DNA from: Rhodoferax saidenbachensis
Lineage (GTDB): Bacteria > Pseudomonadota > Gammaproteobacteria > Burkholderiales > Burkholderiaceae_C
DNA length: 64,000 nt
Direction of reading: 5' to 3'
Assembly (NCBI RefSeq): GCF_001955715.1
Contig: NZ_CP019239.1
Location: 4,030,001 to 4,094,000, forward strand
The notes below the pieces were generated by a model. It saw only the letters and a list, made by a program, of their open reading frames with translations, was not told the DNA's origin and made no database searches. Positions 1 to 64,000 of this stretch are shown one piece after another. A program made the translations under genes and the position numbers. Numbering within the stretch: the first letter of the stretch is position 1; each line of letters opens with the position of its first letter.

Positions 1-1403
1 GCAGTGCCTTCTTTCGAAGAGCGGGACTTCATCGTGCTTTGGGTCTGCATGGAAGGCAGATCTACCGGGGGCTTGTTCTCCGCGTTGTAAACACTGCCGG
101 TGACAATCGGCCGGTCCGGGTCACCATCTACAAAACTGACCACCACTTCGTGACCGATGCGTGGAAGAAAAAGATTGCCCCACGCCTTGCCTGCCCAGGA
201 CTGCGAAACACGCACCCAGCACGAACTGTTTTCGTCTGTCACCCCGACCCGGTCCCAATGAAATTGAATCTTGATTCGACCGTGTGCATCTGTCCAGATT
301 TCTTCCCCCGAAGGTCCAACGACCATGGCGGTCTGGCTTCCGGCCGCCCTTGGCAACGGCGTCTGGCGAGGGGGGCGAAACGGCAGCGTCGCGGCAAAGG
401 CCACAAAGGCGTTGCTGTATTGGCTTTGACTGGCCCAGTGCGTCACTGTCTGCAACACGAGCGCGGTGTTGAGCGCGGCTCTCGGGTGGTCTACCAGGTT
501 GAACTTGGTTCCCACCATCAGTGGGTAGCAATAACTTGTGCCCCGACAAACCGCTTCCTGGTGCTGACTCGCTTCGGAACGCACCGTGGCGCGCTGCGTG
601 CCATCCGCCGTCACCGCGTGCTTACCCGGAAATTCAAAAAACTTGCCTTTTCCCTTGGCGCCAGCTACTTCGGTTAGCAAGGGTGTTGTGGGCTTAAGGT
701 AGTTGAAATCACTGTATTCGAATTTTTGCGTGACCAACCGGTTTTCGTAATCAAGCCGGTTTACCACGTCCATTCTGCGACGTCCGCTCTGGTCGGGAAA
801 ATACTTTAACTCTTTGGCATTCGGGCAAACGATATAGGCACTCGCCGCATCCGCGAGAACCATGGTGTGGCTGCCATTCTTGAAACTGAAGAAGTAGAAG
901 ATACCTTCCTCTTCCATCAGCCTGGAAATGAAATCAAAGGCTGTTTCGTCGTACTGGACACAGTACTCGCGGGAGCCATAAGTGCCGGACAGCTTCGCCT
1001 CGAACACCACACCAAAATCACCCAGGACAGCCTTGATGATGTCGGCAGCCGTCTTGTTCTGATAGATCACCCGGTCCCGGCTCAAGGTCAACAACCACAA
1101 TGTAGGCACCAACTCAGCCGTATAGAGCGCAAACGCACTGTCACCCCCGGCATACATGAATCGCGACACGATGCCGTTGAAATAGCGCTCAGGACCTTTG
1201 GCAACGGCCATTTTTACCGTAACCGTTGCACCAATGATGGTGGCCGGATTCAGTCCAGCATCGGAAGAACGCATGGACAACGCAAATTTGAATGGCGCGG
1301 AAATCGCCTCAACCCCCTGAAAGGTATCCAGCAACAGCACATCGGCACCGAATGGTGTCGTTACGCTCAAAGGAGAGTTGGTTTGCTTGAATCCTTCACG
1401 CAT
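1..1403 (-). CDS. vgrG: VgrG/TssI, T6SS spike protein (C-terminus beyond left edge)
   Basis: Type VI secretion spike protein, a trimeric gp27/gp5-like tip that sits on the Hcp tube and carries or recruits effectors. The reading frame is open from an ATG at 1401-1403 to the window edge (about 467 codons). It runs from the gp27-like part into the VgrG core signature TGSVYNAENKPP, followed by the SRSSKEG block typical of the gp5 OB-fold/beta-helix transition. The gene follows tssH by 6 nt and is probably the last visible gene of the operon. The C-terminal needle and any effector extension lie outside the window, so evolved VgrG status cannot be judged. The family call is secure. Confidence 0.93.
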   Translation of the reverse strand, partial: MREGFKQTNSPLSVTTPFGADVLLLDTFQGVEAISAPFKFALSMRSSDAGLNPATIIGATVTVKMAVAKGPERYFNGIVSRFMYAGGDSAFALYTAELVPTLWLLTLSRDRVIYQNKTAADIIKAVLGDFGVVFEAKLSGTYGSREYCVQYDETAFDFISRLMEEEGIFYFFSFKNGSHTMVLADAASAYIVCPNAKELKYFPDQSGRRRMDVVNRLDYENRLVTQKFEYSDFNYLKPTTPLLTEVAGAKGKGKFFEFPGKHAVTADGTQRATVRSEASQHQEAVCRGTSYCYPLMVGTKFNLVDHPRAALNTALVLQTVTHWASQSQYSNAFVAFAATLPFRPPRQTPLPRAAGSQTAMVVGPSGEEIWTDAHGRIKIQFHWDRVGVTDENSSCWVRVSQSWAGKAWGNLFLPRIGHEVVVSFVDGDPDRPIVTGSVYNAENKPPVDLPSMQTQSTMKSRSSKEGT

Positions 1404-1409
1404 TTTTGG

Positions 1410-4112
1410 CTAGCCCTGCGCCTCAGAACCAAATGTGAATTCGAATGCTTTACGCGCATCCATCTGGATACGCACCGTGCTAAAGGCATCCGCAATCGCA
1501 ATGCGCTCCAACACCAGCCGTGACAGCTCAGGCAAAAGCGCATCGGCCAGAATGTGATCAACATTCCGCGCGCCACTGTCGACCTCCGTACATCGTGCGG
1601 TAACCGTGTCTTCCACAGCGCCATCCCAACTCAGCGTTGCATTGTGATTGCGGGCGAACCGCTGGGCCAGTTTCTCAAGCTTGAGTTTGACAATGGCGCG
1701 TATCTGCGCATCTTTGAGCGGGTAGTAAGGCACGACGGTCAAACGCCCCAGAAACGCGGGAGAAAATTGCTTCAGAAGTTCAGGCCGCAACGCATCGATC
1801 AATGTCTGCATGGGTGGCCTGACGGCACCCGCACATGCATCTGTAATCACACTCTGTGCTGCGTTGGAAGTCAGCAATATCAATGTGTTTTTGAAATCAA
1901 TCGTTACGCCTTCCCCGTCTTCCATGGTGCCTTTGTCAAACACCTGAAAGAACAACTCCAGTACATCGGGATGGGCCTTCTCCATCTCATCCAACAGCAC
2001 AACGCTGTAAGGTCTGCGACGAACGGCTTCGGTGAGTACACCGCCCTTGCCAAACCCAACATAACCGGGAGGCGCCCCCTTCAGACTGGATACGGTGTGC
2101 GCCTCCTGGAATTCCGACATATTCACCGTGACCATATTGCGCTCGCCTCCATAGAGCGCATCTGCAAGTGCGAAAGCGGTCTCTGTCTTGCCCACGCCGC
2201 TAGGACCGACCAGCATGAATACACCGACGGGTTTCTCGGGGCTATCCAGATCCGCACGTGAGGTACGTACCCGCCGCGATATGGCCTCCAGCGCCTGGTC
2301 CTGACCAACTACCCGCTTCGCCAGACTGTCTTTCAGGTTAAGCACCGCGTGCAATTCGTCCGCCAGCATTTTTCCAATCGGTATTCCGGTCCAGCCCGAA
2401 ATGACGGAAGCAACTGCGGCAGAGTCAACACATACCGAGACCAAGGGCTCGTCATTGCGGATCGCTTCCAATCCTTTTTCAAGACGTGCGAGGCCCGTCG
2501 ACATCCACTCGGCACCGTCCTCCTTGTCAGAGTCCAGGGCAGGAGTCATTCCACGAATGCGGCGGCGCAATGCCAGAATCTCTGCAACGGCGAGCTTCTC
2601 TTCTGCCAGTTGTTCGCCCAGGCGCTCTTTCTTTTGCGTCCAGAGAACCTTGTCCTCTGACAGCGCCGCGTGTGCAGCGCTGTGGTCGGTGCCCGTGGCC
2701 ATTTCTCTGGCGTAGGCACGCAGCTGATGGTCTGCGTTGGAGATCTTGCGCTCCAAAGCCTCCAGTTCCGGTGGAACACCGTTTTGGCTAATAGCCACCC
2801 TGGCGCAGGCAGTATCCAGGACACTGATGGCCTTGTCGGGCAATTGGCGTCCGGTGATGTAGCGGTGTGAGAGTTTGACGGCATCGCGCACCGCCGCGTC
2901 GTTGATCTCCACGCCATGGTGCGTTTCCAGCGTCGCAACAATTCCGCGCAACATGTCAACCGCCGTATCTTCGTCGGGCTCATCCACCTTCACGACCTGG
3001 AATCGCCGTGCGAGTGCGGGGTCGCGCTCAATGTACTTTTTGTATTCGGACCAGGTTGTTGCTGCGATAGTTCGCAGTTCACCACGGGCCAATGCGGGTT
3101 TCAAGATGTTGGCCGCGTCACCCTGCCCCTCTGCGCCTCCAGCCCCAATCAATTGGTGGGCCTCATCGATAAACAAAATGACGGGCTGCGCAGATGCCTT
3201 GACTTCCGCGATGACTGACTTCAACCGGTTTTCGAACTCTCCCTTGATGCCTGCGCCTGCCTGCAGCAAGGCCAGGTCCAGCGATCGCACAGCCACGTTT
3301 TGCAACGAAGGCGGTACCGATCCCTGCGCAATACGCAGCGCAAATCCTTCCACCACCGCAGTCTTGCCCACGCCAGCCTCGCCCGTCAGAATGGGATTGT
3401 TCTGGCGTCGTCGCAAGAGCACATCCATAATTTGGCGGATTTCATCATCTCGGCCTTGCACAGGATCCATTCGCCCAGCACGCGCCAGCGCGGTCAAGTC
3501 CACCGTATAGAGGTCCAACGATGGCGAGGTACCACCTGAACGTCTCATGCTTGGCATTTGGTGTTTTGGCGCTTCGGTTGTGTTTGCTCCCGCGCTCACC
3601 GGCTCAGGCTTCACAACACCTCCGCTCCCACCCGCGTTCTCTGTAGAGTCCCGCAGCAATGCGCCAAAATTAGTACGCAGGTTTTCCCTTGGGATTTGCA
3701 ACAGCCCAGGGGCCGACTCAAGGAGTACACCACGCAGACTATCAACGTCCAGCGCAGCCAACAACAATGTGCCAGACCTGACTTGTTGTTGACCCAAAAG
3801 CATCGAACTCAACAACCAGGCTTCTTGCAATAGAGGTGCCAATTGGGGTGAAAGTGCAGGTGTGCGCCCGTTGCCCCGCTTGAATCCATCCATTGCACTT
3901 TGCAGCTGCCGCAATATGGCATCAGCCTTGATGTCGTACTGCGCAAACACCAAATGAATGTCGGGCGCATCCGTTTCGATGAGTTTGAACAAAAAGTGCT
4001 CAATATCAACGTTGTAATGTGTCTGCTGCACGCACAGCTCGGCGGCACGCTCAAGCAAGCGCTTGCATTCCGGATTCAACTTGCCCAGCAGTGTGCGAAT
4101 ATCAATGTCCAT
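1410..4112 (-). CDS. tssH: TssH/ClpV, T6SS sheath-recycling AAA+ ATPase
   Basis: ClpV hexamers disassemble the contracted TssB/TssC sheath. The 900-aa protein has a ClpN-type N domain (about 1-150), Walker A1 GEAGVGKT (244-251), a Walker B strand ending in IDEAH (about 315-319), a coiled middle region (about 450-560), Walker A2 GPSGVGKT (636-643) and Walker B2 LLDE near 706. Length and order are standard for ClpV. The N domain and operon context separate it from ClpB. It lies 15 nt after tssG and just before vgrG. No disrupted motif was seen. Confidence 0.96.
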   Translation of the reverse strand: MDIDIRTLLGKLNPECKRLLERAAELCVQQTHYNVDIEHFLFKLIETDAPDIHLVFAQYDIKADAILRQLQSAMDGFKRGNGRTPALSPQLAPLLQEAWLLSSMLLGQQQVRSGTLLLAALDVDSLRGVLLESAPGLLQIPRENLRTNFGALLRDSTENAGGSGGVVKPEPVSAGANTTEAPKHQMPSMRRSGGTSPSLDLYTVDLTALARAGRMDPVQGRDDEIRQIMDVLLRRRQNNPILTGEAGVGKTAVVEGFALRIAQGSVPPSLQNVAVRSLDLALLQAGAGIKGEFENRLKSVIAEVKASAQPVILFIDEAHQLIGAGGAEGQGDAANILKPALARGELRTIAATTWSEYKKYIERDPALARRFQVVKVDEPDEDTAVDMLRGIVATLETHHGVEINDAAVRDAVKLSHRYITGRQLPDKAISVLDTACARVAISQNGVPPELEALERKISNADHQLRAYAREMATGTDHSAAHAALSEDKVLWTQKKERLGEQLAEEKLAVAEILALRRRIRGMTPALDSDKEDGAEWMSTGLARLEKGLEAIRNDEPLVSVCVDSAAVASVISGWTGIPIGKMLADELHAVLNLKDSLAKRVVGQDQALEAISRRVRTSRADLDSPEKPVGVFMLVGPSGVGKTETAFALADALYGGERNMVTVNMSEFQEAHTVSSLKGAPPGYVGFGKGGVLTEAVRRRPYSVVLLDEMEKAHPDVLELFFQVFDKGTMEDGEGVTIDFKNTLILLTSNAAQSVITDACAGAVRPPMQTLIDALRPELLKQFSPAFLGRLTVVPYYPLKDAQIRAIVKLKLEKLAQRFARNHNATLSWDGAVEDTVTARCTEVDSGARNVDHILADALLPELSRLVLERIAIADAFSTVRIQMDARKAFEFTFGSEAQG

Positions 4113-4127
4113 GGAATCTGATCCCGC

Positions 4128-5180
4128 TCAAGGCACAGCAGTTGCGTCAGCATCCAGGCGGAATCGCGTCGTGGCGATCGCATCCGTGGTGGAATTGGCC
4201 GTGACGAGCCACGAAGTCCAACCCAGTCGCAACTCCCGCTTTCGGCTTAACACGGTGGGTTCAAGTTCTCCTTGTTTGAGCTTCAGCACCATTTCAACGT
4301 CCATATCCTGGGGCAAATAGCGCCGGACCATCCAATGCAGCAAGGCCCGTTCGTCCCCATCCTTGAGAAAACGGCGCAATCGGGAGAGTCGCAAATTCTT
4401 CAGTTCGATGCAGATACCCGCGCTTTGGTCCCAGACCCGACGCCCCAGCACGGCGTCTATACCCAAGCTGGGGGCACGCCGCATCCCCTTCTCCCCAAGC
4501 GCGATGAGATCACGCGACTCCAAATTCCGCCAGCCGCCACAAAATTGGCGCCCCTCAGCCTGCACGCCAAATCGGTCCGAAAGCATGGCCAATAAACCGG
4601 TCATAGACCGCGGTGCGCCCCCCATCAGCCCCGCATGGGCAAGCCAACCAGCTTCATCCGTTGGAGCGCGGACGCCCGCTTTCAAACCCAAGGCACTGAG
4701 AGAGTCCAGACAGGAAGCCAATGGAGACTCACCCGGGGACACGCCACTTAGACCGATGTTGTGTTTTTTCCTGCCACGGTACAAAAACGCAAGAAAGCGT
4801 TGATTGAAAATATCCAGAAAATCTGCCGTCGCATGGTCACGGGCAGCCGTGCGCTCCAGTACCATTTCCGTAAACGGCAAAGGCAAAGGTCCATTGGCCC
4901 CCGCCAGTGACATCACGGCGGTATGCACCGTGAAAGATTCATTCTCCGCGGACTCCGTAGTGATCTTGCTGACATCACTGGGCTGGAACGCCAATGACAC
5001 CACGGAACGCAAACGCACAGAGGTTTGCTTGTCGGCCACGACGCCAGCATTTGTGCGCGGCTCTCCCGCCCTTTCCAGCAAGCTGATTGCCTGAAAGAGG
5101 TTGTAACCTTGGGGTTCTGCGATTAACGCGTCAACTACAGAACCAACTGCCTGCCGCTCATTGGTTTCCATTGTTTCCAT
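4128..5180 (-). CDS. tssG: TssG, T6SS baseplate subunit
   Basis: TssG (ImpH/VasB family) forms the baseplate wedge with TssE, TssF and TssK. The 350-aa length is usual, and the N-terminal pattern EPQGYNLFQAISLLERAG is typical of the family. The gene overlaps the end of tssF by 46 nt if the first ATG is used. A second in-frame ATG nine bases later (start at 5171) has a GGAAA upstream, so the true start could be either. The overlap suggests translational coupling with tssF. Catalysis is not expected; the role is structural. Confidence 0.93.
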   Translation of the reverse strand: METMETNERQAVGSVVDALIAEPQGYNLFQAISLLERAGEPRTNAGVVADKQTSVRLRSVVSLAFQPSDVSKITTESAENESFTVHTAVMSLAGANGPLPLPFTEMVLERTAARDHATADFLDIFNQRFLAFLYRGRKKHNIGLSGVSPGESPLASCLDSLSALGLKAGVRAPTDEAGWLAHAGLMGGAPRSMTGLLAMLSDRFGVQAEGRQFCGGWRNLESRDLIALGEKGMRRAPSLGIDAVLGRRVWDQSAGICIELKNLRLSRLRRFLKDGDERALLHWMVRRYLPQDMDVEMVLKLKQGELEPTVLSRKRELRLGWTSWLVTANSTTDAIATTRFRLDADATAVP

Positions 5181-6901
5181 AATTCATCGCCACGATTTAC
5201 ACGGAGCTGAACAAACGAATTGACAGAGGTGTACATGGCAAAAAAACGCGCCAATGCGGCAGACATCAATAGCCGTGACCCCCCCACAAATGCCTCTTCA
5301 TCGAATTCGAGTGTGACTTCCGTGCCTCTGCAGTAGCCACGCCAAGCCTCGGTACCAATACGCCCCGTGGCACTGCGTGCACTCAGATTTTTAATGCCCC
5401 GAATCTGCTCATGATCGCGCGTGCTATCAGATGCAAAAAGCGTGAGCATTTCTCTTAATTGGTCTTTGCCGGTAGAACCATCTACCAGTGACTGGTGGTT
5501 CAGTGTCAGCAGTGACACCAACCGCCAAAGCGTCTCGCTACCCAAAGGCGGATCTCGCGGCGCGGTGGGCTCATAGAGACAATGGACAATCGCAGTCGCC
5601 GATATGCCCTCGGTAACCATCCTCGCATTGCGCGGGATTTGCTCCGCCAATCGCCGGTTGGTACACAAGAGATTGGCATAAACCACCGGTTGCGTCGGTG
5701 CCGAGTGGGCATTCAGCTGGTTGACAAAAGACAGGAAGACATCCGTTCCCGATATGTCGCGGCGCAAACTTTGCTCGCGTCTGGCGGACCAAAAATTCTG
5801 CGCACCGTCCGACTGTACGTGCCCCAAAGCCGCAAAACTGGGCACTAGTTCCGGCCGCTCTGCATTTGGGTCAGATGCGTTGACGGACAGTATGGAATGC
5901 ACTTCGGTACTGGATTCACGTTGCAAATCGCCTACCAACCGGTATTCGTAGTGCTTCTGGTCGATCAACAGTGGTTCGCTGGTACGCGGGAAAAGATTCA
6001 CGATCGGTGAGCACCCCAACTGGAACTGCTCTTCCGATATTGCAGCGATCCCCCGAGCAGGCTGCCCCATTACCAATTTCAAATCAAATCGCCGGCCTTT
6101 GCCGAGCAGGCCGCGCAAATTACACACGTCGAAGAAATGGAACTTCCGAGGAAAGGCAAAGTACTCCTGCATCAACCCATACGCCGGCTGCGCATTGGAT
6201 GGCAGTGGGAGCACATTCTCACCCTCCGCATAACCGACCTCTCTCCATGAATTAGCGGGCAATGTTCGTGCACTCTCTCCTTCCGGTATGAGACTGGCCT
6301 TGAGCACATCCGACACCAGAAACTCATAAAGAGGCATCGTGGACATCCAGTCCCCGTGCAGATGGATACGGAGGCTATCAATTTCCAGCTCGGAAAAATC
6401 GGTATCGGAACTGCATTCAAAACTGAGATGCAGTACGTTGCCGCCCTCTCCCAGCGCTGCTTGGGTGATTCTTACAGGCCACAGCACGGTTTCCCAAGCG
6501 CTACGGAATCGGCATTGCTGACCATTCGACGCATTGGCGTACATGGAGGTGTGGCGCGGTACGCGAAAGCCTGCGGTCACCTTACCCTGACTAGGGTCCA
6601 ACTCAAACTGCGCAATGGACATGGACGGGACCGGCTGTACCAGCGATGGGCACAGATTGTCCAAAAGTGCTCCGGCCACCTGAGGGAATTCTCTATCCAA
6701 ATCCTTGTGGACACGCGCCGCCAGGAAGGCGACCGATTCAATCAGCCGTTCAGTATGCGGATCAAGCGACTCACCGCCCCGCAACGACAATGCCGAAGCT
6801 ACCTTGGGATACCGCCGGGCGAAATCCTCGCCCTGCTCCCGCAAGTAGACCAACTCACGTTTGTAAAACTGAAGTAGATCGCTATGGACAACCTCAGCCA
6901 A
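5135..6901 (-). CDS. tssF: TssF, T6SS baseplate subunit
   Basis: TssF (ImpG/VasA) is the large wedge component of the T6SS baseplate, associating with TssG around the VgrG hub. The 588-aa length matches the family. The N-terminal stretch has the familiar FYKRELVYLREQG and FARRYPKVA blocks, followed by the region containing PHTERLIESVAFL. It sits 2 nt downstream of tssE and overlaps tssG, as in many proteobacterial T6SS operons. No frameshift or truncation is visible. Confidence 0.95.
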   Translation of the reverse strand: MAEVVHSDLLQFYKRELVYLREQGEDFARRYPKVASALSLRGGESLDPHTERLIESVAFLAARVHKDLDREFPQVAGALLDNLCPSLVQPVPSMSIAQFELDPSQGKVTAGFRVPRHTSMYANASNGQQCRFRSAWETVLWPVRITQAALGEGGNVLHLSFECSSDTDFSELEIDSLRIHLHGDWMSTMPLYEFLVSDVLKASLIPEGESARTLPANSWREVGYAEGENVLPLPSNAQPAYGLMQEYFAFPRKFHFFDVCNLRGLLGKGRRFDLKLVMGQPARGIAAISEEQFQLGCSPIVNLFPRTSEPLLIDQKHYEYRLVGDLQRESSTEVHSILSVNASDPNAERPELVPSFAALGHVQSDGAQNFWSARREQSLRRDISGTDVFLSFVNQLNAHSAPTQPVVYANLLCTNRRLAEQIPRNARMVTEGISATAIVHCLYEPTAPRDPPLGSETLWRLVSLLTLNHQSLVDGSTGKDQLREMLTLFASDSTRDHEQIRGIKNLSARSATGRIGTEAWRGYCRGTEVTLEFDEEAFVGGSRLLMSAALARFFAMYTSVNSFVQLRVNRGDELWKQWKPMSGRQLVL

Positions 6902-6903
6902 GG

Positions 6904-7398
6904 TTATGCCGCCTTCGCCAAGCCACCATGGCGCGTATCAAGTTGCAACTCAAAACTCAATGGAATTGGCTTCATATGAATGGTTACTGTGCCTGAGATT
7001 GCAAGCTTCGCAGCCCTGCCGGAGATGCTCGGCATCGCTTTCACAATGACATCCTTCATCCGGGGCTCAAACCAACGCACCGCACGTGCTACGCCCGCCT
7101 GCAATCGGTCCATGTCGGTATGAGATTTAACGGAAAGCGCCATAAAGTCCGGGATACCGTAATTCAGCACGGTCAGGTCCTCTTCCGCAAATGCTTTCAA
7201 AGTCAGATTGGATCGCGCATTCATCAGACGCGACAATTCACGCGCAATCGACATTTCCAATTCCTGCGGCGTAGAGAGCCTTGTCCCCTCCATGGTTTCC
7301 GCTTGTGACAAACGGTCAAAGAGAGGGACACCGACGCCCCGGATAAGTTCAGACACCGTCCTACCCTTAGTCCAAAGCGACGATGCAACCGACTGCAA
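6904..7398 (-). CDS. tssE: TssE, gp25-like T6SS baseplate protein
   Basis: Small baseplate protein homologous to phage T4 gp25, which primes sheath polymerisation. The 164-aa protein shows the LFDRLSQ segment near residue 30, the EL-rich region SIARELSRLMNAR, and the diagnostic NYGIPD motif in the middle. It lies between hcp (12 nt) and tssF (2 nt), matching the usual order. The first ATG is used; no alternative is obvious. Confidence 0.94.
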   Translation of the reverse strand: MQSVASSLWTKGRTVSELIRGVGVPLFDRLSQAETMEGTRLSTPQELEMSIARELSRLMNARSNLTLKAFAEEDLTVLNYGIPDFMALSVKSHTDMDRLQAGVARAVRWFEPRMKDVIVKAMPSISGRAAKLAISGTVTIHMKPIPLSFELQLDTRHGGLAKAA

Positions 7399-7410
7399 TA
7401 AAGCTGCTTT

Positions 7411-7905
7411 TTACGCAGCAGCTCCAGCTTCTTTGGTCCGCAGATCGTATTCAAACGCAGACACGCCACCAGCCGTCGAATCGGTTTTCTGGCCGGTGAA
7501 GTCACCTGTGATCTTGGTGAAGTTGATACTGAACGAGTCAAAGGGCAGTTGTCCGCCAGAAGATCCTTGCGATGACACGGTAGAGATCAGCGCATCAAAC
7601 AACACGTACTTCACCAGCAACTCTTCCGTCGCCCCAACCGTGCGCGTGACATGCACTTCCACATCACCCAGCGCGGTCCCCTTGGCACAGGCATCCACCA
7701 GCATATTGGTCGCCTGGTCCATCGTCTTGGAGAAAGTCATTTCCGAGAAATTCACTTCTCCAGCCTGGCGCTCTTGGTTGCTGGCGTTTGTCAGCAAGGC
7801 CTTGGACACACCAAAGCTGTACGAATCCACTTCAATGGCTTCGGTGTAGTCTGCTTGGGCAACGGTGGATTGCCCTTTGATGCTCTCAATTTTCAGGAAA
7901 ATCAT
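7411..7905 (-). CDS. hcp: Hcp/TssD, T6SS tube protein
   Basis: Hcp hexamers stack into the inner tube that is propelled out with VgrG. The 164-aa length is characteristic. The start MIFLKIESIKGQS and the central pattern SEMTFSKTMDQAT followed by TEELLVKYVLFDALIS are typical Hcp strands. It lies between tssC (33-nt gap) and tssE inside the operon. No C-terminal extension is present, so this is a plain structural Hcp rather than an effector fusion. Confidence 0.96.
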   Translation of the reverse strand: MIFLKIESIKGQSTVAQADYTEAIEVDSYSFGVSKALLTNASNQERQAGEVNFSEMTFSKTMDQATNMLVDACAKGTALGDVEVHVTRTVGATEELLVKYVLFDALISTVSSQGSSGGQLPFDSFSINFTKITGDFTGQKTDSTAGGVSAFEYDLRTKEAGAAA

Positions 7906-7938
7906 TTTTAAATCCTTTGCGTAAAACTAGTAGCCTGC

Positions 7939-9426
7939 TTAGGCAGCGCCGGGCAAGTCTGCCACCAGACGGATGGAGGCCGTCAGCTCTTCCATCTGGA
8001 AGTGCGGCCGAAGGAAACAAGTCGCACGGTAAGCGCCTGGCTTTCCAGCTACTTCCGTCACATCCACACGTGCCGCGCTCAACGGAAAGCGTGCCTTCAG
8101 GCTCTGGCTTGCCGATTCGTTGACGAGTACGTAAGCACCAATCCAGTTATTGAGGTAATTGGAAATTTCTGCCGCTGTCTGGAAGCTGCCGACCTTGTCA
8201 CGCATGATGACCTTGATGTAATGCGCGAAGCGCGATGCCGCAAGAATGTAGGGCAGGCGCGCCGACAGTTCCGCATTGGCATTCGCAGCATCCTTGTCGT
8301 ACACCAAGGGCTTGTTGACGGTTTGCCCGCCAAAGAAGGATGCGAAATTGGAGCCTTTGGAGTTGACGATGGCAATAAAGCCCAAATCGTTCAGTTCCTT
8401 CTCGCGGCGGTCCGTGATCAACACCTCGGTTGGGCACTTCAAGACAACATCACCTTCGTCGGTCTTGAAGGCGTGAGCCGTCATGCCTTCCACCTTGCCG
8501 CCGCCCTCTACGCCACGAATGGCAGTAGACCAGCCATACTTGGCGAAAGCGTCTGTAATACGCAATCCCAGCTGATAGGCAGAATTGGCCCACAAGTACT
8601 TGGAGTGGTCCTTGCCGTTGACATCTTCTTCGAAGTTGAAGTTCTCGACAGGGATGGTCTTTTCGCCATAGGGCAGTCGCGCCGAATAACTTGGCAACAC
8701 CAGAGACACATAGCGCGAATCTTCGGAGGCCCGGAAACCGCGCCATGTGGCAAGTTCCGCACTTTCAAAAATCTTGGAAAGATCGCGCGGCACGCCCAAC
8801 TCAGTGAACGACTTCATGTCAAACAGGGCCGGAGCGGCTGCAGAGATGAAGGGGGCATGGGCGGCGGCAGCCACCTTCGACATGCGCTCCAACAGAGCCA
8901 TGTCCTGAGGATGACGTCCAAACTGGTAGTCACCAATCAGCAGGGAATAAGGATGACCACCGAAGGTTCCGTACTCTTCTTCGTAGATCTTCTTGAACAA
9001 CACGCTCATGTCATGGTCTACCGCAGACTCCAGATCCTTGAGCAGTTCTTTCTTGGTGACATTGAGCAGGCGCAGCTTCAGGCGCGTGCTGGTTTCGGTA
9101 CCAAAAACCATGTCATGAAGACCGCGCCACGATGCTTCCAATGCCTGGAACGCGCTGTCATGCATGATTGCATTGAGCTGGTCCGACAAAAGCTTGTCAA
9201 TCTCGGCGACACGTTCATTGATCATGGCCACCACACCCTTGTCAGGGCTGGCTTTCATTCCTTCGTCCAGAATTTGCGAAGCGAATTGACCGATCAATTT
9301 TTTTGCATAGGGGCCTTGCGATGGCTCAACCGCCATATTGCCCTCTACGATGATGCGGTCCAGAAGACCCATCTCGCCTGTACTGGTGGCGGCGCCTGCG
9401 CCGCCAGATTCTTGTGTAGTTGCCAT
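7939..9426 (-). CDS. tssC: TssC, T6SS contractile sheath large subunit
   Basis: TssC (VipB) forms the contractile sheath with TssB. An upstream in-frame ATG at 9474 would add 16 residues. The ATG at 9426 (protein beginning MATTQESGG) gives 495 aa, the normal family length, and is preferred. Recognisable blocks include FQALEASWRGLHDMVF, LIGDYQFGRHPQDMALL and the TWRGFRASEDSRYV region. The C-terminal part carrying FLRPHFQMEELTASIRLV is typical of TssC. It is 56 nt after tssB. Confidence 0.96.
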   Translation of the reverse strand: MATTQESGGAGAATSTGEMGLLDRIIVEGNMAVEPSQGPYAKKLIGQFASQILDEGMKASPDKGVVAMINERVAEIDKLLSDQLNAIMHDSAFQALEASWRGLHDMVFGTETSTRLKLRLLNVTKKELLKDLESAVDHDMSVLFKKIYEEEYGTFGGHPYSLLIGDYQFGRHPQDMALLERMSKVAAAAHAPFISAAAPALFDMKSFTELGVPRDLSKIFESAELATWRGFRASEDSRYVSLVLPSYSARLPYGEKTIPVENFNFEEDVNGKDHSKYLWANSAYQLGLRITDAFAKYGWSTAIRGVEGGGKVEGMTAHAFKTDEGDVVLKCPTEVLITDRREKELNDLGFIAIVNSKGSNFASFFGGQTVNKPLVYDKDAANANAELSARLPYILAASRFAHYIKVIMRDKVGSFQTAAEISNYLNNWIGAYVLVNESASQSLKARFPLSAARVDVTEVAGKPGAYRATCFLRPHFQMEELTASIRLVADLPGAA

Positions 9427-9482
9427 ATCAATCACCGTTTCAAAAATTGAAGAGCGCGCTTGCGCGCGAACCAAAAGATCAT

Positions 9483-10004
9483 TTATGCCGCAGGCGCATC
9501 AGATGCGGGGGCATCTGCATTGGCTTGCGATTGAAGCGTTTTGAGCTCTTCCGTGCTTTGAACGATGTTTTCCAGAAGGCTGTCCAGCTCATCATTGCCG
9601 TCCAGCTTGGCCAGCAGATCGCGCAACTGTTGGCGCGCTTCCAGCAATTTGGCCAACCGCGGTACCTGGTGCACAAGCGCTTCCGGGTGGAAGTCGTCAA
9701 ATTCCTGGAAATTGAGTTCGACCTTGATGTTGCCTTCACCCTTCATGGTGTCGGGCACCGACAGGTCAAGACGCGGGGAAATCTTGGTCATGATTTCATT
9801 GAAATTGTCGCGATCAATCTCGATGAACCGACGTTCTTTCATCTTGGGCAAGGCCATCGCAGGCTGTCCGGACAAGTCCGCCATGATCCCGACGACCATT
9901 GGCAATTCTTTCTTCTCGACCGCGTCGCCAATTTCGACGTCATAAGTTATCTGGACCCGGGGCGGACGATTGCGCCCCACCCATTTTTGCAAACTGTCAG
10001 ACAT
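9483..10004 (-). CDS. tssB: TssB, T6SS contractile sheath small subunit
   Basis: TssB (VipA) pairs with TssC in the sheath. The 173-aa protein begins MSDSLQKWVGRNRPPRVQITYDVE and contains the family's MVVGIMADLSG and RFIEIDRDNFNEIM blocks. It ends in a low-complexity Ala/Asp tail. It is the first gene of the visible minus-strand T6SS operon, so the promoter should lie in 10005-10185. A CCCCT just upstream of the ATG is a weak ribosome-site candidate only. Confidence 0.95.
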   Translation of the reverse strand: MSDSLQKWVGRNRPPRVQITYDVEIGDAVEKKELPMVVGIMADLSGQPAMALPKMKERRFIEIDRDNFNEIMTKISPRLDLSVPDTMKGEGNIKVELNFQEFDDFHPEALVHQVPRLAKLLEARQQLRDLLAKLDGNDELDSLLENIVQSTEELKTLQSQANADAPASDAPAA

Positions 10005-10076
10005 AGATTCCCCTCAAAAATTGGAAACAACGTTGCAAGAAGCCGCTTGAACAGCATCGGCAATTAAAACGAAAAC

Positions 10077-10108
10077 TGTAAAACCCGTGTAAAACCTGTA
10101 AGCACGGG
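10077..10108. promoter_or_regulatory. Direct repeats and dyad upstream of the T6SS operon
   Basis: Two copies of TGTAAAACC lie 11 bp apart (10077-10085 and 10088-10096), with a partial third TGTAAG at 10097. A CCCGTG/CACGGG dyad (10084-10089 with 10103-10108) overlaps them. The site sits in the gap between tssB and the divergent small gene. Helical phasing suggests a regulator site, but no factor can be named. Confidence 0.35.
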
Positions 10109-10185
10109 GTTGGCCTTTGTACAACACAACGCGTTGCTATGCAATAGATAGTGACCTATATTTGTTCAAACCGGTCTTTTGTCCC

Positions 10186-10536
10186 ATGGATGCCTCTTGC
10201 GTTCGACATAAAACTGCAACAAACCGGGAGAGCCCCATCGCCACGCTTGCACAACTACAGTCCGAATTGACGGACCTCCGCATGACCGTTGCCATCGACT
10301 CCGCCATGCTGCTATCCATCGTTCGGCGTATGAGTGCCGACCAGCTTGCCCAGACTTCCACGGACTTTCTGGAGGTATGCGAAGGGCTCAGCATCAAAAC
10401 CCTGTTTTCGGAGATGGATGACCACGCGTTGCAAGCGGCCCAGAAGCGGCGCGACTGGTGGGTGGGCTTGGTGGCAGAACTTGTGGCCGATGCTGCCATG
10501 CACCCCAAGGGGGCATCCAGCCAGGTAATTAGGTAA
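10186..10536 (+). CDS. Small hypothetical protein divergent from tssB
   Basis: I do not recognise this 116-aa protein. The frame also extends upstream to a TTG at 10117, but the ATG at 10186 is a more likely start. It is rich in leucine and acidic residues, with predicted helices and a tryptophan pair in RRDWWVGLVAEL near the C-terminus. No signal peptide or transmembrane segment is visible. It is divergent from the T6SS operon and overlaps the next gene tail-to-tail by 8 nt. Its place beside tssB makes an accessory or regulatory role possible, but that is inference. A later ATG at 10282 is an alternative start. Confidence 0.5.
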   Translation: MDASCVRHKTATNRESPIATLAQLQSELTDLRMTVAIDSAMLLSIVRRMSADQLAQTSTDFLEVCEGLSIKTLFSEMDDHALQAAQKRRDWWVGLVAELVADAAMHPKGASSQVIR

Positions 10537-11029
10537 TGGACGCTCGCCGGGTGACGTCCAGCATGCGCGTAGAAATGGTCGCACCCAAGGCCATCGCCAA
10601 GGAAAGCGCCAAGCCAGGGTGCTCTTTGCGAATCTTGGCAAATTTCGAGACTGTGAGACTCCAGACCCTGCTGGGCATACTGGCCTGTACAGTGGCGTTG
10701 CGCTCCAGCTCCGAGAAGAAAGCTCCCTCACCGACCACACTGCCAGGGCCGACGGAAGCAATGACATACTGATTGCTCTTGTCACCGTAGTGAATGCGCA
10801 AGCTGCCTGTTTCCACAAAATAAAGTGTGCGGTCCAGCGCGCCCTTGGCCGTCAAGATATGGCCGCGCGGCAAGTCTTCCTTGTCCAGATACGGTGCCAG
10901 CGCCAGCATGTCCGACTGGGGAAAAAATCGCGCCAGGGTGTCGTCCACCGCATTGGCACTAATGGCCTGAATCAGGCCACTCAAATCATTCGGCGGGGAC
11001 AGAAACATGGATCGCAAGATTTCCAGCAT
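10529..11029 (-). CDS. Stand-alone cyclic-nucleotide-binding domain protein
   Basis: 166-aa protein made almost wholly of a Crp/CAP-type cyclic nucleotide-binding fold. The phosphate-binding cassette is well preserved: G100-E101, then R110-N-A-T113, with the glycine-rich PGSVVGEGAFF turn before it. There is no C-terminal helix-turn-helix, so it is unlikely to bind DNA by itself and may act as a cyclic-nucleotide-sensing partner. A class III adenylate cyclase is encoded about 1.4 kb away and the T6SS operon starts about 0.5 kb away. The binding competence is read from the motif; the link to T6SS is inference. Confidence 0.8.
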   Translation of the reverse strand: MLEILRSMFLSPPNDLSGLIQAISANAVDDTLARFFPQSDMLALAPYLDKEDLPRGHILTAKGALDRTLYFVETGSLRIHYGDKSNQYVIASVGPGSVVGEGAFFSELERNATVQASMPSRVWSLTVSKFAKIRKEHPGLALSLAMALGATISTRMLDVTRRASIT

Positions 11030-11151
11030 CGGGCTACGAGTTAGGTATTAAAACGATAGCACGATTCCAAAAGCTTGGGTAAGATGTTTCGGTGATCCTG
11101 CCCGCGTCGCAATTTTGCGGGCCCCTCCCGACAGCCATTTCAAGGATAACC

Positions 11152-12402
11152 ATGGCGACTGCCGTTTCACCCATTTTTCTACAACAGGCGCAATGGGATT
11201 CCATCCTTGGTGAAATGCGCAAGAACGCCACCGGTGGCGCCTACGATGCTATTTTTTCCAACAAACGGCTCACCATGAAAGTGGCCGCCGTCAAGGAAAA
11301 ACTGACAGATTTGGCGGAAGATGCCAAAGGTGTCTATGAGGCACTCCCCTCCGTAAGCATAGAGCTCCCATCCCTATCGCTGCCTAATATTACTATTCCG
11401 AACATTCTGAAAGCGCTACGCCAGGCACTGGGTGCTCTGCGCGACCTAGCGGCCGGCGCCTTAGAGTTCATCCGCGACAAGTTCATGGAATTGCTCAGTG
11501 TCTTTGCCAAGCTCAAGGAGATGTTGCTGGAGGCGTTTTCCGGATTGATGCAGGTTTTTGACTTCATCGATATGGGTGCCATCCTGGATTTCATGATTAG
11601 CCTCATGCCGGAGGTCTTTGTGAATTTCATCGGTTCCGTGGTGGCCGCCATCGTTCCCATACTCCAGCAACTTGCTGCCGCCTGGTCTCTCCTCAAAGCC
11701 ATTGGGCAGGTTGTCAAGACCATCGTCATGCGTGCAATGGTGGGCTACTCCGCCTCGTTTGTCGCCAGCAATGTATTCAACGATGCGGCCTGCGCGGAAA
11801 TTCTGCGCATGCTGGACAAAGACATCATGAAAAGCTCGGCGGCACTGGCCAAAGACATTGCAAATACAGCCATTTCCGTAGCGGCCGCGCCCGTCCATGG
11901 CGCGGGGGTGATTTCGGGTGTCGTGACAGCACTGGCCAAGCTGCTGATCCGTATCGCCAGCTACGTTGCGGAATACAAAAGCATACAAAAGGCCAACCTG
12001 TATCTGGACTACATCGACTACAAGCCCATGGACCGCAATCCGGTGGCCCTGTTTAAAGCATCGCCGGTGCTGGGTGCCATTTACCTAAACCGCGTATCAA
12101 CTTCCGACCTTCTCCCCTTCAGCGATGTCGGTGGCGTTCGCAAACCCAGCTTTTTCAACCGTAACCCCAAGCAGATGTCGCTGCAAACCATGCAACAAAT
12201 CGAGATCGAGCGACTCTCCAAGAAGCTGGACCCTTTGCGCACCAAGTCCCGCAAGGTAGAAGCAGATTCCCCACTGCATCTGGTGACCAAAGGTGAAGCC
12301 ATGGCCACGGCCGTGGATGAAATGAAAGACGAACTCAAGGACGCGGTCAAAGACCAGTTCAAGGATTTTGCGAAGGGGGCAGTCGGATTGTCCTCCGACT
12401 AA
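11152..12402 (+). CDS. Unrecognised hydrophobic, helix-rich 416-aa protein near T6SS
   Basis: No family recognised. The ATG at 11152 is preceded by AAGGA at a good distance; an upstream in-frame ATG at 11092 lacks one. Residues 67-86 show a repeating pattern (LPSLSLPNITIPN) ahead of long hydrophobic or amphipathic helices (about 87-205 and 230-270). There is then a charged C-terminal third with KDELKDAVKDQFKDF-like heptads. Only one cysteine is seen and there is no classical signal peptide. The layout (soluble head, membrane-active helices, charged tail) resembles pore-forming or membrane-inserting proteins, and the gene lies close to a T6SS. A T6SS effector or membrane-associated structural protein is therefore possible, but function is unknown. 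Confidence 0.7.
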   Translation: MATAVSPIFLQQAQWDSILGEMRKNATGGAYDAIFSNKRLTMKVAAVKEKLTDLAEDAKGVYEALPSVSIELPSLSLPNITIPNILKALRQALGALRDLAAGALEFIRDKFMELLSVFAKLKEMLLEAFSGLMQVFDFIDMGAILDFMISLMPEVFVNFIGSVVAAIVPILQQLAAAWSLLKAIGQVVKTIVMRAMVGYSASFVASNVFNDAACAEILRMLDKDIMKSSAALAKDIANTAISVAAAPVHGAGVISGVVTALAKLLIRIASYVAEYKSIQKANLYLDYIDYKPMDRNPVALFKASPVLGAIYLNRVSTSDLLPFSDVGGVRKPSFFNRNPKQMSLQTMQQIEIERLSKKLDPLRTKSRKVEADSPLHLVTKGEAMATAVDEMKDELKDAVKDQFKDFAKGAVGLSSD

Positions 12403-12416
12403 CCCCTAGCGCTAGG
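12381..12416. terminator. Hairpins at a convergent gene junction
   Basis: A 7-bp stem AGTCGGA/TCCGACT (12381-12387, 12394-12400) ends the upstream gene. It is followed by the perfect palindrome CCTAGCGCTAGG (12405-12416), which contains the stop codon of the convergent cyclase gene. There is no T-tract, so intrinsic termination is only possible, not certain. Confidence 0.4.
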
Positions 12417-14544
12417 CTGGGGTCGATGAAGCGGGCCCACTGCCTTGCGCGCACCGGGCCAGCATGGCCGCCGCCACCGGGTCCTGCGGAAACGCATCCA
12501 GTACCGCCTGGTAGAGGCGCAGGGCGTCCTGCATATTGCTATTGCGGAAGGCTTCGTAGGCCACGCGGGTCATCTCGCACAGCCGCACGGTGGCCTCGGA
12601 GGCCTCCAGACTGGGATCGGCACCCTTGATTCCCACCAGTTCGTATATCTCCATGCCAGCGCGTCGCCCCTTGACGTTCACTTCACAGATGGGGCGCAGC
12701 CAGAGCCGCTCGCCCGCCTCCTTGAAAACCGAGTGACTGACGCAAATGCGGGTACCAAAATCCTTGTTGACCCCTTCCAGGCGCGACGCCAGATTCACAC
12801 CGTCACCCATCACGGTGTAACTCATGCGCTCGGACGAGCCGATGTTGCCCACCAGTACCGAGTCGCTGTGGATACCTATGCGAATCCCCAGCGGGGCCAG
12901 CCCCTGCTGCACCCACTGGGCATTGAGCACTTCCATGCGCTGCAATACCTTGAGTGATGCGACACAGGACCGGTACGCGTGGTCGTCCAGCAACTCGGGC
13001 GCGCCCCAAAAAGCCATCACTCCGTCGCCAATGAACTTGTCAATGGTCCCCTGCTCTTCATTCACCGCCAGGGTCACGGCCTCCAGATAAGCAGACACCC
13101 GCTGCAACAACTCCTGCGCAGGGCTGGACTCCGCCAGACTCGAGAACGACTCCAGATCCGAAAAGAAGATGGTGAGGAACCGGCTGTGACCGCCCAGCTC
13201 CAGTTGCTGGGGAGAATTCATCAGCTTGCGCACCAACCCCTTGGGAACAAAGGACGCAAACGCCCCAATGGTGGTTTCCAGTGCATGCACCGCGCGGATC
13301 AGTGACTGGATTTCAGGGATGCTGGAGCGGATGGCCAGCGTGGGTTTGGTGGTGAAATTCTGCACATCCATGATGCGCGATTCCAACTGCTCAATGGGGC
13401 GCGAAATCAGCTTGGACAGCAGGCTGATCAGCAGCACCTCGATGACGATGGCCAGCGCGCCAAAGGCCAGCAACTTCTTGTTGTTCTCGGTCCAGACGGC
13501 GGAGAAGTCTGCCAGCGGCGTCACGATCATGACGCGCCAGGACTTGCCCAGGGAATCCGGCAATGCCGACAACATGGCCACGTACTCCAGCCCGTTTTTG
13601 CTGTGTATGAAAGTGAAGCGCTCGGACCCCTGGGCGGGACGCGACGCCATGGCAAACCCCGGCAAGTCACTGCTCAGCCGTGACAGGTTGTTTTGGATCA
13701 GCTTGCCGTCTTCACGGCGCACCGATTCGGCCGGGTCCGGGTGCGCCACGATGCGGTCGTTTTCGTCAATGATCAGGCTGATGGACCCAGGGCTGACCGG
13801 CCGGGACTTCAGGAACACGGACAAATGGTCCAGCGTGATGTCCACCGCCACCACCCCCGCAGGCTGTCCCTGCGCATAAAAGGGCATGGAGACGGTAATG
13901 CCCGCCATCCCGGTGGTGGCAAAGATGTACGGGTCGGAGATGGACAAGCGGTTGCCCGCGGCCAGTGACTCCTTGAACCAGGGGCGCACCCGGGGGTCGT
14001 ACACCGCCGCTGCACTGCGCGTGCCGGCGGGCTTGCCTTCACCGTCGAAGAAGAAATAGTGGTCCTGCGGATCGGCCGTGCCCTTGCGGTCCAGCCAGCG
14101 CTGTGCGGAGCGGGCGGGGGTTGGCACCTCTTCATTCAGGATGCGTGCACCCGGGCGCACCTTGAGGTTCATGCGGAAAGACCCGTCCGCCATCGCCACA
14201 TACGCGCTGTCAATATGCGCATTGTTGGAGAGCATTTCCATGAGGTAGGCGGCCGATGCGTCTTCGCGGAAAAACTCCGGCTGCAGATCGCCCAGGCGGG
14301 CTGCAATCTTGACCATGGTCTTGATGGGTTCCAGCAGCTCGATGGTGCTGTTGAAGGTCTCAAACCGGGCCTTTTCTACCAGTGCGTCTGCGGTATCCCG
14401 GGCAATCCGGTCGTTGGTCACATACCCAATCCAGACCGTGGTCGCGAACAGCGGGATCGCCAGAACCAGAAACAGGGCGACGATGCTGGGGCGCAATCGG
14501 ATACCGAGGCGCGAACCGTTGAAGGCCATGGACAGAACTTTCAT
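12412..14544 (-). CDS. Membrane class III adenylate cyclase with dCache sensor
   Basis: Predicted 710-aa receptor cyclase. It has a TM helix at about 20-42, a periplasmic double-Cache-like sensor at about 55-345 (with YDPRVRPWFKES and DITLDHLSVFL signatures), a TM helix at about 357-379, a linker, and a guanylate/adenylate cyclase domain at about 455-635. Metal-binding Asp463 (FFSDLESFSS) and Asp507 (GDGVMAFWG), plus the VNLASRLEG motif with Asn and Arg, are intact, so it should be active. The K503/D581 pattern favours ATP over GTP. The frame extends upstream to 14640 but that would run into sua5, so the ATG at 14544 is chosen. It may feed cAMP to the nearby cNMP-binding protein (inference). 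Confidence 0.88.
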   Translation of the reverse strand: MKVLSMAFNGSRLGIRLRPSIVALFLVLAIPLFATTVWIGYVTNDRIARDTADALVEKARFETFNSTIELLEPIKTMVKIAARLGDLQPEFFREDASAAYLMEMLSNNAHIDSAYVAMADGSFRMNLKVRPGARILNEEVPTPARSAQRWLDRKGTADPQDHYFFFDGEGKPAGTRSAAAVYDPRVRPWFKESLAAGNRLSISDPYIFATTGMAGITVSMPFYAQGQPAGVVAVDITLDHLSVFLKSRPVSPGSISLIIDENDRIVAHPDPAESVRREDGKLIQNNLSRLSSDLPGFAMASRPAQGSERFTFIHSKNGLEYVAMLSALPDSLGKSWRVMIVTPLADFSAVWTENNKKLLAFGALAIVIEVLLISLLSKLISRPIEQLESRIMDVQNFTTKPTLAIRSSIPEIQSLIRAVHALETTIGAFASFVPKGLVRKLMNSPQQLELGGHSRFLTIFFSDLESFSSLAESSPAQELLQRVSAYLEAVTLAVNEEQGTIDKFIGDGVMAFWGAPELLDDHAYRSCVASLKVLQRMEVLNAQWVQQGLAPLGIRIGIHSDSVLVGNIGSSERMSYTVMGDGVNLASRLEGVNKDFGTRICVSHSVFKEAGERLWLRPICEVNVKGRRAGMEIYELVGIKGADPSLEASEATVRLCEMTRVAYEAFRNSNMQDALRLYQAVLDAFPQDPVAAAMLARCAQGSGPASSTPA

Positions 14545-14594
14545 GAAAGCGCCCACGCCAACGCGGCGGGCAACGCAGCGAATGGTAAGACTTT

Positions 14595-15629
14595 TTAGCT
14601 GGCCGCCGCGCGTTGCAGGCGATCCCGCACGCCATCCCACTCCAGCGCAGCGGGCGGTGTCTCCACCCAGATCAGGCTCACGCCCTGCTCGTCCATCTCG
14701 CGCAGCTTGGCAAACAGCTCATGTGCGGCGGGTGCCGCCTGTTGTGGCATGCGGTGTTGCAGGACCAGCGGCGAGACCACTTTCAGCGCAGCGCGGCTGT
14801 ACAGCGCAATCGTCGGGCGCGGGCCGGCGGTGTGGCCCAGTACATCCAACGCTGCCTGCAATGCCTTGGTGTCCATCAGGCGTACCTTGGCTGTAGGAGC
14901 GTAGTGGGATTCCAGTGTCCCAGAGGCCCGTGGCCCAGGCTGGTTGTGCGCAAGCAGCTCCTCTTTCGATAGCAATTTTTGGCCGCAGGCCTGCTCCACC
15001 TGCAGGCTGGTGATGGAACCCGGGCGCAGCAGCACGGGCGCGCCACGGGTGCAGTCGATGATGGTGGACTCGATGCCCAGATCACACGGGCCGCCGTCCA
15101 GAATCGGCAGCGCGTCGCCCAGCTCGCTCTGCACGTGCTCGGCGGTGGTGGGGCTCACGCGGCCAAAGCGGTTGGCGCTGGGTGCGGCCACACCCCAGAC
15201 CTCGGCCTGGCCGTCTGCGGGCTTGCGCAGCGTCGCCAGCAGCGCCTGCGCCACCGGGTGGCTGGGGCAACGCAGGCCAATGGAGTCCTGCCCACCGGCC
15301 GCAGCCGCCCCTACGCCGGCGCGCCGAGGCAGGATCAGCGTAAGCGGCCCGGGCCAGAAGGCCGACATGAGCTGCTGTGCAAACGCGGGCACCTGCGTGG
15401 CGAAATGCGCCACACCGGACATGCCACCATCAAATGCCGCCACATGCACGATCAGCGGATGGTCGGCCGGGCGACCCTTCGCCGCAAACACTTTGGCCAC
15501 GGCCACGTCACTGGACGCATCGGCGCCCAAGCCATACACCGTCTCGGTTGGCATGCCAATCAGGCCTCCGGCCCTTATGGCATCTGCGCAAGCAGCTATG
15601 GATTCAGGAGCAGACGCGGGGAGAATCAT
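14595..15629 (-). CDS. tsaC: Threonylcarbamoyl-AMP synthase (Sua5/YwlC type)
   Basis: Makes L-threonylcarbamoyladenylate from Thr, bicarbonate and ATP for the t6A37 modification of ANN-decoding tRNAs. The 344-aa length indicates the long Sua5 form, with a YrdC domain (about 10-205; PTETVYGLGADA, KGRP..HPLIVH, SANRFGRVSPT) and a C-terminal Sua5 domain. It is 24 nt downstream of purK and probably co-transcribed with purE-purK. Two copies of the 51-nt dispersed repeat lie in frame inside it, at residues about 6-22 (APESIAACADAIRAGG) and about 219-235 (LLSKEELLAHNQPGP). Neither interrupts the recognisable core motifs. Confidence 0.93.
   Translation of the reverse strand: MILPASAPESIAACADAIRAGGLIGMPTETVYGLGADASSDVAVAKVFAAKGRPADHPLIVHVAAFDGGMSGVAHFATQVPAFAQQLMSAFWPGPLTLILPRRAGVGAAAAGGQDSIGLRCPSHPVAQALLATLRKPADGQAEVWGVAAPSANRFGRVSPTTAEHVQSELGDALPILDGGPCDLGIESTIIDCTRGAPVLLRPGSITSLQVEQACGQKLLSKEELLAHNQPGPRASGTLESHYAPTAKVRLMDTKALQAALDVLGHTAGPRPTIALYSRAALKVVSPLVLQHRMPQQAAPAAHELFAKLREMDEQGVSLIWVETPPAALEWDGVRDRLQRAAAS
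14925..14975 (-). repeat. 51-nt dispersed repeat, copy 1 (inside sua5)
   Basis: On the minus strand it reads TTGCTATCGAA, then AGCTGCTTGCGCA and a degenerate GGGCC end. It is in frame with sua5 and encodes part of the linker between the YrdC and Sua5 domains. The 3' half (GGGCTAGAGGCC in better copies) is eroded. Confidence 0.75.
15563..15613 (-). repeat. 51-nt dispersed repeat, copy 2 (N-terminus of sua5)
   Basis: On the minus strand it has ATAGCTGCTTGCGCA, then ATAAGGGCCGGAGGCC, with the same 51-nt spacing as the other copies. It encodes ESIAACADAIRAGG at the very start of the YrdC domain, a stretch that also fits the normal family pattern. Confidence 0.75.
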
Positions 15630-15653
15630 GGCAAGCAGGAACGGCTGACAGGC

Positions 15654-16823
15654 CTAGAACGCCTCGATACCCAGGAGACGCGCCGCTTCCAGCGCGGTCG
15701 TGCGTACGCGGTGTGTGGAAGCGCCGGTGATATTGAGGTGGCCCATCTTGCGGCCCTTGCTGGCCTTGAGCTTGCCGTACAAGTGCAGATGTGTACCGGG
15801 CAAAGCCAGTACTTTCTCCCAAGGAGGTACACCACCTTCGGGCCAAATGTCACCCAACAGGTTGAGCATGATGGACGGGCTGTGCTGGCGCGGCTGCGTC
15901 AGCGGCAGGCCCGCCAGCGTGCGCACCTGCAGGTCAAACTGCGAGACATCGCAGGCGTCCATGCTGTAGTGGCCGCTGTTGTGCGGGCGCGGCGCCATCT
16001 CGTTGACGACCAGGCTGCCGTCTTCCAACACAAAGAATTCCACGCAAAGAACGCCCACATACTGCACGCCATCTGCTATCGATTTCGCAGCTGCTACCGC
16101 ACGCTCCACAAGGGCTGGAGGCAGATTTCCTTCATAAACCTCGGTCACGGCCAGAATGCCGTCGCGGTGCAGGTTGCGCTGCACCGGCAGGTTCACACAG
16201 GTACCGTCGGCGCCACGCGCCACGATGACCGAGCATTCCAGCGCCAGCGGCAGCATCTTTTCCAGTACGCAGGGCACCTGCTTCAGGTCGGCCCAGGCAG
16301 CGGCCAGTTCGGCGGACGTCTTGACGCGCACCTGGCCCTTGCCGTCGTAACCCATGCGCGCGGTTTTCAGGATGCCGGGCAGCAGGCTGGCATCGACTGC
16401 CTTCAACTGCTCGGGCGTCTCGATCACCGCATACGGCGCACATGGCACACCGCACGTCACAAAGTGCGCCTTCTCGGCCGCACGGTCCTGGGCAATCGCC
16501 ACGGCACTGCCTGCCGGCGCCACCGGGCGGCTGGCGGCCAACTGGTTCAGTGCTTGGGCGGGCACGTTTTCAAATTCGGTGGTGATGGCAAACGACACCG
16601 CCGCCAAGCGCGCCAACCCCTCGGGGTCCGTATAGGCAGTCTGGATATGGTGGTGGCTGACACGGCCCGCGGGGCTCACCGGGTCCGGGTCCAGCACCGC
16701 GGTGAAAAAGCCCATGCGCTGCGCGGCGTGCACAAACATGCGGCCGAGCTGGCCGCCGCCCATCACCCCGAGCGTGATCTCTTTGCCGCCGCCCAAGCCC
16801 AATGCGTCATGCCCCGCCATCAC
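15654..16823 (-). CDS. purK: N5-carboxyaminoimidazole ribonucleotide synthase PurK
   Basis: ATP-grasp enzyme converting AIR, bicarbonate and ATP to N5-CAIR in de novo purine synthesis; PurE takes the next step. The 389-aa protein has the N-terminal [11 protein letters not shown] loop, [10 protein letters not shown], the ATP-grasp segment [12 protein letters not shown], and the metal-site block [12 protein letters not shown]. It overlaps purE by 4 nt, so the two are translationally coupled. A copy of the 51-nt repeat is in frame at the segment [18 protein letters not shown], without disturbing flanking conserved blocks. Confidence 0.96.
16073..16123 (+). repeat. 51-nt dispersed repeat, copy 3 (inside purK)
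   Basis: Plus-strand TGCTATCGATTT, AGCTGCTACCGCA and AAGGGCTGGAGGC, gapless against the copy at 47902-47952. I count about 38 of 49 positions identical by eye. It is read through by purK on the opposite strand in the same frame as the copies in fmt and the 47865 gene. Confidence 0.7.
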
Positions 16824-17323
16824 GCGTGGCTGCCTGTGACGGGCAGCACCATGGCACGCGCCGCTTCGGTCTGCTCGGCACGGAAGGCTTCGAGCTTGGC
16901 GCGCAGCGCCGCATTGTTATTGGCCAGCAGCGCCACCGCGAACAAGGCCGCATTGGCCGCACCGGCAGCGCCGATGGCGAATGTCGCCACCGGAATACCC
17001 TTGGGCATCTGCACAATGCTGTGCAGTGAATCCACCCCGGACAGCGCCTTGCTCTGCACCGGAACACCCAGCACCGGCACCGTCGTTTTGGCCGCCAGCA
17101 TGCCCGGCAGGTGGGCCGCACCGCCCGCGCCGGCGATGATGGCCTGCAAGCCGCGCGTGGCGGCAGACTCAGCATAAGCAAACATATCGTCCGGCATGCG
17201 GTGGGCCGAAACCACCTTGGCCTCGAAGGTGATGCCAAACTGTTGGAGAATCTGCACTGCGTGTTGCATGGTGTCCCAGTCCGAGCTGGAACCCATGACG
17301 ACGCCGACTTGTAAGGATTTCAT
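16820..17323 (-). CDS. purE: N5-CAIR mutase PurE
   Basis: Class I PurE, which interconverts N5-CAIR and CAIR. The 167-aa length is typical. Conserved elements are [13 protein letters not shown] near the N-terminus, [11 protein letters not shown] (active-site Ser-Ala-His-Arg) and the [12 protein letters not shown] glycine-rich loop, followed by [22 protein letters not shown]. It is the first gene of purE-purK-sua5. Only 36 nt separate it from the divergent thioredoxin-like gene, leaving little room for two promoters. Confidence 0.97.
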
Positions 17324-17359
17324 CCTTTAATTTTACGTTTTTGCCTCAAGCTAGCCCAA

Positions 17360-18316
17360 ATGATCAACGTCACCATTGAAAACTTCGACGCCGAAGTCGT
17401 CGCCGCCTCCCACCAGGTCCCTGTGCTGGTGGACTTTTGGGCGCCCTGGTGCGGCCCTTGCAAGGTCATCGGCCCGCTGCTGGAAAAGGTGGAAACCGAG
17501 TACAACGGCCGCTTCAAGCTGGTGAAAATCGACTCCGACCAGGAGCAGCAACTGAGCCAGGCCTTCGGCATCCGCAGCATTCCGACCTGCGTGCTGATGG
17601 TCAATGGCAAACCGGCAGACGGCTTCATGGGCGCGATTCCTGAGAGCCAGATCAAGACCTTTCTGGACAAACACGTGCCCAGCGAAGACGCGCTGGTCGC
17701 CGAGGCAGATGCCGAAGACGCCCAGGCGCTGATCGCCGCCGGTGACCCGCAGGCCGCGCTGCGCAAGCTGCATGAAGCCCTGTCGATCAACCCCGGCAAC
17801 GACGATGCACGCTACGACTACGTCAAGCTGCTGATCGAGAACGACATGCTGGAAGACGCCGAGGCCGCGCTGGCCCCGGCATTGGCCGAGATTCCGCGCC
17901 AGTTGCGCTTCGAGGCGCTGGGGCAGTTCCTCGCCGCCATTCAATTCGTAGTGACCGACGACCGGGGCACCTGGGCTCCCGAACAATTTGATGCCCTGAT
18001 TGCCACCAACAAGCGTGACTTTGACACCCGCCTGGCCAAGGCCCGTGTGCTCATGGTCAGCGGTGACTGGACCGGCGCGATGGACGAACTGCTGGAAATC
18101 ATCATGCGCGACAAGGCCTGGAACGACGCTCTGCCGCGCAAGACCTTTGTCGCGATTCTGGAACTGCTCACCCCCCCAAAACCCAAGGTCAACCCAGCCG
18201 ATGTGGGCAAGACCGCAGGTGGCATCGAAGTGGTGGGCAAAGTCGTGGCCGAGGCTGATCCCCAAGCCCAGCTCGTGGCGGCCTACCGGCGCAAGCTCAG
18301 CATGATGCTGAACTAA
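17360..18316 (+). CDS. cnoX: Thioredoxin-TPR co-chaperone (CnoX/YbbN-like)
   Basis: 318-aa fusion of an N-terminal thioredoxin domain (1-110) and C-terminal TPR-like helices (about 120-310). In E. coli, CnoX/YbbN is a chloride-activated holdase that hands substrates to GroEL and DnaK. Here the active site is a full WCGPC (Cys31 and Cys34), so redox activity is likely. E. coli YbbN, as I recall it, lacks the first cysteine. No signal peptide is present, so it is cytoplasmic. It is transcribed divergently from purE. Confidence 0.88.
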   Translation: MINVTIENFDAEVVAASHQVPVLVDFWAPWCGPCKVIGPLLEKVETEYNGRFKLVKIDSDQEQQLSQAFGIRSIPTCVLMVNGKPADGFMGAIPESQIKTFLDKHVPSEDALVAEADAEDAQALIAAGDPQAALRKLHEALSINPGNDDARYDYVKLLIENDMLEDAEAALAPALAEIPRQLRFEALGQFLAAIQFVVTDDRGTWAPEQFDALIATNKRDFDTRLAKARVLMVSGDWTGAMDELLEIIMRDKAWNDALPRKTFVAILELLTPPKPKVNPADVGKTAGGIEVVGKVVAEADPQAQLVAAYRRKLSMMLN

Positions 18317-18333
18317 AACACGACGCGCCCTAA

Positions 18334-18416
18334 GCCAGCGCGGAGGGGCCAAGCCCCGGGCCTCATGGTGCCAAATGCGCACAAATCGGCCCGGGACTTG
18401 GCCCCTCCGCGCTGGC
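18334..18416. terminator. Long inverted repeat between cnoX and DUF305 gene
   Basis: Two 29-bp arms (18334-18362 and 18388-18416) are reverse complements with one mismatch, around a 25-nt loop. The arms contain GCGCGGAGGGGCCAAG and its complement. They lie between convergent genes. The structure could serve as a bidirectional terminator or be a REP-like element; there is no T-tract. Confidence 0.6.
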
Positions 18417-18421
18417 GCTGC

Positions 18422-18811
18422 TTACTTTTTAGCGGCCAACCAAGTCTGCATCATCGCAATCTCTTTTTTCTGCGCCGCGATGATGCCGCGCGCCAGTTTC
18501 TTCACTTTGGGATCCTTGCCGTACTTCAGCACCACTTCCGCCATGTCGATCGCGCCCTGGTGGTGCGGGATCATGCCGGCGAGAAAGTCGCGATCGGCAT
18601 CGCCGGTAAGCGCTACCGACATGTCCTTGTGCATTTTGGTGTTGGCCGCTTCATAGGCTTGGCTGGAAGCTGATGCATCACCCGCCGCCGCCATGTTGTG
18701 GCCTGCGTGGGGGTTGGCGTCCTGCGCCCAGGCGCCGGGCGCCAGCAGCACCATGGAGAGGGCCAAAGACAAGGCGGTGCGTGTGCTGCCTAAAAAGAGA
18801 TGGGGTTTCAT
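18422..18811 (-). CDS. Exported DUF305 protein
   Basis: 129-aa protein with a clear Sec signal peptide (cleavage predicted after AWA at residue 29). The DUF305 domain has FLAGMIPHHQGAIDMAEVVL and a Met/His-rich pattern (HAGHNM, MHKDM, MMQTWL). DUF305 proteins are ferritin-like four-helix proteins, often found with copper-resistance genes. The His/Met content is compatible with metal binding in the periplasm, but function is not established. It stands alone, convergent with cnoX across a strong inverted repeat. Confidence 0.85.
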   Translation of the reverse strand: MKPHLFLGSTRTALSLALSMVLLAPGAWAQDANPHAGHNMAAAGDASASSQAYEAANTKMHKDMSVALTGDADRDFLAGMIPHHQGAIDMAEVVLKYGKDPKVKKLARGIIAAQKKEIAMMQTWLAAKK

Positions 18812-18906
18812 GAAGGTTCCTCAATCACTGCCAAGCGCAGTCAGACAGTAGACCGCATCGAGCGACCCAAGTTCCGACGAATCGCTTGCGCTGGATCAAG
18901 AACCGG

Positions 18907-19284
18907 TTATGCCGCCTGGCGATGCTGCGCCGTGCTTGCGGCGGGATAACGCTCCGTAGCCAACACGCGCCGGGCGTTGAGACTGCGGATGGGAATGCTG
19001 GCGTCCTGCGGAATTCCGCCCGAGAGCTGCAGCGCCATGTAACGCCCGCAGCACACACGCAGAAACGACGCGAAGTTGTCCACCGCGCCGCGCTCCTCCA
19101 CCAGCTCGTCGTAGAGCTTGGTGCACAGCTGCGGCACACCCATGCCGTCACGTGCGGCAATTTCGTCGAGCACCTGCCAGAACAGGTTTTCCAGCTTGAT
19201 GCTGGTGGCCACACCATGCAGCCGCACCGAGCGGGCACGGCTCTCGTAAAGCGTGGGGTCGGCGCTGATAAACACTTGGCACAT
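18907..19284 (-). CDS. Ribbon-helix-helix domain protein
   Basis: 125-aa protein that I recognise as the RHH_4-type family, sometimes mis-annotated as arylsulfate sulfotransferase. The start MCQVFISADPTLYESRARSVR is characteristic, with the segment RLHGVATSIKLENLFWQVL forming the ribbon-helix-helix core. The ATG at 19284 is preferred to an upstream in-frame ATG at 19302. It could be a small DNA-binding regulator. It lies between a DUF305 gene and a DJ-1/PfpI gene on the same strand; targets are unknown. Confidence 0.75.
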   Translation of the reverse strand: MCQVFISADPTLYESRARSVRLHGVATSIKLENLFWQVLDEIAARDGMGVPQLCTKLYDELVEERGAVDNFASFLRVCCGRYMALQLSGGIPQDASIPIRSLNARRVLATERYPAASTAQHRQAA

Positions 19285-19335
19285 GGCAACTCCCGGTAGC
19301 ACTGCCCACCAATATGGCGGGCAGCGCAGGCTGCG

Positions 19336-19917
19336 TCAATGGGAGATACGCGTGCCCAGCACGGTCAGGAACTGCGCAATCCACGCCGGATGCGCAGGCC
19401 AGGCGGGGGCGCTGACCAAGTTGCCATCGGTGTAGGCGGCGTCGATCGCGATGTCGGCGTAGGTGCCACCGGCGACTTCGACCTCGACCCGGCAGGCCGG
19501 GTAGGCCGAGCAGGTTCGGCCCTTGAGCACACCGGCACCGGCCAGCAGCTGCGCGCCATGGCACACCGCGGCCACAGGCTTGTTTTCTGCAAAGAAGTGC
19601 TTCACCGCAGCCACCACAGCGGGGTAGGTGCGCAGGTACTCGGGGCCGCGGCCACCGGGAATCACCAGCGCGTCGTAGGTCTCGGGCTTCACGTCGGCAA
19701 AGGTCGCGTTCAGCGTGAAGTTGTGGCCGGGCTTTTCGCTGTAGGTCTGTGCGCCCTCGAAGTCGTGGATGGCCGTTTTGATGTGGTCGCCCGCCTTCTT
19801 GTCGGGGCACACGGCATGCACCGTGTGGCCCACCGCCAGCAGCGCCTGGAAGGGCACCATGGTTTCGTAGTCTTCGCAGTAGTCACCGCAAATCATCAGG
19901 ATTTTCTTACCCGCCAT
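19336..19917 (-). CDS. DJ-1/PfpI family protein
   Basis: 193-aa protein of the class I glutamine amidotransferase-like fold. The nucleophile elbow AVCHGAQ places the reactive cysteine at residue 119, and E/D-rich residues near the N-terminus (CEDYETM) match PfpI-type proteins. Family members include proteases, glyoxalase/deglycase-like enzymes and chaperones, so the substrate cannot be assigned. No export signal. The next gene downstream is the RHH protein, 51 nt away. Confidence 0.88.
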
Positions 19918-20009
19918 GTCAGTCTCCTCGTTGTAGATAGGGAAACCGATTGTTGGGCACCACGCGCAGCGTGTGGTGGTATCGGGTTGTTACACCCGGC
20001 ACGGCTGGA

Positions 20010-20060
20010 TCGCTACCAAAATGATAGCCGCTTGCGCAATACCGACGGGGGCTAGAGCCC
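20010..20060 (+). repeat. 51-nt dispersed repeat, copy 4 (intergenic)
   Basis: Plus-strand TCGCTACCAAAATGATAGC, GCTTGCGCA and GGGGGCTAGAGCCC, 51 nt long. It lies in the gap between the 3' end of purC and the start of the PfpI gene. Confidence 0.85.
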
Positions 20061-20074
20061 CAAAACGTTCCGAA

Positions 20075-20983
20075 TCAGGTGGTCAGGCGCGTGAGCGCTT
20101 CCTGGTACTTGGCTGCCGTCTTGGCGATCACTTCGTTGGGCACGCGCGGTGCCGGCGGGGTCTTGTTCCAGGGCTTGCCATCCACCAATGCCTGTTCCAG
20201 CCAATCGCGCACAAACTGTTTGTCGTAGCTGGGCGGGTTGGTACCCACCTGGTAACTTTCCTGGGGCCAGTAGCGTGAGGAGTCAGGCGTCAGCACTTCG
20301 TCCATCAGCACCAGTGTGCCGTCCTTGTCCAGGCCAAACTCGAACTTGGTGTCGGCAATGATGATGCCCTTAGTCAGCGCGAACTCGGCCGCCGTCTTGT
20401 AGATCTGGATGCTGATGTCACGGATGCGCGTGGCGAGGTCCAAGCCAATCATTTCCACGGTTTTCTCAAATGTGATGTTCTCGTCGTGGTCGCCCACGGC
20501 CGCCTTGGCAGCGGGCGTGTAGATAGGCTCAGGCAGCTTGGAGGCATTTTGCAAACCGGCAGGCAGCTTCACGCCACACACGGCGCCGTTCTCCTGGTAT
20601 TCCTTCCAGCCACTGCCGGCCAGGTAGCCACGCACCACCGCTTCCACGGGAATCGGCTTGAGGCGCTTGACCAGCATGGAGCGGCCCTCGATCTGCGGTA
20701 CTTCCTCGGGCGCCACCACGCTCTCGGGTGCATCGCCGGTCAGGTGGTTGGGACAAATGTCGGCGCCATTCTTACCGAGCTTGTCGAACCAGAACAAGGC
20801 CATCTGCGTGAGCAACACGCCTTTGCCGGGAATGGGCTCGCCCATGATCACATCAAACGCACTCAGGCGGTCGCTGGCGACCATAAGGATGCGGTCGTCG
20901 CCCACCGCGTAGTTGTCACGCACCTTGCCGCGGGCCAGCAGGGTCAGGGAGCCAAGGGTGGAAGTGTGCAGGGAAGTGGTCAT
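20075..20983 (-). CDS. purC: SAICAR synthetase PurC
   Basis: Joins CAIR and aspartate with ATP to give SAICAR in purine synthesis. The 302-aa protein is the longer yeast/proteobacterial type. Recognisable blocks are [24 protein letters not shown] at the N-terminus (glycine-rich nucleotide site), [17 protein letters not shown], and [11 protein letters not shown] plus [13 protein letters not shown] in the C-terminal half. It lies downstream of fba with a gap of 83 nt on the same strand, and likely belongs with the pgk-pyk-fba-pur gene block. Confidence 0.96.
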
Positions 20984-21066
20984 GGCAGTCGAAAAGTAAA
21001 AAGGCCCGCCGGCGCACTCAAGGGCGTGGCGAGCCTGCGATTATCGCAAGGTCGGTGGTAACTGGA

Positions 21067-22131
21067 TTACTGCACGACCTGTGCCAGTTCGCCCTTGGCG
21101 TACTTGGCGGCAACCACCGTGAGGCTGTCGCCCTTGATCTTGCCGGCCTGGCCTTCGCAGCCAAACTCGATGTAGCGCTGCTTGCACAGCGCCTGGGCCG
21201 CCGCACGCGCAGGTTTGAGCCATTCGCGGGCATCGAACTTGTCGGGGTTCTCGGCCAGAAACTTGCGCGCCGCAGCGGTCATGGCCAGGCGAATGTCGGT
21301 GTCGATGTTGATCTTGCGCACGCCGAACTGGATGGCTTTCTGGATTTCTTCCACGGGCACGCCGTAGGTTTCCTTCATCTGGCCACCGTACTGGTTGATG
21401 ATGGCCAGCAGATCTTGGGGAACGCTGGAGGAACCATGCATCACCAGGTGGGTGTTGGGCAAGCGGCGGTTGATTTCCTTGATGCGCTCAATGGCCAGAA
21501 TGTCACCTGTGGGCTTGCGCGTGAACTTGTACGCGCCGTGGCTGGTGCCGATGGCAATAGCCAGTGCATCGAGCTGCGTGCGCTTTACAAAATCGGCGGC
21601 CTGCTCAGGATCGGTCAGCAACTGGTCCATGGTCATCACGGAGTCCGTGCCGTGGCCGTCTTCCTTGTCACCCTGCATGGTTTCCAGGGAACCCAGGCAG
21701 CCCAGTTCGCCTTCGACGGTGACGCCCAGTTTGTGGGCCATGTCAACCACCTTGCGGGTCACGTCGACGTTGTAGTCGTAGCTGGCGATGGTCTTGCCAT
21801 CGGCTTCCAGGCTGCCGTCCATCATGACCGAGCTGAAGCCCAGATTCATGGCGCCCTGACAAACATCGGGGCTCTGGCCGTGGTCCTGGTGCATGACCAG
21901 CGGGATCTGCGGGTAAGTCTCAATGGCCGCCGCAATCAGGTGTTTGATGAAGGCCTCACCCGCGTACTTGCGGGCGCCGGCGCTGGCCTGCAGGATCACG
22001 GGGGCGCCGACTTCTTTGGCCGCCTCCATGACCGCCTGGACCTGCTCCAGATTGTTGACGTTGAAAGCTGGAATGCCGTAGCCATTGACCGCTGCATGGT
22101 CCAACAGCTCGCGCATTGAAACGAGTGCCAT
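21067..22131 (-). CDS. fba: Class II fructose-bisphosphate aldolase
   Basis: Zn-dependent aldolase interconverting fructose 1,6-bisphosphate with DHAP and GAP. The 354-aa protein has [13 protein letters not shown] (metal-binding His pair region), [21 protein letters not shown] and [10 protein letters not shown], and fits the Calvin-cycle/CbbA-like subtype common in betaproteobacteria. It sits between pyk and purC on the same strand. The gap to pyk (22132-22286) is 155 nt with no gene. Confidence 0.95.
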
Positions 22132-22286
22132 AGTGAATCCCCAGGAAGTTGAAAACCGGTGGCGTACCGCGTGTAACCACTTGGTAACTTTTGCCCTGAC
22201 GTGATTTTAACCGCCTAGGGAAAACCCGAAATTGCCACCTAGTGTGCGCCTCGGACCCTCACCAGCAACGTGCGCCACCCGGGAAT

Positions 22287-23723
22287 TCAGCCGACTTGGC
22301 AAATTTTGAGCATGTTCGTGCCACCGGGTGCACCCATAGGCTCGCCGCAGGTGATGGCGTAAACATCCCCGCTTTGCACGATTTGGCGTTTCTTCAAATG
22401 GTTTTCTGCATCCATCAGCGCGGTGTCCCGGTCCGCGCTGGTGTCCATCAGCAGGGGGCGCACATTGCGGTACAGCGTCATCTTGCGCTGGGTCGCGACC
22501 TTGGGGGTCAGCGCATAAATAGGCACATGGATCAGGTGGCGACTCATCCACAGCGCGGTGGAGCCGCTGTCGGTCATCGCCACGATGGCCTTGGCGCCGA
22601 GGTGGTAGGCCGTGAACAGGGCGCCCATGGCAATCGACTGGTCGATGCGGTGGAAAGTCTTGCCGGTGAAGTCGGCATCCAACTTAACGTGTTCACCGCC
22701 TTCGGCGGCCAGGCAGATCTGGGCCATTTCGATCACGGTTTCCAGGGGGTATTTGCCTGCTGCCGTCTCGGCCGACAGCATCACCGCATCGGTACCATCC
22801 AGCACGGCATTGGCCACGTCGCTGACCTCGGCACGCGTGGGCACCGGGTTGGTAATCATGGACTCCATCATCTGGGTCGCCGTGATCACTACTTTGTCGT
22901 GTTCACGTGCCAGCTTGATCATGCGTTTTTGTAGCGCTGGTACAGCGGCGTTGCCAACTTCGACAGCCAAGTCACCGCGCGCGACCATGATGCCGTCACT
23001 GGCCAGCAGGATTTCTTCCAGGCGGGGAATGGCTTCGGCCCGTTCAATCTTGGCGATCAGGCCGGGGCGGTGGCTGCCGTATTCGGCGGCCGCCACATTG
23101 CACAGCTGGCGCGCCATTTCCATATCAGTCGCGTTCTTGGGAAAACTCACGGCCACGTAGTCGGCCTGGAAACTCATGGCCGTACGGATGTCGTCCATGT
23201 CCTTGGCGGTGAGCGCAGGCGCGGTCAAACCGCCGCCCTGTTTGTTGATGCCCTTGTTATTGGACAACTCGCCACCCAGCTTCACCGTGGTGTGAACCTG
23301 CTCGCCCTTGACGGCATCCACCGTGATGACGATGAGACCATCGTTGAGCAGCAGCACGTCACCGGCCTTCACTTCGCGTGGCAGCGCCTTGTAATCCAGC
23401 CCGACGGCATCAATGTCGCCCAGCTCCACGCGTGCGGCATCCAGTACAAATTTCTGTCCAGGCTCCAGAAAAATCTTGCCTTCGGCAAACTTGCCAACCC
23501 GGATCTTGGGGCCCTGCAGGTCGGCCATGATGGCGACTTCGCGCCCGGCACGTTGGGCCGCAGCCCGCACCAAGGTGGCGCGGTCAATATGGTCTTGCGC
23601 CTTGCCGTGGCTGAAGTTCAGACGCACGACGTTGACGCCCGCACGAATCATTTGTTCCAGCAGGGCCGGGGCGCTGGATGCAGGTCCCAGTGTGGCAACA
23701 ATTTTGGTGGCGCGACGTGGCAT
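22287..23723 (-). CDS. pyk: Pyruvate kinase
   Basis: Converts phosphoenolpyruvate and ADP to pyruvate and ATP. The ATG at 23723 gives 478 aa beginning MPRRATKIVATLGPAS, the normal N-terminus; the frame continues 12 codons upstream without conserved residues. Key blocks are VRLNFSHG, MADLQGPKIRVG, VAVSFPKNATDM, ARGDLAVEVG, and TATQMMESMITNP (nucleotide and metal sites). A stretch of 202 nt separates it from the divergent kinase gene. Confidence 0.96.
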   Translation of the reverse strand: MPRRATKIVATLGPASSAPALLEQMIRAGVNVVRLNFSHGKAQDHIDRATLVRAAAQRAGREVAIMADLQGPKIRVGKFAEGKIFLEPGQKFVLDAARVELGDIDAVGLDYKALPREVKAGDVLLLNDGLIVITVDAVKGEQVHTTVKLGGELSNNKGINKQGGGLTAPALTAKDMDDIRTAMSFQADYVAVSFPKNATDMEMARQLCNVAAAEYGSHRPGLIAKIERAEAIPRLEEILLASDGIMVARGDLAVEVGNAAVPALQKRMIKLAREHDKVVITATQMMESMITNPVPTRAEVSDVANAVLDGTDAVMLSAETAAGKYPLETVIEMAQICLAAEGGEHVKLDADFTGKTFHRIDQSIAMGALFTAYHLGAKAIVAMTDSGSTALWMSRHLIHVPIYALTPKVATQRKMTLYRNVRPLLMDTSADRDTALMDAENHLKKRQIVQSGDVYAITCGEPMGAPGGTNMLKICQVG

Positions 23724-23836
23724 GAAGGTGTCTCCTCTTGGTTTGAGCGCCATTCTCACACGGAACCCCCTGCAACACGGTTACAGAGCAGCGTCAAGTT
23801 CACACGTTCCCGCAGCTCCCTGTGCGAAAAGTCTGC

Positions 23837-23866
23837 TTGACACAGGCTTTGCGCACAGTGTGCAAT
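23837..23866 (+). promoter_or_regulatory. Possible sigma70 promoter of the hybrid kinase gene
   Basis: TTGACA (23837-23842) and TGCAAT (23861-23866) are separated by 18 bp, upstream of the chosen kinase start at 23926. The -35 is perfect; the -10 is weak (4/6). Confidence 0.35.
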
Positions 23867-23925
23867 GCAACGCCATGCAGGCACTCTGTGCAGGAGCACC
23901 CGATACCACCCAACCAGCCACAACC

Positions 23926-26900
23926 ATGCCAAAGAAAGTGAATGCGGCGCACTCCCGATCCGGCCCGGCGCCCACCGCGCTGGCAGCATTGCTGCTGGTC
24001 GTGGGCCTGGTCCTCACCGGACTCGCGGTGCAGAAACGCAGCGCCAGCCTGCGGGAGGAGTCATTGCGCAACTTCAGCCTGCAACTGGAACGTCTGGACG
24101 CCTCGGTACGCGCCCAGTTTGGCCAACCGCTGCTGGGTCTGCAGGGGCTCAAGGCCCTGCTGGCGGCCAACGGCCAGTTGGAGGGCAAGGCCTTTCGCGC
24201 CTGGGTCACGGCCCACAACCTGTCGGAGGACTACCCCGGTGCACGTGGCTTTGGCTTCATGGAACGGGTCCCGCGCAACCAGCGGGACCGTTATGTCACC
24301 ACGCAGCGCAAGAACCAGTCTTCGACCTTCAGCATCTGGAGCCAGGGCGATACCTCTGATCTGTATGTCGTGAAATACATTGAGCCTTTGGAGCGCAATA
24401 TGCCGCTGTGGGGCTGGGATGCCAGCAGCGACACCACACTGCGGGAGGCTATTGAGCGGGTTACGCTGACGGGAGAACCCGCACTGACGCGCCCCCAAAC
24501 GGTGGACGGGGAAAAACCGTGGGAAGGTGACTACCTGTATCTGGCGCCCCTGTTCAAACACGGCGCACCCGCACACACCGTCGCGGAACGGCAGGCCGCC
24601 TTTCTCGGCGTGGTCTTTGCCCCTATCGTGCTGGAAGAGCTGCTGCTACCCACCTTGTTCATCACCGACGGCGTGGCAGACTTCGAATTACTGGATGCGC
24701 CGCAACAGGGCCAATCTACGCTGACGTTCTCTTCGCACAACGCCGTGTATGGGGATACCAGCAACCGGACACCCACCGATTTTTCAGACCGCGAATTTCA
24801 CAACAGCAAGACCCTGGTCATCGGGGGACGGCGGCTGATTCTGGAGGGCGCCAGCAATAGTACGTTCGAATCCGGCATGGACCGGCGCACGCCCGCCATC
24901 ATCGGCATTGTGGGCACCTTGCTCAGTGCCCTGCTATCCCTCATCTTCTGGATGGCACTGGTCGGGCGGGCCCGGGCGCAAGCACTCGCCGAATCCATGA
25001 CGCGGGACCTGGCCCGGCTGGCCCACGTGGTACGCAGCACGTCCCATGTGGTGATGGTGTTTGACCTGCAACGCAATATCGTCTGGGTCAACGAGGCGTT
25101 TACTCGGGTCAGCGGCATCGCTGCTGCCGATGCCCTGGGCAGGAGCTTTGACAGCCTGTTTGGCATGGAGCACAACCCGCCGGAATTTCTCACACAATCG
25201 CGCGCGGCCCAGGAGCGCGGAGAAAACCTGCGCATGCAAGTGCCCTGGAAATTGGCTAATGGGGAAACACTGTGGTTCGACGTGGACTTCCAGGCCGAGT
25301 TCGACGTGGACCAACGGGTCTGCGGCTATGTGGCGGTCGCTGCCAATATCACCTCGCAGCAGCGCGCCAGCGAACAGCTCGCCAATGCGCTTCGCGAAAA
25401 CCAGGCACTGATGGAAGCCCTGGACCAGCATTCCATTGTCTCGATAGCCGACCACCGCGGCACCATCACTTACGTCAATGACATGTTCTGCCGGATCAGT
25501 GGCTACAGCCGCGAAGAGCTCATGGGTGGCAACCACCGCTTGGTCAAATCACGCCAGCAACCAGATGCATTCTGGGAGCAGATGTGGAAGACGATTGCAT
25601 CGGGCTACACCTGGCGCGCAACCGTGTGCAACCAGGCCAAGGATGGCCGCCTGTATTGGGTGGACACCGTGATTGCACCGTTTTTTGACGATGCGGGCAA
25701 TATCGAAAAATACGTATCCATACGCTCCGACGTGACGCCCGCTCACAAGGCACAGGCTGATCTGGCCAATGAACGCACCCACCTGATCGCCATTCTGGAA
25801 GGCACAAGCGCTGGCACCTGGGAGTGGGAGGTTCCCTCCAACCGCATCCTGGTCAACGCGCGTCTGGTCGAGATGCTGGGTTACACGCTGGAGGAGCTAG
25901 GCCCGCTCAGCATGGACACCTGGATGCAATTCTGCCATCCGGACGATGTGGCCCACACACGCGCCACCCTGGCCCAGCACATCCACGGACAACTGGAGAG
26001 TTTTGAAAGCGAGGTGCGCATGCGCCACCGCGACGGGCGCTGGATCTGGATCCAGATCCGCGGCAAGGTCAGTACCCGCACGGCCTCAGGCAAACCGCAT
26101 TGGGTGTCTGGTATCCATCTGGATGTGTCGCGCCAGAAGCAGCTGCAGGCGGACTTGCATAAAAGCAACCGCATGATGCAGAGCATTCTGGACAATATTC
26201 CGATGGCCCTGAGTGTGTTTGACGGCGATCTGAACCTCGCCGCCAGCAATGCCGAGTTTGCGCGCTTGCTGGATTTCCCCGACTGGCTTTTCGCGGGGCC
26301 GGTCACCACCTTTGAAAGCATCATTCGTTACAACGCATCGCGTGGTGAATACGGCACAGGTGATCTGGAGCATGCCATCCAGGCGGTTGTGGAACGCGCA
26401 CGCCACACCGAAAAACACCAATTCGAACGCATACGTCCCAACGGTCTGGCCCTCGAAGTGCGGGGCGCTCCCATGCCGGATGGCGGTTTTGTCACCACCT
26501 ATGCCGACATTTCCGAACGCAAGCGAAGTGAGGCTGAAGTCGCGCGCACCACCGCCATGCTGCAGTCGGTACTCGATTCCGCTTCCGAGGTATCGGTGAT
26601 TGCTGTGAACATGGAGGGCGTAATCACCCTGTTTAACAAGGGGGCTGAGCGCCTGCTGGGCTACAGCGCTGAGGAAGTTATCAACAAACAGCGTCCCGAA
26701 ATATTCTTCGACCCCGCAGAATTGCAGGCCCGCAACGCCGCCTTGGCCCTGCAATTGGGCAGCCCCCTACAGGGCATGCAGGCGCTGATCGACGACAGTA
26801 CGCTGGGCAAGCGCATGGAGTGGACCTATATCCGCAAGGACGGCCACCGCTTCAGTGTGGGGCTGGTCGTTACAGCGATGCTGGATGCTTGGGGCCAGCG

Positions 26901-29232
26901 CATCGGTTATCTGGGCGTGAGTTTCAATATCACCAAGGAGAAGAACGCCCAGTTGGTATTGCGCGCTGCCATGGAAACAGCCGAGCAGGCCGCCATGGCC
27001 AAAGGCCAGTTCCTGGCCAACATGAGCCATGAGATCCGCACGCCCATGAATGCGATTTTGGGCATGCTCAAGCTTCTCTACAGCACACCACTGGATATCC
27101 GACAGAAGGACTACGTCTCCAAAACCGAACGGGCCGCACGCTCGTTGATGGAGCTGCTCAACGACATCCTGGACTTCTCCAAGGTCGAGGCCGGCAAGAT
27201 GCAGCTTGATCCGCAGCCCTTTGTGCTGGACGACCTGATGCGGGACCTGTCCGTGATTCTCTCTGCCAATGCCGGTGGCAAAGACATCGAGGTGCTGTAC
27301 GACCTGGACCCGGCACTGCCCGCGACCCTGGTGGGCGACTCCATGCGGCTACAGCAGGTGCTGACCAACCTGGGCGGCAATGCCATCAAGTTCACAGAAC
27401 ACGGAGAGGTGGTGGTGTCGGTGACGCTGGAGTCCTTGCAGGACGGCCAGGCCCGTCTGTGCTTCACCGTGCGCGACAGCGGTATCGGCATTGCGCCCGA
27501 CAAGCAAAAACTGATTTTCACCGGCTTTTCACAGGCCGAGGCGTCGACCACGCGCCGTTTTGGTGGCACGGGCCTGGGTCTGTCCATCTGCAAACGCTTG
27601 GTAGAAATGATGGGGGGGGAACTGCGCGTGCGCAGCGCGCTCGGCGAAGGCAGCAGTTTCCATTTCAGTATTAACCTGCCCATCGACAGCGCGCCATCGG
27701 ATGCCATGTTGGCACCTGATCCCCCCCCTTCACCCGCCATGGCCGTGCTGCTGGTGGACAACAACGCCACAGCGCGCGAAACCATTGCCCGCACGGCACA
27801 AGCCCTGCACTGGGTGGTGGACACCGCCGGCAGCGGAGCCGAAGCCCTGCAACGCATCCAGACGCGCACAACACAGGGGCAGACAGGGTATTCGGCCATT
27901 TTGGTGGATTGGGACATGGCGGAGATGGGTGGCGAGGAAACCGCACAAAGAATCCGCGACCAATGCCCCACACCACCACCCATCGTGTTTCTGGTGACTG
28001 CACATGCCCAGGAAATACTGGCTGAAAACAGGGGCAACAACCAGGTGGGCCTGGACAACGTTTTGGTCAAACCATTTACAACATCCATGCTGCGCGAAGC
28101 ATTCCACGATGCCTGCGAACGGCTGACCCACCCCAGCGGCACGTGGGGGAAAAAATCAGCAACCCGGCCCCAGAGCCTGCTGGGCATGCGCCTGCTGGTG
28201 GTGGAGGACAACCAGATCAACCAGCAGGTTGCCAAAGAGCTGCTGCGCGCCGAGGGAGCCATCATTACGCTGGCGGGCAATGGCCAACTGGGCGTGGATG
28301 CGGTGGCACAGGCCAAGCCGCCATTTGACGCGGTGCTGATGGATATCCAGATGCCCGTGATGGATGGCTACACCGCCACCGTTGCTATCCGCAAAACGCT
28401 GGGACTGCAGGACCTGCCCATCATCGCCATGACCGCCAACGCCACCCGCGCGGACCGCGAAGCCTGCTTGGCCGCAGGCATGAACGACCATATCGGCAAG
28501 CCCTTTGACCTGCCCAAACTCATTGCCGTGCTGCAACGCCATACCGGGCACATCACACCGGCAAGCAGCCCGGCCGATACCACGCAAGCCGTGGAGCCAG
28601 CACCCGCAGACCCAGGAGACACCACCTATGACGTAGCGGGCGCTATCGCTCGGCTGGACGGCAACACCGCGCTCTACCGTCACATCCTGCACACTTTTTT
28701 ACAGGATGTTGCCCGCGTGCCCGACCAATTGGACGACTTGCTGCAACGCGACGCCTACGTGGATGCCACCCGCGCAGTGCATACCACCAAGGGCCTGGCC
28801 CTCACGGTCGGTGCATTGCCCCTGGCGGCCGCATGCCGCGGCGCGGAGCAGGCTATCAAAACCTCCGCAAAGACACTGCCTCGGTGGCAGGCTGAAGTGC
28901 GCAATGCGGTGGCCGACGCTCTGGAGACCCTGCAGCGCGTCCACGCCGACATGGCCTCCACAACCGAACCTCCATGGCCCGCATCGAATGCCGTGCTGGA
29001 CCGCGCTGCGTTGGTGCACAGCCTGCGGGCATTGCAAGATTTGCTGCGCCAATCGGACCTGCAGGCCCTGGACGCCATGGCGGCACTGATGCTGGCGCAG
29101 GATGGCGCAACACAAAGAACACTGGCCCCCCTGCAGTCCAGCGTAGCTGCTTTGGACTTTGCGCAAGCCGTGGTTCAATGCGATGCCCTGCTGGCACAGT
29201 TCAGCCCGGAAACACACCATGACGGACTCTGA
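23926..29232 (+). CDS. Hybrid sensor histidine kinase: CHASE, multiple PAS, two REC, Hpt
   Basis: 1768-aa membrane sensor. From the ATG at 23926: TM at about 17-36, CHASE sensor at about 45-300, TM at about 323-347, PAS domains near 365-480, 490-605, 615-735, 745-865 and 875-1005, HisKA with His1035 (SHEIRTP), HATPase_c at about 1135-1250, REC1 (Asp1328, Lys1382), REC2 (Asp1473, Lys1525) and Hpt with His1619. All phosphotransfer residues are present, so a full phosphorelay is predicted. REC1 lacks the classical DxxMP context (DWDMAEM). The frame is open far upstream (to 23413) antisense to pyk, which is not real coding. It overlaps the diguanylate cyclase gene by 14 nt. Confidence 0.92.
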   Translation: MPKKVNAAHSRSGPAPTALAALLLVVGLVLTGLAVQKRSASLREESLRNFSLQLERLDASVRAQFGQPLLGLQGLKALLAANGQLEGKAFRAWVTAHNLSEDYPGARGFGFMERVPRNQRDRYVTTQRKNQSSTFSIWSQGDTSDLYVVKYIEPLERNMPLWGWDASSDTTLREAIERVTLTGEPALTRPQTVDGEKPWEGDYLYLAPLFKHGAPAHTVAERQAAFLGVVFAPIVLEELLLPTLFITDGVADFELLDAPQQGQSTLTFSSHNAVYGDTSNRTPTDFSDREFHNSKTLVIGGRRLILEGASNSTFESGMDRRTPAIIGIVGTLLSALLSLIFWMALVGRARAQALAESMTRDLARLAHVVRSTSHVVMVFDLQRNIVWVNEAFTRVSGIAAADALGRSFDSLFGMEHNPPEFLTQSRAAQERGENLRMQVPWKLANGETLWFDVDFQAEFDVDQRVCGYVAVAANITSQQRASEQLANALRENQALMEALDQHSIVSIADHRGTITYVNDMFCRISGYSREELMGGNHRLVKSRQQPDAFWEQMWKTIASGYTWRATVCNQAKDGRLYWVDTVIAPFFDDAGNIEKYVSIRSDVTPAHKAQADLANERTHLIAILEGTSAGTWEWEVPSNRILVNARLVEMLGYTLEELGPLSMDTWMQFCHPDDVAHTRATLAQHIHGQLESFESEVRMRHRDGRWIWIQIRGKVSTRTASGKPHWVSGIHLDVSRQKQLQADLHKSNRMMQSILDNIPMALSVFDGDLNLAASNAEFARLLDFPDWLFAGPVTTFESIIRYNASRGEYGTGDLEHAIQAVVERARHTEKHQFERIRPNGLALEVRGAPMPDGGFVTTYADISERKRSEAEVARTTAMLQSVLDSASEVSVIAVNMEGVITLFNKGAERLLGYSAEEVINKQRPEIFFDPAELQARNAALALQLGSPLQGMQALIDDSTLGKRMEWTYIRKDGHRFSVGLVVTAMLDAWGQRIGYLGVSFNITKEKNAQLVLRAAMETAEQAAMAKGQFLANMSHEIRTPMNAILGMLKLLYSTPLDIRQKDYVSKTERAARSLMELLNDILDFSKVEAGKMQLDPQPFVLDDLMRDLSVILSANAGGKDIEVLYDLDPALPATLVGDSMRLQQVLTNLGGNAIKFTEHGEVVVSVTLESLQDGQARLCFTVRDSGIGIAPDKQKLIFTGFSQAEASTTRRFGGTGLGLSICKRLVEMMGGELRVRSALGEGSSFHFSINLPIDSAPSDAMLAPDPPPSPAMAVLLVDNNATARETIARTAQALHWVVDTAGSGAEALQRIQTRTTQGQTGYSAILVDWDMAEMGGEETAQRIRDQCPTPPPIVFLVTAHAQEILAENRGNNQVGLDNVLVKPFTTSMLREAFHDACERLTHPSGTWGKKSATRPQSLLGMRLLVVEDNQINQQVAKELLRAEGAIITLAGNGQLGVDAVAQAKPPFDAVLMDIQMPVMDGYTATVAIRKTLGLQDLPIIAMTANATRADREACLAAGMNDHIGKPFDLPKLIAVLQRHTGHITPASSPADTTQAVEPAPADPGDTTYDVAGAIARLDGNTALYRHILHTFLQDVARVPDQLDDLLQRDAYVDATRAVHTTKGLALTVGALPLAAACRGAEQAIKTSAKTLPRWQAEVRNAVADALETLQRVHADMASTTEPPWPASNAVLDRAALVHSLRALQDLLRQSDLQALDAMAALMLAQDGATQRTLAPLQSSVAALDFAQAVVQCDALLAQFSPETHHDGL

Positions 29233-30193
29233 AACCTCAGTCAGCGCATTGCTCGACAGCACCCACGGCAAGCCCAAGCTGCTGGTGGTCGACGACCAAC
29301 CCATCAACGTCCAGGTGATGTACCAGGCGTTTGCCGGTGATTACCAGGTCTTCATGGCGACCAGCGGCGAGCAGGCCCTGGCCATCTGCGAAAGTAATCC
29401 GCCTGATCTGGTGCTGCTGGACGTGGTGATGCCGGGCATGGACGGGTTTGCCGTGTGCGAAAAACTCAAATCCACAGATGCCACCCGCCACATCCCGGTG
29501 ATCTTTGTGACCGCCCACAACGACCCAGCACAGGAAACCCATGGCTTGAGCCTGGGTGCGGTCGACTTCATTGCAAAACCTGTCAACCCCGCCGTCGTGC
29601 GTGCACGTGTCAAGACGCATCTGACACTGAAATTCCAGTCCGACCTGCTGCGCCGATTGGTGTTTCTGGATGGTTTGACGGGCGTTTTCAACCGCCGCTA
29701 TTTCGACCAGCAATTCCCCATTGAGTGGGCACGCTCCATGCGCAATGGATCACCGCTCTCGCTGCTCCTCGTGGACGTGGATTTCTTCAAACGCTACAAC
29801 GACCGCTATGGCCACCAGGCGGGCGATGATGCCCTGCGCCTGGTCGGTGCCACCCTCAAATCCGGCCTGCGCCGACCGGCGGACATGGTGGCACGTTATG
29901 GCGGAGAAGAGTTCGCGTGCATCCTGCCCGACACGGCGTTTGAAGACGCGCTACTGATCGCGCAAGACCTGGAGCACCAGGTCCGTCAGAAGAAGATTCC
30001 ACACGACCAGTCCAGCGTCGGCCCGGTGATGACCATCAGCCTGGGTCTGGCTACCCGTATTGCGGACGCTCCCGGCGATGGCCCCGCGCTGATCGGACTG
30101 GCAGACGCACTGTTGTACCGCGCCAAGAACACCGGGCGTGGCCGCGCTGTCGGGGCCGTGCTGGGGTCCCCTGACGCGCAGCTGGCTTCTTAA
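29219..30193 (+). CDS. Response regulator diguanylate cyclase (REC-GGDEF)
   Basis: 324-aa protein that should make c-di-GMP when phosphorylated. REC domain at 18-135 with Asp68 and Lys120; GGDEF domain at about 150-310 with an active-site GGEEF (228-232) and an inhibitory RxxD site (Arg219-Asp222) five residues upstream. The ATG overlaps the end of the hybrid kinase gene by 14 nt, so the pair is coupled and this is the likely output of that phosphorelay (inference). It is tail-to-tail with pgk, with one base between stop codons. Confidence 0.94.
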   Translation: MTDSETSVSALLDSTHGKPKLLVVDDQPINVQVMYQAFAGDYQVFMATSGEQALAICESNPPDLVLLDVVMPGMDGFAVCEKLKSTDATRHIPVIFVTAHNDPAQETHGLSLGAVDFIAKPVNPAVVRARVKTHLTLKFQSDLLRRLVFLDGLTGVFNRRYFDQQFPIEWARSMRNGSPLSLLLVDVDFFKRYNDRYGHQAGDDALRLVGATLKSGLRRPADMVARYGGEEFACILPDTAFEDALLIAQDLEHQVRQKKIPHDQSSVGPVMTISLGLATRIADAPGDGPALIGLADALLYRAKNTGRGRAVGAVLGSPDAQLAS

Positions 30194-30194
30194 G

Positions 30195-31382
30195 CTAAGC
30201 GCGGCGCTGAAGTATTTCGAAGGCGGGCAGGGTCTTGCCTTCCAGCACTTCAAGGAAAGCGCCGCCGCCGGTGCTGATGTAGCCCACCTTGTCTTCAATG
30301 CCGTACTTGGCAATCGCGGCCAAGGTGTCGCCACCACCGGCAATGCTGAAGGCGCTGGACTCGGCAATCGCCTGCGCAATCACCTTGGTGCCATTCTCGA
30401 ACGCGGCGAATTCAAACACGCCGACGGGGCCGTTCCAGACGATGGTGCCGGCCTTCTTCAGTTGGTCGGCCAGGGCCTGCGCGGTTTGTGGGCCAATGTC
30501 CAGAATCAGGTCATCGTCGGCCACATCGGTAGCAGCCTTGATGGTGGCGGGTGCGTCCGCGGCAAAGGTTTTGGCGGTCACCACATCGGTAGGAATGGGC
30601 ACGGCAGCGCCACGTGCCTTCATGGCTTCGATCACGGCCTTGGCCTGGTCCAGCAAATCGGGTTCGGCCAGGCTCTTGCCGATCTTCAGGCCGGCGGCCA
30701 GCATGAAGGTGTTGGCAATGCCCCCGCCCACGATGAGCTGGTCCACGTTCTCAGCCAGACTCTTCAGAATAGTGAGCTTGGTCGACACCTTGGAGCCGGC
30801 GACGATGGCCACCAGCGGGCGTTTGGGCGCCAGCAGTGCCTTGCTGATCGCGTCCATTTCGGCGGCCAAGAGCGGGCCGGCGCAGGCGATGGGTGCGAAC
30901 TGGGCGATGCCGTAAGTGGAAGCTTCAGCGCGGTGGGCCGTACCAAACGCGTCGTGCACAAAGATGTCGCACAGCGCAGCCATTTTTTGAGCCAGCGCTT
31001 CGTCGTTCTTTTTCTCGCCCTTGTTGACGCGGCAGTTTTCCAGCATCACCAGTTGGCCCGGTTTCACATCCACGCCGTCGGTCCAGTTGGCCAGCACGGG
31101 GATCTCGCGCCCCATCAGTTCGCCCATGCGCTTGGCGACGGGAGTCAGCGAGTCTGCTGGTTTGAATTCCCCTTCCGTAGGGCGGCCCAGGTGGCTGGTC
31201 ACCATGACCGCCGCACCGGCGTCCAGCGCCATCTGGATGCAGGGCACGCTGGCGCGCACGCGGGTGTCTTCGGTGATGTTGCCCGCGTCGTCTTGCGGCA
31301 CATTCAGGTCGGCACGGATAAAGACGCGCTTGCCCGCCACTTTGCCTTGGGCGCACAGATCAGAGAAACGGATCACATTCAT
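30195..31382 (-). CDS. pgk: Phosphoglycerate kinase
   Basis: Transfers phosphate between 1,3-bisphosphoglycerate and ADP. The 395-aa protein has [44 protein letters not shown] and, at the C-terminal nucleotide site, [12 protein letters not shown] and [11 protein letters not shown]. It precedes pyk-fba-purC in the same orientation, but the kinase/GGDEF pair on the other strand interrupts the run, so pyk needs its own promoter. Upstream, 31383-31490 (108 nt) is the probable pgk promoter region. Confidence 0.96.
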
Positions 31383-31490
31383 GGAAAAACCTCGGGGAGT
31401 TTAGAAAGCAGGGGCATGCGCCAATGCGCGGCTACTGTTGCATTGTAAAAGTGCAGTGGATACGCCCAACTCAGCGGAAGAGCTATGCCT

Positions 31491-31859
31491 TCACCAACCC
31501 AGACCGATGTGCAAAGGCAGGTAGACCGCCATGCCTGAAGCAATGGTGCCCAGCACCGCTTGACCCGCACCACGCCGCCAGGCAAAAAATGCCAGACCGG
31601 CCACTACGGCGTAGAGACGCGCATCCTTGAACGTCTGAATAAGCGCGCCTTGCGACATCACGATCTCGGGCACGATGACGGCTGACAGCGCGGCGATCGG
31701 CGCGTACTGCAGGCCGCGCTGGGCCCAGGCGGGCAGCGACCAGTCTTTGTCGGTGATGAAGAAGAACGAGCGCGCAACGACCGTCACGCAGGCCAGCCCG
31801 AAGGTGGTGAGCAGGGTCCAAGCATCGGTGGTGCCAACAAAAAAACTGTCCGGGCTCAT
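31491..31859 (-). CDS. azlD: AzlD family branched-chain amino acid transport subunit
   Basis: 122-aa integral membrane protein with about four hydrophobic helices, forming with AzlC a two-component exporter for branched-chain amino acids or similar compounds. The ATG at 31859 overlaps the end of azlC by 4 nt (ATGA), typical of the pair. Sequences such as VVARSFFF, LQYAPIAALSAVIVPE and the C-terminal glycine-rich helix match AzlD. Substrate is unproven. Confidence 0.88.
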   Translation of the reverse strand: MSPDSFFVGTTDAWTLLTTFGLACVTVVARSFFFITDKDWSLPAWAQRGLQYAPIAALSAVIVPEIVMSQGALIQTFKDARLYAVVAGLAFFAWRRGAGQAVLGTIASGMAVYLPLHIGLGW

Positions 31860-32608
31860 GCGGGGTCCTTGGGAGCGTGGTGGGGCGGGTGCGAGGTATC
31901 GGGGCGTTTGTCCAGCAGCAGACACACCGCCACAGCTACGGAAATTGCGACCAGGATGTTCAACTTGAGCGGCAACGCAAATGCCGCCACAGCCGCTGCA
32001 CCTGCGACTCCGGCCGACACCCAACGCAGGCGGCTGCTGGCCAGCGAGGCCATCATGCCCACCAGCGCCAGAATGCCGGCAAAGCCCAGACCCCATGACG
32101 TGGGCACAAAGTTGGCCAGCACCACGCCCAACACGCTGCTAACGGTCCAGCTGAGCCAGTTGATGCCGCCGTTGCCAGCCAGGTAGGCCATTTGCGCGGC
32201 GCGGCCCGCGTCGTCTGTTGCCGGATGCTGAAAACTCTTGACGAAGAGTACATAGGTCAGGTCAGCCGATAGATACCCCGTGACCAGCCGCTGCCAGCGC
32301 GGCAGGTGCATCAGGTAGGGCCGCATGTGCGCGCTGAAGACCACAAAACGCAGGTTCACGCAAAAACCGGTCACCAGAATCACCCACATGGGCGCCCCGG
32401 CAATCAGCAATGGCACCGCCGCCAGCTGCGAGCTACCGGCAAACACGGTGAGCGCCATGAACAGCGCCTCAAAGGTGCTCATGCCCGACTTGACCATGGC
32501 CACGCCCGTCATCAGGCCCCAGGCCGCAATGCCGGGCGACACGCTCAGCATGTCCTGGAAACCCCGGCGGAACTCGGGGTGGGTGTAGTTGCTGCGTAGG
32601 AAGAACAT
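31856..32608 (-). CDS. azlC: AzlC family branched-chain amino acid transporter subunit
   Basis: 250-aa inner-membrane protein with the AzlC signatures FRRGFQDMLSVSPGIAAWG, FAGSSQLAAVPLL and a following NLRFVVFSAHMRPYL block, plus several further helices. It overlaps azlD by 4 nt and fmt by 1 nt (TGATG), so def-fmt-azlC-azlD reads as one operon. The C-terminal tail is soluble and His/Pro-rich (TSHPPHHAPKDPA). Amino-acid export is the family role. Confidence 0.92.
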   Translation of the reverse strand: MFFLRSNYTHPEFRRGFQDMLSVSPGIAAWGLMTGVAMVKSGMSTFEALFMALTVFAGSSQLAAVPLLIAGAPMWVILVTGFCVNLRFVVFSAHMRPYLMHLPRWQRLVTGYLSADLTYVLFVKSFQHPATDDAGRAAQMAYLAGNGGINWLSWTVSSVLGVVLANFVPTSWGLGFAGILALVGMMASLASSRLRWVSAGVAGAAAVAAFALPLKLNILVAISVAVAVCLLLDKRPDTSHPPHHAPKDPA

Positions 32609-33705
32609 CAGGAGACCTCAGGCGCAGCAGGCAGCTCAAAACGCTGACCCACTTGCAAAGGACAGCCGCGCAGAAACTCGGCAGCAGGCAGGCGCTTGCC
32701 ACCGGGACGCTGCAGCTCGGTCAAAATTACTACGGAATTCATAGATGCTACCGCAATGCCTTCGGGGGCTAGCGCCGTTATTTCCCCACAATACTTAGGA
32801 GGAGTAACTATGCGCATATCGTCGCCAGCACGTTCACCCCAAATGCGTATGGCCTTGCCGCTGATGACTGATATGCCCCATCCCGGCGTGAGCACATGAG
32901 CACCCCAGACCTTGATGACCTCGCCATTCAGCACGGTGCTTGCGCCCGGAAAGGGGTTGAAGGCGCGCACGCGGCGCACGATGGCGGCGGCGTCCAGGCG
33001 CCAGTCGATAGGCGCCTCATGCTTCTCGATCTTGTGGGCGTAGGTCACGCCCTCTTCAGGCTGCTTCACGGGCCGCAAAGTACCCTGTGCCGCCAGGTCC
33101 AGCGCCTGGACCACCAGCGTAGCCCCCAGATCAGCCACCTTGTCGTGCAGCGTGGCCGTGGTGTCCGTGTCTGCAATCGGGAGGCTTTGTTTGAGCAGCA
33201 TGTCACCCGTGTCCAGCCCCACATCCATCTGCATGATGGTGACGCCTGTCTCGGCATCGCCCACTTCAATCGCGCGGTGTATGGGTGCGGCGCCGCGCCA
33301 GCGCGGTAACAAAGAACCGTGGATATTCAGGCAACCAAATTTGCCACCAATGGCCATATCGTCGAGCACCCATTGCGGCAGGATCAATCCGTACGCAGCC
33401 ACCACCATCACATCGGCCTGCGCGTCGGCAATCGCCTGGCGCGCCGCAGCGGCGTCTTCGGGATATTTGCCGTCCAGGCGCAAGCTGCGCGGCTGGGCCA
33501 CGGGAATCGCGTGTTCCAGCGCAAACTGCTTGACAGCAGAGGCCTGCAACTTCATACCGCGCCCGGCCGGGCGGTCCGGCTGGCTCAGCACCAGAGCGAT
33601 GGTGTGGCCCGCTGCATGCAGGCGCTCCAGCGCCACGCGGGCAAACTCTGGCGTACCTGCAAAGATGACACGTAGGGGCCGTACTGCCCGAATGCCTTGA
33701 GCCAC
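32608..33705 (-). CDS. fmt: Methionyl-tRNA formyltransferase
   Basis: Formylates initiator Met-tRNA using 10-formyl-THF. The 365-aa protein is somewhat longer than the usual 310-320 aa. It starts with a GTG giving [21 protein letters not shown]; the extra length is partly at the N-terminus. Conserved blocks are [41 protein letters not shown] and a C-terminal OB fold. A copy of the 51-nt repeat encodes [17 protein letters not shown] in that OB domain. It abuts def, with the stop of def directly before its GTG. Confidence 0.95.
32727..32776 (+). repeat. 51-nt dispersed repeat, copy 5 (inside fmt)
   Basis: Plus strand TTACTACGGAATTCATAG, GATGCTACCGCA and GGGGGCTAGCGCC; 50 nt, one base shorter than the other copies. 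It is read on the opposite strand by fmt in the same frame as the purK and 47865-gene copies. Confidence 0.7.
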
Positions 33706-34218
33706 TTAGCGCGCGTCCTCGCGCTGGGCCTTGATCATCTTGGTCTTGATGCGGTTGCGTTTGAGCGGCGAGAGGTATTCCACAAACACCTTGCCCAGCA
33801 AATGGTCCATCTCGTGCTGGACGCACACGGCCAGCAACTGGTCTGTAGCCTCAATCACGCGGCTGTTGCCTTTTTCGTCCAGCGCCTTCACATGCACTGC
33901 GTCAAAGCGGGTCACGCCGTCGTAGATGCCGGGCACCGACAGACAGCCTTCTTCGTTCAGGTGGGTGGTGGGGCTGGTCCAGACCAGTTCCGGGTTGATC
34001 AGCACCAGGGGCTGGTCGCGCTCTTCCGACACGTCAATGACGATCAGGCGCTCGTGCACGTCGATCTGCGTGGCGGCCAGGCCGATGCCTTTGGCGTCAT
34101 ACATGGTTTCCAGCATGTCGGCGGCGAGTTGCTGGATGCGTGCATCGACCGCCGCCACCGGTTTGGCAACCTTGTGCAGCCGGGGGTCGGGATAACAAAG
34201 AATAGGAAGTAAGGCCAT
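33706..34218 (-). CDS. def: Peptide deformylase
   Basis: Fe-dependent enzyme that removes the formyl group from nascent proteins. The ATG at 34218 gives 170 aa; upstream in-frame sequence is not conserved. All three motifs are intact: GIGLAATQ (44-51), EGCLS with Cys92, and QHEMDH with His135 and His139. It is the first gene of def-fmt-azlC-azlD, so deformylase and formyltransferase are co-transcribed as in many bacteria. About 200 nt separates it from the divergent lysM gene. Confidence 0.96.
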
Positions 34219-34416
34219 GAAAAATCGTCGGTTGGAGACCGGGCGGGTACGCCAGCGGCCATTGCCGTGTGTGCGTCCAAGTTTCGGGATGTCGCTATTT
34301 TCGCCACTTTTCGGCAGGCACGCAGCGGTTCTGGGCCAAATACGTTGCCGAATCAAGGGCTTGAGCGCAAAATCGCGCGTAAATTATCAAGTTATTCCTT
34401 CGGACCACAGCACGAT

Positions 34417-35634
34417 ATGACGACACACCTGATGGCGAAATCCAAAGTGGCGCTGGCTGCGCTGGCGGCACTGACCAGTGCTTTGGCGACAAGTCCCTCC
34501 TGGGCACAGAGCTTCCCCGTTACAGCAGCCCAAAAGGCCACGGCCAACGAAGTCGCCCAAAAAGGCATTCCACTGAGCGAGCTTGCCGCCAACGCGCCGG
34601 ACAGCTACACCATCAAAAGCGGTGACACCCTGTGGGCCATCTCCTCCATGTACCTCAAGAGCCCGTGGCGCTGGCCCGAGCTGTGGGGCATGAACCTCAA
34701 TGACATCAAGAACCCGCACCGCATTTACCCCGGCCAGCGCTTGGTGCTGGAGCGCAAGAATGGACTGGCCTCGCTGCGTGTTGTAGGTGGCAGCAGTGCG
34801 GATGGTGATGGCATCGAAACCGTGCGGGTGTCTCCCCGTACCCGCTACGAGTCCCTGGCCGACGCCGCCCTGCCCACACTGCGCGCCAGCGTGATTGAGC
34901 CCTTCCTGGCCGAACCCATCATCGTGGACGAGGCCGAGTTCAAGGCCGCGCCCCGCATCGTGTCCGCCCAGGAAGGCCGCGTGCTGCTGACGCGTGGCGA
35001 CCGCGCCTACGCCCGTGGCACCGAGGGCACACCCCTGCTCGACGACCAGCAACGCGAAAAGCAGTTCCGCGTGTTCCGCACCGCAACGCCACTTAAAGAC
35101 CCGGCAACCGGCGAAGTGCTGGGCTTTGAAGCCATTTACGCTGGTAAAGCAAGCCTGGTGCGCGGCGAAAGCACCACCGAAATAGCAGATGCCGATGGCA
35201 AACAGGTCACCACCATCGTGCCGGCCACCATCGACATCATTGCGGCCAAAGAAGAAATGCGGGTGGGCGACCGCCTGCTGCCTGAGCCACCGCGCCAGTT
35301 GCAGACCTATACCCCGCACGCAACGGACAGTGCCGCCACGGGCCGCATCGTATCGGTCTACGGCAGTGCCGTGGTCAACGCTGCGCAAAACCAGGTCGTG
35401 GTCATCAACCGCGGTACCCGGGACGGCATGGAGGCTGGCCACGTCATGGTGATCCTGAAAGATGGCGCGCGCGTGGTCGACAAAGAAGACGCCAAGAAGC
35501 CGCTGATGAAACTGCCGGACGAGCGCAACGGCCTGCTGATGGTGTTCCGTACGTTTGAAAAACTGTCCTACGCCCTGATTCTGGAAATCAACGACGGCGT
35601 GCGGGTTGGCGACCGCCTGGTCGCACCACGCTAA
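34417..35634 (+). CDS. Exported LysM-domain protein
   Basis: 405-aa secreted protein. It has a signal peptide at 1-31 (cleavage likely after SWA), and a LysM domain near 63-115 with YTIKSGDTLWAISSMYL and HRIYPGQRLVL, a peptidoglycan-binding module. The remainder has repeated beta-rich segments of unknown function (e.g. VSVYGSAVVNAAQNQVVVINRG). This protein type commonly precedes dprA in betaproteobacteria. It lies 34 nt upstream of dprA and likely forms one transcript with dprA and smg. A murein-associated role is inferred from LysM. Confidence 0.9.
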   Translation: MTTHLMAKSKVALAALAALTSALATSPSWAQSFPVTAAQKATANEVAQKGIPLSELAANAPDSYTIKSGDTLWAISSMYLKSPWRWPELWGMNLNDIKNPHRIYPGQRLVLERKNGLASLRVVGGSSADGDGIETVRVSPRTRYESLADAALPTLRASVIEPFLAEPIIVDEAEFKAAPRIVSAQEGRVLLTRGDRAYARGTEGTPLLDDQQREKQFRVFRTATPLKDPATGEVLGFEAIYAGKASLVRGESTTEIADADGKQVTTIVPATIDIIAAKEEMRVGDRLLPEPPRQLQTYTPHATDSAATGRIVSVYGSAVVNAAQNQVVVINRGTRDGMEAGHVMVILKDGARVVDKEDAKKPLMKLPDERNGLLMVFRTFEKLSYALILEINDGVRVGDRLVAPR

Positions 35635-35668
35635 ACCCTGAACAGCGCGGCCCAGCCTGCCGACCGCG

Positions 35669-36829
35669 ATGGAGCGCGAAGAACTCTCCGCTTGGTTGCG
35701 GCTACAACTGAGTCCGGGTGTCGGCGACGCGACCGCCCGCAAACTGCTCGTCGCCTTTGGGCTGCCTGCAACCATATTCCAGCAATCCGAAGCGGCGCTT
35801 TCACAAGTCGTCAGCCAGCCCTTGGCCCAGGGGCTTCTGCGAGAACCCGCGGAACTGGCCACCCTGCTGGACACCACCTGGGCCTGGCTGCAAGCCAAGC
35901 CACAGGAGCATCGTGTCCTGACGCTGGGCGACCCTGCTTATCCCCAATGCCTGCTCCACATGGAAGACCCGCCCCTGCTGCTGTACGCCATGGGTGCCGC
36001 AGAGGTTTGGCAACACAATGGTCTCAACGCCGTGGCGCAACGCAGTATTGCCATCGTCGGCAGCCGCAACCCCACGCCGCAAGGAGCCGCCAATGCCCAG
36101 CAGTTTGCCCAGGCCCTGGCAGAGGCCGGACTGACCATCGTCTCCGGCATGGCGTTGGGCGTGGATGGGGCGGCCCACCAGGGCGCGCTGGACGGGGCTG
36201 CAGTTGGCACCCTGGCCACCATTGCCATCGTCGGCACCGGACTGGACCGGGTCTACCCCCGGCAGCACCGGGATCTGGCGCACCGCATCTGCCAGCAGGG
36301 CGTGATCCTCAGCGAATATCCGCTGGGTACGCCACCGCTGTCTGCCAACTTCCCCCGGCGCAACCGCATCATCTCGGGCCTGTCGCTGGGTACGCTGGTG
36401 GTGGAAGCGGCGCTGCAATCGGGTTCACTGATTACGGCGCGCCTGGCCAGCGAACAGGGCAAGGACGTATTCGCCATTCCCGGCTCCATCCACTCTACCC
36501 AGGCGCGCGGCTGCCACGCGCTGATCAAACAGGGAGCGAAGCTGGTGGAGAGCGCACAGGATGTGCTGGAAGAGTTGCAACTGGCGCCCGGAATCACTCC
36601 TGATTTGATAGCTGCTTGCGCATATCAGACGGGGGCTGAAGACGCTTTTAATACCCAAAGCAATGCGCTACTGGAGGCACTTGGTTTTGATCCGGTGGGC
36701 CTGGATGCATTGCAGGCACGCACCGGGCTCGACACCCCAACACTCCAAGCCCAACTGATGGCGCTGGAACTGCAGGGGGAGCTTTGCCGGCTGACTGGCG
36801 GCCTGTTTCAGCGCATGGCGAAGGCCTGA
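35669..36829 (+). CDS. dprA: DNA-processing protein DprA
   Basis: Loads RecA on incoming single-stranded DNA during natural transformation. The 386-aa protein has an N-terminal helix-hairpin-helix/SAM-like part, a Rossmann fold with GSRNPTPQGAANA, SGMALGVDGAAHQGAL and the hallmark FPRRNRIISGLS, and a C-terminal winged-helix (DML1-like) domain ending at LTGGLFQRMA. A copy of the 51-nt repeat encodes LIAACAYQTGAED, lying between Rossmann and winged-helix domains. Presence of dprA alone does not prove competence. Confidence 0.95.
   Translation: MEREELSAWLRLQLSPGVGDATARKLLVAFGLPATIFQQSEAALSQVVSQPLAQGLLREPAELATLLDTTWAWLQAKPQEHRVLTLGDPAYPQCLLHMEDPPLLLYAMGAAEVWQHNGLNAVAQRSIAIVGSRNPTPQGAANAQQFAQALAEAGLTIVSGMALGVDGAAHQGALDGAAVGTLATIAIVGTGLDRVYPRQHRDLAHRICQQGVILSEYPLGTPPLSANFPRRNRIISGLSLGTLVVEAALQSGSLITARLASEQGKDVFAIPGSIHSTQARGCHALIKQGAKLVESAQDVLEELQLAPGITPDLIAACAYQTGAEDAFNTQSNALLEALGFDPVGLDALQARTGLDTPTLQAQLMALELQGELCRLTGGLFQRMAKA
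36594..36644 (+). repeat. 51-nt dispersed repeat, copy 6 (dprA inter-domain linker)
   Basis: TTTGATAGCTGCTTGCGCA then ACGGGGGCTGAAGAC, in frame with dprA and placed in the linker before the winged-helix domain. The reading frame is the same as copy 2 in sua5 (IAACA). Confidence 0.8.
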
Positions 36830-36843
36830 TTCCCAATCGGCCC

Positions 36844-36870
36844 CTGCTCGGGTGGTAGTAACCCGAGCAG
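36844..36870 (+). terminator. Perfect hairpin between dprA and smg
   Basis: CTGCTCGGGT (36844-36853) pairs perfectly with ACCCGAGCAG (36861-36870) around a 7-nt loop. No T-tract follows, so it may be an attenuator, an mRNA-stabilising stem or a weak terminator before smg. Confidence 0.5.
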
Positions 36871-36962
36871 CGGCAGGCCGTGAAGGCCACATGAACGCTG
36901 GAAAAGGAGGGGAAGTCCGGCTAGGGTCGGTAACGCAGTTTTTCTGGGCTATATTGGCCTCC

Positions 36963-37469
36963 ATGTTTGAAGTGCTTGTCTTCGTTTACGAAAACTACTA
37001 CACCGGCGAGGCCTGTCCTGAACCCGCCCATCTGGAGCGGAAACTCAGCGCCGTTGGCTTTGAGCCCGAGGAGATCGGGGACGCGCTGACTTGGCTCGCG
37101 GGGCTGGAGACGGCAGCCAAAGGCTCCATGGGCTTTGCCATCGCGCCTGCCAAGGCGCCACAAACGCCGCCCGAGCCCTGGCTGCGCCAGCCCAGCCCCT
37201 ACAGCGTCCGTATCTACCCCACCTACGAGCAAAACCACCTTGGCGCACAGTGCCTGGGTTTCATCAGTTTTCTGGAGTCTGCCGGCGTACTGCCCGCCCA
37301 CATGCGCGAAGTAGTGATCGACCGCGCGATGGCTGCACCTGGCGCACCGGTCACGCTGGAAGACCTGAAGGTCATCATCCTGATGGTGTACTGGAGTTTT
37401 GGGCAGGAGCCCGAAGCGCTGGTGCTTGATGAACTGTGTGAAGACCGAGTCGAGCGCGTCGCGCATTAG
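36963..37469 (+). CDS. smg: Smg (DUF494) family protein
   Basis: 168-aa cytoplasmic protein of the Smg/DUF494 family, which usually follows dprA. The ATG at 36963 begins MFEVLVFVYENYY, the conserved N-terminus, and replaces an upstream in-frame ATG at 36852. It has the characteristic acidic N-terminal half, Pro-rich middle (APAKAPQTPPEPW) and all-helical C-terminus. The molecular function of this family is not known to me. The dprA-smg gap (about 130 nt) holds a strong hairpin. Confidence 0.92.
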   Translation: MFEVLVFVYENYYTGEACPEPAHLERKLSAVGFEPEEIGDALTWLAGLETAAKGSMGFAIAPAKAPQTPPEPWLRQPSPYSVRIYPTYEQNHLGAQCLGFISFLESAGVLPAHMREVVIDRAMAAPGAPVTLEDLKVIILMVYWSFGQEPEALVLDELCEDRVERVAH

Positions 37470-37483
37470 ACCCCCACGCTCCA

Positions 37484-37565
37484 CCGCTGCGCGGGTCGCT
37501 GCCCCCCAAGGGGGCTAACTCGCCTTGGGGCGGCCCGGCGGCGAGTTGTCACTCGCCGCGAACTA
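37484..37565. repeat. GC-rich structured intergenic repeat
   Basis: Contains the hairpin CCCCCAAGGGGG (37503-37514) and AACTCGCC (37517-37524) pairing with GGCGAGTT (37540-37547), with a further ACTCGCCGCG after. It lies between convergent smg and DUF1631 genes. From memory, similar GC-rich blocks recur at convergent junctions in Comamonadaceae; it may act as a bidirectional terminator. Confidence 0.5.
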
Positions 37566-37590
37566 GCCCCTCTCTCCACCCGATACAGAC

Positions 37591-40260
37591 TCAGGCTAGC
37601 AAGCGTTCTGGATTGGCTTCCAGCTTGGCCAGTGCGTCGCGGGTGGCGCGCACGGTCAGGGCTTCTTCTTCTTGCGGCAGCAACAAACCGGCCTGCAGGT
37701 AGGCGGCCAGACGACCGGCCTGGATCAGGAAACTCTTGCCGGTGCTGGCGGCGAACAGGTTCAAATGTTTGCGCTCACTGCGCCAAGCCAACTGGACCTG
37801 GGTAATCTGGCCGTTGTGGTCCAGCGTGTACCAGGAGCCCAGATGCAGCTCCTTGGCCCACGCCACCATGGCAGCGGTCGGTTTGGAGCCCCCATTGCCC
37901 ACCACTTCGATGGCCGAGGCATCAATGCCCAACATCATTTCTATGGTCTCGGCATCCAGCGGCAGGTCGCCCACGCCGTCTTCACTGACGAAGTCTTCCA
38001 GATTGCCCAAACGCTGGGCCATGGCATCGATCTTGGCCTGCGGAATGGCCTGGGTTTTGGACAGGAAGGCGTCGGCGAGTGTGTCGCTGACGACCTTGAT
38101 GTTCTTTTCCTGCTCGCTGGGCGCCATGGCCAGCAGCGTCATGCCAGAGCGCAAGCGCAGCAGCAGATTGGGCAAGTCCTGGATCACCTTGGCACGGTCC
38201 GCACGGTTGGGCTTGGCGCTGGCCGCCCAGACCAGGTCGGTAGCCGATTTCTTGAGCGTCAGCGTATCCGCATGCTGTGGGCCCTTGCGTACCGCGGCCA
38301 CGGCCAATACCTCGGCCCAAACCTTGAACAGGAATTCTCGGATCTCATCGCGCACCGGCATGTCTTTCAACATGTTGCGCATCTCGATGGTGTACTGGAT
38401 GGCCAGGGTTTCTTTCTGCTCGACCTGCTGTGCGACACTGACGACCTTCTTGGTCGCGCCCTTGTCGGTCAGGAACTTGGCCAGGAATTTCTGGAACTCG
38501 TCGTAGACGATCTGGTAAACCTTCTTGCCAGTTTCGGGGTACTGCTCGATGACCTGCACGATGCGCTTGATCTCGGCCTCCATGGCACTACCCTGCACGC
38601 CAGAGGAATCAAAACCCATGACGCAGGAGCCCATACGATCGATCAACAGACGGGCCGGATGGGTAGTGGTGCCAAAGAAGTCGGGATCTTCCAGCGCCAC
38701 TCGCAGCACCGGCATCTGCAACCGTGCAAACCAGACCCGGATACCCGGCGGAATGCGGTCTTCGGCCAGGATCGCCTGGAACATCAGCGCGACGATTTCA
38801 ATCGTGGCTTTCTCGCCCTTGGTCTCGGCTTTCTTCTTGAGCTCTGCCGATTTTTCGCGGATGTTCTCTGCCACCCGGGCCACACCGGCCGGGCTGTAAT
38901 CCTCGTACATGGTGCCGCCTGCGGCATAGGCCGCAGCGATCGCCTGGGGTCCAATTGCCTGCGCCAGCCCCGGCGAAGGCGCCTGGTGCGCCGTCCCCAT
39001 GAAGTCGCCGCCACCGTGGCTGACAAACAGCCGCCGGATCTGGCCTATGACCCCCTGCGCCCGGCTGCGCGCACGCGCCAGCGGGGTATTGGACGTCATC
39101 ATGCGCGTCTCTTCGGACGCCGCGTAACTCTGGCTCGGGCCACTGGGTGCGCCTGCGGCCTGTTTCCAGAATGGGGTTCCTCCACCCGATGCGGGCTGCC
39201 CCTGCGGACCCGGACCCGATGCAGGTCCAGAAGCCGGGCCACTGGCACCGCCGTCTGCGTTCCAGCCGAGCCGGCCGCCAAAAAAGCCTCCGCCCGAACG
39301 CTGGGCGGCGCCCGGCCCGGATTCGGCGTACCCGCCGCCTTGTCCTGCTTGTGCATGGCCGCCACCCGGGGCACCTGCGGCACCCTGACCTTGCGCACCT
39401 CCGGCAGCCCGACCCGCAGGCCCTTGCTGCATGGGTGCCCCGCCGCCGCTCTGAGGTCCGTAGCCCTGCGGACCTTGCGGATAGGCGCCCTGCTGCTGCG
39501 GATATGCACCGCCTTGCCCCATATCACCACCGTCAGCGGGCGGCTGTTGCAAGTCACCGGGTTGCAGATTGGGCAAGGGCGACGGACGGCCGCCAGCTGC
39601 CCGAACGGGCGCCTTGACACGGTCCTTGAGTTCGATCGTGGGCATCACGCCCTTGCTGATCAGGGCGTCATTGGCATTTTTGTAGGCTTCTTTAAAGCGC
39701 TCGATCAGTTTGCGCTGCACGACCTCGCTGACCAGTGGCCAGGAGTCCCCCGGCATGCCGGATTGGGCCCACTGCTCCACCATCAGCAGAACTGATACCT
39801 CGGGGCGGTAAATGTCATGCCCGTCGAGATCCTCTATGCCTTCGAGGAAACGGGTGCGTACGCGCAAATCGTCAAGCTGCGGCAATACTTTGTCATTGAC
39901 CGCCAACACCAGGCGCGAGGCCAGAATCTTGTTTTCCACGACCTCGGTGCCCACCAGCTCCAGCCCGGCCACATCCAGGCTGTCGCCGGATTTTTTGTTT
40001 TTGGGCGGATCCAGGCATTCACGCCAGGCCTTGGTGGTGCCGTCCACCCAGACTGGCCGGCACTTTTTGTAGGCAGTCCAAGTATCGCGCCGGGTCTGGC
40101 TTTCACGTGCGCTACAGGGTTCGTCTACCAGCTCGGTCAGGCGCTCCTGCACCGTGCCGCTGATCTCCACCATGGCCTTGCTGGCCTCGGCCAGAAATCG
40201 CTCCCGCACTGCACGGGCAAGCTGCAGTCTGGGAGAGGGGCTGGATGGAGACGTCGCCAT
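37591..40260 (-). CDS. DUF1631 family protein
   Basis: 889-aa protein of the DUF1631 family, as judged by its N-terminal helical region (1-215) and the large helical C-terminal part (about 395-889) with PPGIRVWFARLQMPVLRVAL. The two are split by a low-complexity Gly/Gln/Pro-rich linker at about 218-385 that includes a tandem SGPASGP. No signal peptide. In some proteobacteria DUF1631 proteins are linked to c-di-GMP or thymidine phosphorylase annotations, but I know no solid function. It is next to secF but separated by 14 nt; co-transcription after secF is plausible. Confidence 0.8.
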   Translation of the reverse strand: MATSPSSPSPRLQLARAVRERFLAEASKAMVEISGTVQERLTELVDEPCSARESQTRRDTWTAYKKCRPVWVDGTTKAWRECLDPPKNKKSGDSLDVAGLELVGTEVVENKILASRLVLAVNDKVLPQLDDLRVRTRFLEGIEDLDGHDIYRPEVSVLLMVEQWAQSGMPGDSWPLVSEVVQRKLIERFKEAYKNANDALISKGVMPTIELKDRVKAPVRAAGGRPSPLPNLQPGDLQQPPADGGDMGQGGAYPQQQGAYPQGPQGYGPQSGGGAPMQQGPAGRAAGGAQGQGAAGAPGGGHAQAGQGGGYAESGPGAAQRSGGGFFGGRLGWNADGGASGPASGPASGPGPQGQPASGGGTPFWKQAAGAPSGPSQSYAASEETRMMTSNTPLARARSRAQGVIGQIRRLFVSHGGGDFMGTAHQAPSPGLAQAIGPQAIAAAYAAGGTMYEDYSPAGVARVAENIREKSAELKKKAETKGEKATIEIVALMFQAILAEDRIPPGIRVWFARLQMPVLRVALEDPDFFGTTTHPARLLIDRMGSCVMGFDSSGVQGSAMEAEIKRIVQVIEQYPETGKKVYQIVYDEFQKFLAKFLTDKGATKKVVSVAQQVEQKETLAIQYTIEMRNMLKDMPVRDEIREFLFKVWAEVLAVAAVRKGPQHADTLTLKKSATDLVWAASAKPNRADRAKVIQDLPNLLLRLRSGMTLLAMAPSEQEKNIKVVSDTLADAFLSKTQAIPQAKIDAMAQRLGNLEDFVSEDGVGDLPLDAETIEMMLGIDASAIEVVGNGGSKPTAAMVAWAKELHLGSWYTLDHNGQITQVQLAWRSERKHLNLFAASTGKSFLIQAGRLAAYLQAGLLLPQEEEALTVRATRDALAKLEANPERLLA

Positions 40261-40274
40261 GACTCAGAAAAGGC

Positions 40275-41228
40275 TCAGACCGTGGCGCCAGCGTTGGGGT
40301 CCGATGGATCGGTGTCTTTCTTGACAGGGCCCTTGATCAGGTCTTCGCGCTGGATACCCAGCCACATGGCAATGGACGCCGCAACAAACACCGAAGAGTA
40401 GATGCCAAACAAAATGCCAATGGTCAGCGCCAGCGCAAAGTAATGCAGTGTGGCGCCACCAAACAGCAGCATGGACAGCACCATCATTTGTGTGGAGGCA
40501 TGGGTGATGATGGTCCGGCTGATGGTGGAGGTGATCGCGTTGTTGATGATCTCCTCGGTATTCATCTTGCGGTAGCGGCGGAAGTTCTCGCGAATCCGGT
40601 CAAAGATAACCACCGACTCGTTCACCGAATAACCCAGCACGGCGAGCACGGCGGCCAGCACAGGCAAGGAAAACTCCCACTGGAAAAACGCAAAGAAACC
40701 CAGGATGATGATCACATCATGCAGGTTGGCAATGATGGCGGCCACCGCGAATTTCCATTCGAAGCGGATGGCCAGATAGAGCATGATGCCCACCACCACA
40801 AAAGCCAGTGCCTTGAGGCCATCGGCTGCCAGCTCGTCCCCCACCTGGGGGCCCACAAACTCGGTACGGCGCATGGTCGCGGAAGCATCCGCGGCCTTGA
40901 GCGCGCCCATGACCGCTTCACTTTGCTGGCCCGATGTTGTGCCTTTTTGCACCGGCATGCGGATCAGGACGTCTTGTGCTGTGCCAAAGTTTTGCACCTG
41001 CACGTCCTTGATGCCCAACTTGTCAATGGCGCTACGCACCACATTCAAGTCCGCGGGCTGGGAGTAGCTGACCTCCATCAAGGTGCCACCGGTGAATTCC
41101 ACCGACAGATGCAGGCCACGGGAGAAAAGGAAGAAGACCGCCGCCACAAAAGTGACGAACGACACCAGATTGAACAACCGTGCATGCCGCATAAACGGAA
41201 TGTCACGGTGGATTTTGAAGAATTCCAT
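40275..41228 (-). CDS. secF: Protein translocase subunit SecF
   Basis: 317-aa inner-membrane protein that uses the proton gradient, with SecD, to assist late steps of Sec translocation. Six TM helices are predicted, with a periplasmic domain after the first. Typical SecF blocks include LSVEFTGGTLMEV near the start, GYSVNESVVIFDRIRENFR and SRTIITHAST. It follows secD by 11 nt. Confidence 0.97.
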   Translation of the reverse strand: MEFFKIHRDIPFMRHARLFNLVSFVTFVAAVFFLFSRGLHLSVEFTGGTLMEVSYSQPADLNVVRSAIDKLGIKDVQVQNFGTAQDVLIRMPVQKGTTSGQQSEAVMGALKAADASATMRRTEFVGPQVGDELAADGLKALAFVVVGIMLYLAIRFEWKFAVAAIIANLHDVIIILGFFAFFQWEFSLPVLAAVLAVLGYSVNESVVIFDRIRENFRRYRKMNTEEIINNAITSTISRTIITHASTQMMVLSMLLFGGATLHYFALALTIGILFGIYSSVFVAASIAMWLGIQREDLIKGPVKKDTDPSDPNAGATV

Positions 41229-41239
41229 GCCGTTTCCCT

Positions 41240-43120
41240 TTAGTTCGGTGTGACCTGATTGCCGGAATCAGGGCGCCAAACCGTCCCAATGGACACTGTT
41301 TTTAATTTCTTTTGTCGACCGTACCACAAATTTACCACGCCTCTGGAGAAGAAAACCCCGGAGAACATGCTTGTCAGAATGCCCAGACAGTGCACCACGG
41401 CAAAGCCGCGCACCGGACCGGAACCAAAGGCCAGCAAAGCCAAGCCGGCGATCAGGGTGGTCACGTTGGAATCGATGATGGTGGCCCAGGCGCGGTCGTA
41501 ACCGGCATGGATGGCGGCCTGTGGTGAGGCGCCATTACGCAGCTCTTCGCGCACACGCTCGTTGATCAGCACGTTGGCGTCAATCGCCATACCCAGCACC
41601 AGCGCCATGGCCGCCATACCCGGCAGCGTGAGCGTGGCCTGCAGCATGGACAACACCGCCACCAGAAGCAGCAGGTTAAACGCCAGCGCAACGCTGGAGA
41701 TCACGCCAAACAGCATGTAGTAGATACACATGAAGATGGCCACGGCCACAAACCCCCAGGTCACGCTGTGAAAGCCCTTGGTGATGTTTTCGGCGCCCAG
41801 GCTGGGACCGATGGTGCGCTCTTCAATGATTTCCATGGGCGCAGCCAGCGAACCGGCGCGCAGCAGTAGCGCTGTGTCATTGGCTTCCACGATGGTCATG
41901 GCGCCAGAAATTTGCACCCGACCGCCACCGATTTCGGAGCGAATTACCGGCGCAGTGACCACTTCGCCCTTGCCTTTTTCAAACAACAGTATGGCCATGC
42001 GTTTGCCAATGCTTTCGCGCGTCACATCGCGGAAGATACGTGCGCCCTTGGCGTCCAGCGACAGATTGACGGTGGGCTCCTGGGTCTGGCTGTCAAAGCC
42101 AGGCTGTGCATCGGTCAGGTTGTCACCTGTGAGGATCACCTGCTTCTTCACGATCACGGCCTGGCCATTGCGCTCCAGATAACGCTCGGAACCGAAAGGC
42201 ACTACGCCCGAGCCGACTTCGGCGGCGCGCGCATCGCTACCGTCATCCACCATGCGGATTTCCAGTGTGGCAGTGCGTCCCAGAATGTCCTTGGCCTTGG
42301 CCGTGTCTTGCACACCAGGCAGTTGCACCACGATGCGGTCCAGTCCCTGCTGCTGGATCACCGGCTCGGCTACGCCCAGCTCATTGATGCGGTTGTGCAG
42401 GGTGGTGATGTTTTGCTTGAGGGCCTGCTCCTGCACCGTGCGTGCTGCAGCCGGTTTGATGGAGGCCACGATCTTGAACTCACTGCCATCTGCGCTTTGC
42501 ACCATGTCCAGATCGGCGAACTGGTCCTGCACGATACGCCGTGCGGCTTCTGCGGTTTGCGCGTCGCGGAAACGAATTTCAATGGTTTGGCCGTTGCGGT
42601 TGATACCGCTGTGGCGCACATTTTTCTCGCGCAGCGCCGTGCGGATGTCACCGGCCAGCGATTCGGCCTTTTTGCTCAGCGCCGCCTGCATGTCCACCTG
42701 CAGCATGAAGTGCACACCACCGCGCAAGTCCAGCCCCAGGTACATGGGCGAAGCATGCAGAGAGGTCAACCACGCAGGTGAACGGGACAACAGATTGAGG
42801 GCCACCACGTAATCCGGATTGGCGGGGTCCGGATTAAAGGCCTTCTGGATCACGTCCTTGGCCGTGATCTGGGCATCGGTATTCGGGAAGCGCGCCTTGA
42901 TGGACGTGCCATCCAGACTCACGGCTTCGGCCGTGATACCCGCCGCCTTCAGGGCCTCTTCCACCCGGCCAAGGGCTGCAGCATCCATTTTGATGGAGGC
43001 TTTGGCAGTCGACACCTGCACCGCAGGGGATTCACCAAAAAAATTCGGCAGGGCATACAGCCCTGCCACCAAGAGCGCGACCAGAATGATCGCGTATTTC
43101 CACACCGGATAACGGTTCAT
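41240..43120 (-). CDS. secD: Protein translocase subunit SecD
   Basis: 626-aa SecD with a TM helix near the N-terminus, a large periplasmic P1 region (about 30-435), then five TM helices. Conserved blocks are YLGLDLRGGVHFMLQVD, NRINELGVAEPVIQQQG, and AMDANVLINERVREELRNG-like DANVLINERVREE in the TM4 region. It lies 33 nt after yajC and just before secF, the standard yajC-secD-secF operon. Confidence 0.97.
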   Translation of the reverse strand: MNRYPVWKYAIILVALLVAGLYALPNFFGESPAVQVSTAKASIKMDAAALGRVEEALKAAGITAEAVSLDGTSIKARFPNTDAQITAKDVIQKAFNPDPANPDYVVALNLLSRSPAWLTSLHASPMYLGLDLRGGVHFMLQVDMQAALSKKAESLAGDIRTALREKNVRHSGINRNGQTIEIRFRDAQTAEAARRIVQDQFADLDMVQSADGSEFKIVASIKPAAARTVQEQALKQNITTLHNRINELGVAEPVIQQQGLDRIVVQLPGVQDTAKAKDILGRTATLEIRMVDDGSDARAAEVGSGVVPFGSERYLERNGQAVIVKKQVILTGDNLTDAQPGFDSQTQEPTVNLSLDAKGARIFRDVTRESIGKRMAILLFEKGKGEVVTAPVIRSEIGGGRVQISGAMTIVEANDTALLLRAGSLAAPMEIIEERTIGPSLGAENITKGFHSVTWGFVAVAIFMCIYYMLFGVISSVALAFNLLLLVAVLSMLQATLTLPGMAAMALVLGMAIDANVLINERVREELRNGASPQAAIHAGYDRAWATIIDSNVTTLIAGLALLAFGSGPVRGFAVVHCLGILTSMFSGVFFSRGVVNLWYGRQKKLKTVSIGTVWRPDSGNQVTPN

Positions 43121-43153
43121 GATCGCGCTTGACTCAGTTAATGGTGACCGAAA

Positions 43154-43483
43154 TTACTTGATGGAACCCTTGGGCAGAACCTGCACCACAGCGCTGCGCT
43201 GGATTTGCACTTCCACGCCATTGGACACTTCCAGGCCCACAAAGCTTTCGCCCAGCTTGCTGACCTTGCCCAGGATGCCACCGGCGGTCACGACTTCATC
43301 ACCCTTGGCGATGGCTTCAATCATGGCCTTGTGTTCCTTTTGCTTCTTCATCTGGGGGCGAATCATCACGAAGTACAGCACCACAAACATCAGCACCAGC
43401 GGCAGCATGCTCATGAGCGAGGATTGCATGTCTCCGCCAGCAGCGGCAGGAGCGGTTTGGGCGAAAGCGGAAGAAATAAACAC
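43154..43483 (-). CDS. yajC: YajC, Sec accessory membrane protein
   Basis: About 109 aa. An ATG at 43498 (MWSSPVFISSAFAQ) is possible, but GTG at 43483 (VFISSAFAQ) has GGAG 7 nt upstream and matches the normal YajC N-terminus. One TM helix (MLPLVLMFVVLYFVMIRPQ) is followed by the cytoplasmic QMKKQKEHKAM segment and the beta-rich VVTAGGILGKV domain. First gene of yajC-secD-secF; part of the SecDF-YajC complex. The usual upstream tgt/queA genes are not here. Confidence 0.95.
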   Translation of the reverse strand: MFISSAFAQTAPAAAGGDMQSSLMSMLPLVLMFVVLYFVMIRPQMKKQKEHKAMIEAIAKGDEVVTAGGILGKVSKLGESFVGLEVSNGVEVQIQRSAVVQVLPKGSIK

Positions 43484-43581
43484 AGGCGAACTCCACAAAT
43501 TGGGTCAAAGGAAAAAACGGACCACCCCGGCCAAACGCCGCGCACAAGCGCGCCGCCCCGGGGCAGACAACCGGTCATTGT

Positions 43582-43611
43582 AAGGGGCCGGAGTGCAAGG
43601 CCCGGCCCCTT
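43582..43611 (-). terminator. Hairpin after the indolepyruvate oxidoreductase gene
   Basis: AAGGGGCCGG (43582-43591) pairs with CCGGCCCCTT (43602-43611) around a 10-nt loop, 12 nt past the stop of the minus-strand oxidoreductase gene. No long T-tract follows. Confidence 0.5.
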
Positions 43612-43622
43612 GGGCCATGGCC

Positions 43623-46600
43623 CTAAGCCACGCGGGCTCTTGGTTGGTGGAATTGCGCCTGCAAAAGTTCCCATTGGGTACGCGCAGCTGCCAGATGCCG
43701 GGCTTTGACATGGCCAAAACCGCGAATTTGCTCGGGTACCCGGGCAAAGGCCAAGGCTGCATCGCGGTTGCCCGCATTGAGCACCGGGAGCATGGCGGCC
43801 ACGGCGTCCTGGTATTCCAGCACCAAGGCCCGCTCCTCACGGCGCTCCTGGGTGTAGCCAAACACATCGAGTGCGGTGCCACGCAGGCCCTTGAGGCGTG
43901 CCAACAGCTTGAACGCCAAGCCCATCGCGGGCCCGAACTTCTGCTTTTGCAACTCGCCCTTGTCATTTTTGCGGGCCCACAGGGGCGGGGCCAGGTGGTA
44001 GTGCAGGCTGAAGTCCCCTTCAAACTGTGCCTCGATCTTGGCGCGGAATGTGCCATCGCTATGCAGACGTGCCACTTCGTACTCGTCCTTGTAGGCCATC
44101 AGTTTGAACAGGTAACGCGCCACCGCCTGGGCCAGTGGCGTGGCGTCACCGGCCACGGCGCGGGTCTCGGCCTGCCGCACCTGGTCCACAAACGCCGCGT
44201 AACGCTCGGCGTAAGCAGCGTTTTGGTAAGCGGTTAGAAACTCCACACGTTTGGCCACCATGGTCTCCAGCGACTGCGTCTGGCGCGGCGTGAAGGCGAT
44301 AACCTGGCCGGGGTTCAAAACACGTTGCACCGCAACGCCATCGTGCGCGGCGCGGCGGCCCCACTCGAACGCCGTCTTGTTCTGCTCCACGGCCACGCCA
44401 TTGAGTTCGATGGCGCGCATCAGCGATTCCAGCCCCAGCGGAATCCAGCCCTTTTGCCAGGCAAAGCCCAGCATGATGGGGTTGGTATAGATGCTGTCGC
44501 CCATGAACTGCGTGGCCATGGCGTCGGCGTCCAGCGTGCCCACCGCGTCCGGCCCAACGGCCTTGGCGATATCCGCCACACACTGTTCTCCGGGGTTGGC
44601 CCAGTCGGCGTTCTTGACGAAGGCGGCGGTGGGCGCGCTGTTGGAGTTGAGCGCCACATGCGAACGGCCCTGGCGCAGGCGCAATAACGTTTCCTTGCCC
44701 GCCACCACGATCGGGTCGCAGCCAATCACCAGGTCCGCTGAGGCCATGCCCACCCGCGTGGTGCGGATACCGTCTTGCGTCGCACCAATGAGCACATGGC
44801 TCCAGGTGGCGCCGCCTTTTTGCGCCAGGCCCCCGGCGTCCTGCGTGACGATGCCCTTGCCTTCCAGATGCGCGGCTACACCGAGCAACTGGCCAATGGT
44901 GATGACACCCGTGCCACCCACACCCGCCACGATAGTGCCCCAGACGCCACCGGGTACGCCGTGTACATCGGGAATGGTCGGCTGCGGCAGGCTGGGCCAG
45001 GCCGTGCTGTCCTTCGCGGCCTTTTTCTTGCGCAGCTTGCCGCCTTCCACGGTCACAAAGCTGGGGCAAAAGCCCTTGAGGCAGCTCATGTCCTTGTTGC
45101 AGCTGCTCTGGTTGATCTGGCGCTTGCGGCCGAATTCGGTTTCCAGCGGCTCCACGCTCATGCAGTTGCTTTGCACGCCGCAGTCGCCACAGCCTTCGCA
45201 GACCAGCTCGTTGATGACCACCCGCGTGGCGGGATCGACCAGCGTGCCGCGCTTGCGGCGGCGGCGCTTCTCCGTCGCACAGGTCTGGTCGTAAATGATG
45301 ACGCTGGTGCCTTTGATCTCGCGGAATTCACGCTGGATGCGGTCGAGTTCATCACGGTGCTCGATGGCGATACCGTCGGGCAGGCCCTTCACATCGTCGT
45401 ACTTTTCCGGCTCGTCGGTCACGATGATGATCTTCACGGCGCCTTCGGCGCGCATGCTCTGCGCAATCTGTACCACCGAGTGCCCTTCGGGCCGCTCACC
45501 CACCTGCTGGCCGCCGGTCATGGCCACCGCGTCGTTGTAGAGAATCTTGTAGGTGATGTTGACACCCGCCGCGATGCTTTGGCGCACTGCGAGCAAACCG
45601 CTGTGGAAGTAGGTGCCGTCGCCCAGGTTGGCAAAGATGTGTTTGTCGTGGGTGAAAGGTTGTTGCCCCACCCACGGCACGCCTTCGCCACCCATTTGCG
45701 TGAAACCGTCTGTGCTGCGGTCCATCCAGATGGTCATGAAATGGCAACCAATGCCGGCCATGGCGCGCGAACCTTCGGGCACCTTGGTCGAGGTGTTGTG
45801 CGGGCAGCCCGAGCAGAACCAGGGCTGGCGGTCCGCGCTCTTGGCACCTGACAACTCAATCACGTGCATGGCACGCTCTTTGGCCTCCAGGATCGCCAAT
45901 TGCGCATCGATGCGTGCGGCCGTGTCGGCGTCCACACCCAGCTTCTTGATGCGCTGGGCAATCGCCCGCGCAATGATGGCGGGCGACAGATCGGCATTGG
46001 CACGCAAGAGTGTGTTCGCCGTCGGATTAGGCATGGACCATTCACCGCCCGCGCCAAACTGGTCACCGGTGTCCACCTCGTTGAACTTGCCCAGCACGGT
46101 GGGCCGCACATCGGGGCGCCAGTTGTATAGCTCTTCTTTCAGCTGGTATTCGATGACTTGGCGCTTCTCTTCGACCACCAAAATTTCCTGCAAGCCGGTG
46201 GCGAATTCGCGCGTCAGTTGTGCTTCCAGTGGCCAGACCACGCCGACCTTGTGCAGGCGAATGCCGAGGCGCTGGCAGGTGACATCGTCCAGCCCCAGAT
46301 CGAGGAGCGCCTGGCGTGTGTCGTTGTAGGCCTTGCCGCTGGCGATGAGGCCGAAGCGGTCGTTTTTGCCTTCGATGACGTTGTAGTTGAGGCGGTTGGC
46401 GCGGATGTAGGCCAGCGCGGCGTACCACTTGTAGTCAAACAAACGCGCCTCCTGCTCCAGCGCGTGGTCCGGCCAGCGGATATGCAGGCCGCCCGGGGGA
46501 ATGATGAAATCGGTCGGCGTTTTGATCTGGACGCGGTCCGGATCAATCATCACCGTGGCGCTGGACTCGACAATTTCCTGAATCGTCTTCATGCCCGCCC

Positions 46601-47234
46601 ACACACCCGAGAAGCGGCTCATGGCAAAAGCGTGGATACCGAGGTCCAGAATCTCCTGCACATTGGCCGGGAAAAACACCGGCGTGCCGCAGGCCTTGAA
46701 GATGTGGTCGCTCTGGTGCGCGGCGGTACTGCTCTTGGAGATGTGGTCATCCCCCGCCACCGCAATCACCCCCCCCCACTCGGTGGTGCCGGCCATGTTG
46801 GCGTGTTTAAACACATCGGAGCAGCGGTCTACACCCGGACCCTTGCCGTACCAGATGCCAAACACGCCGTCGTATTTGTTGGAGCCGGGCGGTGCAAAGC
46901 CCAGTTGTTGTGTACCCCACAGTGCGGTGGCAGCCAGCTCTTCGTTGACGCCGGGCTGAAAGACCACGTGGTGCGCCTTGAGGTACTTTTCGGCCTTGAC
47001 CAGCGATTGGTCATAGGTACCCAGCGGCGAGCCGCGGTAGCCGCTGATAAACCCGGCCGTGTTCTTGCCCAGGCGCATGTCGCGCACACGCTGCAGCATC
47101 GGCAGCTTGACCAGGGCCTGCACCCCGCTCATGAAGGCGTGGCCGTAGTCCAGCGCGTATTTGTCGTCGAGGGTGACCGTCGCCAGCGCCGTGCGGATGT
47201 GCGCGGGCAGGTCCCGGTTGAGGGGTGCATTCAT
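43623..47234 (-). CDS. Fused indolepyruvate ferredoxin oxidoreductase
   Basis: 1203-aa single-chain enzyme that oxidatively decarboxylates aryl or branched 2-oxoacids to acyl-CoA. The ATG at 47234 (MNAPLNRDLP) is chosen; the frame continues upstream into the divergent regulator. It has an N-terminal alpha-type pyrimidine-binding region (ISGYRGSPLGTYD), a TPP domain (CSGCPHNTST, DGTYFHSG), an iron-sulfur Cys cluster (CEGCGDCGVQSNC then CNKDMSCLKGFCP), and a gamma-type domain (GVGGTGVITIGQ). A C-terminal DUF6537-like region completes it. The divergent Lrp-type gene is its probable regulator. Confidence 0.92.
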   Translation of the reverse strand: MNAPLNRDLPAHIRTALATVTLDDKYALDYGHAFMSGVQALVKLPMLQRVRDMRLGKNTAGFISGYRGSPLGTYDQSLVKAEKYLKAHHVVFQPGVNEELAATALWGTQQLGFAPPGSNKYDGVFGIWYGKGPGVDRCSDVFKHANMAGTTEWGGVIAVAGDDHISKSSTAAHQSDHIFKACGTPVFFPANVQEILDLGIHAFAMSRFSGVWAGMKTIQEIVESSATVMIDPDRVQIKTPTDFIIPPGGLHIRWPDHALEQEARLFDYKWYAALAYIRANRLNYNVIEGKNDRFGLIASGKAYNDTRQALLDLGLDDVTCQRLGIRLHKVGVVWPLEAQLTREFATGLQEILVVEEKRQVIEYQLKEELYNWRPDVRPTVLGKFNEVDTGDQFGAGGEWSMPNPTANTLLRANADLSPAIIARAIAQRIKKLGVDADTAARIDAQLAILEAKERAMHVIELSGAKSADRQPWFCSGCPHNTSTKVPEGSRAMAGIGCHFMTIWMDRSTDGFTQMGGEGVPWVGQQPFTHDKHIFANLGDGTYFHSGLLAVRQSIAAGVNITYKILYNDAVAMTGGQQVGERPEGHSVVQIAQSMRAEGAVKIIIVTDEPEKYDDVKGLPDGIAIEHRDELDRIQREFREIKGTSVIIYDQTCATEKRRRRKRGTLVDPATRVVINELVCEGCGDCGVQSNCMSVEPLETEFGRKRQINQSSCNKDMSCLKGFCPSFVTVEGGKLRKKKAAKDSTAWPSLPQPTIPDVHGVPGGVWGTIVAGVGGTGVITIGQLLGVAAHLEGKGIVTQDAGGLAQKGGATWSHVLIGATQDGIRTTRVGMASADLVIGCDPIVVAGKETLLRLRQGRSHVALNSNSAPTAAFVKNADWANPGEQCVADIAKAVGPDAVGTLDADAMATQFMGDSIYTNPIMLGFAWQKGWIPLGLESLMRAIELNGVAVEQNKTAFEWGRRAAHDGVAVQRVLNPGQVIAFTPRQTQSLETMVAKRVEFLTAYQNAAYAERYAAFVDQVRQAETRAVAGDATPLAQAVARYLFKLMAYKDEYEVARLHSDGTFRAKIEAQFEGDFSLHYHLAPPLWARKNDKGELQKQKFGPAMGLAFKLLARLKGLRGTALDVFGYTQERREERALVLEYQDAVAAMLPVLNAGNRDAALAFARVPEQIRGFGHVKARHLAAARTQWELLQAQFHQPRARVA

Positions 47235-47260
47235 GGTGCTTGTCTCCGTGTTTTTGTTCG

Positions 47261-47325
47261 GCAAAGTGTATGCCTGCAAAGCGGATATGTCTTTGCGTTC
47301 TTTGCCCGAATACCGACTTGCAAAG
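47261..47325. promoter_or_regulatory. Array of GCAAAG/CTTTGC half-sites, candidate Lrp operator
   Basis: Five hexamers lie in 65 bp: GCAAAG at 47261, 47276 and 47320, and CTTTGC at 47291 and 47300. They form two dyads, GCAAAG-N9-CTTTGC and the wider TTCTTTGC/GCAAAGAA. The array sits between divergent genes (oxidoreductase and lrp-like), a place where an Lrp/AsnC regulator would be expected to bind. The factor assignment is inference. Confidence 0.55.
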
Positions 47326-47352
47326 AAAGATTCTTTCTCCATAATGGCATTT

Positions 47353-47868
47353 ATGGAAACACTTGACCGATTCGACATCGCCATCCTGAACGAGTTGCAA
47401 AACGACGGCCGCCTCAGCAACGCCGAACTGGCCACCCGTGTGGGCCTGAGTGCCGCGCCCTGCTGGCGGCGCGTGAAGTCACTGGAAGACAGCGGCTTCA
47501 TCACCGGCTACCGCGCCGAGATCAACCGCCAGAAAATGGGCTTGGGCGTGTTGGCCTTTGTGCGGCTGGACGCCAACCGCAACAGCGGTGATGTGCTGCA
47601 GGCACTGGAAGAAGCGATACGCACCATCCCCGAGGTCATCAGCTGCCACTACATCAGCGGCACCGGCACCTTTGAGCTGCAGGTGGTGAGCCGCGACCTG
47701 GCCACCTTCAGCCAGTTTGCGCGCGAAGTGCTGATTAACCTGCCCAATGTGAAAGACCTGCACACCAGCTTCTCGCTGGGTGAGGTGAAGGCCAGCAGCG
47801 CCTTGCCGCTGGGCCACCTGCAGCCGCAGCCTGCGGCCACGTCTACGGCGACCCGAGGCCGGGCATGA
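47353..47868 (+). CDS. Lrp/AsnC family transcriptional regulator
   Basis: 171-aa regulator with an N-terminal HTH (about 5-50; LSNAELATRVGLSAAPCWRRVKSLE split across the recognition helix) and a C-terminal RAM/AsnC ligand-binding domain (VISCHYISGTGTFELQVV). The ATG at 47353 is preferred; one at 47344 adds three residues. Divergent from the 2-oxoacid oxidoreductase gene, so it probably responds to an aromatic or branched amino acid and controls that gene (inference). A short Pro/Ala/Thr tail follows the RAM domain. Its stop overlaps the next start by 4 nt. Confidence 0.92.
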   Translation: METLDRFDIAILNELQNDGRLSNAELATRVGLSAAPCWRRVKSLEDSGFITGYRAEINRQKMGLGVLAFVRLDANRNSGDVLQALEEAIRTIPEVISCHYISGTGTFELQVVSRDLATFSQFAREVLINLPNVKDLHTSFSLGEVKASSALPLGHLQPQPAATSTATRGRA

Positions 47869-48542
47869 AACGGCGCGACATCCTTATTCATGCATCATTT
47901 GGGCCTCTAGCCCTTATGCAGTATGCGCAAGCAGCTCCTGATTCGATAGCAAATCCAGCCACATTGCCACTGCGCAACCTGCAGATCGAGGTGCGCCAGG
48001 TGCAGTCGGGCGAGAGCCAGCGCAATGAGGCTGGCAGCGCAGGCGGGGTGCAGATCGACAGCCAGGGCCAGGTAGCAGTGCAGGGCACGTTGCGACTGCA
48101 GCAGCGCCAGTCGCAACAGTCGTCCAGTGCCAGCCAACTGGTGCTGGTGCTTAACGGGCGCAGCGCGCGTATTGCGCTGGGCACGGTCTGGCCGCTGCGC
48201 GTGTTCCAGACCTGGCTGCGCGATGGCCGGCTGGTCACCACCCAGGGCACCTTGCTGATACAGGCCGGCACCGGCTTCAGCGCCACACCGCGCTGGGATG
48301 GCTCGGACGTGGTGGAGCTGGAAATTGCGGCGCAACAGGCGCCAGGGAACGCAGCGAATGCCGTGGGTGCGTTGCAGAACAACAGCAGCACCACGAGTGT
48401 GGTGGTGGTTCCGCTAGGGGAGTGGAGTACGGTGGCGCAGTCCGAGCAGAGCAGCCAGGACCAGCAGTCCGGGCTGGCCGGTGGCGCCCGGGTTTCGACC
48501 CAGTCGCGCACCGACGTGCAGGTGCGCGTGACCGCGCGTTAA
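47865..48542 (+). CDS. Small exported protein of unknown function
   Basis: 225-aa protein starting MKRRDILIHASFGPLALMQ. It has a twin-arginine-like KRRD start, a hydrophobic segment and a predicted cleavage after AQA. Residues about 13-29 are encoded by a 51-nt repeat copy, so part of the export signal derives from it. The mature part is Gln/Ser/Val-rich with beta-type pattern (LVLVLNGRSARIALG, DVVELEIAAQQ), resembling a periplasmic beta-domain; no family recognised. The start codon overlaps the Lrp stop (ATGA). Function unknown. Confidence 0.75.
   Translation: MKRRDILIHASFGPLALMQYAQAAPDSIANPATLPLRNLQIEVRQVQSGESQRNEAGSAGGVQIDSQGQVAVQGTLRLQQRQSQQSSSASQLVLVLNGRSARIALGTVWPLRVFQTWLRDGRLVTTQGTLLIQAGTGFSATPRWDGSDVVELEIAAQQAPGNAANAVGALQNNSSTTSVVVVPLGEWSTVAQSEQSSQDQQSGLAGGARVSTQSRTDVQVRVTAR
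47902..47952 (-). repeat. 51-nt dispersed repeat, copy 7 (encodes a signal peptide)
   Basis: One of the best copies. Plus strand reads GGCCTCTAGCCCTTATGCAG, GCGCAAGCAGCT and CGATAGCAA. It is in frame in the 47865 gene and gives GPLALMQYAQAAPDSIAN, including the AQA-A cleavage site. Confidence 0.9.
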
Positions 48543-48554
48543 ACCTGTCAGCGA

Positions 48555-49523
48555 CTAACGCGCGACGAGCGCGGTGCGTTGGAGCACGTCATTGATGGTG
48601 CTGGACAGTTCTTCGGCAACGAATTTGGCCACGTAACCGTCGGCGCCCACACTCTTCACATGGCCTTCGTTGGTGGTTCCCGTCAACGACGAATGGATGA
48701 TCACCGGGATGTTCTTGAAACGGGTGTCCTGCTTGATGTTGCGCGTCAGCGTGAAGCCGTCCATCACCGGCATTTCCAGATCGGTCAGCACCAGCGCCAC
48801 CTTGTCACGCGCAGTCTTGCCTTCGGCGGCTGCCTTGGTGTGGATGTCTCCCAGCATGTGCCAGGCCTCTTCGCCGTTCTTGCCCATCACGTAGGGGATG
48901 CCCATGGCCTTGAGGCCCTGCTCCAGCATCATGCGGGCCACGGGTGAGTCGTCGGCCGCCACCACGATGGTGCCTGGAGGCAAATGCACCTTGGCGACGT
49001 TTGCGCCTTCGGGCAGCGCCTGGTGTTCGTTGGGGAACACATTGCGCAGGATCTGCTCCACGTCCAGCACCTGGGCCAGACGGGTGTCTTCGGCTGCACC
49101 ATCGAGCCGCGCGATGCTGGTGACCAGACCGCCGCCGCTGTTTTCAGCGGACAACACGTGTTTCCACTCCAGACGCACGATTTCGTTGACTTCTTCGACC
49201 GCAAAGGCCTGCGTGGTTCGCGCGAACTCGGTGACCAGCAGGATGCCCAGGCCCTTGGTGGGCCGGCAACCCACCACCATGGGCAGGTTGATTACGGTGA
49301 TCATCTGGCCGCGAATATTGGCCACACCCATGACTTCGGGTGGTGAGTTGACCATGGCGGTGATCTCGGGCATCACCAGAATTTCGCGCACCTTGAACAC
49401 GTTGATACCAAACGACTCACGCCGCTCGGAGTGTTCGGCCTCGCCCAAACGGAACAGCAGCAGCTCAAACATGCTGTTTCCAGCCAGATTGGTCCGCTCG
49501 TCAATGTCTTTCATGCTGCTCAT
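48555..49523 (-). CDS. cheV: CheV-type chemotaxis coupling protein
   Basis: 322-aa fusion of a CheW-like domain (about 15-165) and a receiver domain (about 185-320). The CheW part shows FGINVFKVREIL and GVANIRGQMITVINLP; the REC part has Asp191/192, phosphoacceptor Asp248 (VLTDLEMP) and a C-terminal lysine in GYVAKF. It likely couples receptors to CheA with feedback by phosphorylation. The ATG at 49523 has GGAAG upstream; an in-frame ATG at 49547 is less likely. Stand-alone here, 133 nt from mltA. Confidence 0.94.
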   Translation of the reverse strand: MSSMKDIDERTNLAGNSMFELLLFRLGEAEHSERRESFGINVFKVREILVMPEITAMVNSPPEVMGVANIRGQMITVINLPMVVGCRPTKGLGILLVTEFARTTQAFAVEEVNEIVRLEWKHVLSAENSGGGLVTSIARLDGAAEDTRLAQVLDVEQILRNVFPNEHQALPEGANVAKVHLPPGTIVVAADDSPVARMMLEQGLKAMGIPYVMGKNGEEAWHMLGDIHTKAAAEGKTARDKVALVLTDLEMPVMDGFTLTRNIKQDTRFKNIPVIIHSSLTGTTNEGHVKSVGADGYVAKFVAEELSSTINDVLQRTALVAR

Positions 49524-49656
49524 TTTTATCTTCCGTTTGTTATGCACAGAAAGTCTACTGCGCCCATGGTAGCGCGGTCTAGGGCCTGTTTACCCTTATT
49601 TTGCACATTGCATTGTGGATCGTATAGGCAAGCAGCCGGGGGCTGAACCGTGCCAT

Positions 49657-50802
49657 CTATTTCGGCCACAGCACCCACAACTGAAGCGGCTGGCGCATGC
49701 GCCCGGCCAGCTCACCAGCCTGTGCACCCCAGCCAGCAAAGTAGTCGGCGCGCACCGCGCCGGTGATGGCACTGCCGGTGTCCTGCGCGAGCACCAGTTT
49801 TTGCAGGTTGGTCTGCGGTCCGTTGGAGACCAGCCAGACCGGCGCACCGTAGGGAATACTGGCCGGATCTACCGCGATGGAGCGCCCCGGTGTCAGTGGC
49901 ACACCCTGTGCGCCCTTGGGCCCGGCAACGGCTTCCAGATCAGGGATCGCTTCTTCGCGGAAAAACACCATGCGCGGATTGCTCCACAGCAGCTCCTGCT
50001 GGCGCTGCGGGTTTTGCGCCAGCCATTCCTTGATGCCGGGCCAGGAGGCGTCCTTGATCAGTCCCTGGTCCAGCAGCCAGCGGCCCACGCTGCGGTAGGG
50101 TTGGTCGTTGGTGCCCGCATAGGCCAGACGCGTCCAGTGCTGGCGGCCATCGGCCTCCGTCACACGCACGCGGCCGGAGCCCTGGATCTGCAGCACCAGC
50201 GCATCGATCGGGTCGGCCAGATAAACAATCGCACGGCCCTGCAGCGCCGCCTGGGCTTCGGGCAGGGTGTCCATTTCCTGGCGCGTGAACCAGGGCTTGC
50301 GCTGGGCCAGATTGGCGGGCGGCTGGTACAGCGGCACCGCAAAACCGGCGCGCGGCACGCGGCTGGCTTCCAGTATCGGCTCGTAATAACTGGTGAGCAG
50401 CCCATTGGGGTCGCCCTGCGCCGACTCCACGCGGTACGGCTGCAGGCGCGACTGCATCCAGGCGCGCTGCTCTTCAGGGCTGCCAATGCTCAGGCGCCGC
50501 ACATCCCCACACAGCGCGGTGAACGGCGGCACCGCACGTTCGCAGCTTTTGATCCAGGCGTTCCAGGCTTCGTACAAACTGTCTTCGCCAAAGCCCGGCA
50601 GCTCCGACCACGCCACCGGCACCCAGCGGCCCGGGCCGCGGTTGAGCGTACCGGCCACGTTGACAGGCGCACTACTCGGTACGCTGACCACCGGCGCCCG
50701 CGATGGGGGGTACAGCGGCGGCGCGCTGCCGCAGGCGGCCAGCATTCCTACAATCGCCAGCACAGCCCACCGCACACCTGTGTGGGCCAGGAGCCAATTC
50801 AT
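49657..50802 (-). CDS. mltA: Membrane-bound lytic murein transglycosylase A
   Basis: Outer-membrane lipoprotein that cleaves peptidoglycan glycan strands to 1,6-anhydro products. The 381-aa protein starts MNWLLAHTG with lipobox LAAC (Cys24). The MltA/3D fold is shown by GLLTSYYEPILEASR, IQGSGRVRV, YAGTNDQPYRSVGRWL, and the catalytic-Asp region KLVLAQDTGSAITGAVRADYF. Its ATG shares the CATG with the divergent 48-aa microprotein, so the two start codons overlap by two bases. Any promoter for mltA therefore lies within that gene. Confidence 0.95.
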   Translation of the reverse strand: MNWLLAHTGVRWAVLAIVGMLAACGSAPPLYPPSRAPVVSVPSSAPVNVAGTLNRGPGRWVPVAWSELPGFGEDSLYEAWNAWIKSCERAVPPFTALCGDVRRLSIGSPEEQRAWMQSRLQPYRVESAQGDPNGLLTSYYEPILEASRVPRAGFAVPLYQPPANLAQRKPWFTRQEMDTLPEAQAALQGRAIVYLADPIDALVLQIQGSGRVRVTEADGRQHWTRLAYAGTNDQPYRSVGRWLLDQGLIKDASWPGIKEWLAQNPQRQQELLWSNPRMVFFREEAIPDLEAVAGPKGAQGVPLTPGRSIAVDPASIPYGAPVWLVSNGPQTNLQKLVLAQDTGSAITGAVRADYFAGWGAQAGELAGRMRQPLQLWVLWPK

Positions 50803-50947
50803 GACACTGTTATTGCTGGAAGCGCTGGGCGCTGGATTTCTGTTCGTAGGCATCATCTGGTGGACCATGTTTGCGGGCCGCAAGAACGGCGAGCTGCCAG
50901 ACGATACATCGTCCGTGGACAAAAATTCAGACAAAAAAGGCCTTTAG
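50801..50947 (+). CDS. 48-aa single-TM microprotein
   Basis: Very short gene: MTLLLLEALGAGFLFVGIIWW then TMFAGRKNGELPDDTSS to the end. One N-terminal TM helix (about 3-24) is followed by a basic then acidic soluble tail, so it is probably inner-membrane with the tail in the cytoplasm. I recall similar tiny proteins (TM plus GRK motif) as conserved in related genomes, but cannot verify it. The stop TAG is supplied by the left end of a 51-nt repeat. Its ATG overlaps the mltA start codon on the other strand. Confidence 0.65.
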   Translation: MTLLLLEALGAGFLFVGIIWWTMFAGRKNGELPDDTSSVDKNSDKKGL

Positions 50948-50989
50948 CCCTTATGCAGCCTGCGCAAGCAGCTACTGAATTTATAGCAA
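50939..50989 (-). repeat. 51-nt dispersed repeat, copy 8 (stop of microprotein)
   Basis: Plus strand GGCCTTTAGCCCTTATGCAG, GCGCAAGCAGCTACTG and TATAGCAA. Its TAG ends the 48-aa gene; the right end is 11 nt before the stop of the convergent nitrilase gene. Confidence 0.9.
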
Positions 50990-50999
50990 TTAAAACCAT

Positions 51000-51815
51000 C
51001 TAGAGAATACGGTGCTGCAGCGCCGGCAACTGGCTGCGGCGCTGGGCCAGCGCACTGGCGTCCAGATCGGCCAGCACCACACCGGCCTCCTGCGCCTGCT
51101 GCCCCAGTACCTGGCCCCAGGGGTCGATCAGAATGGACTGGCCCCAAGTGTGGCGCCCATTGGGGTGCACACCGCCCTGGGCCGCGGCGGCCACAAAACT
51201 CAGGTTCTCAATGGCACGGGCGCGCAGCAGCACCTCCCAGTGCGCCTGGCCCGTGGTATGGGTGAAGGCGCTGGGCACCAGAATCAGGTCCACACCCGCC
51301 TGCGCATACCCGCGGTAAAGCTCAGGGAAGCGCAGGTCGTAACACACACTCATGCCCACATTCCAGGTGTGTCCGTCCTTGGACGGCAGCGCAAAGTGGG
51401 TGGGCGTGCCACCGCGCTCCAGTACGCGGGATTCGTCATAACGCTCGGTGCCGTTGTCAAAGCGGAACAGGTGGATCTTGTCGTAACGCGCCACACATTG
51501 CCCTTGCGGATTGAACGTCAGGCTGCTGTTGAAAACGCGGTCTTTCTGCGTGGCGCGCAGTGGCAGCGTGCCTGCGACGATCCACAGCCCGTGGGTACGT
51601 GCTGCGTTGGCCAGAAAGTCCTGCATGGGGCCGCTGCCAAAGTCTTCCTGGATGGCGAGTTTGTCGCTGTCGTGCTGGCCAATCAGGCAGAAATACTCGG
51701 GCAACACGGCCAGCTCGGCACCGGCCTGCGCGGCCTGGGCCAGCAGCACGCCGGCCTGGGCCAGGTTCTCGGCCAACACGCCGGTAGACACCATCTGGAT
51801 TGCGGCAACTTTCAT
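51000..51815 (-). CDS. Carbon-nitrogen hydrolase (nitrilase superfamily)
   Basis: 271-aa enzyme with the intact Glu-Lys-Cys triad: Glu40 (AVLPEYFC), Lys113 (RYDKIHLF) and Cys158 (MSVCYDLRFPELYR). It fits the Nit1/omega-amidase branch (e.g. deaminated glutathione amidase), common next to glnE or yhdP in this group; the exact amide substrate is not shown. Cytoplasmic, no signal peptide. It is 24 nt downstream of yhdP on the same strand. Confidence 0.9.
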   Translation of the reverse strand: MKVAAIQMVSTGVLAENLAQAGVLLAQAAQAGAELAVLPEYFCLIGQHDSDKLAIQEDFGSGPMQDFLANAARTHGLWIVAGTLPLRATQKDRVFNSSLTFNPQGQCVARYDKIHLFRFDNGTERYDESRVLERGGTPTHFALPSKDGHTWNVGMSVCYDLRFPELYRGYAQAGVDLILVPSAFTHTTGQAHWEVLLRARAIENLSFVAAAAQGGVHPNGRHTWGQSILIDPWGQVLGQQAQEAGVVLADLDASALAQRRSQLPALQHRIL

Positions 51816-51839
51816 CGGGGCTCCTGGGCTCTGTTCACA

Positions 51840-54800
51840 CTATTCTTTGGCAGGCGCGGCGGGCGCCGTCTTGCGCTCCACCTTGGTCACGCGGGGTTCC
51901 ACCCAGGTGCCGTCGATAAACAGCTCCTGCGTGGCGGCCTGCATCAGTGGGCCGCGCAGGATCACCTGCGCGAGGAAGGTGCTCAAACCAATCAGCGGGT
52001 TGATGGCCGACGCAATCAGCGACGCGCTGCCGGCATTAATCTCGGGGATCACCACCACCTTGATGGCCTGGGTTTCTTTGGCAATGTCCGCCTGTCCGTC
52101 CATCAACACGACGGCGTTGACACCCTTCATCTGCAGGTTGGTCGTGCGCGCAATGCCTTGCTCGATGGCCACGTCACCGCGCAAAAAGTCAAAGGCAAAA
52201 CCTTCGCTGAACACATCGCGGAAATCCAGCGTCAGGCGTCGCGGCAGCGACTGCAGGCTCAGCACGCCCAGCAATTTGGCAATGCCAGGATCGGCCTTGA
52301 GGAACTGGCCGGTTTCCACATTCACATTGAAGTTGCCGCCCAGGCTGGGGTAGTCCAGCGTGATGGGCGAGCCCATCCAGGCCACCTGGCCTTCGATCTT
52401 GCCCTGGCCTCTGCGCACTACGCCGGGCATGGCAAAACGCTCCAGCAGCACACCCGCATCGTTGATGTCGAGTTTGAAGTTCATCACCGTGCGGCGGCGC
52501 TCGCGGATGTTGCGACGCGACCCGCTCGGCGCAGACGCAGCCTGTGCGTTGATGTTGGTCCAGTTGCCTGAGGCGGTGAGCACCGCTTCGGGCGTGATGA
52601 TGTTGAAGCGGTTCAGGCGCCACTCGCGCGGACCGTCGCGCGGCCCTGCCGCCCCCAGGTTCACCGCATCCACTTCCACGCGGCCCAGCTTCTTGCCACG
52701 CAGTTCAAAGTCTTCCACCACCACATCCAGCGCGGGGATGCTGGAGGGCTGGTCATCCAGCAGGCTCTCCACTTCCTGCGCGGTACTCTGGCCAATAGAC
52801 AGGCGCGCCAGGCGGCCATAAAAACGCCCGGCGGCCGCGCCCACCGGCTGGCGGTACTCCACGTAACCGCTGAGTTCGGTGGCATCTAGATTGGCACGCC
52901 ACAACAGGCCGTCGCGCCCACCGCCCACCACCACTTTGTTGATCTGGCGCCCGCCCATCACCAGCTCGGTGGCACGCACGGCCAGGCTGGTGGGCAGATA
53001 GCTCATGTCTGCCAGATTGCTGGCCGACGGCGCGCTGCCCGAGGCGCTGGACAACACGGAGCTCCAAGCGTCCAGGTCGGCACGCTGCACATTGATATTC
53101 GCCACCACGCCCTCGCTGGGCATGGGTGCCGACTCGTCCGCTGCCAGCCCTACGGCAATCGCACCACGCAGCACGCGGGCCTCTGCGCCCGATACATCAC
53201 GCACATAGGTCACGCTGGCCAGGCGTCCCACGTCCAGTTGCAACTGGTCCTGCGCATGCACCGTGCCACTCGTGTCGGGCACCAGCGAGCTGCGCACCGC
53301 TGTGGTCTCCAGGCGCAGGGGCATGGGTGTTTCAGCGATCTTGCTAAACGGCGCGGGCAGGTTCAGCGCCATGCCGGTCAGCGAACTGGTGAGCAACACC
53401 TCGGGCACACCGCCGCGCAGACCCAGCGTGGCGGAGTAGCTGCCGGTGCCCGTGGCGTACTGCGCCATACGCGCCACCACGCCCAGCTCTTTGGCCTGGC
53501 GCAGGCCCTCGGCCGTGGCCGTGCCCTGGATGCGCAGGACTTGGGGGCCTGCCTTTTGCGCCGCAGCGGTGCCGGTCAGGACACTCAAGCCGCCGTCAAT
53601 GCGCACGTCACCGCCCACGGCGCGGGCTTGGCCGCCGGTGACCGTGATGCCGGTCTCGGTGAATCCGAGCTGGCCGCGGGCCCGGGTCAGGCGCGGCGTC
53701 TCAGGAGACAACTGCACGTCATTGCCCGCCAGTGTCACCGTGCCCTGCGCCGTTGCGCGCTCCACGTCCCGGATCGGAAAAGCCACTTTGACACGGTAGT
53801 CCGCATTCCCGCTGGCCGTGGTTTTGGCCAGCACCTTGTTGATCAGCGCGCCCAGCGGTGAGCCGTTGACAAAACCCAGCACCTCGGTGAGCGGCCCTTT
53901 GGCCTCCAGGCTGACGGCCACCTGGGCGTCGCCGTACAGTTGGCTGACCGTGGCTTCTGCCTTGCTGATCTGCAGGTTGCGGCCATTCACCAGCGTGGCG
54001 CTGGCGTTTTTGACCTGCAGCGTGGCATGGTCAATCACCAGCTCGCCCGAGACCTGCTGCAGAGCCGGCCAGGGCAGACTGCCCTTGTGCAGCAAACTGC
54101 TAGGCACATAGGCATAACTGGCGTTGCGCACATCGGCTGAAATGCGGAAGTCGCCCTGCTTCGCGTCGCTGTAGGGAAAACGCGCCAAGTCGCCTTTGAG
54201 CTTGAACTTCACCGCGCTGGCACTGCCACCCAGCACCGCATCGCGCACATAGTCACGCACCTCTTTGTCCAGCTCCAGTGGCAGGTAGCGGTGCACACGG
54301 GTGCCCTCAGCGCGGCTCAGGCTGCCTTCCAGGTCCAGCACGCCAGGTCCCGCTGTTGCGCCAGACGTGGCGGGCGCGGACTGCCACTTGAACTGCAACT
54401 CGCCCTGCGCATCGGCGTTGGCAAAACGCACGTTCGAGGCCGACACGGTGAGGGACTGGCCGTCACGTTGCCACTGCACATCGGCACGCAGTTGGTCAAA
54501 GGGGACGGCTGCCTCTTCCAGAATGCCGTAGGCGTCAAAAATGCCCTTGTCCAGCACCAGTTGGGCCTTGCCGCCCATCTGGTTGAGGTCAAAGTCGGCA
54601 TTGAGCCCCTGAATACCCAGGCGCTTCACACCGTTGAAGTCTCCGCCCGGCACCGTGAGTTGGCTGATGCGCCCCTTGGCCGCATACCCCTCCAGTTGCT
54701 CCAGCGGGCCGCGCCAGTTGCCTTGCAAACTCTCCACCAGCCCACGCGGCGCGATATTGCCCATCAGCTTGTGCGCCGTGTCGCCCACCGGCAGCCGCTG

Positions 54801-55925
54801 CGCGATCTGCGCCATGGCTGCCAAGTCCAGCTTGTCGGCGGTGATCTCCCCGCGTGCGGGGTTGCGGCCTTCGGCGGCATAGGTGCGCAGCGCCACATTG
54901 CCTCCAGGCCAGTGCAGGCCATCTTCGGTTTCAAACTGCAATGCGTGGGTGAAATACTCGGTACCACCCTGCAACTGCTGTATGCCCACGCGGCCCGACA
55001 CATTGCGCAGAGCCAGAGGCTGCAGGCGCGCGCCGGCCGTCACCTGCACACCATTCATCTGTACATCGGCCGTGGCCCCGGTGACCACGCCCTTGTCGAC
55101 ATCGGCCCAGGCGCGCAGGGCACCCGCACCGTGCGCCAGGTCCACGCCCACGTCCACATACTGGCGCAAATGCGCCAGGTCCACCTGCGGGAAACTGGCG
55201 TAGAGCTGCCCTTGCCACTGCTTCCACTGGCCGGCACTGCGCTCCAGCAGCGGTTGTTTAAAGACCCCGGAGGCACTCCAGCGCGAGCCCCACTCGGGCG
55301 GTGGGGTCGCATCCACCCGCAGAGAATGGGTGCGCGGCCCGTTGCGCAGCACCATGTCCACATCATTGAGCACCAGCGGGACGGCGGAGCGCATCTCGTC
55401 GGTCCAGTGCACCGAGCCATGGCGTATGGCCAGCTCGGTTTGCGAGAAAACCCAGTCTGCAGCCTTGCCGTCTTCGGTTTGGGTATCGGGCACCGGCATA
55501 CCGGCCACCCAGATGCGGCCATCTGCCGTGCGCCGCACTTCCAGCACCAACCCTTCCACATAGAGCTGCTCAAACCCGAGACCGATGACCGAACGCGGAG
55601 AGAGCGCCGCCAGCACCGAGGGCAGGCGCAAGGCTTCGCGCCCCTGCGCATCGATCAGGCTGATATTGTTGAGTTCAAACGAAGGGATCAGGCCGTTGGA
55701 GCGCGCGGTGATGGCACCAATGCGTACGGTCACCCCCAGAGTGCGTGTGGCCTGCTGTTCCAGCCACGGACGCAATTCCCCGATTCGCGGCACAATCAGA
55801 AAATGCAAGCCTCCCCAGACCAGCGCCACCGTGATCCACGCTAAGGACAGCAAGCCCATCGCCCAATGGGCGACCACGGCACCCGCCTTGAGCCAGGGCG
55901 TAGGGGTTGGCGACTGTTCAATCAT
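51840..55925 (-). CDS. yhdP: YhdP-type AsmA-like giant protein
   Basis: 1361-aa protein with one N-terminal TM helix (about 18-48) and a long periplasmic beta-rich body, with DUF3971/AsmA-like C-terminal region. Blocks such as FEGFAFDFLRGDVAIEQGI-like FAFDFLRGDVAIEQG and MDGQADIAKETQAIKVVVIPE are typical. YhdP-family proteins bridge inner and outer membrane and move phospholipids. Its ATG is only 15 nt from glnE, so the promoters must overlap. No interruption seen over 4 kb. Confidence 0.92.
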   Translation of the reverse strand: MIEQSPTPTPWLKAGAVVAHWAMGLLSLAWITVALVWGGLHFLIVPRIGELRPWLEQQATRTLGVTVRIGAITARSNGLIPSFELNNISLIDAQGREALRLPSVLAALSPRSVIGLGFEQLYVEGLVLEVRRTADGRIWVAGMPVPDTQTEDGKAADWVFSQTELAIRHGSVHWTDEMRSAVPLVLNDVDMVLRNGPRTHSLRVDATPPPEWGSRWSASGVFKQPLLERSAGQWKQWQGQLYASFPQVDLAHLRQYVDVGVDLAHGAGALRAWADVDKGVVTGATADVQMNGVQVTAGARLQPLALRNVSGRVGIQQLQGGTEYFTHALQFETEDGLHWPGGNVALRTYAAEGRNPARGEITADKLDLAAMAQIAQRLPVGDTAHKLMGNIAPRGLVESLQGNWRGPLEQLEGYAAKGRISQLTVPGGDFNGVKRLGIQGLNADFDLNQMGGKAQLVLDKGIFDAYGILEEAAVPFDQLRADVQWQRDGQSLTVSASNVRFANADAQGELQFKWQSAPATSGATAGPGVLDLEGSLSRAEGTRVHRYLPLELDKEVRDYVRDAVLGGSASAVKFKLKGDLARFPYSDAKQGDFRISADVRNASYAYVPSSLLHKGSLPWPALQQVSGELVIDHATLQVKNASATLVNGRNLQISKAEATVSQLYGDAQVAVSLEAKGPLTEVLGFVNGSPLGALINKVLAKTTASGNADYRVKVAFPIRDVERATAQGTVTLAGNDVQLSPETPRLTRARGQLGFTETGITVTGGQARAVGGDVRIDGGLSVLTGTAAAQKAGPQVLRIQGTATAEGLRQAKELGVVARMAQYATGTGSYSATLGLRGGVPEVLLTSSLTGMALNLPAPFSKIAETPMPLRLETTAVRSSLVPDTSGTVHAQDQLQLDVGRLASVTYVRDVSGAEARVLRGAIAVGLAADESAPMPSEGVVANINVQRADLDAWSSVLSSASGSAPSASNLADMSYLPTSLAVRATELVMGGRQINKVVVGGGRDGLLWRANLDATELSGYVEYRQPVGAAAGRFYGRLARLSIGQSTAQEVESLLDDQPSSIPALDVVVEDFELRGKKLGRVEVDAVNLGAAGPRDGPREWRLNRFNIITPEAVLTASGNWTNINAQAASAPSGSRRNIRERRRTVMNFKLDINDAGVLLERFAMPGVVRRGQGKIEGQVAWMGSPITLDYPSLGGNFNVNVETGQFLKADPGIAKLLGVLSLQSLPRRLTLDFRDVFSEGFAFDFLRGDVAIEQGIARTTNLQMKGVNAVVLMDGQADIAKETQAIKVVVIPEINAGSASLIASAINPLIGLSTFLAQVILRGPLMQAATQELFIDGTWVEPRVTKVERKTAPAAPAKE

Positions 55926-55940
55926 CGTGCTTTGAAAACC

Positions 55941-58673
55941 ATGTCAGGAATTATCACCCGCAATGGGCCTCCTCCTCTGTCTGGAGGGTCGCGTTTTGGC
56001 CAGCGCATCCAGCGCCGCTACGCCACACAACTCGGGCTTCTGGCACCCGGCACGCCTGGGCGGCAATCCATACAGGCGCTGTATGACGTGCTGCGGGCCG
56101 ATGGAGCCGATGCCTCCACCGCGCTGCGCACCACGCGCCAACTGGTGCTGGAGCGCCTGGTGGGCCTGGACTGCGACAAGGGCGTGGACCTGCAAGTGAT
56201 CACCGGCGCCATGACCGAACTGGCCGAAATCGCCTTGCAGGTGGCCTACACCGAGAGTTGCCAGTCCCTCAATGCCGTACACGGTGCGCCACTGGGACCA
56301 CAGGGCGAACCGGCACAGCTGTGCATCATCGGCATGGGCAAGCTGGGCGCACGCGAGCTCAATGTGTCCAGCGACATTGACCTGATCTACATCTACGACC
56401 ACGACGGCGAAACCGCCGGCAACAGCGAAGGCCGCGGCCGCATCTCCAACCAGGAGTACTTTGGCAAGCTGGTACGCGCCATCTACACGCTGGTGGGCGA
56501 CACCACCGAACACGGCTTTGTGTTCCGCGTAGACCTGGCGCTGCGCCCCAACGGCAACTCCGGCCCACCCGCCGTATCGCTGGGTGCGCTGGAAGAATAT
56601 TTCCATGTGCAGGGCCGCGAGTGGGAGCGTTTTGCCTGGCTCAAGAGCCGCGTGGTGGCACCCGCCGAGGCCATTGGTTCGTCGTGTGCGCAAAGTCTGC
56701 GCGGCGTGGTGGTGCCCTTTGTGTTCCGCCGTTACCTGGACTACAGCGTGTTTGACGCGTTGCGGGTACTGCACCGCCAGATCCGCGAACACGCGAGCAA
56801 ACGCAGCGCCGGCCGGCCGGAGCGCAGCAACGACGTGAAGCTGTCGCGTGGCGGTATCCGCGAGATTGAATTCACTGTGCAGCTGCTGCAGGTGGTGCGC
56901 GGCGGACAGTTCCCCGAGTTGCGCACCCGCCCCACCCTGAGTGCGCTGCAGCGCCTGGTGACCGCCGGGCTCATGCCGCAGGACGCCGCCGACGCCCTGG
57001 CGCGCGCCTACATCTTCCTGCGCCGCGTGGAGCACCGCATCCAGTACCTGGAGGACCAGCAGACCCATGTGCTGCCCACCTCCGATACCGATCTGGGCTG
57101 GATCGCGGCCACGCTGGGCTTTGAGAACAGCGCAGACTTTCTCTGTGAGCTGGACGGCCACCGTGAACTGGTGGCGCAGGAATTTGATGCGCTCTTGGGC
57201 GGCTCGCAACAGGGTGGCTGCAAAAAAGGCACGTGCAACGGCAAAAGCGGCGGCCCCGGGCTGGACGACTTTGACGCATTGCTGGAGCTGCTGAGCGGCG
57301 CGTTCCGCGAACGTATTTCCCACTGGCGCGAGCACCCGCGCATCCTGGGCCTGCGCGAAGAATCACGCGCCCGGCTGGGCCGCCTGCTGCTGCGCACCGC
57401 GCAGTGGGTCACCGAGGGCAAGGTGGGCGACGCCGCCGCCGTGCGCCTGGTCGACTGGATAGAACCGCTCTTGCGCCGTGACAGCTACCTGGCCCTGCTG
57501 CTGGAACGCCCCAACGTGCACGAGCGACTGCTGCGCATGCTGGGCGCCGCGCGTTGGCCCGCACGTTACCTGCTCAAACACCCCGGCGTGATCGACGAGC
57601 TTGCCGGCGGCTCCATGCTGGACGAGCGTTTTGACGCGGCCGACTTTGAGCGCGAACTGGAGCGCCGCCGCAACGCACTGCAAGGCAGCGCCGAAGACGA
57701 CGACGAAAACCTGCTCAACCTGCTGCGTCGCGCCCACCACGCCGAGGTGTTCCGCACGCTGGCGCGCGACCTCGAAGGCAAGCTCACTGTGGAGCAGGTG
57801 GCCGACGACCTGAGCGCGCTGGCCGAGAGTGTGCTGCGCACCACCACCCGCTGGTGCTGGTCACGCCTGAAAAACAAACACCGCCCGGACCACCGCTTTT
57901 CCATCATTGCCTACGGCAAGCTGGGCGGCAAGGAACTGGGCTACGGCTCGGACCTGGACATCGTGTTCCTCTACGACGATGACGACGAACGCGCCCCCGA
58001 GGTCTATGCCGCGCTGGTGCGCAAACTCATTAACTGGCTCACCGTGAAGACCGGTGAGGGCGACCTGTATGAGATCGACACCGCGCTGCGGCCCAACGGC
58101 AACTCGGGCCTGCTGGTGACCAGCTTCAACGCCTACGCCAACTACCAGCAGCAGCGCGGCAGCAACACCGCGTGGACTTGGGAACACCAGGCCATCACGC
58201 GCGCACGCTGTGTGTTGGGCACCACGGATTTGCAAGCCCGCTTCGACGCCGTGCGCGCCGCCGTGATTGGCGCAGTGCGTGAAGAGCGTGGCCTGCGCGA
58301 AGAGATTGGCAGCATGCGCGAGAAGGTGCGCAGCGCCCACCCGGTGAAGGGCACGCTGTTTGACGTGAAGCACAGCCCCGGCGGCATGGTGGACATCGAG
58401 TTTGCCGTGCAGTTTCTGGTGTTGTCGCAAGGCTGCAAACACCCGGAACTGCTGGACAACGTGGGCAATATTGCCCTGCTGCTGCGCGCGCAGGAGTGCG
58501 GCCTGTTGCCAGCACCCGTGGGCGAGAACGCTGCCGCGGCCTACCGCGTGCTGCGCCAGATCCAGCACAAGGCGCGGCTGGACGAAGTGCCTACGCAGGT
58601 CGAAGACGGTGTGGCACAGACCGAGCGTGCTGCAGGCCTGGCGTTGTGGGCCGCAGTGTTTGGCAGCTTATAA
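55941..58673 (+). CDS. glnE: Bifunctional glutamine synthetase adenylyltransferase/removase GlnE
   Basis: Adenylylates and deadenylylates glutamine synthetase, under PII control. The ATG at 55941 gives 910 aa. It has two nucleotidyltransferase domains: the N-terminal deadenylylase with GMGKLGARELNVSSDIDLIY and the C-terminal adenylylase with AYGKLGGKELGYGSDLDIV. Each is followed by a helical domain (e.g. SRGGIREIEF, SPGGMVDIEF). A short Gly/Cys/Lys-rich insertion (GGCKKGTCNGKSGG) occurs near residue 430. It is divergent from yhdP. Confidence 0.96.
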   Translation: MSGIITRNGPPPLSGGSRFGQRIQRRYATQLGLLAPGTPGRQSIQALYDVLRADGADASTALRTTRQLVLERLVGLDCDKGVDLQVITGAMTELAEIALQVAYTESCQSLNAVHGAPLGPQGEPAQLCIIGMGKLGARELNVSSDIDLIYIYDHDGETAGNSEGRGRISNQEYFGKLVRAIYTLVGDTTEHGFVFRVDLALRPNGNSGPPAVSLGALEEYFHVQGREWERFAWLKSRVVAPAEAIGSSCAQSLRGVVVPFVFRRYLDYSVFDALRVLHRQIREHASKRSAGRPERSNDVKLSRGGIREIEFTVQLLQVVRGGQFPELRTRPTLSALQRLVTAGLMPQDAADALARAYIFLRRVEHRIQYLEDQQTHVLPTSDTDLGWIAATLGFENSADFLCELDGHRELVAQEFDALLGGSQQGGCKKGTCNGKSGGPGLDDFDALLELLSGAFRERISHWREHPRILGLREESRARLGRLLLRTAQWVTEGKVGDAAAVRLVDWIEPLLRRDSYLALLLERPNVHERLLRMLGAARWPARYLLKHPGVIDELAGGSMLDERFDAADFERELERRRNALQGSAEDDDENLLNLLRRAHHAEVFRTLARDLEGKLTVEQVADDLSALAESVLRTTTRWCWSRLKNKHRPDHRFSIIAYGKLGGKELGYGSDLDIVFLYDDDDERAPEVYAALVRKLINWLTVKTGEGDLYEIDTALRPNGNSGLLVTSFNAYANYQQQRGSNTAWTWEHQAITRARCVLGTTDLQARFDAVRAAVIGAVREERGLREEIGSMREKVRSAHPVKGTLFDVKHSPGGMVDIEFAVQFLVLSQGCKHPELLDNVGNIALLLRAQECGLLPAPVGENAAAAYRVLRQIQHKARLDEVPTQVEDGVAQTERAAGLALWAAVFGSL

Positions 58674-58681
58674 GCTGTTTA

Positions 58682-58732
58682 GGCCACTAGCCCGCACAGG
58701 GACTGCGTGAGCAGCTTCTGTTTTGATAGCAA
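58682..58732 (-). repeat. 51-nt dispersed repeat, copy 9 (intergenic)
   Basis: Plus strand AGGCCACTAGCCCGCACAG, GCGTGAGCAGCTTCTG and GATAGCAA; partly eroded. It lies between glnE and the convergent PLD gene, next to a palindrome AGCTTATAAGCT (58665-58676) that spans the glnE stop. Confidence 0.8.
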
Positions 58733-58754
58733 ATTCGCACTGCCAACTGGCCGC

Positions 58755-60446
58755 TCAGAGCATTTCATCGGGCGCAAAGGGCGCTATCAGCGTGGTGATG
58801 AATTGCAGGCCCAGACTGGCGTCTGGCTCACTCACCGCATCCGGGAACGCCGCGCCCGGCGGTGCACGCCACCGCAACTGCTGGTCCCGCAACTCGACAC
58901 GGTAGGCGTCTTTGGCCAGCGTGGGCTCAATCAGGCGCGTCGCTTCGGCGGAGATGGTGCGGTTGCGGATCACGATGGCCACTTCGCTGTTGTGCAATTG
59001 CGAGCGCAGATCCAGGTTCATGGAGCCCACCACCAACAGCGCGTCGTCCATCACCACGACCTTGGAATGCAGGCTGGCGCGTGAACTGCCTGCCCCTCCA
59101 CTACCACTTCCACTGCCCAAAGCCGACGCGCCAAAGCTGCGGAAGGTGCCCTCCTGCTCGGCCCGCATTTCGTACAACTCTATACCCAGGCCCAGCAACG
59201 CACGGCGGTAACGCGCATACCCCACGTGGGCGGCCGGTGCGTCGTTGGACGCCAGCGAATTGGTCAACACGCGTATCTGCACATCGCGTCGGCGCAGGTT
59301 GGCAAAGGTCTCCAGCATGCGTTCGCCAGGCACAAAGTAGGGCGAAACGATCAGCACCGAACGCTGCGCCTGCGCCATGAGCTGCAGCAGGCCGTCGACC
59401 GCGGTGTCCTGTGCGGCTTCGGTGGCGTCCGCATCCGCCGCGATTTTGGAGGGCTTGTCCACCAGCAACACCGACGGCGCCCAGGTCCACGGCAGCAGGC
59501 TCAAGTCCGTGGTGTCCGGCAGGGTGGACGGCGCCGGTGCAGCATCGGTGGGTGCAGTGGCCAGGGTCACTACGGCAGGCGGCGCAGCGGGCACGGGGCC
59601 TGCAGTTTCCTGGTCAACGGCCGCTACAGCAGGCTGGGGTTTGAGCGCGTCAATCTCCTGAAGCGTCATCAGCGATTCCACCGGGTAGGCCAGTGGGTTG
59701 TTCCAGTACTGGTCAAAGCTGCGCGACAGCTCGCGCACGATGCGCCCCGCAGCCAGCACGTCGATGTCGACAAAGTTGGTGCCTTCGCTCTGGCCAAAGT
59801 AGGTCTCACCCAGATTGCGCCCGCCGGTGATGGCCACCGCGTTGTCGGCCACCAGCATCTTGTTGTGCATGCGCCGCTGCATGCGCCCCGCGTCTTTGAG
59901 GTTGCCCAGCACCCGCGTCACCATGGAGCCACGGCCACCAGGCAGCGGGTTGAACAGGCGCAGCTCGATGTTGCGTTCAAACGCCAGCTTGAGCACCTGC
60001 GCGTTTTTGCCCGAGGTGTTGAAGTCATCCAGCAGGATACGGATGCGCACACCCCGGCCCGCCGCGTCGCGCAACGCGTCAAACAGGCGCTCGGTGGTCT
60101 CGTCGGCAAAGATGGCGTAGTACTGGATGTCCAGCGTCTTCTGCGCCGCCTTGATCAGCACCATGCGGCTGGAAAACGCCAGCTCGGCATCGCCCACCAG
60201 CGCAAACCCCGAGTCATTGCGCGTGCCCGCCTTCTGCGCCCGCACCGCCACCAGACTGCCCAGCCGCGTCTCGGCCGGATTGGTCAGTGCCGTGGACACC
60301 GGCCGGTCTACTGCGCTGGGAAGCGACGCGCAGCCAGTGAGCCACAGGCTGAACAACACTAGGGCCAGCGTGCGCCACCCCGTTCTTCGCGCAAGGGTTG
60401 TGGCCGGGTGGTTGTGGAAATGAGCAGGCTGCATGGTGCAGGCCAC
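58755..60446 (-). CDS. Phospholipase D / cardiolipin synthase C-like lipoprotein
   Basis: 563-aa protein with a lipobox LTGC (Cys39) and two HKD motifs: His194-Lys196-Asp201 (HNKMLVADN) and His460-Lys462-Asp467 (HSKVVVMDD). This pattern resembles ClsC/YmdC, which makes cardiolipin from PE and PG in E. coli with YmdB. A Pro/Ala/Thr-rich insertion (about 268-350) divides the two halves. Another ATG at residue 5 could be used. No ymdB-like neighbour is present, so the substrate is not certain. Confidence 0.88.
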   Translation of the reverse strand: MACTMQPAHFHNHPATTLARRTGWRTLALVLFSLWLTGCASLPSAVDRPVSTALTNPAETRLGSLVAVRAQKAGTRNDSGFALVGDAELAFSSRMVLIKAAQKTLDIQYYAIFADETTERLFDALRDAAGRGVRIRILLDDFNTSGKNAQVLKLAFERNIELRLFNPLPGGRGSMVTRVLGNLKDAGRMQRRMHNKMLVADNAVAITGGRNLGETYFGQSEGTNFVDIDVLAAGRIVRELSRSFDQYWNNPLAYPVESLMTLQEIDALKPQPAVAAVDQETAGPVPAAPPAVVTLATAPTDAAPAPSTLPDTTDLSLLPWTWAPSVLLVDKPSKIAADADATEAAQDTAVDGLLQLMAQAQRSVLIVSPYFVPGERMLETFANLRRRDVQIRVLTNSLASNDAPAAHVGYARYRRALLGLGIELYEMRAEQEGTFRSFGASALGSGSGSGGAGSSRASLHSKVVVMDDALLVVGSMNLDLRSQLHNSEVAIVIRNRTISAEATRLIEPTLAKDAYRVELRDQQLRWRAPPGAAFPDAVSEPDASLGLQFITTLIAPFAPDEML

Positions 60447-60852
60447 TGTAGCGGAAGCGGCGATTTATGTGTGAGCGGTAGGGCACACAAGGACTTATAT
60501 GTCTTTTAGGCCTCCAGCCCTTGTGCAGACTGCGCAAGCAACTATTGTTTTGATAGTAAAGAGATGGGCTTACGCTGCATTTCGCTCTGCAGGGTAAGCA
60601 GTCCGGGTATCCATTCTCCGGCCCACGCTCGCGGGCGAAGGTTTTGGGTTGCCCGAGGTTCGCTCGTAAACGGCATTGTTGGCGTACCTACTATTTGGCA
60701 ATTGCGAATGGGGCCTGCGCCCGGATACCCGGGCTACCTAACCAAATATGAATTTGCGGCGAAAGTGAGCGGTTGCCAATCACCGAAAATGGGGAACCCA
60801 AGTCCGCAAAAAATGGCGTCCAATGCGATTGGACTTCAGAAAGGCATTCGGT
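60447..60852. other. Gene-poor stretch with repeat and atypical sequence
   Basis: No convincing gene. The left part (60509-60559) holds repeat copy 10. The rest includes short palindromes such as CCCGGATACCCGGG (from about 60721) and drifts toward lower GC ahead of the next gene. A 106-codon frame (60564-60884) lacks family features and is judged non-coding. This could be a remnant of an integrated element. Confidence 0.4.
60509..60559 (-). repeat. 51-nt dispersed repeat, copy 10 (intergenic)
   Basis: Plus strand GGCCTCCAGCCCTTGTGCAG, TGCGCAAGCAACTATTG and GATAGTAA. It lies upstream of the PLD gene start in the gene-poor stretch. Confidence 0.85.
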
Positions 60853-61350
60853 ATGTGCATACCCGCTACAGATTGGTTTGTTAACGGAAGCGTCAGTTTT
60901 GAACTGATTAAAGGCCTTCCAGCAGCGCTGATCGCTCTAGGCTTAGGGTTCGTAGCTACTCGGATTCAACAGCAACAAGCAAAAGTCGCAACCGCAAAAC
61001 TAAATCTAGATTTGTTCGAAAGAAGATACAAGCTTTTTGAAGCAACGTGGCACGAGCTGTCACAGGCGGTTCAGCGAGAGCACATTGCTATAAGTAATCC
61101 TGAATTCACAAACCTATTCCCATCAGCACAGTTTCTTTTTGGCATGGAAATACGTGACTACATGGATGAAATATCAAAAAACTGCACGAAGCTTTGGTTA
61201 ATTCAAGAAAGAACTCGTGCGAATCAAAACATTGTTCCGCAAGAGCTAATCACTGCGCAAACGGATCTCTTGAAATGGTTCGCCAAGCAAGCTATGGAAG
61301 ATTGCCGAGCCCGGTTCGGGCCGTACTTGGACTTTAGCAAATGGAAATGA
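60853..61350 (+). CDS. Orphan membrane-anchored hypothetical protein in AT-rich islet
   Basis: 165-aa protein, start chosen at ATG 60853 with AAAGG 8 nt upstream (an in-frame ATG at 60823 is also open). One TM helix near 20-38 (LPAALIALGLGFVATRIQ) is followed by a long helical, soluble C-terminal part. Codons are distinctly AT-rich (e.g. AAA, TTT, ATA, AGA) compared with neighbours, so horizontal acquisition is likely. I recognise no family. No obvious partner genes are nearby. Confidence 0.6.
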   Translation: MCIPATDWFVNGSVSFELIKGLPAALIALGLGFVATRIQQQQAKVATAKLNLDLFERRYKLFEATWHELSQAVQREHIAISNPEFTNLFPSAQFLFGMEIRDYMDEISKNCTKLWLIQERTRANQNIVPQELITAQTDLLKWFAKQAMEDCRARFGPYLDFSKWK

Positions 61351-61540
61351 TTTGCTAGGTAATTTTGAATGCTTGTAGTGATCAAGTAATGCAATTAGCG
61401 ATTGCTCTCATTCGCCTTCGCTCGCCATAGAAAACTTCGAATCAATATCTAGGCGCTACCAAAAATGCCCCTTCCCAGCACTCCCACATAAGAATAGACT
61501 GAACCCGTCGCGCCAAGCAACTTTGCCAGCGCAGTACGCC

Positions 61541-62290
61541 ATGAACCTCAACGACTTTGTCAAAGCCCATTCGGCCACCCAGTACTTGGGGGCCAGCGCC
61601 AGCACGCAGGCCACGGGCGGCTTGAGTTTGGCGGCGCAGGCAGGGCTCAAGAAGGCAGACCAGCGCATTCAAGCACAGGTGGACAAGACCACCGCGCAAC
61701 TCTCCAGTTTCGGCAAACTGCAGTCCGCCGTGTCAGGCACACAGCTTGCCGCGCGTGGGCTGGGTATTTTGGGCAATACCAGTACGGCGACGGCGCAGAA
61801 GTCGGCTGCCAGTGATTTCACCAGCGCTTTTAATGCGGCCCTGGCCAGCGCAAAAACAACTGCCACACAACCCGGAGATACCGCTGCAGTGCAGAGTGCC
61901 AGCCGCACCGGCAAAAACCTGCTGAGCGCTTTGGGTGCTGACACCGCCACGGTGGATGCGCTCAAGAAAGTGGGTTTCAGTCTCAACGCAAGCGGCAGCC
62001 TGGTGCTGGACAGCACCAAGCTAGACGCTGCACAAAAGGCCGACCCGGCCGCTGTGCGCGCCACCTTGAACAAGCTGGGCAAACAGGTCTTCAACGCTGC
62101 GACGCAAGAACTGGCCAGCAATGGCAATGTGGGCTTGTCGCTGTCCACGCTGAACCAGCGCTCCGGCATTCTCAAAAGCCAGCAAGCCACCTTGAGTGCC
62201 TTGGGACAAGACAACAGCCCCACCCCAAGCAACACGGGCTTTGGCAGTTGGACGAACTGGGGCGTGTCGGCATACCAGCAAATCAGCTAG
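61541..62290 (+). CDS. FliD-like (flagellar cap) domain protein
   Basis: 249-aa Ala/Ser/Thr/Gln-rich protein with no cysteine visible. The segment KTTAQLSSFGKLQSAVSGTQ and the later FSLNASGSLVLDSTKLDAAQKADPA resemble the N-terminal and central regions of FliD (flagellar hook-associated protein 2). It is much shorter than FliD and no other flagellar gene is seen. It may be a FliD-derived or FliD-like secreted protein. The ATG at 61541 is chosen over one 18 nt upstream. Function uncertain. Confidence 0.6.
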   Translation: MNLNDFVKAHSATQYLGASASTQATGGLSLAAQAGLKKADQRIQAQVDKTTAQLSSFGKLQSAVSGTQLAARGLGILGNTSTATAQKSAASDFTSAFNAALASAKTTATQPGDTAAVQSASRTGKNLLSALGADTATVDALKKVGFSLNASGSLVLDSTKLDAAQKADPAAVRATLNKLGKQVFNAATQELASNGNVGLSLSTLNQRSGILKSQQATLSALGQDNSPTPSNTGFGSWTNWGVSAYQQIS

Positions 62291-62331
62291 GCGCGGCCTG
62301 GGTAAAAACGCGCCGCTTGCGCCAGGCTCTC

Positions 62332-62823
62332 TCAGCTGGCCCGAATCCGCTGCACCAGCTTGGTCGTCGAGTACCCCTGCACAAACGGCAACGCCAACGC
62401 CCGCCCGCCCCAGGATTCGATCAGCGCAGTCTCCGGCAGTTTCGCCATGTCGTAGTCGCCACCCTTGACCAGAATGTCGGGCCTGATTTCACCTAGGATC
62501 TGCACCGGGGTGTCGTCGTCAAACCAGGTGACCAGGCTCACAGCGCCCTGGCCGGCCATGACGACAGCGCGGTCGGCTTCGGCGTTGAGCGGGCGGTCGT
62601 CGCCCTTGCCCAGGCGCTTGACGGAGGCATCGGTGTTGAGCGCCACGATCAGGCTGGCGCCCAGTTCGCGGGCCTGGGCCAGGTACATCACGTGGCCGCG
62701 GTGCAGCACGTCAAACACGCCGTTGGTAAACACCCAGGGGCGGGGCAGGTGGGCGAGCTGGCGGGCCAGATCGGCACGGTCGCAAATTTTGGACAGGAAA
62801 GCTGGCGCTTTTTGGGGGTTCAT
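62332..62823 (-). CDS. rfaE2: D-glycero-beta-D-manno-heptose 1-phosphate adenylyltransferase
   Basis: 163-aa nucleotidyltransferase equal to the C-terminal half of HldE, activating heptose for LPS inner core. The family motifs are FTNGVFDVLHRGHVMYL (HxGH nucleotide site), LNTDASVKRLGKG and the ISSTSTKLV-like GYSTTKLVQRIR at the end. A separate kinase (rfaE1) would be expected elsewhere. It is single-domain, consistent with split RfaE genes of betaproteobacteria. Confidence 0.93.
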   Translation of the reverse strand: MNPQKAPAFLSKICDRADLARQLAHLPRPWVFTNGVFDVLHRGHVMYLAQARELGASLIVALNTDASVKRLGKGDDRPLNAEADRAVVMAGQGAVSLVTWFDDDTPVQILGEIRPDILVKGGDYDMAKLPETALIESWGGRALALPFVQGYSTTKLVQRIRAS

Positions 62824-62911
62824 GGGGGCATGCTAGCAGGGAAAACGGCGTGGTTTACCCCTCAAGACAGGCTTTCACGCGGCCCCATGGGATGCATAAT
62901 TCCGGCACTTT

Positions 62912-64000
62912 ATGCACCTCGTACCGATCAGCGCAGAGTCCATACGCATTGGCCACCCCTTGCCCTTCCCTCTGATGGACAAGGACGGGGTGCTGTTGGC
63001 CAAAAAAGACTTTGTGGTCGGCTCCAAAGCCGATCTGGACGATTTCTCCAAGCGCGGCGGCGGCCTGTACATCGATGTGGCCGATTCCGAAGCCCACCAC
63101 CGCGCCTACATTGGCCGGTTGCACGGCTTGGTCAACGACGAAAAAGCGCTCGGTGAAATTGCCGGTACCAAGCTCGCCGGCACCACGCTGGGCGAACGCG
63201 CCAGCGCTGGCGTGGTGGACGACGGCAAACCGGACTGGCTGGACCTGCAAGAGCAGTGCAATTACCTGCTGCGCGATAGCAACCCGGCGCAGTTCATGGA
63301 CCGGCTGGAGCGCCTGCACGGCCTGCTGGAGCGCCACATGTTGCGCAACCCGGATGGCGTGTTGTTTGCGCTGATTCACCTGTCTGCCTCCGAGAAGCGG
63401 CGCTACAGCGCCACCCACGCCATGCTGGTTAGCGCCATGTGTGGCCTAGCGGCGCGCGAGGTGTTGAACTGGCCGCCGGAAGTAGTGGCGCTACTGGCCA
63501 AGGCTGCGCTGACCATGAACCTGGGCATGACGGATCTGCAAGACCGCCTGGCGTTACAAACCGAGGCACCCAGCCCCGCCCAACGCGCACAGATTGATAA
63601 CCACGCCGAGAAATCCGTGGAAATGCTCAAGGCGCTGGGCGTGACCAATGTGCACTGGCTGCAGGCCGTGCGCGAACACCACACCCAGACACCCGGCCCG
63701 CTCAAAGCCAAGACCGGCGCCGAGCGCATGGCGCGCCTGATACAGCGCGCCGACATGTTTGCCGCACGCCTGGCACCGCGTGCTTCGCGCCAGCCGATTT
63801 CCCCGGCGGCCGCCATGCAGGCCTGCTACTTTGATGAAGAGCGCAAGGTGGACGAAGCCGGTGCGGCGCTGATCAAGGCCGTCGGTATTTATCAGCCGGG
63901 CTCGTTTGTGCGCCTGGCCACGGACGAAATTGCAGTGGTGATCAAGCGCGGTGCGAATACAACGACGCCGCGTGTGGCGGTGCTGGTCAACCGCTCCGGC
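62912..64000 (+). CDS. Degenerate HD-GYP-like protein (cut by right edge)
   Basis: At least 363 codons, open to the window end. The N-terminal part (about 1-110) begins MHLVPISAESIRIGHPLPFPL with a DUF3391-like beta region; the middle is an HD-type helical domain. The expected metal-binding HD signature is replaced (MNLGMTDLQ instead of HDIGK) and the GYP motif is lost (EHHTQTPGP), while some His remain. It is thus probably not an active c-di-GMP phosphodiesterase, but might bind c-di-GMP or partners. The remainder continues beyond the window. Confidence 0.75.
   Translation, partial: MHLVPISAESIRIGHPLPFPLMDKDGVLLAKKDFVVGSKADLDDFSKRGGGLYIDVADSEAHHRAYIGRLHGLVNDEKALGEIAGTKLAGTTLGERASAGVVDDGKPDWLDLQEQCNYLLRDSNPAQFMDRLERLHGLLERHMLRNPDGVLFALIHLSASEKRRYSATHAMLVSAMCGLAAREVLNWPPEVVALLAKAALTMNLGMTDLQDRLALQTEAPSPAQRAQIDNHAEKSVEMLKALGVTNVHWLQAVREHHTQTPGPLKAKTGAERMARLIQRADMFAARLAPRASRQPISPAAAMQACYFDEERKVDEAGAALIKAVGIYQPGSFVRLATDEIAVVIKRGANTTTPRVAVLVNRSG

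Follow-up and report, generated by a model that had tools for sequence, protein, structure and literature searches.

The DUS of the Neisseriaceae is 12 bp in length, and Rickettsia palindromic elements are extra inserted segments. Preferential uptake of short self sequences has been described in the Pasteurellaceae and the Neisseriaceae, where, in the account given, 35-65% of uptake sequences lie within ORFs, no orientation bias is seen and their change is put down to point mutation and not to the insertion of whole sequences (PMC1939737). They are further described as scarce in newly acquired DNA and relatively evenly distributed, the model of the USS being 31 bp (PMC7811141), and as having species dialects (PMC3630211). 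Among mobile repeats, REPs are reported to be clustered, with the rayt gene flanked by two inverted REPs (PMC2817692), and a repeat called BRE, the beta-proteobacterial repeat element, is described as ~90 bp long, 69% GC, often tandem and present in at most 29 copies per genome (PMC3110155). BRE was the only hit when the open-licence literature was searched for repeats in three genera; the same literature yielded no uptake sequence for the Comamonadaceae or Burkholderiales, and no relevant match to the core strings of the motif reported here.

The window analysed is a 64-kb stretch of the genome of Rhodoferax saidenbachensis. An nhmmer profile, seeded by nine copies from the window and then iterated on a sample of the genome, recovers ten copies of one motif in it (30.8-53.5 bits; E 9e-15 to 1.1e-7), the same ten dispersed copies that had been listed in a preliminary description of this DNA. 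The placement given there also stands, with two copies in sua5, one each in purK, fmt, dprA and ORF 47865-48542, and four at gene ends or between genes, as do the frames, purK, fmt and 47865 sharing one and the N-terminus of sua5 and dprA another; the unit is slightly longer than the 51 nt first assigned to it, at 55-57 nt. It carries the blocks TTGCTAT, TAGCTGCTTGCGCA, GGGCTAGAGG and TTT, has the consensus TTGCTATnnAATTnATAGCTGCTTGCGCAnnnTCCAnGnGGGCTAGAGGCCnATTT and holds 0.994 bits per position over 56 positions. The genes fmt and dprA were named by Pfam and the others in the window from a reading of the ORFs. Four copies, all on the minus strand, are located by their neighbouring or enclosing ORFs, one antisense in the N-terminal part of ORF 47865-48542 (47896..47952, 53.5 bits), one between ORFs 49657-50934(-) and 51000-51815(-) (50934..50989, 53.0 bits), one between the convergent ORFs 55866-58673(+) and 58755-60446(-) (58679..58732, 39.9 bits) and one upstream of the latter (60506..60559, 45.2 bits).

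The genome-wide scan that the preliminary description proposed shows a family that is far from confined to the window. In a sample of 864 kb, evenly spread, amounting to 20% of the genome and including the window, the profile finds 128 copies and none in the reversed control, a density of about one per 6.8 kb which extrapolates to ~630 copies in the whole 4.26-Mb genome. Matches of at least 10 bits number 138 in the sample and 0 in the reversed sequence, and across the genome the exact 13-base core AGCTGCTTGCGCA is found 243 times, and once when read backwards, so a chance origin of the copies is excluded. Short sub-blocks by themselves prove little: with two mismatches allowed, GGGCTAGAGGCC matches the window 11 times where 6.6 matches would be expected, and 10 of 100 shuffles reach that count. 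No near-identical pair exists among the copies, the highest nearest-neighbour identity being 0.92.

By a home-made gene caller (87% coding; sua5 truncated at its element-bearing start), 66 of the 128 copies are intergenic, 45 lie inside genes and 17 partly overlap a gene. Among the copies outside genes 48 are found between tandem genes, and 36 of these sit closer to the upstream stop. Those inside genes are antisense in 25 cases and sense in 20, with one main frame for each orientation (22/25 and 15/20), a preference which, as we read it, spares the gene the stop codons that the other frames would bring. The spacing of the 124 copies of at least 22 bits is more even than expected, none of 87 gaps being shorter than 500 bp where 7.9 would be expected (0 of 2000 simulations), with a coefficient of variation of 0.727 against 0.854. 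No copies occur in the three 20-kb stretches with the lowest GC (0.54, 0.54 and 0.58), nor in one stretch of ordinary GC. The strands are equally used in the sample (64 + and 64 -), as they very nearly are by its exact cores (25 + and 27 -); a replichore bias suggested by the first 50 places on each strand was therefore set aside.

Inside genes the motif is written at the expense of codon usage. Codon adaptation is 0.350 inside the 45 in-gene copies and 0.682 in the remainder of the same genes, being lower in the copy in 45 out of 45 cases, and codons with a relative use below 0.1 make up 10.4% of the copies against 1.4% of the remainder.

The preliminary description had taken the copies for an inserted element like the Rickettsia palindromic elements, which they do resemble as dispersed units lying in frame in housekeeping genes, and had supposed that a length divisible by three lets an extra segment be tolerated in coding sequence. 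The family is indeed dispersed genome-wide, but the comparison with orthologues that it proposed goes against insertion for most of the coding copies tested: when 11 in-gene sites are set against homologues, seven carry the motif in place with no extra length, one does so on weak evidence, two are ambiguous and one is a true insertion. The clearest case is the antisense copy in purK (16074..16128, +, 40.4 bits), which overlies normal coding sequence and aligns free of gaps with 80/80 relatives, 62 of which do not have the element, while in the other 18 a copy can be recognised at these codons; these 18 come from records named Rhodoferax, Polaromonas, Acidovorax, Giesbergeria, Simplicispira, Curvibacter and others. 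The nearest named purK orthologues, at 84%, are those of Rhodoferax bucti, Comamonadaceae bacterium OS-4 and a Comamonadaceae MAG. Similarly the copy in the N-terminus of sua5 (15557..15612, -, 48.2 bits) encodes the normal segment of Sua5, with 56/61 rows gap-free. Beyond the window, comparison with proteins of solved structure reveals no extra segment in NAD kinase, YggS, ProRS or DnaE2, the last being shorter in this genome, and 0-1 extra residue in an HIBDH-like protein. YggS and its 120 listed homologues are equal in length at the site, and as the homologues shown are element-like in peptide the YggS of E. coli is the better control. In dnaE2 a weak copy in the congener G197 aligns without gaps to the gene studied here, and a second copy in the congener G112, a gain of insertion type, is 33 nt longer than that gene at the same place.

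The antisense copy in fmt (32727..32782, +, 30.8 bits) is counted as a weak in-place case because its basis is a second-domain alignment of just 1.0 bit together with equal length in G197 and G112. Insertion and overlay are both open readings for the second site in sua5, a variable linker where 68/77 relatives' rows are gapped (14924..14976, -, 31.8 bits), and for the sense copy in the linker before the winged helix of dprA (36594..36648, +, 37.0 bits). Insertion does hold at a MurU-like protein, which has an insertion of 16-17 residues at its copy, and it would also seem to account for the intergenic copy at 20010..20062 (+, 45.1 bits), where an alignment shows ~62 bp that are missing from G112 and from another genome, G002.

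In four other genomes iteration on 200-kb samples yielded 26, 40, 27 and 14 copies, with none in the reversed controls, and the consensuses of these lineages differ from one another at set places. Between this genome and G197 11 orthologous sites can be compared, and differences fall in 17 of 231 cells of the information-rich columns and in 48 of 143 of the low-information columns; the requirement that a site be detectable in both genomes inflates the conservation of the former, but not a switch away from the profile of the genome studied. Such a switch is seen at column 41 in all 11 sites, among them dnaE2, sua5, purK, fmt and intergenic ones: this genome always has GGGC, and G197 has GCGC nine times and GCGT and GTGC once each. 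Odd letters specific to a site are retained between the two genomes, and therefore neither conversion of whole units nor fresh insertion explains the switch. The same uniformity is found within other genomes. Across 14 relatives with at least two copies (36 copies, 33 pairs), different sites of one genome agree at column 41 in 31 of 33 pairs against 15.5 expected (0 of 5000 shuffles), at column 29 in 25 against 13.9 (P 0.0014) and at column 34 in 21 against 13.4 (P 0.0048), the shuffles in each case ignoring the tree. The motif is thus spelled in a dialect that is uniform in a genome and different between species.

The known system nearest in behaviour would appear to be the uptake sequences. 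Like the DUS of Neisseriaceae and the USS of Pasteurellaceae the motif is over-represented across the genome in hundreds of copies, genic and intergenic, is present within ORFs (45/128), seemingly for the most part by point change, with site 20010 an intergenic exception, shows no orientation bias in the sample, is evenly spaced and has species dialects. Unlike the 12-bp DUS or the 31-bp model of the USS it is ~57 bp long and made of several blocks, so that, although it works like these sequences, we do not class it as one of them. It differs further in its density, in some gains of insertion type and in belonging to another bacterial family, and uptake, which in the Neisseriaceae and Pasteurellaceae is the described role, is here our inference. 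Codon cost, the concerted switch of a column and even spacing, observed like the abundance and the overlay at most of the gene sites tested, together suggest a factor that reads the sequence. We would suggest, with a probability of roughly 0.4, that the copies represent one long double-stranded DNA recognition motif whose dialect is maintained by its reader, and that this reader is a DNA-uptake receptor. A motif of ~57 bp would be upheld chromosome-wide by this putative factor; when its preference shifted, existing copies would be respelled in place by point changes, as DNA with a closer match would enter the cell more often and replace homologous sites by recombination. Copies would in this way accumulate and track the dialect of the receptor, with no gain to the host gene. 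The putative trans-acting reader would then be the uptake receptor of natural transformation, and DNA uptake is our leading guess for the role of the motif.

Several observations speak against the uptake reading. In length and information content the motif greatly exceeds DUS and USS, the copies in the MurU-like gene and at site 20010 have the look of insertions, and over the whole genome the two strands hold different numbers of exact cores (97 + and 146 -). Against acquisition in place, copies are nearly all-or-none and precursors are scarce, with 14 matches at 10-20 bits and 124 at 20 bits or above in the sample, and a 57-bp word does not arise by chance. Sites that were seeded by a rare insertion or recombination event and then maintained point by point would agree with the in-place and the inserted cases alike. 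Candidates for the receptor were also sought by presence, and the ComEC, ComP_DUS and GspH families proved to be near-universal (195, 193 and 196 of 200 genomes) and do not single out the element-bearing genomes.

A reader may instead act inside the cell. If a DNA-binding protein that organises the chromosome or nucleoid needed the motif every few kb, selection at each site would both keep the copies and respell them, and the even spacing with avoidance of close neighbours, the concerted change of dialect, the codon cost borne within genes and the equality of strands in the sample would all be expected. This would however demand that each of ~630 sites of ~56 bits be under selection strong enough to beat codon use. 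The patchy loss of the motif over genera also speaks against an essential role: in a survey with the model of this genome's dialect and stricter filters, which may overlook other dialects and which counts no more than 28 matches per genome, the family has matches in 75 of 200 genomes (this one included) and in 54 of 126 genera, and 46 genomes (again including this one) have at least 20, whereas across the class the only match in 184 genomes is this genome itself. We regard nucleoid sites as an unlikely explanation, albeit one to be taken seriously.

It would seem rather improbable that the motif is a REP-like element of the family's Y1 (RAYT-type) transposase, spread by insertion and perhaps homogenised by strand exchange that the transposase makes. 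Like REP/BIME with RAYT as described (PMC2817692), it combines a high copy number and an imperfect inverted repeat with a Y1 transposase gene that sometimes adjoins a copy. A Y1_Tnp gene was identified by Pfam in 43 of the 46 genomes with at least 20 matches and by protein search in the other three, the gene in this genome abuts a copy, and in 9 of 22 loci (one weak) a copy lies just downstream in the opposite orientation; the gains at the MurU-like gene and site 20010 are of insertion type. From one lineage to another, moreover, the central inverted repeat alters in both of its arms (GCGC..GCGC against GCCCA..TGGGC); among the copies of this genome no coupling of the helix type is seen. The gene itself behaves as a single, vertically inherited locus, with a neighbour common to 22/22, and of the 20 element-free genomes examined 18 also have it beside this neighbour, the query for that neighbour being a 100-residue script-cut frame, probably a shadow frame of a glutamate synthase-like gene, that marks the locus only; its role as mobiliser is weakened accordingly. 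A copy is found upstream in 2 loci and close on both sides in 0 of 22, unlike the flanked rayt, and unlike the extragenic, mostly clustered REPs the copies are singletons that avoid one another, about a third of them inside genes and mostly without insertion.

BRE as described (PMC3110155) is likewise a dispersed repeat of Comamonadaceae that sometimes lies in genes, but differs in length, GC, tandem habit and copy number, the two being set apart by the description of BRE and not by its letters. An RNA hairpin formed by GCTAT..ATAGC was considered and rejected, as no pair of this stem is among the 30 strongest couplings of the copies in this genome and the consensus RNA fold reaches just -0.22 kcal/mol. 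At the gathering score Rfam has 0 matches in the window, and neither of the two copies in 47500-51500 is covered by a match even at E up to 10. A plain miniature mobile element as in the preliminary description, here taken to have been inserted long ago and to be decaying, would account for dispersed copies, for the insertions at the MurU-like gene and site 20010 and for the fewness of intermediate scores, but is very improbable and largely contradicted by homologues of equal length at most gene sites tested, by information-rich columns that are conserved while one column switches at 11/11 orthologous sites and by the want of any near-identical pair.

There is, we would judge, a little under an even chance that the motif represents either a third independent origin of an uptake signal, in the Comamonadaceae, ~57 bp long and with point-wise dialects in conserved genes, or the site of an undescribed reader protein that acts chromosome-wide. 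A third case of an uptake signal, if true, would provide a test of how such motifs arise, and with a motif that is much longer here. Since column 41 has switched at all 11 orthologous sites set against a congener, a reader protein should be traceable by its co-variation with the dialect. Many short coding segments in the Comamonadaceae would then be shaped by a DNA word, and not by protein function alone.

A single Y1 transposase gene of the RAYT type, carried on a piece of the organism's own genome (L041:1113-1860), adjoins a conserved neighbour and is flanked by GGGGTCAGATTC and GAATCCGACCCC, one on each side; at this locus TGTCCC is preceded by the element or a remnant of it in many element-rich genomes. 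G013, a genome from the Y1_Tnp survey, has 20 Y1_Tnp matches, several of them scoring identically, as of an IS200/IS605-type insertion sequence.

Across the whole R. saidenbachensis genome exact matches to the 13-base core are unequally divided between the strands (97 plus and 146 minus), whereas the profile sample of the element is split 64/64. At window 47865-47960 the element contributes much of what, judged by eye, is a putative signal peptide of a small protein; three relatives have a copy at this site in the same orientation and a fourth has one nearby, inverted.

The window also holds a second dispersed repeat, GC-rich and ~75 bp long (37471-37548), with dozens of matching places in four relatives at up to 95% identity, some of them arranged in tandem. 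A tRNA search of this repeat found none, and it may correspond to the published beta-proteobacterial repeat element (BRE) reported in Comamonadaceae (PMC3110155).
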